From Xiphophorus maculatus (taxonomy: Eukaryota > Chordata > Actinopteri > Cyprinodontiformes > Poeciliidae): a DNA stretch of 64,000 nt. This document shows positions 1 to 64,000 of the stretch, piece by piece. Each line of letters opens with the position of its first letter. Position 1 is the stretch's first letter. The notes beneath the pieces were generated by a model. It did not search any database, was not told the DNA's origin, and saw only the letters and a list, made by a program, of their open reading frames with translations. A program made the translations under genes and the position numbers. The stretch spans positions 2,632,534 to 2,696,533 of the forward strand of contig NC_036464.1 in NCBI RefSeq assembly GCF_002775205.1. The letters run 5' to 3'.

Positions 1-480
1 AGAGGACTAATGTCTCAGCCAGATCCAGAGAAACTCAACTGCTGCATTTATTACTGCAACAGCATCTTCAAAGGTCCGCCTTAAAAAAATCCTCCAGCTG
101 CAGCTGATCCAGAACGCTGCTGCTGGAGTTCTGACTAAAACCAGGAAGTTAGAGCACAACAGACCAGTTCTACTGTCCCTCCACTGGATCCCTGTAGCTC
201 AGAGAATAAACTTTAAAATACTGATGTTAGTTTATAAATCACTGAATGGCTCAGAACCACAATACATTAAAGATCTGCTGCTGTTGTATCAACCTTCCAG
301 ACCTCTCAGGTTCTGGTTCTGGTTCTGCTCTGCATCCAGAACCAAATGAGGAAAAGCAGCATTCAGCTTCTATGCAACACAAATCTGGAACAAACTTCCA
401 GAAAACTGTAAAACAGCTGAAACACTGAGATCCTGTGATTCTAGAGTAAAACCTGCTGGTTAAAGTTGATTTTGTGCCAC
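1..480 (+). mobile_element. L2-like LINE, C-terminal ORF2 fragment and 3' end
   Basis: Degraded translation shows LIQNAAAGVLTKTRKLEHNR, then LLSLHWIPVAQRINFKIL and [14 protein letters not shown], the C-terminal part of L2/CR1-type reverse transcriptase proteins. Frameshifts and stops are present. The left end is cut by the window. Confidence 0.75.
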
Positions 481-737
481 AATAAATGAAACATGAATCA
501 ACATTTTGATGTGTAATGACAGCACTTTGAAAAATGTAACGTTTCTTTGTGTTTTTATTATATAAATCACACTGAACTATCGTATTACTGATACTATACA
601 AAGAAACTTGATTAATTGATTGGTCTGCAAATTGGCTTGAGAAGATTTAACACATTAAATCATCATCATGTAAATCCAGCCAGAGGCTCACTGAGGTGTT
701 GGGATCTGTTTCCTGTTAGACTCTCTGTCCTCCATAC

Positions 738-911
738 CTGAGAGTTTCCAGTCTCCACTTTGGATCCTTCAGTCCAGCCGACAGCAGCTTCACTCCTGAG
801 TCTCCTGGATGATTGTAGCTCAGGTCCAACTCTCTCAGATGGGAGGGGTTAAAGGTCAAAGCTGAGGCCAGAGAAGCACAGCCTTCCTCTGAGATCAGAC
901 AACCTGACAAT
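738..911 (-). CDS. NLR LRR exon, divergent copy
   Basis: This 174-nt exon encodes [18 protein letters not shown], then [19 protein letters not shown], ending LETLR. It keeps the same length, phase 2 borders, CTGCAG acceptor and GTATGG donor as the other LRR exons but is clearly diverged, so it is an older member of the array. It is probably the next LRR exon of the same gene. It could belong to a neighbouring NLR copy, as the sequence left of it is not available. Confidence 0.82.
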
Positions 912-2298
912 CTGCAGACACACAACAGAGGGAGAACCTGAAGTCATGAAATGTGGTGAGTGGTGGTGAGGCAGAGGCAGAGGACCCAGGTAGATGTTAG
1001 AAAATAAGGATTTAATGAAGAAAACCAGGAGTACAAAATCCACAATCCCAGGCAGCACGGCTGAGCTGAAGCCAGGGCTCAACGCCAGTAGCAACTGGTG
1101 AAACGAAGGACAACAGTGCAACAGCTCGCACATACGACAACAAACAACTAGGACCCGACAAAGACACAGAGACACAGGTGACATTAAATACACAGGAGGT
1201 AATCAGGGAACAAGACAGACCTGGGAACAATCAAGGGGAAGACAGGACAACATGGAGACTCAGAATAAATACATAGAAAAACACAGATCCTAACACCCGA
1301 AGTCTGAACTGGAAATTTCATAAGGAAAAATAAAGGTAGATAAGAATTAGTAAGTATCATCCATCCATTTTCTAACACCTTGTCCCTAGTGGGGTCAGGA
1401 GGTGCTGCTGCCTCTCCAGCTAACGTTCCGGGCAAGAGGTGGGGTCACCTGGACAGGTCACCAGTCTGTCGCAGGACAGTAATTATCCTCTGGTCTGATT
1501 CCTTAAGCAAAGGGGAAATAATGCTGATAAACAAAGTAACTTTAAACCACTTATATTCTGCTTTCCTTGCTCTGTGTCGGCTTCACTCTACATGCAGACC
1601 TGTTGTCATAGCAACCAACAACACCTTGGCTAAAACCACAGGGCAGACAGTATCATATATATATCAATAGATTTACATTTTTTCTGTAAAAAACCACAAT
1701 CTATTTCTGCCTGTACTGTGATGTGGAAAAATTACAGTAAAGTCACACCTGCTAGTTGTATTGCTATATGTTTATTCTAAGTTCCTGTATGTTCCCACCA
1801 AGTTAAAACTGTTTGGGTTACATGTACCAGGTTGGACGTTGTTTTTCCAGCTGCAGGGGAACCAAACTGTTTCACAGGCTTTGGATCTTTTATCCCTTTG
1901 TATAAAACTCATGTGTTTCTCTGCCTGGCAGCTTTTCATCCAGACCTGCTTCATTACTGATTGGCCTACAGGCTTCTCTGTATTGTGCTCAATATGTGAA
2001 TAAACCTGATTGAGAGATTTCACCTGAACAGTGATTGGAAAGAGATTTTTTCCACGACAACTGTTAGAGTTCGACATTTATTGTGACTGGATTTTCCCAG
2101 AATTCCCTGCACTATAGGTCACTTTCTACTTTGGTCTCTGGTCCGTTTGCATCCCCATATATATTCACACCATGCCAGAGTTCACTTCAGCTGAACCCAG
2201 ACCCAGGCTTTTAGGTCAACCAGAGTTTGTTAATTGATCTACGTTACAGTTTGATTGTGAATTTACATCTTCATAAACGTACCAGACCTTCTAAACAA

Positions 2299-2366
<68 letters not shown>

Positions 2367-5300
2367 ACACGCTTATCCATAGTGGATCACCAGGAGTTCT
2401 GGTGGCTTTTTCCAGCATGAACAAAATGTTTAGTTATAAATAAAATATTCTGCCAATGGAACAAGTACATTTTCATCAATATTAAGGAATTACTGACTTA
2501 AAACAAGCTCCTATATCTTACTGAAAAGTTACCTGTAAGTTAGTTTTGTCTCATTTCAAGCTTAGTAAGATATTTTAGATAAGATAAGATAAATCTTTAT
2601 TGTCATTGTCACAAGGACAACGAAATTTAAAAGGTGCCATCAGTCGGTGCACATGCCCAAAAACAGAAAATAACTGTCTCACAATTCACACACAATGTAA
2701 GAATCAACAAACTGGCAAAAAAAAAATAAGAACAGCCACATTCTCACATACATCATTCATGATGATTAATGGTTGTTTTTGATTGCATTTAGTTTTGTTA
2801 TTGCTATCAGGTAGAAACTGTCTCTGAGACGGTTGGTTCTGGTTCTACTGGAAACTAGATTAAAAATACTTGGTAAGACTTTGTGTTTTTGCAGTGTAGA
2901 TTCACTAGTGGTAAACGTAGTGTAATATGAACCAGAATCAGGGCAGTTTAAATATAAACCAGGAGTTTAATTAGAACAAGGAATAAGACAAACAATTAAC
3001 ACATAATTATTAACAAAGTTAATTTGAATATGGTACATTTAGAATGCTCATTTTGTTGGATTCCACTTTTTGTGTCTCTGACAACAATGACAGTTTTAAT
3101 GGGGATTTATTACCTTGTTGCAAACACAAAGTAGATTATTTATGATAGAAAACTCTGTAAAACTAATTTTATTAAAGTTTTAGTCATTTCTGGTTCACAT
3201 CCAGTTAGTAAAGAATCATCTCTTGCTGAAAACTGTTGAATATGATGATATGTTGTTGTGCTAAAGGCTGCTTAGCAATGCAGTGACTCTGTTCTCTAGT
3301 AGTTTTCCATCATCCATGAATGATCCTGTTAGAAAGTTTTTTGGTATTATCATTTTATTCTTACTTTAGTTCACATTCAGCCTATAGATCATTGTGATTT
3401 TCTGTTTAAAGTGTTCTCTTCCTTATGTGTGTATGAACTGACCTGGTGGTCACTACTGTCTGTCCATTTTCACGAGAAATTGTTTACACTGAGTTTCTCA
3501 GACCTTAACTCCTTTTGCAAGAACACCTCCTAATTTAGTAACTACCTTTGAGCAGTCGTATTTTGTTTTGTTGACAGTATTGACCGAGATTTGAACCGGG
3601 CTCAGACCTTTGATCAGATATCACATCTGGACCTGGGTTGTTAGTTGTTTGGGTTAGAAGTTTTACGACCTCTGTTGATTTTCCTGACTGCCCCCTTGCC
3701 TGTTCTTCTTTGACAATAAAAACAGGAGCTCATGCGGAAGCAGATCAGAACGCTCTGTGAACGGCTCGGAGGAGCAGTTGACAGAGACTTCTCCTTTTGC
3801 AAAAGCTTGACATGAAATTCATATATGTTGTCTGTGGTTCTTTCTTTTATTTAGGTTCGAAAGGAAAAATACCTATCAGATCCGTTAATCATTTGGATGA
3901 ACTAAGAGAAGGAAATCAGTTCATTAACTGATTCATTCATTTCTCAGTTGGATGAAGTCAGGTAGAGCTTCAATGTTTTGTGACTCTAAATGCTTCTGTC
4001 TGCCTCTGATTGGTTTACAACAAATACTGAACTCTTTCTCAGCCAATCAGTTTTCAACCCTTCAGCTCCCGGTCAGATGGATCCAGTTCAACACTTTGTG
4101 CTAAATTATATTCATGTTTTATTATCACTAACTATAACGGTAAATATAGAAAAAAATGTGATCACTCATGTCTGAAAAAACAGTTTTAGTAAAATCGCCT
4201 TTTTAAAATCCAATAATTCCAGCTTAGAAAGCTGTAATCTCATCGACAGAGTCAAGAAATGAGACGAAGAATAAAGCTAAGATGAGAAAAATTGACAATT
4301 ATAATTTTTAAAATAATATTTAAATCATCTCTGATAGCAGCTAAAGGACAGAAAACTGGTTTCTGGACTTCCGGCCGGAACACCGTAAAGATGGCTGCTC
4401 AGTAGAGAAACTCCCCAGACGACCGGAGAAATTACTGAAATATTCCCGTTCAGCTGAGTAATATTGCCTTACGAAAGCCATTTAGAGGGGGTAAGACGAC
4501 AACGAAGCCACAACGACAATAAAATTAGAAGAGGGAGGTCAAAAAATTTCTCAAACAGGTACAGCTAACGTATCGTAGCTTTAAGCTAATAGAACGGAAT
4601 GGCTAGCCTAGAAATTTTATTAGAAGAACTGAGAGGGTTCCGTCAGGAAACCAAGGAACAACTCTCGACTATTAAAGAGGAAATACGAAAAGCATACGCA
4701 GGATAAGTGAAGTAGAGGAGCGGTTGGAGAAGACAGAGGAGCGAACTCAAAACACAGAGGAAGTGGTAGCAGAGTTGCTAAAGCTACACATGAGTCTGGA
4801 AGATAAGCTGGTAGACCTGGAGAGCCGTTCCAGGAGAGAGAATATCAGGATCTATGGTGTTCCAGAGGGGGCTGAAAAGGACTGTGAATCCGTGGTTGAA
4901 TTGGTGGAAACTTTACTTAAACAGAGGCTCGGTCTGGAGGACAGCGGGCCAGACATGCAGATTGAGCGGGCACATCGGGCGCTGGGACCGCAGCCACCGG
5001 AGGGAGCGCTGCCACGGTCCATCGTTGTGAAATTTCTGAGTTTCAAATATAAAGAGCTGTTGCTTCGCAAGGATGTAACTGGGTCTATATTGTTAGTATA
5101 TTTTCACAAAATGTTTTCTTTAATTTATTTGTCCTCTTATACTTGTCTGTCTTTGTGTTCCTCTGTGTCTGCTATGAGGGGTTTGGTCCTCCAGCTGCGC
5201 CCTACTTTCTTCTTCTTTTGTTTGGGGTCCTCCAGCACCATTATAAATGTTAAGTTGTTCATTTCCTCTTCCCTTTTTTTACTCGTCCCACTGGGAAGAG

Positions 5301-7510
5301 GCAAGTTTTATAATCCATTGTAATCCTTTCATTTATATTGTCCAAATGTTTATTTTTTTCTTCTGTATTAATGTTAGGTGTTTTAATATTTTCATTTGAG
5401 TTGCTATTATGCATTTATAAGATTTGATGCATGCTAACATTATTATTTTGTATAGATCGGGTTGGAGAACTGGAGCACATGCTACGTGCTAATGCTAATA
5501 TCTCCCGATTGACAGGCTGAATAAACAGAGAGCCTCCAAACCCAGACTCGGTGTTTTATGGTTTGTCCTATAAACACACAACGCAGAACTCGACCGGTCA
5601 CACTTGGCAGCGTAAGGGATTTGTCTGGTGTGAAAAACAAATAAATCTGGATCATGATTATCCACCAGCCATCCTCAGAAAGCGCAGAGAGTACACCGAG
5701 GTTCGGAGGGTCCTGAAAGAGAACGGGGTTCCGTTTCAGACACTCTTCCCTGCGAGGCTGCGAGTGAAACATAAAGAAGGGTCCAGAACCTACGACACCA
5801 TTGAGGAAACCACCGAGGACATGGCTAAAAGGGGCTACAAAGTTAAAGTCATCAGATCTCCAGCTTCTCTGAAGGAGCAGATTGAGCGGCTGTCCTGGAG
5901 CAGAAAGGAGGGGAGGAAACAGAAAGGCTCCTCCGGTTCTACAAGAGGAGAAAATTACAAAGAGAGGCTCCGGGCTTTCAGAAGAACATCTCCACCTGCG
6001 ACCTGAAGGATCCATCATTTTCCCTCCCTGGTTTTTCCTCTCAGAGATAAGTGTATAAAGGGCTGTTTTAAGAATGATGGGACTTTAAAAAAAAAAAGGT
6101 TTGTTTGGGGTTCTCTCTTATTTGGGCTGCTGCCACCTGTAAGGGCCCTCCTTAAAGATATGGGAGGTTTTTCCCTTCTGGGCTGTTTTCAAGCGGCCCA
6201 ACAGGGTCTAGTCAACAGACCCCTGCTTTGGATGTTGAACATGTTCTGTTTTTTCATGGTTCCTGTTTACATGTTTGTTTCTGGTTCACTTGTTTACATT
6301 CTGTTTATACTAGTTCTAGTGAGTGGTGGGGGATCTTCAGGGTCATCTGTGACATGGCGGAGAAAATTACACAAAGGGTGAGGACACAGTTAAAGGTGGT
6401 TTCTTTCAATATAAATGGCATAAATAATCCAATTAAGAGATGGAGAGTTTTATCTAAACTCAGAAAAGAGAAAGTTCACATAGCGATGCTTCAGGAATCC
6501 CATCTAGATGACTCTGAACATGCCAAACTGAACAAGATGGGGTTTAAATCTGTAAATTTTTCTTCCCACAGCTCCAGGAAGCGAAGAGGGGTTGCGATTT
6601 TAATATCTAGCTCCTTGTATTATGAACATGTTGCAGAACATAAAGACAGATAATCCGTTACTCGACGGTGAGTAGATAATAGGGCGTTATTTTCGCTCTG
6701 CTCCGCCAGTTAGCATTAGCATTAACTCTGATCCATCTACAATCAGTAGCCCACATCAGTTTAGTCTACTTATTAATTACTCACACTGTTGCAGCCGAAT
6801 TAAAGACCACACCTTTAATATTTAAGGGTTTACCTTTCAACTTTAGATTTGATTATTTTTTCCATGATTTCTTTATTGGTGTTGCATTCCATGTTGGTGC
6901 AGCAATGAAATTTGGTACCTAATATGATTTAGTTTGTAGCTACTTTGATCAATCACATTTGTAAGTTGATTGATTTGATTCAATATTGGTTGTTTGTAAC
7001 GACTGCTAATTATATTATTTAGGCAATTTTGAACTTGAATTATGAAGTGCACTTTTTTAAAAAAGGATTTAAATTTTTCTTTTTATCTTCTCCTTTCTTT
7101 TTTATTTTTTCTATGAAGTTGTTAAAATATAGCAAGTACGTATTCAATTGTTTTCTTGTCTCTCCCATTTAGTTTATATAAATATAATGTTTATACATGA
7201 ACTTAATGTGTGTTATCTGGCCTTTTAGGTCAGGTTTTTATTCCCCTTTGCATTGACTCATTTGATGACGGAAGATGGCGAGCTACCCACCCACCATCTG
7301 GTGGTAGGAAAATGGAACTACACTTTCCCTACAAGAAACGAACTAAACTCTGAGTATTGAAAAGGGAAAATAATTATTTTCTATTTGTTCTTGGATCTTT
7401 TGTGGACTCTATTACGTTTGAAGTATCACTGATTATTATTATAATTGTTTTTTGTTGGTTTGTTGTTTTCCTCTTCTGTTTTTTTGGAAATTTATTGTTT
7501 TGTTGTTTTG

Positions 7511-7542
<32 letters not shown>

Positions 7543-10500
7543 GCCACTGCAATAAATAGCAATATTAACAAACTTTACTTTTTTGTATCAGTTGTATTAA
7601 TTATTCACCCCACTCATGACTCCGTGCCGTACCTACTTCTGATTATACAAACTGGTTAACACTACACCTCGCAGTCAGATCTGCTCAGTTGAGAAAAGCG
7701 CTACATACAGGACATTTACATTCTGGAGAAGTTCTTTTTCTGTTCAAGGTCGAAGGGACTCATTCTTCAGGATCTGGTCTAAATGGAGAAACTATGTAAA
7801 ATCAGTAATTCCTGTGGACTAAATATGTTTATCACATGCAAATATTGTTGTGCAGTGTATTGTACCCTGGCTTAGGATTATGGCAAAATTATGCTCTTGA
7901 TTGTGTTTTTTCCCCCCAACATAAGAAAAATCAGATCAGACCCTCCTCTACCCCCCACTCACTCTTCTGTTATGGATGTTTGGTTACTGTAAAAAAAAAA
8001 AAATACCCTGAATTGGCTTATGTTATTCCTTCTTATACATCCACTGTGTTGGAAATTGAATTGTACAATGTAATTGGAACCTGCCTTTCCAAATAAAAGA
8101 TTAAATAAATAAAAAAGAAAACTGGTTTCTCCAGCAGTGAGAACATTTTACCTGAGAGTTTCCAGGTTGCAGTTTGGACTCTCCAGTCCAGCAGAAAGAA
8201 ACTTCACTCCTGAATCCTGCAGGTTGTTGTTACTCAGGTCCAGTTCTCTGATACTGGAGGACTGGGAGCTGAGAACTGAGGACAGAACTTCACAGCTTCT
8301 CCCTGAGATGTTACAGCCACTCAGTCTGAGGAGACAGGGAGAAAAATCTGGTGTTAACCAATTCATCATCTATCATGCAACAGATTAGACAAACAGATAA
8401 ATGCTGTTGTGAAATCCAGGTTCTTCCATCACAAATTACCAAGCTGAAGTTATATCTTACAACAAAATGTGTTGAAAAGTGATTTGTGCTGTTATTAGCT
8501 CTTGGTAGGATTACTGTAATGCCTTGTATGCTGCCTTAAATAAATCATCTCTGTATTGCCAACATGCAGCACCTGGTCTTTTAACAGGTAATAGAAAACA
8601 TGAAAATCTATCTCCAGTTCTGGCTTCTCTCCATTGGCCTCCTGGTGGTTTTAGGATTGAGTTGTGTGCAGCCTGTAAATGTCTGGCGTGACCAGCGGAT
8701 GGCCAGGGCCGTAAAGTGGGGGGCCAATGGCCCGCCTGGGCCCCCCTGTTCCGGTGCCTATATCCATCAATATTCCTTAGTTCTTGATTCAAGCAGAGTT
8801 TGACATTCTTCTATAAAGCCAGTTTACAGATTATGTTTCTATTTTATTTTAGCTTGTTCTTAAAACATTTTTATGTGATTTTGCTTTATTGTTTAGTTTA
8901 TTTAACTTTATAGAACTGTAAGTCATTTTGGTAAATGCCTGTCATTTTTATGTGTGACTTAAAAACATTAATCCAATAAATGAAATGGAGATACAAAATA
9001 AATAAGTGGTTCTTAATAAGGTTCAGAAAAAAGAAGTTGACACATCTGTTATAGAAATGACATCTGCATCATATCTGATAGCAGCTAATGGACAGAAAAC
9101 TGGTTTCTCCAGCATTGAGAACATTTTACCTGAGAGTTTCCAGGATGCAGTTTGGACTCTCCAGTCCAGCAGAAAGAAACTTCACTCCTGAATCCTGCAG
9201 GTTGTTGTTACTCAGGTCCAGTTCTCTGATACTGGAGGACTGGGAGCTGAGAACTGAGGACAGAACTTCACAGCTTCTCTCTGAGATGTTACAGCCACTC
9301 AGTCTGAGGAGACAGGGAGAAAAATCTGGTGTTAACCAATTCATCATCTATCATGCAACAGATTAGACAAACAGATAAATGCTGTTGTGAAATCCAGGTT
9401 CTTCCATCACAAATTACCAAGCTGAAGTTATATCTTACAACAAAATGTGTTGAAAAGTGATTTGTGCTGTTATTAGCTCTTGGTAGGATTACTGTAATGC
9501 CTTGTATGCTGCCTTAAATAAATCATCTCTGTATTGCCAACATGCAGCACCTGGTCTTTTAACAGGTAATAGAAAACATGAAAATCTATCTCCAGTTCTG
9601 GCTTCTCTCCATTGGCTTCCTGTTTGTTGTAGGATTGACTTCAAGATTTTATTGTTTACTTTTAAAGTGATGAAAGTCCCATTATACCTCTGTGATTTCT
9701 ATAACATGCACATTGTACTAAGAGTAATTTGTTCAGCCAACCAGTTTGTCTAAGATGATCCTAGATCCAAAATGAAATTCAGAGGTGATCGAGTTTTTCA
9801 ATTTGTGCCCCTAAACTTTGGAATAGTTTACATTTTCATTTATAAACTGTTTGGACATTTAAATCTTTGTCCAACACCCGTCAGCAGCAGCACCAGATTC
9901 ATTTTTGAGGTGGAGGGTCATGGGGTGTTTGTCTCCTCTGTTACACACTTTGAATGTCAGGCATTTGTTCAATTGATATGATGGCTCCTGTCAATCAGTT
10001 CAGTGGGTTTGTTGCATTTTGTCCCTTAATAAACAGTAAACATCTCTAACCTGGAGGAAACATTTTGGGTCTACCATGTGCTGCGGTCTGGCTGATCTGA
10101 TGATTGTTTGCTATTAAATGCGCTGCGGTCATAGAGATTTGGTGGAAAATAATCAGGAATAAATGTTAAGTTGTCAGTGGGGAGGAAGATGCAGAAGGCA
10201 GCTTTACACAGAGCATTTAGATGGTGGAATGGACTTTATTCTATTTTCCAAACTGGAGTCTGGAAAAATGTAAAAGAGGATAAATGTCTGCAGCCGACCT
10301 GAGAACAGCTGAATACAGATCGACGGTATTAAAACATCGAGTTTGGATGAAGGTTTTGTCATCATTACATCATTGATGTGAACGCACCGCACACATGGTA
10401 AAAACCTCTGGCAGGATCTAAACAACCAATCTTACAACCACGGGAGGATTCAAACTCCTCGTTCATTCTTAGCTTACAGAAAAAGCGCTGTTAAGGAAAA

Positions 10501-13500
10501 ATGATTATTTTTAGTGCGTAATACAGTTAATCTTACGACATGTGTAAAAGGTATATTCAACACTCTTATTTGGAACAGCTTTGTGTTGAGCATTTGGGAT
10601 TCAGCAGATGAGCAGGCATTCAGACAGGCAGGGGCCTCCCTGCTGTGAGGCCAAACCACGGAGCCATAAAATTAGCATTTTCCTGTAGGGCAATAAATTG
10701 AGTTTGGGAGAGAGCGACTTTAGATTTCACAGGTATCTGTGAGATTTTATCTCAGGTCGTTCTGTACTCAGAATGACCGTGGGAGCCACGGGGGTTCAGG
10801 GCCAGCGATCCGCTCTGTTGTTTTGCCAGAGACCAGATGGCCCTTTGATCTTTGCCGTAAATTAGGGGGAGTTCCAAGTTTCTCTGAGTGCTTAAGGGAG
10901 TTTCCAGTTGGTCAACAAGAGGAACGCCTTGAGTGCATAAATTAAATAGAAAAACACCTCCTTACTATAAGATTACGTGTCAGGAGAAAAAATTCAGAGA
11001 GCGGCCAACATTTTGCCTTTTTTATATCGGCTCTCTCCAAAGACGCGTCTTTGCTTTTTTTGTTCGTCTTTGTTTGGTGTTTGTCTGTCTTTGTTTGTAT
11101 AAGGTAAACAATGTATATCTCTGTTCCTCTGCAGCTTTGTTGATTGATTCATGCGTTGCTTTGTATGGAATTAAACTCTGTGATCTGTGACATCAACACG
11201 CTTTGTTGTTGTTTCACTTTAGCACACGCCGCCCGCTGAGGAACCCGGAAGATTGGGGAAGAGAGAGCCAAACATTTTGTCCAAAATTAACATTAAATTA
11301 TTTCTTCCTTTAACAATTGGGGGCTCGCCGGTACTGGAATCTTGGCGGGTGGCAGTTTCTCCCCGATCGATCCGCTCGGCTCGGTGCGGTAAGACACTTT
11401 TTAATTACTCCTTTGTTGTCTGCAGCGCCGTGTGCTCGGAACGCGGTGTAGGGGGTGCGGGGGGGCCTGGATTGTTGTAAGTGTGTGCAGCTATGCGGAG
11501 TTTCGAAGCTGCAGGGGAAGATAGATTTGTTCCTAAAAGAGTCTGTTGTTTAGAAATTGGAATAAATACACAGTATAGGGGATCGTGGCTGATCCAGACA
11601 GAGGGGTTTGCGCTAACTCTGCCGTAAATGCTGGGGTTCTTATTTATTTTCTTTCCCCTGAGGATTCATGACTGTGCCTCTTTAAAAGCAATTTGGGAAG
11701 TGTGTATCAAAGGTAGTTTGGGCTTGAATCAGCCCGGAGACTGACTCATCTCCAGCGGACTTATAATTAGGTAGAGTTGTATCACTCAGAGGACTAAGTA
11801 GAGTTGTATCACTCAGAGGACTAAGTTTGCAAGTTGGAAATTAATGCATTTTTTTTTAGCCGGCACCATAGTTTAATTTTTATTTTTTCCCCCTCTGTCT
11901 TTTACGTTTGTCTGAAACCGTGTTTGTGTTCTCTGTATTTCTCTGTGTGTGGTGATTTGTGAGCTTGCTGCTGTGGAGTGTGAGGTGTGAAGCTGCGAAG
12001 CTGTGTGTGTGCTGATTGCTCTGGCGGAACGCTGTGTTTGAAAAGCGCTGTTTGTGTGGATTTGAGTTGCTTTGCTGCGTTTTATTGTAAAGTTATTATG
12101 GACACTGAGTTGCAGAACATGTTATAAGCTATTTTTATGGTCGGGGTTCGTAGAAGAGTCTTAAAGGGGATGAGAAGTTGATGTGTCAGATGGAGCCAGG
12201 AAACTTACAGTACCTGACTAAGGAAAAGTACGGTTTAGAAGGCGTGTCGAAAGTAGAATAAAGACGAAACGTGGTGTTTTAGTTTTAAAATAAGGGTTAA
12301 GTGAAACTGGTACCAGAAAACAGAAAATTATTGGTTGTTGTTAGATTCTAACATAAGTTTGAGATGTCTTTTTTAAACGTGCATGGTATTTAAAACAGGT
12401 TCCTGAAGACTAGAGTTTAAAATTAATTAAATTGAAACATGAAAAAATGTTAATAAAACATTGGAAAATTCCTGAAGCTTCAGTAAAATTTGATAAAATT
12501 ACAGTAAAATTTGATAGAATAATGACGACAGACTGAAAATTGGGGACTGATGAAATTTTGACTGACTATAAACCTGGCCAGATGTTTTGTGTTTTGTGTT
12601 TTTGTTTGTGTTACAATTCATGTTGGTGTGAAAGACTGTGTGATTGGAGATAAAATATCACTGGGTATTTTATGTCATATAAATACAACGAGAATGTAAA
12701 CAGCACCTCTGTCAGTGGATGCCATAGGCAAGAATTTCTCACTTGGGACACCAACTAGAAGTAGAAATTACCCTACAGAGTATTTTTTAGTGCTGTCTCG
12801 TGGTGCAAAATTTCCAGTTTTTAGAACACCCTATGTGTTGAACTGGACTAAATTATTCAAATTAGGCAATAACAGCAGTTACTGTGACCTGCAGTGTAAA
12901 GATTGGAAGGTTATTGAAAGATAGAATCCTGATAACATAAAACATCTGAACAAATTGAAAGTATAAATTATGGGTTCTCAGGTTAAATGAATTAATAGAT
13001 GACTAAATGAAAATAAAGTGAATAAACAAATAGTTAAATACATGACTGATTAGGTAGAGAAATAAATAACATAAAAACTGCATATAGAATTGAGAACTAA
13101 AATAGTAGATAAACATGTTAATTCTTCCTTCTAGGCTGAGAAGGTAGTTGTAAATATAGAATAAAATACAATGAGCTACAATGGGACTTTTTAATGAGTT
13201 CAGGATACAGAAAAAACAGAAAGGATCTTTAGAGACACAGGCTCTAACTGTAAGAGGAATCGCTCAGATGACAACAAACTGCAGTATGCAACTGATTCTA
13301 GATAGTTTCACAATCAGTCTTTTTAAACTGACCAAAACTTTAAGATAGTTAAAATATTATTAAATCTATAGGACTTATTGATAATTAAGACAGGATAAAA
13401 TAGAAGTAACTCTCTTGTTGAATAGAAATTGATTACATATAGAAAAATTTGCTACAATTTACAAGATTTGTTGTTGAAGGATAACATTAAGTTAGAAATA

Positions 13501-16500
13501 ACTTATTGGTTAATGAAAGAGGATCAGGTGGAACTATTGTAGAGAATAATGAAGCCCAGGGAGGAGTTGCAGCCCCCCACTTGCAGCAGCTCAGCAGGAC
13601 AGAACAAGAAGCTGTAATGCAAATCATTCCCTCCAAGAGGTGAAGGAAGGTTTTATGGTAGGGTTAAAGATTTGTTTTGTGATCTGACAATGGAGATTGC
13701 TCAGACTAGTGTAGTGACTTTAAAATATAGATGTGAAATCTAAAAGTAGAAAGGATTTAATTAATTTTTTCCTAAGGAACATAGAGATTGGCTGTTTAAA
13801 TCTTGGGGTTTTGTTTGGCACTGTAGATTATATGAAGTTGTAGAGAGTCATTATCATTACATAAGGCAGGATTTTGATGTAGTTTGGTTTCCTACACTTC
13901 AGTGAAACATTTTCTTTTTAGTGTAGATAGTTTAAGCAAGCACATACATAGTGACCAACGAAATAATGGGGAATATGTTGAATGTAAGTTTTTAGCATCA
14001 GAACACTGAGTCTTAATTGGTAAACATGCTTTGTCAAACACTAGTGTAAATTCTTGAGAAGTTTGTAAAATGAATTATTTGAAAATCATAAGAGTAAAGT
14101 GAAATACGGTATTTTACAACTGTAACGTGAAGTGTTTTGGGAAAATAGAGTCATCTTGAAGGTTTCATCATGCCAAAACAAATTGTTCTGTTGTTTTGAA
14201 AAGTTTACCTTTTGGGAAAAAAGGCAGCATTGAGTATGGGTAGAATTTCTCAGGTAAAATAATAAACCTGTTTCATCAACATCTTTATTTAACATAGTAG
14301 AAATTGTGATACATTAGCAGGTAATGTATCATCAGGGGGAAGAATATGTTATGGGTTTATTTTTTATATTGCTTAATTAGATTACTGAAATGTATATTAC
14401 TTAAACAAATTTTTGAAGAACATGTCTGATCTGTGCTACACATAAAAGTGAAAGGAAAGATATTGTCTGGTGAAATATGTGCTTATTTTGAATGGATTTC
14501 AGTTGTTCTCCATTGAAAGATGTTCTGACAATGGGCTAAAGTATTTTGAAACCAATAGATAACAAATTTATAGTGATTAATGAAGCATATTTTGGTTAAT
14601 TAACTTGGGAAATAATTATAGAAATTAAAAATATTATTGCGTTGGCCATTTTCAGAGCATTGATTTAATGGATTAAGAATGTTTTAAGAAATGTTTTGAA
14701 GAATCTGTTAATTGATTAAGTTATCACTAATCAGTAGAAGTACTCAGGTGGGTCTGAGATGTGGGATTATACTGATTTTTCTAAACTTGATTTTTGTTTT
14801 GATTTACATCCATTTAAAATGACTTTGAATAAAACTTTACATTCTACTACCAGTAAAAGGCCTGGAGACAAAATTGGTATATTTTGAAAATGTCTGGATT
14901 TGTTAAGTTATACATTGACATTATAATTTCTCCAGGTCTAACTCTTTTGAATTTTTGTTTAAGGAACGCATGTTGAATGTTTTAGACAAAAACAACCAGT
15001 AAGATCTAGTTTGTTCTATAAAAGTAATTTAAACTGGACTGTTTAAGTCACACTGATATTCATTGTTTTGATGGTAAATGTAAGCTATACAACTACATTT
15101 TTAAGCTTTTGTTATTATTTTGTTTTTGTTTAATCCTATATTACAAGATTAGTTTCAAATGAAGATCTGCATATGTTTGACATTCAGGGAAAATGCTAAT
15201 TTAGAACCTTGTCTTTTGAAGCAGGTGATTACAGGGTTTTGGTGTTTTCCATCTGTTGGCGGTGGAGTATATAAAATAATGGAAACGTAAATTGAATGGA
15301 TCACATCCACCATTTAATGAGCAGAACTGGACAAGTAGGAGATAAGGCTTCACGTGATGAGTTGCTCATGGCTTTCTACACACAGACTGGTCTGGAGTTC
15401 TGAGCTCCAGGCCTGACTCTGGACTCTGCAACAAAAGCTGTTGTCATTCGAGGATGAGTGTGACTGCTTGGAGAAGCGGTTTCACATTTATTTCGACGAT
15501 AGCGGCCACAGAGCCACGAGCGTTGGAGAATTCACTCGGACACACAGTGAATTGAAGATATTTGTGTTGAGTACACAAATGAATGATGCCTTTGGAAAAT
15601 CTGATCTCTGTTTTGTCATTACAGTTTTGCAGCTGTTTTCCTGGTGCCCTGTGGATGTGGTCTCATTCAAAGTCTGCGTTCTTTGATAAAAGATTAAAGT
15701 AATTCCCCTGATGGAAAATGACAAGCCAAATTTGCTTTCTTTAAGTTAAGCCATTGTTTGATTATGCTGACACCGATGAAGATGACACTAGAGAATGTTG
15801 TACTTATGTTTCTGATGCTACTGAAACTCATGTTGATGATGCAATGTCTGTTTTAACAACCTGTGATAGGTCATGTCACAGGATGAAGTTTTCCTCACGA
15901 GGAGATTTCACCTTCTCCTTAAAACTCGCTGTTTAATTGGCATAATAATCCAATTTTCAGTGAGCAACGAACGCTCTGATGGAAACCTGAGGTTTCTAAC
16001 AGAGGAGGATCAGGCTACAAGAGGATCGACATTAACTTTTTTACTGCGTGTTTTCGTTCTTTGCGAACTCTGAAAGGACTTTCGTTTCTTTTTTTGCGCG
16101 CATTTTTTGAACATTTCCTGACGAAGACTTTGTCAAGAAAACTGGCATGGGGTGTGAGATCTTTCCGGGTGCACGCAGAAAAGGTGCATATAGGCCTGAG
16201 AGAAAATAAGCAATCTTGAATTTGATTAAAAGTTAATTAAGTTGAATGGGTTTGAATACAATTGGTAACATGAGTATAAGTAATCACTCAATAGTATAAG
16301 TAATCACTTAGTAACTTTCAGCAAAGTATTTCTGAATAATGATCTGTAATGATTTAACTATGTAAGGATTATGGTTGATGATTTATAATAAGTGAAAGAT
16401 GTGATTAATTGTTAATGAATATCAAAGTTGTGATGATTTGAAATCAATGTTCAAATGGGTTTAACAGGTTGAATGTGTTTAATAAGTTGTAATAGATAAT

Positions 16501-19500
16501 ATAGAGAGTTAAAGAAAAGAGAGGGATGCAGTATAGTAAAACCAAGGTCCCGCACACACATATGACAAAGACAAAAGCAGAAGTTAAATAAAAAAATAGT
16601 AAAACAAACCCCCCATACACACATATGGATAAAAAGAGAATAAAAGAAGCCTTAAAAGAGGAAGCAGCCGTTCTTTGTCCGTGGCGTCTGAGACAAGCAT
16701 CACGGAGGAGCAGAATAAGCAAAAGGACCACACCCAAGAGCCACGGGAAGCTGAAACTTCGCGCCGCCAAGAAGGGACAAGATCCAACTGCCACAGCCTG
16801 GGTTCCTGATTTGACCGTCGGTCCTGACTCCACTCAACGATCTCAAAACTATGCAACAGACTTGGAGAAAAGACCAAGATCCCTGAAGGAGAAAGAGCCG
16901 GGTTTTTCAAAGGAGTTGGACCCATTCTGCTTGCATCTATTCTGAGGAGGATTTTTCCACACAAGGATAAAAGACTCTGACCAAGGACTCTGGACGTCAC
17001 TGTTGCCAAAGATCTATTATCACCTGGGCGTGAGTTGAATCTGCTCCCTGAAATTCCATCTTAGAAGTAGCGGCGTAGGTTAGGGAAAAGAGGCAGAGTA
17101 GTATGATTATACATGCTGATTTTATTACACTGCTTTTGAATTATATACAATTGATTATTGATTTGTATGTCGCATATCCCTGCTTGAGCTTGCTTAATAA
17201 ATTTATATTATAAAATTCTAATGAGGTTGGTGGACATTGGAATTAATTGAGACATTTAATCATTTTTCAGTTCTTTTCATTGAGGAAAAACTAATGTACA
17301 TGATTCTAGTAAATAGGAGGCTTCATAATGTCCTTTAGTGAGTGTAAATAATGACCCTGGGACTTATATCCAAGTCACTAAATTTAATCTAGTCGGTTCC
17401 AAGAGCGAGTCATATTTTAGAAAGCGAGCTACTGTTAACAGGAGCGGTTATTGGAATTATGCAGCTGCGAGGGCTACTCAGCTGATTGTTTCTTAACTGC
17501 AAAGGGTCGTAGCTTCTGGATTGGAGGTAGTTAGAGCTAGACGAATCGCTTTCGCCACCAGTTTAAATAGACTATCTCATATGGATCTCTCTTAGGGTAA
17601 TACCCAGGTCTTAGAGATTTTCCGGACCTGTTAGACAGAGAACTGGTCAGTAGTCGGCCCAAGAAAGTTGTGAGGAAAGGGCGGGGCTTTCCTTATACAA
17701 TAATAACAGACAACTTCATATTTTGTTTTTTGAGAGACTATCGACGGACATTGAAAAAAAAAAGAAAAACAGAAAAAGGACAAGCTGCAGATTGTAATTT
17801 TGTGTGTTTCTCATTTTTTGACAGATTGTAATTTTGTGATGAGTGTTGTCTTTTAAGTTGCAGAGCATTTCTTACTAATTTTTATATGTATATCCTTGTC
17901 TTATTTTTTTACATTTTATACTTTGGGTTTTTGTTTGTCCTGTGTTTTTGGTTGTATTGTGATAATTGTGTTTTATGATTTTATATTTTTGAAATGATAA
18001 GTATTTCTTACCCTTGGGTTTGGTTTAAAAAGGGGGACTGTTATATAATTAGGCTACGTCACTCTTTTGGTTTTTTATTTTTTAGTTTTTTAGTTTTTTT
18101 TTTCTTTTTATTAGTTTAATACATAGTTTTTTGGTTCTGTATTAGAAGGCTTAATCAATTTTTTATGAGGTCTTTTATTAAGACCTCAAAAGGGGGACTG
18201 TTAAGGAAAAATGATTATTTTTTAGTGCGTAATACAGTTAATCTTATGACATGTGTAAAAGGTATATTCAACACTCTTATTTGGAACAGCTTTGTGTTGA
18301 GCATTTGGGATTCAGCAGATGAGCAGGCATTCAGACAGGCAGGGGCCTCCCTGCTGCGAGGCCAAACCACGGAGCCATAAAATTAGCATTTTCCTGTAGG
18401 GCAATAAATTGAGTTTGGGAGAGAGCGACTTTAGATTTCACAGGTATCTGTGAGATTTTATCTCAGGTCGTTCTGTACTCAGAATGACCGTGGGAGCCAC
18501 GGGGGTTCAGGGCCAGCGATCCGCTCTGTTGTTTTGCCAGAGACCAGATGGCCCTTTGATCTTTGCCGTAAATTAGGGGGAGTTCCAAGTTTCTCTGAGT
18601 GCTTAAGGGAGTTTCCAGTTGGTCAACAAGAGGAACGCCTTGAGTGCATAAATTAAATAGAAAAACACCTCCTTACTATAAGATTACGTGTCAGGAGAAA
18701 AAATTCAGAGAGCGGCCAACATTTTGCCTTTTTTACATCGGCTCTCTCCAAAGACGCGTCTTTGCTTTTTTTGTTCGTCTTTGTTTTGTGTTTGTCTGTC
18801 TTTCCCTTGTCTGTCTTTGTTTGTATAAGGTAAACAATGTATATCTCTGTTCCTCTGCAGCTTTGTTGATTGATTCATGCATTGCTTTGTATGGAATTAA
18901 ACTCTGTGATCTGTGACGTCAACACGCTTTATTGTTGTTTCACTTTAGAACACGCCGCCCGCTGAGGAACCCGGAAGATTGGGGAAGAGAGAGCCAAACG
19001 TTTTGTCCAAAATTAACATTAAATTATTTCTTCCTTTAACAGCGCCAAGCTGCCAAATTTACAAAAGTAAACTGACCAATAACATTTAGGCTGTGAGCAG
19101 CTTCATGGACTCACACAGACTCGGTATGTACAAGATGTTCTGACACAACAGATCTTTTGTTCTCCTAAATGTTAATAGTAAAGAGGGTTAGGTGATAAAA
19201 AAAAATTAAAAATTATTTTTTTCTGTTTCACTTAAAGGAAAATCTAAGGTACACAGTGTGTACAGCTGCGAGTGCCCTGTGCTCAGCTACTTGTTACAAG
19301 TCCAAAATAAGCACAATACAGCTGTTGGGGAAATTGCATATATATTTATCAGACATTTGTTTAAATATTATTTATTCTGAATTGCTTTAACTATGTTTCT
19401 GAGTGTGTTTTAAGGAGGCCTCACTGAAATGGTAAATGGACTGAACTTACAGTATATAGCGCTTTGCCAGTCATTTTGATCACTCAAAGCACTTTACACT

Positions 19501-22500
19501 AGAGTCACATTCATCCAGTCGCACTGACAAACACACACACACGTTTATACACCGATACGCAGATCGGTAGGCAATTTGGGGTTAAGTGCCTTGCCCAAAG
19601 GCACATTGACATATGGCAGGACGAAGCTGGAATCGAACCTACAACCTACAACGACTACTCTACCATAGAGCCACAGTCGCCCTGAAGGAAGCATTTGACA
19701 TGAATGTTTTGAGAAAGAGTGCGGCTGCAGCCGGTTTCAGCAGATATGCGCCCTCGATGCCTCCCGCGGTCCGGCCCCTGCGCCGCAGACGCCCGCTGGA
19801 CCTCCCATGAAGGTCCACCTCCAGCGTCTCCGCCAACCCTGGTTGTGTTTTTGATTTTGGACTGTTTTTGGGCATCTTGGAGCCACCCTTCAGGGGTGGG
19901 GAGTATTGTAAGGATTTGGTTTTCTGTGTGTTTATTTTGAGTTTCAGAAGAGTGTCATGGAGACTAATCAGTCCTGTCCTCCCCTTGATTGTTCCCAGGG
20001 GTGTCTCGTTCCCTGATTACCTCCTATGTATTTAATGTCACCTGTGCGTGTCTTCATCGGGTCCTAGTCGTATGCATCTATTCTGTCCTGCCTTTCTTGC
20101 CGTCCATTAGTTTACCAGTTGCTACCAGTTGTGAGCATTAACCTTCCGCTCCTCTGTGCTGCCTGGATTTTTGTATTTTTCATCATTAAACCATTATTAT
20201 TCACTTCAACCTGGGTCCACTGCGTCTGTCTCACCACCTTCAATTCCGCACTTCATGACAGTCAACTGGAAAACCAGTAACACATGTAGATCTGCTGAAA
20301 GATCTACTGTAGGCCGTGCAATTACCGAAATCCCTAGCAATATGTAAATGTGCAGCACACACAGCTGTCACAGACTTAGACTTAGACTGACTTTATTGTC
20401 ATTTTGCATGCACAGGGTGTATACAGAACGAAATTTCGTTGCATATGGCTCAGGACAATGTTTTGAGCTTTCAATGTTGTGAGGTTACTCCAGAATAAAA
20501 TAAAATACAGTATAAAATATGAATATAAATATAAATATAGAATATAAAGTGCAGTAATGACAGTAAAATATAAGTTATTTAGCTCTGTACATGTGCAAGG
20601 TATAAGTGGAGACCAGATTTTAAGTGCAGTCCAGTTAAGAGTTCAGCAGTCTGATGGCAAGTGGGAAAAAGCTGTTTCGGAACCTGGTGGTCCTGCACCG
20701 GATGGCGCGGAACCTCTTTCCAGAGGGCAGCAGGGAGAACAGTCCATGGTGGGGGTGTGAGGGGTCACTGATGATGTTTCGGCCTCAGGACAAAGACAAA
20801 GTGTCCCTAGGGAATGCATTGCTGACAAAATAGCAAGAGCAGCAGCAACAGGGGAAGTAAAAGTACTACAGTTAGAAGAAGAAATAAATCTAAATTAAAC
20901 AACTTTACGAGACATGCAACAACAAAGTCTACAAAATGAGAAAGACATCTGGATAAAAATGGTGCAGAAATAGAAAAAGACATCTATAAATGACCTAAAA
21001 ACAAACCTATCCTACCAAAGAACCTTTACAAATGGGCGGCAGTATTGAGCCATGGTGTAACACATGTCTCAACAGGAGGGACGGTAGGACAGATACTCCA
21101 GCATTATACTATCTATGGATTTAATTCCTATTAAAAAGATTTTGTAGGGCACGTTTAGCATGTGCTAGACACAACCCCCAAGGGAACTTAAGACCGCGCA
21201 GAGGAAAGTTCCCTAACCCACAATATCCATTCCAAGTCATACATATGGATTTTATGGAGCTGTCACGATCTGTGTTTTTCTGTGTATTTATTTCAAGTTT
21301 TCTGAGTCTCTGAGTCTCTGTGTTGTCCTGTCTTCCCCTTGATTATTCTCAGGTATGTCTCATTCCCTGATTACCTCCTGTGTATTTAATGTCACCTGTG
21401 TCTCGGCATCTCTGTCGGGTCCTTGTCCAATGTGATCCCAGTCTGTCCGTTCTGCTGTTTACGTCCTGTCATATAACCTGTCGCTACCAGCGTTGAACCT
21501 TAGTTTCTGTTCAGCTGTACTGCCTGGTTCTGGATTGTGTTTTTGGTTTATTCAGTCATTAAAACCATCATTCAGCTTTACCTGGGTCTCCAAGCATCTG
21601 CCTCACCATCTCCTCACACCACTTCTTGACAAGAGCTAAACAAAAGTGAATCTCACCAACCAACATGGGGAAGTCCAGTGTACAAAGGGGGTCAAACCAA
21701 ATAGTTAGATCATCTCAAAACTGGTGAAGATTGTCCACAACCTTGTGGTGTCTTTAGGAGAGGAAGAAGGTTCATAGTGATCAAATAATTGACAGCCTAC
21801 ACTATCATTTAGGTGTAGCATGTTTATTCTTGGTCATCCTGTCCCTTTTGCATAAAAATACACACAGCAGCAGCAGGAGTGATGACTTGCAGTCCTCCCC
21901 AGTGGTACCACCAGTGACACCAACAAGCTTACATAGATTTAGGTGAGGGACTGATAGGGGAGCTATAAAAAGACACCAACCAATTCCTAACTTTTGCAAT
22001 GCCACTGGTTCCACGACAACTGATGATCCTTATGTTTGTTACAACTCTACCTCTTTTTCCAGCATGACCATGACCATTGCCTAGATGCTATTGGTTATAA
22101 TACAATTGGGGATGGGTATTTGCAACCACTGATTCACAATGGGCAAAGGACTCCTATGAATGGGAGCCACTGGCGCAAAGCTGGTCTAAAATCTTAACTA
22201 TGTCAAAGCAGAAAATAGATAGAAAATCTATATTGATACTCCATTTTAACACCACCAAAGCCCCTTGGTTAAAAGAACCTCCTTCTGTGCCAAGTTACAG
22301 AAATCCCCCATGTTATAGTTTAGGATTGTGCGTGTATAAATCGGGAAAAGATCCATGTACCTTTTTAGCAATTTGTCCAAACATTACTGATGCAAAAAAT
22401 CACACTGACAATTCAGATAATCCAGGTTTAACCCTCGGGCCAAAATCCACCTCCACGGTGCGCATAACTATTTTAAACCATCAGCCTACGGTTGATGACT

Positions 22501-25500
22501 GGTTCCAGGTGATTACAGGTGTGTCCGGCCATAATAACAATTGGTTGTTAATGGTAGAACAAGCAGCAAACATGACTAAAATGGATTGTGTAGTTTGTAT
22601 GGGGCCTCGACCCCTTTTACGCATAACACCAGCAATAATATCTATACCTTGCGTGATTGAAGTTATGAACAGTTCAAATCCAAACAGTACTTATGCTTCA
22701 CATGACTGTATTCCCTATAACAATGATGGATAAAAAGAAATCTCTGTTCCCAGAAACTGTTGCTCTAGGTAATTACACTTGCATAAATATGACAGGGAAA
22801 GGTGAAAAGTTGGGAAATCTCTCTCATACTACCTGTACCAACACAATAGCTGTAAATGACTATTTCAATCCTATTTCTCGAGCAGATGTGTGGTGGTGGT
22901 GTGGGGATGACAGACTCTGATAGATTACCTAGAAATGCGACCGGTTACTGTGCATTAGTCACGTTACTGTTACCTGTATCTATACATCCTATGTCGGCTG
23001 AAGATTTGACTAACACTTAATCTAGTGTCATGCCTGAACAATGGCATCATTTAAATAAAAAAGCATTGACATGGCAAGACAGCAACGACCCTACATACAT
23101 TGATGCCATCGGTGTGCCCCATGGTGTGCCTGATGAGTACAAATTGGCTGACCAAGTAGCTGCAGGTTTTGAATCTTCTTTCTGTTGGTAGTGTACGACA
23201 AACAAGAACATAGACAGGATTAATTACATCCATTACAACGTCCAAAGGCTGGGGAACTGGACTAAAGCAGGGTTTGAAGCAGTTCGAGACCAATTAGCTG
23301 CTACTTCACTTTAGAACTTTAGAGTGTGCGTTATGTTTGGAGAACAATGCTGCACGTTTGTGCCCAACAAATACCGCTGTGGATGGCAGCCTGATAAAGG
23401 CAATTGAGGGTCTTCAAACCCTCAATGGCAAAATGAAAGAGCATTCTGGCGTAGACACATCTATGTGGGATTCATGGATGGATGTCTTTGGAAAATATCA
23501 AACCCTTGTGTCCTTTGTCTTAGTCTCAATTGCAGTCTTTGCTGCAATTTTGACCTTGTGTGGATGTTGTTGTATTCCTTGTCTGCGTGCCTTGTTTTAC
23601 CATGTCATCATTCCAGCAATTTCTACCATGGAGGACCGCATGTCACAGATGTATCCACTATTGGGTCATGATCTTGAATATGATGATGAAAACTCTAAAG
23701 GTAACTCTCCAGACCAGTAACTCGATCCAGATTTCTGGGCAGAGTAGAACCCCTCTGAGTGTAAGCATGTTTCTGCTCATAAATATGAACGCCCAGCTGA
23801 AAATCATCTGAAGTGGCTGTTATGGAGGGATATGAGAATTTGAGCAAATGTGTGATGAACAGGAGGGAAATGTTGGGGAAATTGTATATATTTATCAGAC
23901 ATTTGTTTAAATATTATTTATTCTGAATTGCTTTAACTATGTTTCTGAGTGTGTTTTAAGGAGGCCTCACTGAAAGAAGCAGTTAGCATGAATGTTTTGA
24001 GAAACAAGAACTGGCAGCAGATTCAGTGGATAATCGCTCGGCAAAGAAGTTCCCGTGCCCTTGACACAAAGATTAAGTGAAACTGTATAACTTGTTTTTG
24101 TTTTATGGACATGTGTTCCAGAAGATACGCTGTTTAATTCTGAATCATGTTGCAGCTGTGTGACCTATTTTTCTTTCCTTAGAGGTGCAACGTGCATGTA
24201 ACTAGGAAATGCCCCGAAACAAATAAAAAGAGAGGGTGCGACAGGATATGTTTCAGAGCAGAAGGAGATTGTAACAGAAACACATCTCTGTTCGTTCTCC
24301 GCATGAGTAAAAAGAATCTAACTCTCTCGTCTTTTCCTGTGTCTGTGTCTAATGTCCTAGGTCCTTTAAACATGACACCAGCTATGCTGAGGATAGATAG
24401 ATATGACAAAAATCATGACTGGTCAAATATTGGGAACATTAAAAAAATAAAAAATAAAATAGATGTCAAATATCCTCCAGCAATGACAGTTTAGAGCAGC
24501 AGGACAAACTAATGCAGGGGTGTCGAACTCCAGTCCTCAAGCGTCACATTCCTGCAACTTTTAGATGTGCCTCTGCTGCACCACACCTGAATAGAATAAC
24601 TAGGTCATTAGCAAGACTCTGGAGAACTGATCTACGTGAGGAGGAGGAAATTAAGCCATTTCATTCCAGTGTTTTGTACCTGTGGCATCTAAAAACTGCA
24701 GGACAGCGGACCTTGAGGACTGGAGTTTTACACCTGTGACCTAATGGATCATCACGTTACGGCGCAGCAGCGCCATCTGGAGGCTATGGGTCTAAAACCA
24801 AAAGGCAGCACAGATTATAATTGCTGCATGTTCCACAAATTATGCGACAAATGATTGTGAGTGGGACAGATAACCAGCGAGACTGCTGACAAAATTTTTG
24901 CATTGAAAACAAAATGACAAACATGAATAAACTTTAATGTGCTTGTTATTTAACAGACAAAAATGAATTTCAACGTCCAACAGAGACCTGAAAACCATCA
25001 GTAACAATTGATATTTATGGCTCCTGATGGCTGATTGGCTTTTGGAAGAGCAACGAGGTAAAAAAACAAACAAATTCACGTGATTATTTTTCGACCTGAT
25101 CCAAAATGATCTGCTCTGGTCAAAGTGTGGTGAGCATTTGGTCTGGACCATAAACGGACATGGACCCAATGTTTTTATTTCATCCCAACGCCATCAGAAA
25201 GAAAATATCGCCACAGTTCTACAAATGGTGACAAATACATAAATCTCATTTAATTTTTAGGCAGAATTGGTTCAGACCTGGACCGGATCAGAGTCTAAGT
25301 CTTTTTTCAGATGTCAGAGCGGTTCATGATCCCAACCCGACCCAAAGCTGCTGCATGTGTGTAAACCTTTGGGTGATTGTTCTGATCTGGAGTCTTAGAT
25401 TAGATTTGGTCCAGATCTCAGTGCTGCAGGTTTTATCTGTCTGCATAGAAACACAGAGATGTCAGTACCGGATTGTCAGAGTTGTGTGTAGCCTGTGTAA

Positions 25501-28500
25501 ATGTCTGACTGGACCAGCGGACGGCCAGGGCCGTAAAGTGGGGGGCCAATGGCCCGCCTGGGCCCCCCTGTTCCGGTGCCTATATCCATCAATATTCCTT
25601 AGCTCTTGATTCATACCAGAGTTTGACATTCTTCTATAAAGCCAGTTTACAGATTATGTTTCTATTTTGTTTAACCTTGTTTATAAAACATTTTTATGTG
25701 ATTTTGCTTTATTGTTTAGTTTATTTTACTTTATAGAACTGTAAGTCATTTTGATAAATGCCTGTCATTTTTATGTGTGACTTAAAAACATTAATCCAAT
25801 AAATGAAATGGAGATACAAAATAAATAAGTGGTTCTTAATAAGGTTCAGAAAAAAGAAGTTGACACATCTGTTATTGAAATGACATCTGCATCATATCTG
25901 ATAGCAGCTAATGGACAGAAAACTGGTTTCTCCAGCATTGAGAACATTTTACCTGAGAGTTTCCAGGATGCAGTTTGGACTCTCCAGTCCAGCAGAAAGA
26001 AACTTCACTCCTGAATCCTGCAGGTTGTTGTTACTCAGGTCCAGTTCTCTGATACTGGAGGACTGGGAGCTGAGAACTGAGGACAGAACTTCACAGCTTC
26101 TCTCTGAGATGTTACAGCCACTCAGTCTGAGGAGACAGGGAGAAAAATCTGGTGTTAACCAATTCATCATCTATCATGCAACAGATTAGACAAACAGATA
26201 AATGCTGTTGTGAAATCCAGTTTCTTCCATCACAAATTACCAAGCTGAAGTTATATCTTACAACAAAATGTGTTGAAAAGTGATTTGTGCTGTTATTAGC
26301 TCTTGGTAGGATTACTGTAATGCCTTGTATGCTGCCTTAAATAAATCATCTCTGTATTGCCAACATGCAGCACCTGGTCTTTTAACAGGTAATAGAAAAC
26401 ATGAAAATCTATCTCCAGTTCTGGCTTCTCTCCATTGGCTTCCTGTTTGTTGTAGGATTGACTTCAAGATTTTATTGTTTACTTTTAAAGTGATGAAAGT
26501 CCCATTATACCTCTGTGATTTCTTTAACATGCACATTGTACAGAGTACTTTGGTCAGCCAACCAGTTTGTCTAAGATGATCCTAGATCCAAAATGAAATT
26601 CAGAGGTGATCGGGTTTTTGCAATTTGTGCCCCTAAACTTTGGAATACTTTACATTTTCATTTATAAACTGTTGGGACATTTAAATCTTTGTCCAACACC
26701 CGTCAGCAGCAGCACCAGATTCATTTTTGAGGTGGGGGGTCATGGGGTGTTTGTCTCCTCTGTTACACACTTTGAATGTCAGGCATTTGTTCAATTGATA
26801 TGATGGCTCCTGTCAATCAGTTCAGTGGGTTTGTTGCATTTTGTCCCTTAATAAACAGTAAACATCTCTAACCTGGAGGAAACATTTTGGGTCTACCATG
26901 TGCTGCGGTCTGGCTGATCTGATGATTGTTTGCTATTAAATGCGCTGCAGTCATAGAGATTTGGTGGAAAATAATCAGGAATAAATGTTAAGTTGTCAGT
27001 GGGGAGGAAGATGCAGAAGGCAGCTTTACACAGACCATTTAGATGGTGGAATGGACTTTATTCTATTTTCCAAACTGGAGTCTGGAAAAATGTAAAAGAG
27101 GATAAATGTCTGCAGCCGACCTGAGAACAGCTGAATACAGATCGACGGTATTAAAACATCGAGTTTGGATGAAGGTTTTGTCATCTTTTTTTTTGGTCCC
27201 CATTTTTTTCTCAGAAGAGTTTTTGCGGCGCTAGTGGCTCATATTTTCTTTGTACAGTAGGCAGACAGGAAGGAGGGTGAGGAGAGGGGGGAAGACATGC
27301 GGCAAAGGTCGTCGGGATCGGGAGTCGAACCCGCGACGTCCGCGTCGAGGACTAAGGCCTCCAAACGTGGGGCGTGCTAACCCCCTGCGCCACCACAGCA
27401 TGCCCCAGGTTTTGTCATCATTACATCATTGATGTGATGTAAAAACCTCTGGCAGGATCCAAACGATCTACTTTACAATGTCACCAGGTGTCAAGAAAAT
27501 CCGAGCTCATCCCACTTCCCCATGCTGGAGATTTTAGTTTAACAGTAATAACAAATAAAGTTATCTTTAAAATGAATCACTCAAGTGACATCAAGGCCCA
27601 ACAGTAGACTTAAGTGTCAATAAAGTTAGTTTAACAGTAATAATAAATAAAGTTATCTTTAAAATGAATCACTCAAGTGACATCAAGGCCCAACAGTAGA
27701 CTTAAGTGTCAATAAAATAAATCTGGTTGTGTGTGTTGTTTTTGTCTCATGCAAACTTTGCTTTAATTCTACTTTTTTCTATCTAATCATAAGAAATCAT
27801 AGTCAGACAGAGAGTCATTAAACAGGGAAAGCAGGTTTCCTGGAATAAGAGGAAGTTTCCAGCCTGCAGATTTATAAAAATAGCTGAGACTATTCCTTAG
27901 TTTAAAGCATGAAAGTTTTAAAGAATGTAATCTAAACATTTTGAGTAATTTCATAAGATTCAAAGTAAAATACTTATATTAATATTGGTTTACTTGTAAT
28001 AATATTTACACGTACACTTGTGAGAACACTTACAAGAAAAACAAGTAACTGTAACTTTAGTATTAAATAATTAGAATCATGTATTATTCTTGGTTTCATT
28101 TTAGAAAACATCTGTAATAACTCACATTAGGATTATAATCAGAGTAATTAATAAGTTATAAAATTATAAATGAATGATAAATCAGAGAAGCTAAAGAAAA
28201 TAAATGTGATAAATGTGATTTTGACATTGAACTTGAAATGGGGTAAAAGGTGTAACTGCAATTAAACATCACTGATATGTTGGAGGTAGATGGTAGGTGA
28301 AAGGTGAAAGGAAGGGAAAAAGGGGAACTATAGGAGAGCAGAGATGATCAGCGCCTTATTTAGAGAAAAGGTGAAAGGCAAGAGACATAGGAGGTTGAGC
28401 AACCCTGAGACATTAGCTCAGACATCAGGAAATGTCTGTAAGACAGTGATGGATATGAGATCATCTGTCTAAGCAGACAGCCAATGAAAACGCACCAAAA

Positions 28501-31500
28501 GGTGGATAAACCCTATAAAAGGTGGGTGCAAAAGAGGAACCTTTTGTTGGATCCTCCGGGCAGCTTCGAGCCAAGATCGAGATGGACAAAGAACTCTGCA
28601 GCTGAAGAAGAGCCGGGGCCACGGAGCCGAAGACTGTCCTTCTCATGGAGACCAACCCGTCTGGCCCACAACATGTGGCTTCGAATCGCACTTCTCTCAT
28701 CGGCTGGGTTCAGACCCCAAAGACAAAGATGAAGAACTGGTGCCTTTTTTCCTGCCAGCATCAAGTCCTGTGTGACCTCACCATCCATGCGGAGAGGAGG
28801 CTCATCAGACCTGCGGAGATCCTGGCCTTCATCGATCGGCGTCTTCCTCCTCCTGCTGCAACACCTTCTTCATCATCAGGCCAGGTCTGGGGTTCGAAAC
28901 GCCAAACTCCGTCCGTCTCTCTCAAAGGTTCCCTTTTTTAGTTCTCAGTGTCAGCAGTAGGGAAAGATAGACTAGATGATTGATTTTACTTATTTGATTA
29001 TTTCTGCTACTGAATTAAGCTGTACTGACCCTTGCAAAAATGCTTTACTAATAAAATATTTAGCATAAAGAAAATCTAAAAGATGTTGTGGACATTCAGT
29101 TAATGAGTCACCTTAAAGTTCTTTGATGGTTGTAAAATAGCTGTGATGTTTGATTCTGGAGAGGAAGAGGTGGAAAATGTTTTTAGGTTGCTGGTAGCCC
29201 AAATTTAAAACGTCATCCTTGGGACTCGCCCGAGTCACTAAAACCTACCTGGTTCAATAACAAATGCAAGTTGTAAAATAGAGAACGAGCGACCGTTAAC
29301 AGGTGTGCTCTGTGAAACTAGTTGGCTGTAGGCTGCTCAGTCTGGCTAATTCACAGGGGGAAGAAGGGTGGGACACCTGGATGTAGGCCGTCAGAAAATC
29401 AGGTGAATCGTTTCTCGAAACCAGTTTAAACAGAGTTTACTTCAGTTCTGGACAGGGTAAATCCCAGCAGATTTAAGAAACTCAATTAACCCGTTAGAAG
29501 GAGAGCTGGTAGCACATCTCCCCTCTCAGAAGAGGAAGTACGAGAGTGAGAGTAGAGACAGAAAGGAGGGGGGGGGTGTTGCGCAACAACACAGGTGACT
29601 CGGAACCATCCAATCACTGAACAGATAAATGTGTGGATGGGCCAAAACGTTCTCCAGCTGAACAGAAACAAAACTGACGTTATTGTTTTTGGACCTAAAG
29701 AGGAATGGTCTAGAGTCACCTGTGAACTGCCGGGGGGTGCCATATATAGTCACATGGCACCTGGCATTCAATCCCTCAATCTTCTCGCGAGAAGCAGAGA
29801 TTCCAAGGCACCAAGCATTCTGCCGGTCATCAGGGACTCATAGAACCGTAGTTACAGTAGTAACTTTCGTTCTATTTCATCCCTACTGACCGCCAGAGGT
29901 GGTGCTTCAAGCACTGGATGACTTATTTCAACAAGGTCACGAGGAATCGGCAACATTCAAGGGACAACCACTACACCACCCACCCTAATGTGATGTAGAG
30001 GTATGCTGCTCCAGGATTCCTGGAAGTGGATGGGGTGCAGCCACATTTACCCTGTAAAACCAAGTAAAGGTACTAGGTGATTTCCAGGAGGCCGCACGGC
30101 ATATAACATCCAACGTCACCCCAGTCATGAAAGCAAACGAAATCGACATGCCCCTTGTAGAGTGGCACTTCACTCCTGCCAGCAGTGGCCGGTCCTGCAA
30201 GGAATAAGCCTTGGAGATCAAATCCACAACCCAGTGTGCAAGTCGCTGCTTAGAAAATGCCTGATCTTTCTGTGAGCCAGTGTAGCAAACAAAAAGGCTA
30301 TTCGTCTTTTGGAAGGATGCCGATATATGCCTCAAGGGCAAGATCAGGGCACAGTGGATCAGAGGGGCATCCGGTGTCAAACCGGGCAAAATGGAGCGGC
30401 TGGGTACTGCCAGCCGCCAGTGACACCTTAGGAATAAATGCTACATCAGGCCACTGTAACACCGCAGCCACCAGGATTCCACCGGCAGCAGGGCTCGGCA
30501 ATCAAGAGAGCCTGCAATTCTCCCACACGCTTTGCGGAAACCATAGCCAAAAGGGACGCCGTCTTCAGTTAGAGCCATTTGAGGTCTGCTGATGCCAGGG
30601 GCTCAAATGGGAGAGACAGAAGAGCCTCCAGCACCAGAGAAAGGTCCCACACCGGTGCCACAGGGCGGCTGGGTGGGTGCAAATGCCGAGGACCCCTCAA
30701 AAACAGTACAACGTCCTTGTCTCGGCCCACTGAACAACCATTCAGCCTGACATGCCAACAGGAAATGGCAGCCACATACAATGGCCCACCTGGGCCCCCC
30801 TGTTCCGGTGCCTATACCCATCACTATTCTTTAGCTCTTGATTCATACCAGAGTTTGGCATTCTTCTATAATGCCAGTTTACAGATTATGTTTCTATTTT
30901 GTTTAACCTTGTTTATAAAACATTTTTATGTGATTTTGCTTTATTGTTTAGTTTATTTTACTTTATAGAACTGTAAGTCACTTTGGTAAATGCCTGTCAT
31001 TTTTATGTGTGACTTAAAAACATTAATCCAATAAATGGAATGGAGATACAAAATAAATAAGTGGTTCTTAATAAGGTTCAGAAAAAAGAAGTTGACACAT
31101 CTGTTATAGAAATGACATCTGCATCATATCTGATAGCAGCTAATGGACAGAAAACTGGTTTCTCCAGCAGTGAGAACATTTTACCTGAGAGTTTCCAGGA
31201 TGCAGTTTGGACTCTCCAGTCCAGCAGAAAGAAACTTCACTCCTGAATCCTGCAGGTTGTTGTTACTCAGGTCCAGTTCTCTGATACTGGAGGACTGGGA
31301 GCTGAGAACTGAGGACAGAACTTCACAGCTTCTCTCTGAGATGTTACAGCCACTCAGTCTGAGGAGACAGGGAGAAAAATCTGGTGTTAACCAATTCATC
31401 ATCTATCATGCAACAGATTAGACAAACAGATAAATGCTGTTGTGAAATCCAGTTTCTTCCATCACAAATTACCAAGCTGAAGTTATATCTTACAACAAAA

Positions 31501-32500
31501 TGTGTTGAAAAGTGATTTGTGCTGTTATTAGCTCTTGGTAGGATTACTGTAATGCCTTGTATGCTGCCTTAAATGAATCATCTCTGTATTGCCAACATGC
31601 AGCACCTGGTCTTTTAACAGGTAATAGAAAACATGAAAATCTATCTCCAGTTCTGGCTTCTCTCCATTGGCTTCCTGTTTGTTGTAGGTTTGACTTCAAG
31701 ATTTTATTGTTTACTTTTAAAGTGATGAAAGTCCCATTATACCTCTGTGATTTCTATAACATGCACATTGCACTAAGAGTAATTTGGTCAGTCAACCAGT
31801 TTGTCTAAGATGATCCTAGATCCAAAATGAAATTCAGAGGTGATCGGGTTTTTGCAATTTGTGCCCCTAAACTTTGGAATAGTTTACATTTTCATTTATA
31901 AACTGTTTGGACATTTAAATCTTTGTCCAACACCCGTCAGCAGCAGCACCAGATTCATTTTTGAGGTGGAGGGTCATGGGGTGTTTGTCTCCTCTGTTAC
32001 ACACTTTGAATGTCAGGCATTTGTTCAATTGATATGATGGCTCCTGTCAATCAGTTCAGTGGGTTTGTTGCATTTTGTCCCTTAATAAACAGTAAACATC
32101 TCTAACCTGGAGGAAACATTTTGGGTCTACCATGTGCTGCGGTCTGGCTGATCTGATGATTGTTTGCTATTAAATGCGCTGCGGTCATAGAGATTTGGTG
32201 GAAAATAATCAGGAATAAATGTTAAGTTGTCAGTGGGGAGGAAGATGCAGAAGGCAGCTTTACACAGAGCATTTAGATGGTGGAATGGACTTTATTCTAT
32301 TTTCCAAACTGGAGTCTGGAAAAATGTAAAAGAGGATAAATGTCTGCAGCCGACCTGAGAACAGCTGAATACAGATCGACGGTATTAAAACATCGAGTTT
32401 GGATGAAGGTTTTGTCATCATTACATCATTAGTGTGAACCACCAGTAGCAAGTTAAACAGTTGTCCATACGGGAAACCGTCAGCTCTTCAGTTCGCCAAA

Positions 32501-32594
<94 letters not shown>

Positions 32595-35500
32595 CTTATA
32601 AACCGGCGACCTGCCAGAACTGCACACACGGTAAAAAGCTCTGGCAGGATCTAAACAACCAATCTTACAACGACGGGAGGATTCAAACTCCTCTTGTTCA
32701 TTTTTAGCTTACAGAAAAAGCGCCAAGCTGCCAAATTTACAAAAGTAAACTGACCAATAACATTTAGGCTTTGTGAGCAGCTCCATGGACTCACATAGAC
32801 TGGCTACGTACAAGATGTTTTGACACAATAGATTGTTTTTCTCCTAAATGTTAATAGTAAAGAGAGTTAGATAATTAAAGAAAGTGTAAAAAAATCTTCT
32901 TTTCTGTTTTACTTAAAGGAAAATCTAAGGTACACAGTGCGTATGTCATGTTTGGATCTAGTTTTTTAACCCACATGCAGAACACCACAGGAGTAAAGGA
33001 ATCAGTAGTATAATGTTTATTGAAAAATAAGATGGATGAGGGTCTATCCAGGGGGCAGGATCACAGAGTCGCTGGCGCACTGAAGGACAACAGATAAAAT
33101 GATGAGTTCAAGGTTGTAGGAAATGTGAGCAACACGGGTAAACAGGAACGGTCTTACTTGTGATGTTGAATAATGACTGCAGGGAGAGAGTAGGCTGTGG
33201 GCTCGGGGTTAGTCTCCTAATTTGCAGGTCCTGGACAGTGATCTGGATTCCAGAGTACGGCTCGATGGAGGTGGTTCCGGATAGCTACGTGGAGGCTGCG
33301 GTGGAGGATGGACAGGTAGGTACAGGCGTAGAGGGAGGCAGAGGAGCGGTCCTACTGCTAACTGGCAGGTCCGGGGTCGGCTTGAGATCCAACTGAGGAG
33401 ATGGAAGTGGGACTCGGGCAACCAGTGGGTATTCACCACGGCGTCATGAGGATGGGTTATCCAGAGGGCCAGAACGAGATCTTTACGAGGAGATCACACA
33501 GCGTCGCTAGGAACACCTGGAAACAGGAAGGCAACAAAGGATTACTCAGAGAAAATTCGCTGGGAGAAGCACAGAGAGTAACTCCGGGTGGGCTCAAGGT
33601 ACCATTACTGGCAAACACTCAGGCGAAGAAGTGCAGTCAGTGCGCTCCTCTTAAACCCCAGGGTGATTAGATGATGACCAACAGGTGCGCTGAACCACAG
33701 GTACGCCCTGCCAGGGAGGCAGCTTCTGGAGCTATCTGGTGGATAAATAACGGAACCACAGACGAACAAAAAGGAAAAGAAAACCCCACAAAAGGAACAA
33801 AAACCCCGATACCTAACAGCGTACAGCTGCAGGAGCCCTGAGCTCAGCAACTTGTTAAAAGTCCAAAATATGCACAATATGCCGAGGATAGATAGATACG
33901 GCAAAAATCATGACTGGTCAAATATTTGGAACATTAAAAAAATAATAATAACATAGATGTCAAATATCCTCAGCAATGCCAGTTTAGAGCAGCAGGACAA
34001 CCTAATGGATCATCATGTTACAGCGCAGCAGCGCCATCTGGAGGCTATGGGTCTAAAACCAAAAGGCAGCACAGATTATAATTGCTGCATGTTCCACAAA
34101 TTGTGCGACAAATGATTGTGTGAGTGGGACAGATAACCAGCCAGACTGCTGACAATATTACACCGTGAAAGAGGTGTACAGAGCCTCGTGCCGGAAGAAA
34201 AACGGCGAGTGACTGAGGATTATTGCGTGTAACAGCAAAAATTGCTTGTAAATTCTAGACATTAACAGGTACCATATAAGTGCAAAAAAAATCCGTGAGG
34301 GACGACAGAGTCCCTGCTCGAAATTCCATGGAAGAGGTGTACGGAGCCTTGTGCCAGAAGGCCGTTGAAAGGCTGTTAACATCATTTTAAGCTGTGTGAT
34401 TGTGAGCGTGACTGGGAATAAAAATACCAATAGGTATTTTGTTCCATATAACACAGTAGGAGTGTAACAGGTAAACCTTTTATGGATGCAAAAGCAAGAA
34501 CCCCCCACTTGATGACTTTGTGTTTCTGTGTTTGATATGATGTTAAGCACTTTGAAATGCCTTGCTGCTGAAATGTGCTATACCAGGGGTTATCAATAGG
34601 TCGATCGCGGAAAGGTTTTGAGTTGATCTCGGCAGCAGGTGACAAACTGAAAGCTGCCAGGATGCTGAGACCAGAACTTCCTCTTCTGGTGCGCTTATCA
34701 AAATATTCACTAAGATCCTAAATGTTTGTAGCTTCATTAAAGAATGGTCATTTTTTAAAAATCAACAAAATGTGTTAAAATTAATATTCTCAGTAATTGT
34801 TTCAACAAGGTGTTGAGCAATTCAGTGAGTTTCCGTTCCATTAACAACAACAAAAAGCGACTCAAAGACCGACTAGCTAATTTAAACTCCTGCTCTGCTA
34901 GTCAATCAACCATCTCTGTGTTCAGGGAAGCGCTGATTAATAATCGAGAAATAAATATCAAGCCTGGAAACTTGATATCGTAACGGACTGAATGTTATGT
35001 TTTTAACGTAATCTTTGCTCGTCTTGCGGAGAGCAGGCGGTTGCCACGGTAACAGGTGTGCTTAACCTACAAAGAGAGAGAGAGAGAGTAAAAAGGTAGG
35101 AGTGGTTTTGAGTTGATCACCTGTTCAGGTTATTTTTGTGACTGAGAAACCAGTAACTTCCAGTGACAGAGTCTCACTGAGGAAGAAACTGCATTAGGTT
35201 TTCTATCACTTTATTATTTCTGCTATAACTAATGTATATTTGCATATGACTTATGTTATATGCGAATATAGCATAAAAACATAATGTTATTCAGATTATA
35301 TTTTATAAGCTTTTTTGGTACATTTGACCATTTTTGTATGATACTGCAAACTTACTTTATATTGTTATCATATAAGTTGCTATTTGTGATCCTATTTGCA
35401 TAGAGTTTAATTTACAATTTTTATGTCTTCGTGTCATGAAGTAGATCTCAGCCTTCTGGTGGGAGAAAAAGTAGATCTTGGTCTCAAAACGTTTGAGCAT

Positions 35501-38500
35501 CACTGTGCTATACAAATAAAATTTGATTGAAAATTTAATTGATTGAATATTTTTGCATTAAAAACAAAATGACAAACATCATGAATAAACTTTAATGTGC
35601 TTGTTATTTAACAGACAAAAATGAATTTCAACATCCAACAGAGACCTGAAAACCATCAGTAACAATCGATATTTATGGCTCCTGATGGCTGATTGGCTTT
35701 TGGAAGAGCAACGAGGTAAAAAAAACAAACAAATTCATGTGATTATTTTTCGACCTGATCCAAAATGATCTGCTCTGGTCAAAGTGTGGTGAGCATTTGG
35801 TCTGGACCATAAACGGACATGGACCCAATGTTTTTATTTCATCCCAACGCCATCAGAAAGAAAATATCGCCACAGTTCTACAAATGGTGACAAATACATA
35901 AATCTCATTTAATTTTTAGGCAGAATTGGTTCAGACCTGGACCGGATCAGAGTCTAAGTCTTTTTTCAGATGTCAGAGCGGTTCATGATCCCAACCCGAC
36001 CCGAAGCTGCTGTATGTGTGTAAACCTTTGGGTGATTGTTCTGATCTGGAGTCTTAGATTAGATTTGGTCCAGATCTCAGTGCTGCAGGTTTTATCTGTC
36101 TGCATAGAAACACAGAGATGTCAGTACCGGATTGTCAGAGTTGTGTTCAGCCTGTAAATGTCTGACTGGACCAGCGGACAGGCAGGGCCGTAAAGTGGGG
36201 GGCCAATGGCCCGCCTGGGCCCCCCTGTTCCGGCGCCTACACCCATCACTATTCTTTAGCTCTTGATTCATACCAGAGTTTGACATTCTTCTATAAAGCC
36301 AGTTTACAGATTATGTTTCTATTTTATTTTACCTTGTTCTTAAAACATTTTTATGTGACTTTGCTTTATTGTTTAGTTTATTTTACTTTATAGAACTGTA
36401 AGTCATTTTGGTAAATGCCTGTCATTTTTATGTGTGACTTAAAAACATTAATCCAATAAATGAAATGGAGATACAAAATAAATAAGTGGTTCTTAATAAG
36501 GTTCAGAAAAAAGAAGTTGACACATCTGTTACAGAAATAACATCTGCATCATATCTGATAGCAGCTAATGGACAGAAAACTGGTTTCTCCAGCAGTGAGA
36601 ACATTTTACCTGAGAGTTTCCAGGTTGCAGTTTGGACTCTCCAGTCCAGCAGAAAGAAACTTCACTCCTGAATCCTGCAGGTTGTTGTTACTCAGGTCCA
36701 GTTCTCTGATACTGGAGGACTGGGAGCTGAGAACTGAGGACAGAACTTCACAGCTTCTCTCTGAGAGGTTACAGCCACTCAGTCTGAGGAGACAGAAAAA
36801 GCTGATGTTGAAAAATTCATCAGAAAATGTTTCTTTCTTTCCAGTATCTAATGTTCTCCTTGGAAATATTGATGGGGCTGTCTTATTTCAAACATATTTA
36901 TGTTTACTTTTTTTGTAAACTGTTACATTATTTAAAAAAAACCTTAAACAATATGAATCAATATTTAACTCATTCTTATCAGATTTCTCTCTTTCAGCAA
37001 TAAATTCAGCAACAATCTGTGTCCTTACAGAGCTTTGTTGGAGGCTTTAACCACTGGCAGCAGCCCCAGAAGAGCCTCCTCTGAAGCTGAGTATTTCTTC
37101 AGATCAAACTCATCCAGATCTTCTCCTGATGACACTAAGATGAAGAGCAGAGCTGACAACTGAGCAAGAGACAATTTATCTCTGGAGAGACGTCCTGAAC
37201 TCAGAGACTGTTTGATTTCGTCCACTAGAGAACGATCATTCAGTTCATTCAGACAGTGGAACAGATTGATGCTTTTCTCTGCAGACACATTCTCATTGAT
37301 CTTCTCCTTGATGTACTGAACTGCTTTCTGATTGGTCTGTGAGCTACTTCCTGTCTGTGTAAACAGACCTTGTAGGAGTCTCTGATTGGTCTGCAGTGAA
37401 AGTCCCAGTAGAAAACGGAGCAGCAGGTCCAGGTGTCCATTTGAACTCTGTAAGGCCCGGTCAACAGCATTCTGGTGTAGAGATATTATTTTTGATTTGT
37501 GAAAGAATGTAGGGATAGCTGATTGTTTTCCTTCCATCAGGTTGACACCAGAGTTGGTTAAGGTCAGATGAACATGAAGAGCAGCCAGAAACTCCTGAAC
37601 ACTCAGATGGATGAAGCAGAACACCTTGTCCTGGTACAGCCCTCTCTCCTCTCTAAAGATCTGTGTGAACACTCCTGAGTACACTGAGGCTGCTCTGATA
37701 TCGATGCCACAATCTGTCAGGTCTGATTCATAGAAGATCAGGTTTCCTTTCTGCAGCTGATCAAAAGCCAATTTTCCCAGAGACTCAATCATCTTCCTGC
37801 TCTCTGGACTCCAGTGTTGATCTGTTTCAGCTCCTTCATCATACTTGTCCTTCTTCACTTTGGTCTGAACCACCAGGAAGTGGATGTACATCTCAGTCAG
37901 GGTGCTAGGCAGCTTTCCTCCCTCTCTGGTCTCCATCACATCCTTCAGAACTGTAGCAGTGATCCAGCAGAAGACTGGGATGTGGCACATGATGTGGAGG
38001 CTTCGTGATGTCTTCATGTGGGAGATGATCCTGCTGGCCTGCTGCTCATCTTTGAATCTCTTCCTGAAGTACTCCTCCTTCTGTGGTTCATTGAACCCTC
38101 TGACCTCTGTTACCATGCCAACACACTGAGGAGGGATCTGATTGGCTGCTGCAGGTCGTGTGGTTATCCAGAGGAGAGCAGAGGGAAGCAGTTTGCCCCT
38201 GATGAGGTTTGTCAGCAGAACATCCACTGAGCTGGACTCTGTAGCATCAGTCAGGATCTCCTTGTTGTGGAAGTCCAGAGGAAGTCGACTCTCATCCAGG
38301 CCATCAAAGATGAACAGAACCTGAAAGTGCTCAAAGCTGCAGATTTCTTTGGTTTCGGTAAAGAATCGATGAATCAGTTCCACCAAGCTGAACTTTTTCT
38401 CTTTCAGCACATTCAGCTCTCTGAAAGTGAATGGAAATATGAACTGGATGTTCTGGTGGGCTTTGTCTTCAGCCCAGTCCAGAGTGAACTTCTGTGTTAA

Positions 38501-41500
38501 GACTGTTTTCCCAATGCCAGCCACTCCCTTTGTCATCACTGTTCTGATTGGTTGGTCTCTTCCAGGTGGGACTTTAAAGATGTCTTCTTGTCGGATTGTT
38601 GTTTCTGGTCTGTGTGGTTTCCTGGATGCTGTTTCAATCTGTCTGACCTCATGTTCATCATTGACTTCTGCAGTCCCTCCCTCTGTGATGTAGAGCTCTG
38701 TGTAGATCTGGTTCAGAAGGGTTGGACTTCCTGCTTTATCAATCCCTTCAAACACACACTGGAACTTCTTCTTCAGACCAGATTTAAGTTCATGTTCACA
38801 AACTGCAGCAATATGTTCTAAATGAACACAAAAAGTAAAATCAGAAAGGATACAAAATCATCTTTTGAAGATAATTTGAATAAATGAGATTCAATCTCAT
38901 CAGACTTCAGTAAATGTGTGATTTATCCATCAGGTCAAATCTTTGTAGAAATCCTCTTACTGCTCAGCAGACGGTCAACCAGCTCCTCCTGCCTCATCCT
39001 CCTCAGGAAGTTCTGTATGATCTTCATCACTGCCTTTCTGCTGCTCCTCTGGTCTTCATCATCACCTTCCAACTCCTCCTCATCATCTCTTAGACTCTCT
39101 GAACATTCTGGGTCATCTGGACTCAGAACGTTCTGGATCTTCTTCAGCTCTTTCTTCACAAAAGTGACAATGTTGTCCTCCAGCAGCTGGAACAGAATAA
39201 CAGATGAAGGACACATCAGACTGAAATTATGGAGCCAAACATCAGATCCACGTTGGACAGACTGACATCCTCTGGTCTACAAAATGCAGCCTGGAGATGA
39301 GTGTGAACAGAACCCATGGAAAAGTAGTTATTCATGACTTTTGGCTCTTAGGGGAGTGAACACCTAAGATCTTATCCTGCTCTCTCTCATCCTTACTGAT
39401 AACTTTGCCTGTGAGTTATTTTTAAAATCACGGGTTTTATAGTTATACTGACATTATCGACATTATAACTGGATTACTTCAAACCTAATCCATTCTGACC
39501 TAATCCAGTTATGATGGATTAGGTTTGGGGGGGATTTTCTTAGTTTTATTTTTACCTTACTTTTCTTCACTTCCAAGTTGAACCAGGGCAAAATGCCTCC
39601 GGCCGACCCCAGGGTCATTAACAGTATTATGCAACGACTTCAGTCTATAGAAATGAAGATCCAATGGCTGGAAGTGAACATTGAGATCAACACTGCCTGT
39701 GGAAATGAGACAACTCTTCCTCAAATCAACAGAGAGGTCGTACGCCCCACACCAAGCAACTCACCCTGGAACGCTCAGGGTGCCAAGCCGAAACAAAAGT
39801 CTCTCCCTGCAGATCCCATGAGGCGACTGACAGGGAGAACCCCTCACCTGGACGAATCAGCGTGGCCGGCTCTGAGCCGAAACCCACCTTCAACTTCAAC
39901 ACCTGCTCCACCAAAGAAAAACAAACAAGCAGCTGCAACCAAAACTGTTCCACCGACCCCGCTCCCAAGGACAGAGCGTCCAGCCCGGGCCTCAAAACAT
40001 TCTGACTCTGTGGGAATCCCACTGAAAAACAGATTTTCTGTACTCCAGCCTGAGCCTCTGAGTGAAACCTCGCTTTCAAACACCAACAATGAGGAAAGAC
40101 CAACACATCCACCCCCTAAAGCCCCAAAGGACAAAGCGGCTACCAGGAAAACGAAAGGTATGCCAAGAGTGCTTATCGTTGGAGATGAGGCAGTAAATGG
40201 AATCAGTCACGTTTGCAATCCCAAGAAAACGAGAGTGATTTCTTTTCCTGGTGACACTGTATCTGATTTAACCAACAAAGTTCTCTCTCTAACCACTGAT
40301 CAGATAAATAATGAGACTTTAGTTGTGCATGTTGGACCCAACAATCTGGCAAAACTGAAGTGGAAAGTTACAATAAGGTCACATCTGCTGGTTATTTTGC
40401 TATATGTTTATTCTAAGTTCCTGTATAGTCCCACCAAAATAAAGCTATTTGGGTTACATGTGCAAGGCTGGGAGTTGTTTTCTACAGCTGCATCAGAACC
40501 AGACTGTCTCGACCCTTGTTTTGGATCCATTATCCTTTGTGTAAAACTCATGTGTTTCTCTGCCTGGCAGAGCTTTTCACCCAGATCTGCTTCATTATTG
40601 ATTGACCTACAAGCTCTCTGTATTGTGCACAATATATGAATCAACCTGATTGAGTGATTTCACCTGAACAGTGCTTGGAAATAGTTTTTCCACAACAATC
40701 TGAGATTGTGAAAAAGGACTTTATCACTTAAACACTATTGGAAAATTAAAAATGAAGTTATTTCTCAGTGGTCCAATTCAATCACCTCAATGGGGGGATG
40801 AAAAACACTCCAGGTTGAACATGATAAACAAATGGCTGATTAAAAGCTGCTCTGCTAGCTCAGTGACCTTCATCGATAACCTCTGGATCTATTGGCAGCG
40901 CTTTCACCTTTTTGGAAGAGGCGGATGCAATCTTAATAAACATGGGATAAAGCTGCTCACTACAAACCTTTTTCATTTTATCAACAAGGACAGCAACGTG
41001 ATCATCGCTTCAGAAGAACAGGTTCAAAAATTTCTGACTAGGATGGAACCCTCTGCTTATCAGGTGCCAAAACAAGCTGATACATCAACTGGAGGCGGAG
41101 CGACTGGTTCCCTTCCTCCTTCCCCCCTCCCTCTCTGCTCCTAAACTCATTCACAGGATTCACAAGATACCTATGAAGAAATGTCTTCTGGACCAGAGTT
41201 TCTTAAATTTACAGATGGAATGAACCAACAGGTTGTACTTGGGACGTCTCTCCTTAGCGCTCACGTAGCAGACCTCACTTCATTTAAGCCACCTGACTCT
41301 AACTTCCCAGAGGATCCATCACTCTGCGTTTCTGAGGTCTGAGGCCGGGGTCCAGACTTTATCTTTACACATGTCTTCCTTCAGAATGTGTCTCGCCCCC
41401 CGACACTGCAGAACAAGACATTACCTGTCCGGATCCAGGGCTGGCCCAAAGCATATACAAACTAAGCAGCCGCTTAGGCCCCCAAGGCCACCAAGGGGCC

Positions 41501-44500
41501 CCCTTGGTGAGCTGATTTTTATTTTTTTTTAGTAATAATTTCTATGTCAATATAATATCAAAAACCCATGATGATTTTCAGTTTACAGTTTCAGATATCA
41601 TTGATTCCATTAAAGTGAAGGTCGTGTCTGGTAGGAAGAAATCTCCATGGAGAAATGCACACAGTGGCGCCGGATTCATTTTTGAGGTGGGAGCGAACAA
41701 GTGCAGTGAATGTCATTCGCTGCACTTGTTCCATTTCACTATGAAGTGATTTGTCTATACAATAATATATATATTTGATAAGGTATGTAGAAATTATAAT
41801 TTTATTGATAAAGTGAAAATAAAGAAATTGCTCTTGGGGAGCCCTGGTGGCTGTGGTAGGTACCGCATTCTTCGCCGGTAACATGAGCTGCCGTGCAGAG
41901 AGCAGTGAGCATCCAGACGTAGCTCCGGTCAGAAGTTAAGCAAGCAAAACAATGTCTCAAAAAAGGACTTATCCTTCAGGGAGGGGGAGAAAAGAAAAAA
42001 AGAATATAAAAACATAAAGGTTTTAATGAGCCTTGGTAATGTAATGTAATGACTTAGACTTGTACTTTATTGATCCCTTGGGAAGACTCCCTCAGGAAAT
42101 GTAAAAGATTAATAAAGCTACTAATAGAACATTAATAGAACGGTCCAGTTCAACAGCCAAACATTTATGCTAGGGTCTTTGTGTTTGTGTGAAACTGAGT
42201 TTAAACTTTAAATGAGTTGATTCTCATGGTGGCTCTGGATATTTCTGAGGTATTTTTGGTTGATAACAATAATTAAAACTTGTCAATGTTTGACATTGTT
42301 AGATAAATGTTTTTCCGTCAGGCTACAAGCTGCTACATGATGAGCTGCTCTATGTTGTTTGCTGCTGAGCAAAATCATTTAGTGGCTAAAAACATTATTT
42401 TTACATCAACTTCCAAGTTATGAGAAACTTCTGTTAAAATCATTTGAAGGCTCAGAATCAGTCCGGTACCGGTACCGGTCCACATTCTCAGGGGAGAAAG
42501 TCTCACCTGGTATGAATTACATTTTTAGCTGTTGGAGTAACGCTTAAGAGAAATGAATTTAATCAAAGAATGTCATGAATATGTATAGAGCTGCACCGAT
42601 TGCAGTTTTCTGGCCGATCCCTGGTTACCAATCTTTAAAAAGCCTGACCTGCTGATTTAGATTTTGGCTGAAATGAATTTTTAAATGTCGCTAAATGTAG
42701 CAAGAAAGTCACTGAGTTGGTAACAATGAGGTGAATATTGTTAGCTGTAAACGTTCAGACCTGGTGGGTCTGTCAGTCTAACGTCTCACTGCAGAGCAGA
42801 AGAGGACAGAGATGATTTATAAACCTTTGCTGATGAAGATAAGATCAGCTTCACATGTAAGTATCGGCCAATCACGATGCCCCAAAATGAAGGAAATCGG
42901 CTCCCAGAAATCAACTGGTTAATAAATCAGTTGGTCAATAAATGTATCCTATATTATACATGTTTATAATGTAAACCACTGCCAGAGATGTAATAAGTTT
43001 ATGGCAGGTGTGTGAATGACCTAATGATCAGACTGCTGATTGCAGCCGGTCCACATTGTTAGCAGAACCAGAGGGCCCCAAAACCACATTTGTCTCAGGG
43101 ACCCATGGAGGCTGGGGCCGGCCCTGTCCGGATCACTACAAGAAAATTTACAAAAAACAAAAATACAAAATACAGCGGTCTTAGTTCAAACCTCAGACTG
43201 AAGAACTTTTGGCCTCCAAGTCACTAAAACTACTTTAAACTTTAAAGCCCAGATCTCTCTGTGCTACAGCTCTATTAATTAATGATTTCATCACTGAGCA
43301 TAATATCCATGTTATGTTTCTGACAGAAACATGGTTGAATAATAATGAACCTGTAAGTGTCAATAAAATTGTTTATTTCTTGAAAAAATGTATGTTTATT
43401 TCTAAAAGATAGAATAATGTATTTTAAGTTGTTTGGTTCACGTTTTAAGATTTGTGTTAAATGGTTGTATTTTATTTTGTGTCAAATCATTTTTTGTCAA
43501 ATGTTATCGCGAGATTTGTGTGCATGTGTGAGGCTGCGAGACTTAAATAACCATAGAAGAAGCAGAAGCCCGTGCCAGAGCTATGTGTAGCAGCCTCATG
43601 TCCTGTTGTCAAGGTATTTTGTAGTTATGTTTATAATGTTTTGTGAATTTATTGGTTATGGTGTTTAATGGTTTTTTTAATTGCTTAATATTTTGGTTTA
43701 GAGTGAACAACGACAAATGATTCGGTTAAAGACCTCCGAAGTGGCAGGCGGCCACGAGGTAACCTTTTTGTCAAAGCACGTGTCACCTGTCTGTTTGTAA
43801 ATGTATCTATGTCTAAAGCTTTGTGTTTTATTTCTGTAGTTTTCACGGCAAAAAATAAAGAGCCCGTCTTAAGAAAGCCGTGCCAGAGTTGTCACTTTGG
43901 AGCTACAGAATCGATCGTACTAATTGAATCTGCGCCTCCTAACTACAATTTCTTCAATGAGAATAGAAAACATAAAAAAGGAGGAGGCGTGGCTTCAATA
44001 TCTAAAAATACCATAAATTGTAGTAAAATCTCTTTGGGTCTCTTCACCTCTTTTGAGTATCTTGGAATTGAGGTTAAAGGCCACAAACGAACTTTGACTG
44101 TAACTTTATACAAAACTCCAACTTTTGTGGAAAATTTCTTTACTGACTTGAATGAACTTCTATCTCTCATATGTATTGATTATGATTGTTTAATAATTGT
44201 CGGTGATTTCAACATTCATGTTGACAACCCCCAAGACAGAGGGGCAAAAAAGCTCGCTAATATTTTAGAGACTTTTTGTCTAACACAACATGTCAAACAA
44301 GCAACACACACTCAAGGACACACACTGGACCTGGTTATCAGTAAGGCTGTGAATATTTCCAATGTCTCTGTAACTGATGTCGCCTGTCGCATCACTTCCT
44401 GTTATCTTTGAAAGTTCTTTATCCTTTAACCCACTTGGACAAACAGCAACCATCACAAAACGTTCTCTCACTGAAAACACAGCAGAAACTTTTAATCAAA

Positions 44501-47500
44501 TCTACTCTTCTTCCTCACCCTTAAGCTGTAATGATGTTGATGAGTTAGTAGATGATTTTCAGTCTAAAGTTTCAGATATTATTGATTCCAATAAAGGGAA
44601 AGTTGTCTGGTAGGAAGAAATCTCCATGGAGAAATGCACACAGTGGCGCCGGATTCATTTTTGAGGTGGAGGGTCATGGGGTGTTTGTCTCCTCTGTTAC
44701 GCACTTTGAATGTCAGGCATTTGTTCAATTGATATGATGGCTCCTGTCAATCAGTTCAGTGGGTTTGTTGCATTTTGTCCCTTAATAAACAGTAAACATC
44801 TCTAACCTGGAGGAAACATTTTGGGTCTACCATGTGCTGCGGTCTGGCTGATCTGATGATTGTTTGCTATTAAATGCGCTGCGGTCATAGAGATTTGGTG
44901 GAAAATAATCAGGAATAAATGTTAAGTTGTCAGTGGGGAGGAAGATGCAGAAGGCAGCTTTACACAGAGCATTTAGATGGTGGAATGGACTTTATTCTAT
45001 TTTCCAAACTGGAGTCTGGAAAAATGTAAAAGAGGATAAATGTCTGCAGCCGACCTTGTCATGAATTGGTGGTGAGAGGTGGTGAGGCAGACGCAGCAGA
45101 CCCAGGTAAGAGGAATGATTGATTTTAATCAAGAACAAACACAGTCCAGCAATGGGCAGCACGGCTGAGCGGAAGCCAGGGCTCGTCGCCGGTAGCCACC
45201 ATAAACACGACTGCACAACACGAAAGATAGAACGCACATTAGACGAGGACCAGACAAAGAACAGACACACAGGTGACACTAAATACACTGGGGGTAATCA
45301 GGGAACAAGAAACACCTGGGAACTAATCAAGGGGAGAACAGGACAACACAGAGACACAGGAAACTCAAAATAAACACACAGCAAAACACAGATCATGACA
45401 GACCTGAGAACAGCTGAATACAGATCGACGGTATTAAAACATCGAGTTTGTATGAAGGTTTTGTCATCATTACATCATTGATGTGAACGACCAGTAGCAA
45501 GTTAAACAGTTGTAAAACCGGGAAACCGTCAGCTCTTCAGTTCGCCAAACCACACAACCACACACACGCGCACACACACACGCACACACACACACACACA
45601 CACACAAAAAGCTTATAAACCGGCGACCTGCCAGAACTGCACACACGGTAAAAAGCTCTGGCAGGATCTAAACAACCAATCTTACAACCACGGGAGGATT
45701 CAAACTCCTCTTGTTCATTTTTAGCTTACAGAAAAAGCGCCAAGCTGCCAAATTTACAAAAGTAAACTGACCAATAACATTTAGGCTTTGTGAGCAGCTC
45801 CATGGACTCACATAGACTGGCTACGTACAAGATGTTTTGACACAATAGATAGTTTTTTCTTCTAAATAGTAAAGAGGGTTAGATAATAAAAAAATTTCAA
45901 AAATTATTCTTGTCTGTTTCACTTAAAGGAAAATCTAAGGTACACAGTGCGTACAGCTGCAGGAGCCCTGAGCTCAGCAACTTGTTAAAAGTCCAAAATA
46001 TGCACAATATGCCGAGGATAGATAGATATGACAAAAATCACGACTGGTCAAATATTTGGAACATTAAAAAAATAATAATAACATAGATGTCAAATATCCT
46101 CAGCAATGCCAGTTTAGAGCAGCAGGACAACCTAATGGATCATCATGTTACAGCGCAGCAGCGCCATCTGGAGGCTGTGGGTCTAAAACCAAAAGGCAGC
46201 ACAGATTATAATTGCTGCATGTTCCACAAATTGTCTGAGTGGGACAGATAACCAGCCAGACTGCTGGTAATATTCTTGCATTAAAAACAAAATGAAAAAC
46301 ACCATGAATAAACTTTAATGTGTTTGTTATTTAGCAGACAAAAATGAATTTCAACGTATCTCCCCTCTCAGAAGGAGAAGTAGAGAGTGAGAGAAGGGGG
46401 AGGGGAGGCGTTGCGCAACAACACAACCTTCCAGACCCCTCAGGTTCAGGTTCTGGTTCTGCTCTGCATCAGAACCAGAACCAAACGAGGAGAAGCAGCA
46501 TTCAGCTTCTATGCACCACACATCTGGAACAAACTTCCAGAAAACTGTAAAACAGCTGAAACACTGAGATCCTTTAAATCTAGACTAAAAGCAGCTGGTT
46601 AGAGTTTTATTTAAAACATAATAAATTATGAATTTAATGTTAGAACTTGACTAAATGTCATGTTTTGATTGTTGATTCTATGTTGCATAACTCTGTGTTT
46701 TTGTGTCTGTTATGATGTAAAGCTTGTTGAAATGCTTTGCTGCTGAAATGTGATTGATTCATGTACAGACCTTAAACATGGAGTCCAGCTGCTGGGCAGA
46801 CGGACCCCTGGGAACCTCTGAGCTCTGCTGGTCCTGGTCCACTCTGAGGAGGAACCAGGAACAATTAGGAAATATTGATACAGCAGATTTCATAGATCAA
46901 ATCACCAAGAGCTTCACAGTAAAATCATTTAAACATAAAAACAGATCACTGCATAAACGCAATGAGAAAAGTTGAAAAGAGGAAGACAAAGTAAAAACCA
47001 GTAACATCAGAATCTCCCAGTAGACATTTTGACAAGTGGATCTTGAACTGGGACTTCAAACTCAGTCAGCAGATTTAAGAATTCATTTCCATGTGACTGG
47101 ATGTAAACCAGGCCAGAAACAGAAGCTCTCAGGTTTTCTTTCATTTGAGCCTCCAGAATTGGCAGAAACTACTGGACAGATGTTGAAACACCTAAAGTAA
47201 AAACTGAGAGGATTTTTGTTTGCCTTTGATTTCTGCTTGTTGTAGCAACAAACCAGTTTAATAAAAATATATTGACAGAGTCACAGCAGAGCATTTCTGA
47301 AAATATTCATTAGGTTTTTAAGTTTCACAATCATTTCTGAAATGTTTAAGTGCTGAAGATCACAGATAGGGAACAACATGAAGTCACTGGTTAAAATACA
47401 AATCATTGTTCGTCCTACAGCTGAGAAGGACTAAAACTCTTCATCACTAGAACCGAGGAAGACTTTCAGACATGACAAAACGGTTCAGTAACAAGGAAAG

Positions 47501-48485
47501 AAAAACTGTTGGTTCCATGTTGACCTTGATTCTGTCATTATGAGTATTGGAGAGGTCCGATCCAGTCCAGTGAGCTCATCAACAATCAGAGTGAGCTGCA
47601 CTCTAGACTAAATATTTCACTTTAACCAGAGAAAAGAGTTTAATGATGGTGATTAATCAATGAGGCCCAAAGCAGCCAGATCAGTTAAACATGATGTAGC
47701 ATCAAGGACGCCTCCTGTGGTTCTGGAGAACATCCAACACACACCGCTTCACATATGAACATAGAAACAAACATGTTGGAATGAAAACATTTCAGACTGA
47801 CTCCGTCTCCATGGTTACCGCAGGTAGAAACAGCTCACCTCTCTGATGGTGGAGGTCCAGGAGATTTAAAGTTGATGATGTCATCCTTTGACCTGTTGCT
47901 CCTAAAGGACACACAGCTGGGTTCTAGTTCTGGTTCTGGTTCGAGTCTCTGATGGATCCTGACAGAAACATGATGATTAAAACCCATTCTGTGAGGTTCT
48001 GTTTACATACTAACCAACATTTCCATCATGGACCCATCTGGACCGGAACCGGGCTGAAAACTGGACCTAGCTGTAATTGTCTCCCAGTTAAATAATAACT
48101 CCATGTTGATTGTCTATTTAGGTTTGATGCAGGAAAACTCTGGGTAGAAACTGGGACCCATATGGGTACCAGAGGTTCTGCTACAGCTGGTTCCCTTCAG
48201 ACCCAGTCAGAACCTCCAGAGTGAACAGCTGGTTCTGATGATCTGGCTGCTGCCACTCAGCTGCTTCTGCAACATGGACTTGCTGTCTGGAAGAAACTCT
48301 GATACCAGGCTGAGCTGCTGTGTTCAGCCTGGATGAAGCAGCAAAGAGGAGCAGCAGCAGCTTCATCACCACGTCTGTTTGGCCCTGATCCAGTGTGAAC
48401 GCTGTGTGAAAGGGGCTGTGGACACTTAGAGATGGTGACCTCACCTCTGACCTTTGCTCTGGCTCTCATCTTCACACTGATCCAT
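738..48485 (-). CDS. FISNA-NACHT-LRR receptor gene (NLR, NLRC3/NLRP-like fish family), spliced, 3' end outside window
   Basis: This is a cytosolic NLR sensor, a family that recognises microbial or danger signals and oligomerises through its NACHT ATPase. The model has 11 exons: 48485-48445, 47916-47839, 46843-46771, 39186-38961, 38817-37029, 36783-36610, 31358-31185, 26126-25953, 9303-9130, 8325-8152 and 911-738. Every boundary is AG/GT and every phase joins, giving 3251 nt (about 1083 residues) with no stop. Order: short N-terminus, helical acidic segment, FISNA, NACHT with Walker A and B, helical region, then six exons of two LRRs each. No PYD, CARD or B30.2 domain is seen; a C-terminal domain could lie left of base 1. 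The gene is unusually long because introns hold transposons and duplicated LRR modules. Family assignment is firm. Use of all LRR exons in one transcript is inference, and some may be skipped. Confidence 0.82.
944..1295 (-). mobile_element. solo LTR, gypsy-type family (copy 1)
   Basis: About 350 bp related to the elements at 19907-20260, 21261-21631 and 45057-45400, all sharing a TGTCATGA/TCATGACA-type end and a GGTGAGGCAG..CCCAGGTA block. Here it is reversed. It lies just right of LRR exon 738-911, inside the intron. The terminal bases and target duplication are eroded. Confidence 0.7.
1330..1480. repeat. dispersed repeat fragment
   Basis: A block from CATCCATTTTCTAACACC to CACCAGTCTGTCGCAGGAC resembles the common fish repeat that carries these two end motifs. 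Only partly preserved, and class not resolved. Confidence 0.4.
1719..2059 (+). mobile_element. solo-LTR-like element (family shared with 40356-40697)
   Basis: 341 bp bounded by TG..CA (TGATGTGGAAA..CCACGACA) and flanked by a 4-bp direct repeat ACTG at 1715-1718 and 2060-2063. It is closely similar to 40356-40697. An AATAAA-type signal near 2000 fits an LTR. Confidence 0.65.
2300..2366. repeat. (CAT)n microsatellite
   Basis: About 22 uninterrupted CAT units. The block after it, containing CACGCTTATCC, resembles the dispersed repeat seen near 1330. Confidence 0.95.
2584..2880 (+). repeat. dispersed repeat, TTTATTGTCATT/CAACGAAATTT type
   Basis: Contains CTTTATTGTCATTGTCAC, an ACAACGAAATTT motif and a later GTAGAAACTGTCTCTGAGACG segment. 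The same order of motifs occurs at 20376-20815, so this is a dispersed family, probably a non-LTR retrotransposon tail. Confidence 0.5.
2945..4350. other. no gene seen (NLR intron)
   Basis: AT-rich intronic sequence. I see no open frame, repeat family or RNA gene. The last part (4331-4364) matches the module sequence that precedes LRR exons elsewhere, cut by the L1-like insertion. Confidence 0.6.
4599..6006 (+). pseudogene. L1-like ORF1 pseudogene
   Basis: ORF1 encodes a nucleic-acid-binding coiled-coil protein of the retrotransposon. The frame starts [20 protein letters not shown]. It shifts by one near 4700, continues with [20 protein letters not shown] and [14 protein letters not shown], and is interrupted after LLLRK at about 5070 by roughly 500 bp of foreign AT-rich sequence. 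It resumes with [20 protein letters not shown] and ends FRRTSPPAT at the stop near 6006. Two breaks make it inactive. Confidence 0.8.
6354..6653 (+). pseudogene. L1-like ORF2 fragment, start of AP endonuclease
   Basis: It begins [16 protein letters not shown] then [13 protein letters not shown] and IAMLQESHL, the first endonuclease motifs of L1 ORF2. The frame ends at an abrupt join about 100 residues in. Reverse transcriptase is absent from the element. Confidence 0.82.
6655..7690. other. AT-rich filler inside the L1-like element, no gene
   Basis: No coding similarity to ORF2 is visible. It holds an ATT microsatellite at about 7512-7544 and otherwise AT-rich low-complexity sequence. It probably represents another, unrecognised insertion. 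Confidence 0.5.
8117..8640 (-). repeat. NLR module copy A (partial)
   Basis: Module sequence around LRR exon A. It runs from the L1 target site through the exon and an L2-like LINE fragment to SPVLASLHW, then joins abruptly near 8640 to the start of module B. The exon A flank is a truncated tandem copy next to B. Confidence 0.8.
8152..8325 (-). CDS. NLR LRR exon A
   Basis: This 174-nt LRR exon encodes the same two repeats with small differences ([16 protein letters not shown]). It is followed on the plus strand by only about 315 bp of module before an abrupt join at about 8640 to the start of the next module. Just downstream of its donor side an L1-like element has inserted (ends at 8116). 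Splice signals are intact. Confidence 0.88.
9130..9303 (-). CDS. NLR LRR exon B
   Basis: This 174-nt LRR exon is identical by eye to exons C and D. It is separated from exon C by about 16.6 kb, of which roughly 13.6 kb is later retroviral and other insertions. Open frame, intact splice sites, symmetric phase 2. Confidence 0.9.
9486..9700 (+). pseudogene. L2-like LINE ORF2 fragment inside NLR module
   Basis: Translation [20 protein letters not shown], then [20 protein letters not shown] and LLFTFKV matches the C-terminal part of L2-type ORF2. It lies about 180 bp to the right of LRR exon B. The same fragment sits beside exons A (8504), C (26309) and D (31541), so it was duplicated with the exon. 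Confidence 0.8.
10489..11315 (+). repeat. 5' LTR of element A
   Basis: 827 bp, TGTTAAGG..TTTAACA. An ATTAAA-type poly(A) signal occurs near 11170 (GGAATTAAACTCTG). It is nearly identical to the 3' LTR. Confidence 0.9.
11318..11335 (+). promoter_or_regulatory. primer-binding site, tRNA-Pro-like
   Basis: TGGGGGCTCGCCGGTACT starts 2 bp after the LTR. Its first ten bases equal the proline-tRNA site of gammaretroviruses; the rest differs. Confidence 0.6.
11336..16600. other. element A interior, left part, no gene recognised
   Basis: AT-rich sequence with many stops in all frames. Two direct copies of a 34-bp motif containing GTAGAGTTGTATCACTCAGA lie at about 11771-11825. Short frames at 12715-12924, 15441-15686 and 15754-15936 show no family I recognise. 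A TATA-like GAGTATATAAAATAATGG sits near 15266. Confidence 0.6.
16620..17700 (+). repeat. internal segment of element A related to 28480-29520
   Basis: A collinear but diverged relative of 28.5-29.5 kb. Shared landmarks in the same order are CCAAGATC..AGAGCCGGG, AATAAA with GTGGACATT, GTTAACAGG, and ACCAGTTTAAA. It may be a nested LTR-like or conserved non-coding block. An open 106-codon frame at 16625-16945 is basic and unrecognised. Confidence 0.45.
18026..18204 (+). repeat. duplicated polypurine tract / LTR start
   Basis: AAAAGGGGGACTGTTA occurs at about 18028 and again at about 18189, where it forms the functional polypurine tract and first bases of the 3' LTR. The first copy is followed by unrelated sequence (TATAATTAGGC). 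Confidence 0.75.
18199..19041 (+). repeat. 3' LTR of element A
   Basis: 843 bp, TGTTAAGG..TTTAACA, preceded by AAAAGGGGGAC. It carries a 15-bp insertion near 18803 (TCCCTTGTCTGTC block) absent from the 5' LTR. Confidence 0.9.
19042..19322 (-). repeat. NLR module copy B, continuation
   Basis: CGCCAAGCTGCCAAATTTAC onwards matches 32720-32940 and 45740-45955. It is the module sequence to the right of the element A insertion and ends where retroviral element B begins. Confidence 0.8.
19323..19730 (+). repeat. 5' LTR of element B, interrupted
   Basis: 19323-19428 and 19682-19730 match the start of the 3' LTR at 23871 (GGAAATTG..GAGGCCTCACTGAA, then CATGAATGTTTTGAGAAA). A SINE splits the two parts, and a gypsy fragment replaces the rest. 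Confidence 0.8.
19429..19681 (-). mobile_element. tRNA-derived SINE
   Basis: In reverse orientation the head reads GTGGCTCTATGGTAGAGTAG (A-box region) and GGTTCGATTCC (B box), followed by a body with GCAAGGCACTTAACCCC. CTGAA flanks both ends (19424-19428 and 19682-19686). The intact LTR copy at 23871 gives the empty site. Confidence 0.8.
19731..20260 (+). mobile_element. gypsy-type element, 3' internal end plus LTR
   Basis: 19907-20260 is an LTR related to 45057-45400 (ends TGTAAGGA..CATGACA). The 176 bp before it end in a purine-rich AGGGGTGGGGAGTAT, as expected for the internal 3' end of a retrotransposon. 5' truncated. Confidence 0.7.
20261..21260 (+). pseudogene. retroviral RNase H / integrase remnant of element B
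   Basis: Broken reading frames on both sides of the repeat at 20376-20815 resemble the end of RNase H and, near 21130-21260, the zinc-finger end and first catalytic block of a retroviral integrase (including a HMDFMEL-like aspartate motif). Several stops and shifts are present, and the frame is cut at 21261 by an LTR insertion. Not functional. Confidence 0.65.
20376..20815 (+). repeat. dispersed repeat, TTTATTGTCATT/ACGAAATTTCGTT type
   Basis: Contains ACTTTATTGTCATTTTGC, an ACGAAATTTCGTTGC motif and a GGTCCTGCACCGGATGG segment. It has inserted into the retroviral RNase H remnant. Same motif order as 2584-2880. Confidence 0.6.
21261..21631 (+). mobile_element. solo LTR, gypsy-type family (copy 3)
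   Basis: 371 bp, TGTCACGA..CTTGACA, related to 45057-45400. It is flanked by GGAGC and AGAGC, a 5-bp duplication with one change. It interrupts the integrase remnant. Confidence 0.78.
21990..23720 (+). pseudogene. retroviral envelope (env) remnant of element B
   Basis: The surface subunit is recognisable at about 21990-22920 from cysteine-rich sequence with many N-glycosylation sites and a CxxC motif near 22590. The transmembrane subunit is recognisable at 23337-23720 from an ectodomain segment, one long hydrophobic span at about 23508-23575 with a following cysteine cluster, and a short acidic tail. The frame is broken: stops occur before 22200, the frame ends at 22733 and changes, stops again at 22918, and about 400 bp with stops separate the two subunits. 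No intact protein can be made from this copy. Confidence 0.78.
23871..24378 (+). repeat. 3' LTR of element B
   Basis: About 508 bp beginning TGTTGGGGAAATTG, preceded by a purine tract AGGAGGGAAA. AATAAAAAGAG near 24220 may be the poly(A) signal. The right border is fixed by return to module sequence GAGGATAGATAG. Confidence 0.8.
24379..25480 (-). repeat. NLR module, right part after copy B
   Basis: GAGGATAGATAG, then CAGCGCCATCTGGAGGC and AACCATCAGTAACAAT blocks match 33880-36120 and (first part) 46010-46356. It is split by a hAT element at 24515. Confidence 0.82.
24515..24738. mobile_element. non-autonomous hAT element (MITE)
   Basis: 224 bp with inverted ends CAGGGGTGTCGAACTCCAG and CTGGAGTTTTACACCTGTG, flanked by 8-bp repeats AACTAATG/ACCTAATG. 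The sister module at 33995-34006 has the empty site ACCTAATGG. Confidence 0.85.
25953..26126 (-). CDS. NLR LRR exon C
   Basis: This 174-nt exon encodes two LRRs and looks identical to exons B and D across its full length, with matching flanking intron on both sides. Splice sites (CTCCTCAG acceptor, GTAAAATG donor) and phase 2 borders are intact. Confidence 0.9.
27186..27406 (-). mobile_element. tRNA-derived SINE
   Basis: Reverse strand reads TGGCGCAGGGGGTTAGC (A box) and GGGTTCGACTCCCG (B box) with a T-rich plus-strand start, i.e. a poly(A) tail. A 13-bp target duplication AGGTTTTGTCATC lies at 27173-27185 and 27407-27419. The empty site is seen in copies B and D. Confidence 0.9.
27534..27717. 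repeat. 92-bp tandem duplication (two copies)
   Basis: TTAGTTTAACAGTAATAA starts both copies (27534 and 27626). They are nearly identical through AAGTGTCAATAAA. Confidence 0.9.
27720..28450. other. no gene seen (NLR intron)
   Basis: AT-rich intronic sequence with no recognised coding frame. The last part may belong to the LTR-like block that follows. Confidence 0.5.
28450..29520 (+). repeat. LTR-like or promoter-bearing block related to 16.6-17.7 kb
   Basis: A TATA box (CCCTATAAAAGGTGGG) at about 28512 is followed by an AATAAAATATTT signal near 29050 and landmarks shared in order with 16620-17700 (GAGCCGGGG, GTGGACATT, GTTAACAGG, ACCAGTTTAAA). It looks like the U3/R part of a retroelement LTR, but I could not define clean TG..CA ends. 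Confidence 0.45.
29606..29705 (+). pseudogene. L2-like reverse transcriptase fragment
   Basis: A 35-codon stretch reads [20 protein letters not shown] then GPKEEW, the motif after the catalytic block of L2 reverse transcriptase. It is flanked by unrelated sequence. Confidence 0.65.
29706..30780 (-). mobile_element. DIRS-type retrotransposon fragment
   Basis: Holds a tyrosine recombinase remnant on the minus strand and, at 29849-29900, a terminal-type block (AGAACCGTAGTTACAGTAG..TTTCGTTCTATTTC). DIRS elements insert through a tyrosine recombinase and lack LTR direct repeats. The right end joins directly to NLR module D. Confidence 0.72.
29985..30781 (-). pseudogene. DIRS tyrosine recombinase pseudogene
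   Basis: The N-terminal part (30781-30570) reads [20 protein letters not shown] then [11 protein letters not shown] and continues in another frame with [19 protein letters not shown]. The C-terminal part (30389-29985) reads [11 protein letters not shown]-like sequence, then [10 protein letters not shown] and [19 protein letters not shown], which carries the HxxR and tyrosine motifs of the catalytic domain. Frameshifts and a stop lie between the parts, so it is dead. Confidence 0.78.
31185..31358 (-). CDS. NLR LRR exon D
   Basis: This 174-nt LRR exon appears base-identical to those at 25953-26126 and 9130-9303. The encoded repeat contains CNISERSC and ends NCILETLR. The isoleucine is shared by these three copies and replaces an asparagine seen in exons A and E. 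Same acceptor, donor and phases as exon E. It lies inside a copy of the module described at 30781-32943. Confidence 0.9.
32503..32589. repeat. (CA)n microsatellite
   Basis: About 43 CA units inside module D. Copy F has a shorter, interrupted version at 45550-45606; copy B lacks it. Confidence 0.97.
32944..33818. mobile_element. solo LTR, 875 bp
   Basis: TGTCATGTTTGG..ATACCTAACA, flanked by the 5-bp duplication GCGTA (32939-32943 and 33819-33823). Module copy F has the uninterrupted site GTGCGTACAGCTG. Several short frames inside are not credible genes. Confidence 0.85.
33819..34154 (-). repeat. NLR module copy D, continuation
   Basis: GCTGCAGGAGCCCTGAGC to GACTGCTGACAAT matches copies at 24379 and 45950. 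It is interrupted at about 34155 by a LINE tail and resumes at about 35560-36120. Confidence 0.82.
34155..35560 (+). mobile_element. L2-like LINE 3' tail containing a hAT element
   Basis: The outer parts end CTGCTGAAATGTGCTATAC and AATAAAATTTGATTGAAAA, the usual 3' tail of L2-like fish LINEs with TTGATTGA repeats. Sister modules go directly from GACTGCTGACAA to GCATTAAAAAC. 5' truncated. Confidence 0.65.
34584..35505. mobile_element. hAT-type element, 922 bp, non-autonomous
   Basis: Flanked by the exact 8-bp duplication TGCTATAC (34576-34583 and 35506-35513). Ends CAGGGGTTATC and GAGCATCACTG are imperfect inverted repeats. No transposase frame. Confidence 0.85.
36121..36800 (-). repeat. NLR module copy E (left half with LRR exon E)
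   Basis: GATTGTCAGAGTTGTG, the GCCTGGGCCCCCCTG block and LRR exon E match copies B-D. It leaves the module right after the exon acceptor, near 36795 (AGACAG then AAAAAGCTGATG), and so is probably the border with the parental intron next to the NACHT exon. Confidence 0.85.
36610..36783 (-). CDS. NLR LRR exon E (two leucine-rich repeats)
   Basis: This 174-nt exon encodes [16 protein letters not shown], then [19 protein letters not shown], ending NCNLETLR: two ribonuclease-inhibitor-type LRRs. The acceptor is TGTCTCCTCAG and the donor is GTAAAATG. Symmetric phase 2 introns let such exons be duplicated or skipped without breaking frame. This is the copy nearest the NACHT exon and differs from the others at a few bases. 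Confidence 0.92.
37029..38817 (-). CDS. NLR exon 5: FISNA + NACHT ATPase + winged-helix/HD2 region
   Basis: This 1789-nt exon encodes 595 open codons. Residues 1 to about 65 are FISNA ([15 protein letters not shown], then LYITEGG and EVRQIE). The NACHT domain follows: Walker A GVAGIGKT at about residues 97 to 104 (near 38515), Walker [12 protein letters not shown] at about 166 to 176, sensor-like [11 protein letters not shown] near 220, then the winged-helix and HD2 helices to the LRR border. It binds ATP/dNTP and drives oligomerisation in the family. All key residues look intact, with no frameshift, so the gene is probably functional. The acceptor is a TTTAG before 38817. The exon ends in phase 2 at a GTAAGG donor; without splicing, an in-frame TAA follows at once. 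Confidence 0.95.
38961..39186 (-). CDS. NLR exon 4, acidic helical N-terminal segment
   Basis: This 226-nt exon starts [20 protein letters not shown], passes through an acidic stretch ([16 protein letters not shown]) and ends with a second amphipathic helix containing [14 protein letters not shown]. The segment is widely shared in fish NLRs just before FISNA and may be a helical effector or regulatory region. It does not match a classic PYD or CARD by eye. The acceptor is CTGTTCCAG and the donor is GTAAGAGG. It is in phase 0 and out phase 1, which fits the FISNA exon. Confidence 0.9.
39578..41144 (+). pseudogene. L2-like LINE ORF1 with SGNH/GDSL esterase-like domain, interrupted
   Basis: The N-terminal half is a coiled-coil start ([20 protein letters not shown]) and a long proline/lysine-rich linker. 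From about residue 195 comes [18 protein letters not shown], then VVHVGPNN, the block I and III positions of SGNH esterases found in CR1/L2 ORF1 proteins. The usual GDS serine is replaced (GDE here), so catalysis is doubtful. At 40356 an LTR-like element interrupts the frame. It resumes at about 40698 with SEIVKKDF, continues [12 protein letters not shown] and ends near 41144. Confidence 0.75.
40356..40697 (+). mobile_element. solo-LTR-like element (family shared with 1719-2059)
   Basis: TGAAGTGGAAAG..CCACAACA, about 342 bp, similar along its length to 1719-2059. It interrupts the LINE ORF1 frame. The target duplication is not clear. Confidence 0.65.
41436..43126. mobile_element. hAT-type element, 1691 bp, non-autonomous
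   Basis: Ends CAGGGCTGGCCC and GGGCCGGCCCTG are inverted repeats, flanked by the exact 8-bp duplication TCCGGATC (41428-41435 and 43127-43134). No transposase frame is seen. Inside lies a LINE-derived segment (41575-41690). Confidence 0.9.
41693..41731. repeat. inverted repeat (hairpin)
   Basis: GAACAAGTGCAGTGAATG is followed at once by its near-perfect reverse complement CATTCGCTGCACTTGTTC (one mismatch). It is inside the hAT element. Confidence 0.75.
43160..44613 (+). pseudogene. L2-like LINE ORF2, AP endonuclease domain, broken
   Basis: 43200-43350 encodes [20 protein letters not shown]-like sequence and [12 protein letters not shown]. About 510 bp of foreign sequence follow. Then 43866-44400 encodes [31 protein letters not shown] and [12 protein letters not shown], which are the metal-binding and catalytic blocks of L2/CR1 endonucleases. 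A frameshift near 44390 leads to [18 protein letters not shown] and a stop after KGKVVW at 44613. Inactive. Confidence 0.78.
45057..45400 (-). mobile_element. solo LTR, gypsy-type family (copy 4)
   Basis: 344 bp, TGTCATGA..TCATGACA, flanked by the 5-bp duplication GACCT (45052-45056 and 45401-45405). Modules B, C and D carry the empty site GCCGACCTGAG. Best-preserved copy of the family in the window. Confidence 0.88.
45550..45606. repeat. (CA)n microsatellite, interrupted
   Basis: CA repeats with CG interruptions at the position of the longer array in module D. Confidence 0.92.
46357..46760 (+). mobile_element. L2-like LINE 3' end
   Basis: Reads [19 protein letters not shown] and [12 protein letters not shown], then a tail with GCTGCTGAAATGTG. 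Closely related to 300-470. It ends 10 bp before the NLR exon 3 donor region. Frame broken. Confidence 0.72.
46771..46843 (-). CDS. NLR exon 3, linker exon
   Basis: This 73-nt exon encodes [19 protein letters not shown] then LDSMFK, the conserved linker that precedes the LLEDN helical segment in fish NLRs. The acceptor is CTCCTCAG before 46843 and the donor is GTCTGT after 46771. It ends in phase 0 and joins exactly to the CTGCTGGAG start of exon 4. The intron that follows is 7.6 kb long and filled with transposons, so splicing across it is inferred from phase and family order. Confidence 0.8.
46980..47830. other. NLR intron 2, no gene seen
   Basis: Moderately AT-rich sequence without recognised repeats or coding frames. 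Confidence 0.6.
47839..47916 (-). CDS. NLR exon 2, short N-terminal exon
   Basis: This 78-nt exon encodes [18 protein letters not shown] followed by a PGPPPSER tail. That is the characteristic short repeat-like N-terminal exon of teleost NLR proteins. An AG acceptor precedes 47916 and a GTGAGC donor follows 47839. Phases (in after 2 nt, out after 2 nt) fit exon 1 and exon 3. The role of the peptide is unknown; in related genes this exon is often present in several copies, but only one is visible here. Confidence 0.8.
48445..48485 (-). CDS. NLR exon 1 (start exon)
   Basis: The ATG at 48485 opens a 14-codon acidic peptide beginning [13 protein letters not shown], then a GTGAGG donor after base 48445 (phase 2). 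MDQCED-type starts are usual in fish NLRs of this family. The downstream exon at 47916 joins in phase and completes a serine codon. The 5' UTR and promoter were not identified; the sequence just upstream (48486 to 48740) has no clear TATA box. Confidence 0.72.
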
Positions 48486-48748
48486 GCCGCTGAATTCACT
48501 TCAGCTCACACACACTTTCTACCTTCACCTGCAGAGGAAACACACATCATTGATCAGCTCTGATCATCCTTTACATCATTAGAGCTGGAAAAAGATCAGC
48601 TGCTGCTCTGATTGGCTCTTCTTCTCTGCTTCATGTCAGTGTCAGTTGAATGCAGTCAGAGGAAGCTGCATCAGCTGCTGCACTTCTACTGTCAGGCCAC
48701 TAGATGGAGACACGGAGACACTTTTACATTCACTGATTCACTGACTTA

Positions 48749-49067
48749 GGGTGACCAGACGTCCTCTTTTTCCCGGACATGTCCTACTTTTCAGACCTAA
48801 AAAGATGTCCGGGGGGAATTTAAAAATCGTCCGGGATTTTGGTCAATTGCCTCAAAACACATTACATAGCTTACAGTTCATTGTGATTACATTGCCACTC
48901 CATTCCAGGTTTCTTTGTATGGCAAATTAGTCACGCACTTCTCCCCAAATCCAATCACGTTGCATTATGTGTGCGAGTGTGTGTGTAACCCTAACCCGAA
49001 CCTAACACCCCCCCTACCCCCCCGCTGCAGGTTGTCCTCGTTTTCCCAAAGTAAAATATGGTCACCC
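48749..49067. mobile_element. short terminal-inverted-repeat element (MITE)
   Basis: 319 bp with ends GGGTGACCA and TGGTCACCC, flanked by TTA and TAA. No coding frame. It lies about 260 bp upstream of the NLR start codon. The superfamily is uncertain. Confidence 0.65.
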
Positions 49068-49069
49068 TA

Positions 49070-51950
49070 ATCATCGTGATGTTTCATTCCAATTCATCAA
49101 TAATCTAATAATACTGTATATTAATCTCCAACAAGAAATTAAACTTAAATCTGAAACCAGAAGTGAACATTTTCTCCAAACATCAGAGAAACAAGCAGGA
49201 AAATTCCTGAAGACAAAATTCAAGTAGGAAACAAAACAAACTTACAGTTTATTCAGACGGTCCAAAGATCTGAAGATCTGAACAGAATGAGACCCAACAG
49301 AACCAAGTAGAACCGAACTGAAGAATTGGACAGGTGAGTTTAAACTGAAAGTAAATGTGAGGACTGTTGCGCAAATGACGACGTCACAGCTCACCTGGTT
49401 TGTAGTTTTTCTTTCAAAGTAGCAGAACCAGGAAGTAGAAGATCTGCAGTGAAATCAGAGGCAGGTTGATAAAGTCTTGATGATGAAGGAGAAAAGTTCT
49501 GATGAAAATGTTTCATGATGGAGAAATGAGGAAGCATCGATGTGCGCATGCGCATTAGCACAATGTAGGACGGATTCATGGACAGATAGATCACCTCTTC
49601 CTGGTTTCACTGGGAATCAACTGGACTGTTATTGGTGGATTTGTCTCCCTCTGGTGGTGAAACTATTTTCTAAATGATCCAAATCTGTCAGAACCAGAAC
49701 CGGTTCTGAGGTTTCATTGATCAGGACATGAATAAAAGATCATCTGAAAATGATCTCAGTACAACAGCAGCATAGATTACACTGAGCCATTATTTACTGA
49801 ACAGAACCAGAACCAGAAGGATGAAGCAGTGAGAGAAAAACTAAATCCATCCTTTCTGTTTACAGCAGGTCAAAGGTCAGCAGCTGAAATGAGCTGCTGA
49901 TCAGATGGAAATCTGCACTTTAATCAGTTTTTATTCCTTTAACACTAAATAAAATTTAATTTATGGTTTTATAAAATGAGGACATCAGGAAAAATATGAA
50001 AAGATCAGAATCAGCTCCATTTTAGTTCTAGAAACAGAAAAAGCCTCTAACAGTTCTGAGTGTTTTAATGTCCAACATGTTTTAATAAAAACCTCAAAGT
50101 ATGGATCAGATTTCTGAGCTTCAGCAGAAACCAGAACCGTTGCTTCAACCTGAACTCAGAGGAAAACTGGAGGAGGAAATCAAACCAGCGACTCGACGTT
50201 CTTTCCTTCCATCAGCCTCGTTTATTGTCAGGAAAACGTCTCACACAGCAGAGGACAAATATCAAGCTTTGGGCTTTAAAACAAACTCAGGAGTTTCACA
50301 TTTTCACATTTTAGAGCAACACAAACATTTTCACTGAAACTGATGTCAGAGCAGCTTCTGGTTCAGGAACATCTGGATCGTTGATTTCTGCTCTTTTCCA
50401 GCATCTGGAACATTCAGGCTCCACAATTCACATGTTAGAGGAAGTACAGAGGGTGTACTTACTTTGGCCACGGCTGTAGCTCTGTCTGACAGAGCGTTGG
50501 CTGCTGCTCTCCAGCTCAACTGAAATCTGTTTCACTGCACACAGAAAAATCTGCTGATTCCTTCCAATGTTTGTTTGAGGAACTTTGTTGCCGTCAGCAG
50601 CAACGTTTCTGTGTGTTGGAATTATGGAGAATAAAATAACATTTCACTAATAAAACCAGCTGGTTTTTATCTTCTGTTCATTTCTCCACAGAGTCTTTGA
50701 CTCGTTTCACAGCAACAGTTAATATTCAGCACAGAGAATTCATCCACACATCAGGCGTGAAAACATGAAACATTGCAGGTATTATTGTCTCTGGCTCTGA
50801 ACTCGATGCTTTGGATGGGAATCAAACCAAAAGCAAAAATCTTTTCCTATCCAGTCAGGATGAACATTCAGAGAGCAGCACCAGACAGAAAACACAGATT
50901 TAAAACGTCTGCCATCCGGTCCTGGTCCAGAATAACTGAGACCAACAGAACAGCAGAAAGATCCAGAAAGGCACTTCAGGGAGACGATGTCCAGATGCAG
51001 CCGAGGCTCTTTGGCAACCAGACTGATGGTCAGCTTTTCTCAGGAAAACACAAGTTTAAAGTCGTTTCAGCCTCTGATCCAGTTTCATCATCAGGATTGG
51101 ATTTGATTCTTAGTCCAGATGTTTGTGTTGATGCATTGGTTCTGGTTCTGGTTTTGCAGCTTTTAGGGGAAATAAAACAGTTTCTGTGTTTCTGTGAAAG
51201 CCTCCACGGTAGTTTGATCAACTTTACATCTTCAGACGGTTTTTAAAATCAGTTTTTATTTGACGTTTTTGACGAATTTCTGCTTCAATCTGACCTGCAA
51301 GAATCTAAAAATCTCAAATGTTCAGTGGCTTCATGGACGTTTAGTTTAAATCTTTGCATCTCGTTATTCTGGTTTCCTTTCGCACCAGAAACAAATCCAA
51401 GTTTCCAACCCAAAAGTCCAATCCAACATGGCCGCCGCATGGATTAATGACGCTGAAAGTTACAGCAACGATCTGATTGTTGAACCTCTGATGCTTTCTG
51501 CCTCATTCAATCAGTCATTCACATTATGATCCATAACATGTCAGTGAACAGGTTCCTTCAGGTTTGGGAAATATTTGGCTTGTTAGCATGTAGCTAACAG
51601 TTAGTCTGGTGACTGAGAACAAGGATCAGGATCAAACTGGTTTTCCTCTTTAGAACTGGATCCCAGTTCAGTGTGATAATGTTCCCAGATTGGAGTTCAG
51701 AGGTAAACGGAGCGCAGCCCAGACCTGGATCTCTACGGAGGCCTGCAGGGTCATTTTAAAGTGTTTGATGAACAAACAGGTCCACAGAGTGAAGTTAGGA
51801 GTTTCTCAGAACCTCAGAGGTTCTGATCCAGATTTCACCACAGACTTTCCTCCACCTGTAGGAGGCGCTGCAGCGTCTGATCCCAGGTGAAGGTACCTGA
51901 ACATCTGGAAACATCAGTGGCACAGAATCTGTCCAGAGTCTGGCTGACTG
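49070..51950. other. intergenic region between EML6-like and NLR genes, no gene supported
   Basis: Unique-looking sequence. Open frames at 50101-50337 and 50773-51246 have no recognisable domain and no splice context. The right part may be 3' UTR of the EML6-like gene; the left part may hold the 5' UTR and promoter of the NLR gene. Confidence 0.5.
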
Positions 51951-51969
51951 TGGAGAGAGAAACGCTGAG

Positions 51970-52217
51970 CTGCTCTGGATCTGCTGTGGTTCTGGATCCG
52001 CTGTGGTTCTGGATCCACTGTGGTTCTGGATCCACTGTGGTTCTGGATCCGCTGTGGTTCTGTTCAGGCTCTTCGGATCCGCTGTGGTTCTGTTCAGGCT
52101 CTTCGGATCCGCTGTGGTTCTGGATCCACTGTGGTTCTGTTCAGGCTCTTCGGATCCGCTGTGGTTCTGTTCAGGCTCTTCGGATCCGCTGTGGTTCTGT
52201 TCAGGCTCTTCGGATCC
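51970..52217. repeat. eml6: minisatellite in putative EML6-like 3' UTR
   Basis: Two interleaved units: GGTTCTGGATCCGCTGT (17 bp) and a longer one adding TCAGGCTCTTCGGATCC. It starts within 10 bp after the EML6-like stop codon on the minus strand, so it is probably transcribed. Confidence 0.9.
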
Positions 52218-52223
52218 AGACGT

Positions 52224-64000
<11,777 letters not shown>

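Follow-up and report, generated by a model that had tools for sequence, protein, structure and literature searches.

A window of 64,000 nucleotides from Xiphophorus maculatus (the whole stretch that was analysed, to which all positions refer) contains a teleost NLR-C/NLRC3-like receptor gene in which an LRR exon of the first type has been multiplied. The explanation we consider probable is that the exon was multiplied as part of an exon-plus-intron unit, that the copies are spliced into one solenoid and homogenised by recombination between units, and that the length of the receptor was changed rather than its specificity. Fish possess many NLR genes with variable numbers of LRRs and the gain of an LRR exon is seldom visible.

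Structure of the gene and its LRR exons

The gene is an NLRC3-like FISNA-NACHT gene on the minus strand, with the LRR exons A to E and then F downstream of NACHT. A single large exon (37029..38817) encodes FISNA, NACHT, winged helix and HD2. Its matches to FISNA (PF14484), NACHT (PF05729), NOD2_WH and NLRC4_HD2 are all above the Pfam cut-off and confirm the NLR receptor identity given in the initial annotation. Upstream of FISNA there is an N-terminal exon with AG/GT borders (38961..39186), and the two exons jointly encode residues 4-675 of the public protein P0004 with zero mismatches. The donor of the NACHT exon is CT/GTAAGG (the slash marks the exon border), which reads Leu-stop if left unspliced. 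A probable 5' exon region of the same gene, of the N-terminal repeat type, lies at 47796..47966 on the same strand: with the listed relatives as tblastn queries the best match was 64.9% over 57 aa (E 1e-15) and the 400-nt bin around it received 35 matches. There is also a LINE-type endonuclease ORF at 43707-44408.

The window contains six LRR exons in total, all on the minus strand and each a separate single exon of 174 nt with AG acceptor, GT donor and phase 2 borders: A (36610..36783), B (31185..31358), C (25953..26126), D (9130..9303), E (8152..8325) and F (738..911, detected by tblastn). They match Pfam LRR_6 and LRR_1 as well as ribonuclease inhibitor and NLRP structures. A to E and F all retain splice sites, phase and frame, and the spliced reading frame of the gene is open over 1019 aa. 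The description of A to E as five frame-neutral exons with two LRRs each was thus borne out. The array had been placed at 8117..36800, which holds for A to E, whereas exon F and an exonless intron copy (G, see below) lie outside that range.

Exons A to E differ at only 3 of 174 columns overall and all three changes are nonsynonymous. B, C and D are identical (0/174 differences) and encode the same 58 residues. It had been proposed that the recognition surface of the receptor was lengthened. This was not supported: B, C and D are the same in protein sequence, and the three variable residues of A to E lie away from the concave-face positions predicted from the repeat motif. Most likely the extra repeats alter the length of the solenoid and not its specificity. 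Exon F is of the conserved last-LRR type and follows the variable ones as a single unit: its amino acid identity to exon A is 58.6% (tblastn), and the last-type units of P0010, P0013, P0046 and P0207 match it at 83-93%. With B30.2-bearing relatives as queries we found no B30.2 exon in the window, which ends 737 nt past exon F.

Repeat unit and insertions

The A-B intron (31359..36609) and the C-D intron (9304..25952), both on the minus strand, are copies of one unit of ~3.1 kb and are homologous over the full length except for insertions. Self-BLAST and block alignment assigned the pieces 31359-32440, 32619-32943, 33819-34159 and 35546-36609 of the A-B intron and 9304-10488, 19042-19318, 24383-24514 and 24739-25952 of the C-D intron to the unit. 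In the A-B intron we observed an 875-nt insertion with TG...CA ends (32944..33818, GCGTA on either side) and a 1386-nt insertion (34160..35545, AATATT on either side). The C-D intron carries an LTR-type element on the plus strand (10489..19041) with TG...CA ends, a 4-bp target duplication GCGC and LTRs that differ at 9 of 828 positions; B and G show the matching empty sites. As the insertions are flanked by short repeats and missing from the sister copy, they arrived after the duplication of the unit. G itself (44646..46357, minus strand) is a copy of the LRR intron that lacks the exon and lies within a 5' intron of the same gene; it was identified by the same two methods and contains a 344-nt insertion (45057-45400) with GACCT on either side. 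A 95-nt stretch at 4270-4364 matches the 3' flank of exon C at 77%. The alignment around it revealed no exon, and it may represent what is left of another unit, or a dispersed repeat present at both sites.

Sequence flanking the exons recurs at 95-98% in stretches of 0.25-1.7 kb, far above chance. The self-alignment proposed as a check of the duplication and the homology of the two introns favour it. The claim of a single module for all exons survives in part: it fits the A-B and C-D introns, but D and E are related by a 978-nt partial tandem duplication (8116-8663 and 9094-9641, 98.5% match) that produced E from D, and there is no uniform module.

The initial annotation had further placed an L2-like LINE fragment beside each exon and regarded these pieces as the substrate for unequal exchange. 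The reverse transcriptase motif, called L2-like from its appearance, occurs at 31542, 26310, 9487 and 8509 and thus adjoins B, C, D and E, whereas for A the motif search found none in 35500-37000. A 62-aa stretch of the piece gave no hit in Pfam at E<=1. The role as exchange substrate was not supported. An exchange between two LINE pieces was considered for the D/E junction, the sole readable one, and found no support there: the junction shows ~6 nt of microhomology and has the LINE-like piece on just one of its sides; the switch in divergence between B and D adjoins a (GT)n tract outside the LINE piece.

Divergence between the copies

Outside the identical exon, B and D differ at 7 of 997 positions in the adjacent 5' intron, compared to 11 of 199 (5.5%) further 5' and 17 of 405 (4.2%) in the 3' flank. 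The difference between the two 5' stretches is significant (Fisher p=2e-5; all p-values are uncorrected). For B and G the same stretches diverged evenly (3/411 vs 1/203, p=1.0) with the A-rich stretch and block b2 left out, and unevenly (3/411 vs 12/317, p=0.006) with the A-rich columns included. Across ten blocks the A-B and C-D introns are heterogeneous (chi2 77, p=6e-13; p=3e-5 without the A-rich block). The site patterns of the 3' flank are incompatible with each other: four sites support AB/CD, four AD/BC and none AC/BD. The conflicting sites are clustered and may represent few events. Such mosaic divergence and incompatible sites, with the A-rich stretch and block b2 excluded, are the mark of recombination between units in concerted evolution, and on these sequence patterns the near-identity of the exons appears to reflect recombination between units and not simply a recent lengthening. 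Purifying selection on the exons received no support, as their variability is not significantly below that of the 5' intron (3/174 vs 16/587, p=0.59) and all three changes are nonsynonymous; compared to the 3' flank (24/406) the p-value was 0.03.

The recent lengthening stated in the initial annotation does not follow from exon identity, as the divergence of B and D reaches 5.5% directly outside the homogenised stretch. A simple recent series of duplications with no later exchange, the copies being alike because they are young, would explain the identity of B, C and D, the 0.7-1.4% divergence in blocks b0 and b1 of the 5' intron (0% for B-D in b1) and the appearance of D/E as a plain tandem duplication. 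We nevertheless regard it as improbable: it accounts neither for the rise in divergence on both sides of the alike stretch nor for the conflicting site patterns, and the distal flank of D differs from B more than the two LTRs of its own element differ from each other (11/199 vs 9/828, p=4e-4). Using the same element to date the homogenisation failed, as 9/828 and the near-exon 7/997 between B and D are not distinguishable (p=0.45) and give no order of before and after. Near-identical, repeat-rich copies are also an error-prone setting for assembly, by false duplication or misjoined haplotypes. Such an artefact is very hard to reconcile with copies that each carry their own substitutions, flanks and insertions with short flanking repeats, in a window that contains no runs of N. 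A collapse that conceals further copies is possible.

The remaining alternative concerns the product and is somewhat less improbable than young copies, though still unlikely: the gene would encode a NACHT protein without LRRs, reading through the first donor to the stop after Leu, and the exon array would be unused or rarely used. P0004 (675 aa, X. maculatus) indeed lacks LRRs and ends ...VVKASNKAL at the unspliced donor CTG TAA; 6 of 120 listed proteins, all from Xiphophorus, end likewise, and several NLRC3 homologues of black rockfish have no LRRs according to the accessible part of PMC10648357. However, P0004 may be a mere prediction, 112 of the 120 listed relatives have at least one LRR unit, all of A to E and F retain splice sites, phase and frame, and no AATAAA or ATTAAA occurs in the 246 nt examined between exons. 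The use of the candidate LRR exons in a protein is predicted from the sequence; the public P0004 stops at the NACHT exon. The refuting case set by the initial annotation, transcripts that never include exons A-D, did not arise but is not far-fetched given this protein.

Comparison with related genes

The gene kind is already known in bony fishes and a variable LRR number has been published. In the accessible part of Howe et al. (2016, PMC4852459) the NLR-B30.2 family has one large FISNA-NACHT exon and single-exon LRRs, with a variable number of the first type followed by a conserved last LRR; the C-terminal B30.2 is missing in some NLR-C groups. First-type LRRs number 0-6 in groups 1, 2a and 3, and groups 2b and 4 have >20 of another type. 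The LRRs are considered unlikely to confer ligand specificity there. The gene in the window agrees with this family in its NACHT, LRR and last-LRR types, whereas its exon-plus-intron unit, transposons and mosaic are not described in that part. Human NLRs likewise have frame-preserving LRR-module exons (171 bp in NLRP3) that are included or skipped, but the accessible part of Hoss et al. (2019, PMC6642158) describes no near-identical intragenic array. The same holds for an exon-plus-intron LRR array like this one in the accessible parts of PMC4852459, PMC11192531, PMC6642158 and PMC10648357, which is not proof of absence.

Near-identical LRR units occurred in 171 of 345 listed relatives; the array of this gene occurred in none of the 345. 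All five exons encode I25 and F42, which are found in only 0.2% and 2.4%, respectively, of 976 first-type units of the other listed relatives. We also compared identities across the family, starting from the 174 relatives that carry three or more first-type units; removal of redundancy left 162 sets (161 listed relatives and the window). In 54 of the 162, identity within the gene was higher than the best identity to another gene; concerted evolution is not general across the family. A comparison Xiphophorus gene resembles the window array: it carries seven near-identical first-type units together with two of the last type. Its units lack I25 and F42, however, and their within-gene identity (0.951) is below the best between-gene identity (0.961). 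P0207, an uncharacterized protein of 1171 aa from Chaetodon auriga, has five first-type units and one last-type unit followed by B30.2, the layout expected for the window gene, though its units are more diverse and the species is a different one.

Discussion

Under the explanation that we prefer, the first-type LRR exon would have been multiplied within the ~3.1-kb exon-plus-intron tandem unit. Spliced in order, the exons would form a solenoid of at least 12 repeats between the NACHT/HD2 part and a C-terminus outside the window, likely a B30.2 domain. Homologous recombination between units, by gene conversion or unequal exchange, would keep the exons alike. A bolder proposal, which we regard as improbable, is a length-variable receptor: recombination between the homogenised exon units would create alleles that differ in LRR exon number and segregate in platyfish populations, the CT/GTAAG donor would provide a built-in LRR-less isoform, and length and removal rather than sequence diversity would tune the receptor.

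At this locus the succession of events can be read from the introns, from inserted transposons that each bring a clock and an empty site, and from a remnant without the exon. Exons can be nearly identical without being young, which matters for the dating of such arrays, and the gene offers a concrete locus at which variation in LRR number can be studied for an animal immune receptor.

Gene structure and LRR exons

The window holds a fish NLR gene on its minus strand. A single exon (37029-38817, minus strand) encodes the FISNA, NACHT, NOD2 winged-helix and NLRC4 HD2 domains, all four above the Pfam cut-offs. Together with the N-terminal exon (38961-39186, minus strand) it encodes residues 4-675 of P0004, the Xiphophorus maculatus 'NLR family CARD domain-containing protein 3-like', with zero mismatches, which makes X. 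maculatus the very likely source of the window. Relatives also match the window at 47796-47966 and 39187-39267, which suggests a gene span of at least 47 kb. A B30.2 exon was sought in the window and none was found. An EML-type WD40 gene next door is represented by minus-strand pieces at 54806-63891. Long CATC-type and AACC-type satellite arrays occupy 59657-61439 and 62475-62888, where the strands are strongly asymmetric (GC skew -0.53 across 60001-64000); they are open in several frames and show no coding signs.

The initial annotation described 174-nt LRR exons with phase-2 borders. This holds for all of A (36610-36783), B (31185-31358), C (25953-26126), D (9130-9303) and E (8152-8325), each with a CAG acceptor and a GTAAAA donor, but the window contains a sixth exon, F (738-911), with the same length, borders and phase. 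F is of the conserved last-LRR type and 83-93% identical to the last-type unit in four query relatives (P0010, P0013, P0046 and the Chaetodon auriga protein P0207). Spliced in silico, the N-terminal exon, the NACHT exon and A-F give an open frame of 1019 codons, and the best structure match of the LRR part was ribonuclease inhibitor (4per, E 4e-82), with NLRP proteins next. ORFs in the E-F intron (4676-6653) resemble a broken L1-type LINE, with an endonuclease match only within 6156-6650.

Among exons A-E, 3/174 columns vary, and B, C and D do not differ from one another. Each of the three substitutions is nonsynonymous (at residues 7, 9 and 54 of 58). The LxxLxLxx motif is used for placing concave-face positions in LRRs, and by this motif the three residues are predicted to fall outside them. 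Exon variability was not significantly lower than that of the 5' intron (p=0.59) and only weakly lower than in the 3' flank (p=0.03).

When left unspliced, the donor of the NACHT exon (37020-37035, CT/GTAAG) reads Leu-stop. P0004 ends there (...NKAL then TAA) and carries no LRR; in the first list of relatives, 6/120 proteins end at this unspliced donor, all six from Xiphophorus. Such endings may represent an LRR-less isoform, or they may reflect a prediction habit.

The exon-plus-intron unit

By self-BLAST, the A-B and C-D introns are homologous end to end and are copies of one unit. Minus insertions they measure about 2.8-3.0 kb each, and the unit with its exon ~3.1 kb. An L2-like piece had been reported beside every exon; we found it beside B, C, D and E, whereas it is absent beside A. 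As the piece has no Pfam match, its 'L2-like' label is presumptive.

The insertions sit at different places in different copies, several with short flanking repeats: an LTR-type element at 10489-19041 (GCGC flanks, LTRs 9/828 apart) and insertions at 32944-33818 (GCGTA flanks), 34160-35545 (AATATT flanks) and 45057-45400 (GACCT flanks). Wherever one copy has an insertion, its sister copy is uninterrupted. The insertion at 45057-45400 lies in G (44646-46357), a copy of the LRR intron that has no exon and is situated in a 5' intron of the gene itself, before the NACHT exon. In the B-C intron just the terminal parts of the unit remain, one from each end. E is derived from D via a 978-nt tandem duplication that later lost its left part; at 7686-8115, where that part was expected to match, there was no real similarity.

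Three other stretches were recorded. The C-D intron carries a 5.1-kb insertion (19319-24382) with two ~107-nt direct repeats (19323-19429 and 23871-23975); by eye, its ORFs at 22101-22733 and 23298-23720 resemble a retroviral envelope, and they have no Pfam match. A minus-strand ORF of 151 aa (29985-30440) resembles by eye a DIRS-type tyrosine recombinase, again with no Pfam match. A 95-nt stretch (4270-4364) with no adjoining exon matches the flank 3' of exon C at 77% and may be what remains of a lost unit.

Mosaic divergence between the units

Intron blocks b0-b4 lie 5' of the LRR exon, b0 and b1 near it and b3 and b4 further out. Between B and D we observed 0/174 differences in the exon, 7/997 in b0+b1, 3/84 in b2 and 17/405 in the 3' flank. 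Past the (GT)n tract, in b3 and the non-A-rich part of b4, the count was 11/199, a jump from 7/997 (p=2e-5, Fisher). To control for the local mutation rate we compared B with G over the same stretches, leaving out b2 and the A-rich stretch of b4: divergence was even, with 3/411 in b1 and 1/203 in the outer part (p=1.0). In the outer part, where four LTR-end columns of b4 are excluded, B is closer to G (1/203) than to D (11/199; p=0.003). As B-D jumps whereas B-G stays even, D is B-like near the exon and distant further out. The A-rich stretch diverges by 10-14% (B-D 16/116, B-G 11/110, D-G 13/111); with it counted in, B-D reaches 28/319 and B-G 12/317, and B-G is then uneven too (12/317 vs 3/411, p=0.006).

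The divergence between the A-B and C-D introns is heterogeneous over ten blocks (chi2 77, p=6e-13), also without b4 (chi2 34, p=3e-5). The 3' flank has four sites that group AB/CD (30817, 30824, 30830, 31170), four that group AD/BC (30901, 30905, 30914, 30915) and none that groups AC/BD. The first two patterns are incompatible, though clustered. Taken together, the B-D mosaic, the block heterogeneity and the incompatible sites indicate that the units have recombined. The exchange may have been gene conversion or unequal crossing-over, either being compatible with the data.

LRR arrays among relatives

The searches for relatives, three in number, covered 7978, 7976 and 7972 scored candidates; the best 120 of each were listed, 345 distinct proteins in total. 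The run [12 protein letters not shown], common to A-E, occurs in 0/345 of these, so no full-length, all-LRR product of the window gene is among them. The lists were picked by similarity to the window query and therefore do not represent fish NLRs as a whole. At least one LRR unit was present in 112/120 relatives of the first list, and one or more pairs of units that are at least 93% alike in 33/120 of the first list, 60/120 of the second and 78/105 relatives new in the third. The window array is extreme: its mean within-gene identity of 0.976 ranks 2 of 162 sets, and it is distinguished by I25 and F42, residues present in 0.2% and 2.4%, respectively, of the 976 other units. Within-gene identity exceeded the best between-gene identity in only 54/162 sets, thus strong homogenisation is a trait of some genes and not of the family.

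Discussion

Our results show frame-neutral LRR exons standing in tandem units that have recombined. With every exon copy, a predicted horseshoe-shaped solenoid, following the NACHT module and preceding the C-terminus, would gain two repeats, or one additional pair of turns. As the copies are alike, they would change solenoid length and curvature rather than specificity.

For zebrafish NLR-B30.2 genes, Howe et al. 2016 (PMC4852459) describe LRRs carried on single exons, with a fixed last LRR and 0 to 6 of the other type, whereas groups 2b and 4 have more than 20 LRRs of a different type; in their account gene conversion shapes the family and the LRRs are an unlikely source of specific recognition. 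According to a 2024 zebrafish survey (PMC11192531), whole NLRs vary in copy number; its authors suggest that unequal crossing-over, possibly helped by transposons, gave rise to tandem duplication. Human NLR LRR exons are described as frame-preserving modules (PMC6642158). The gene in the window belongs to a known kind, and its anatomy is unusually readable.
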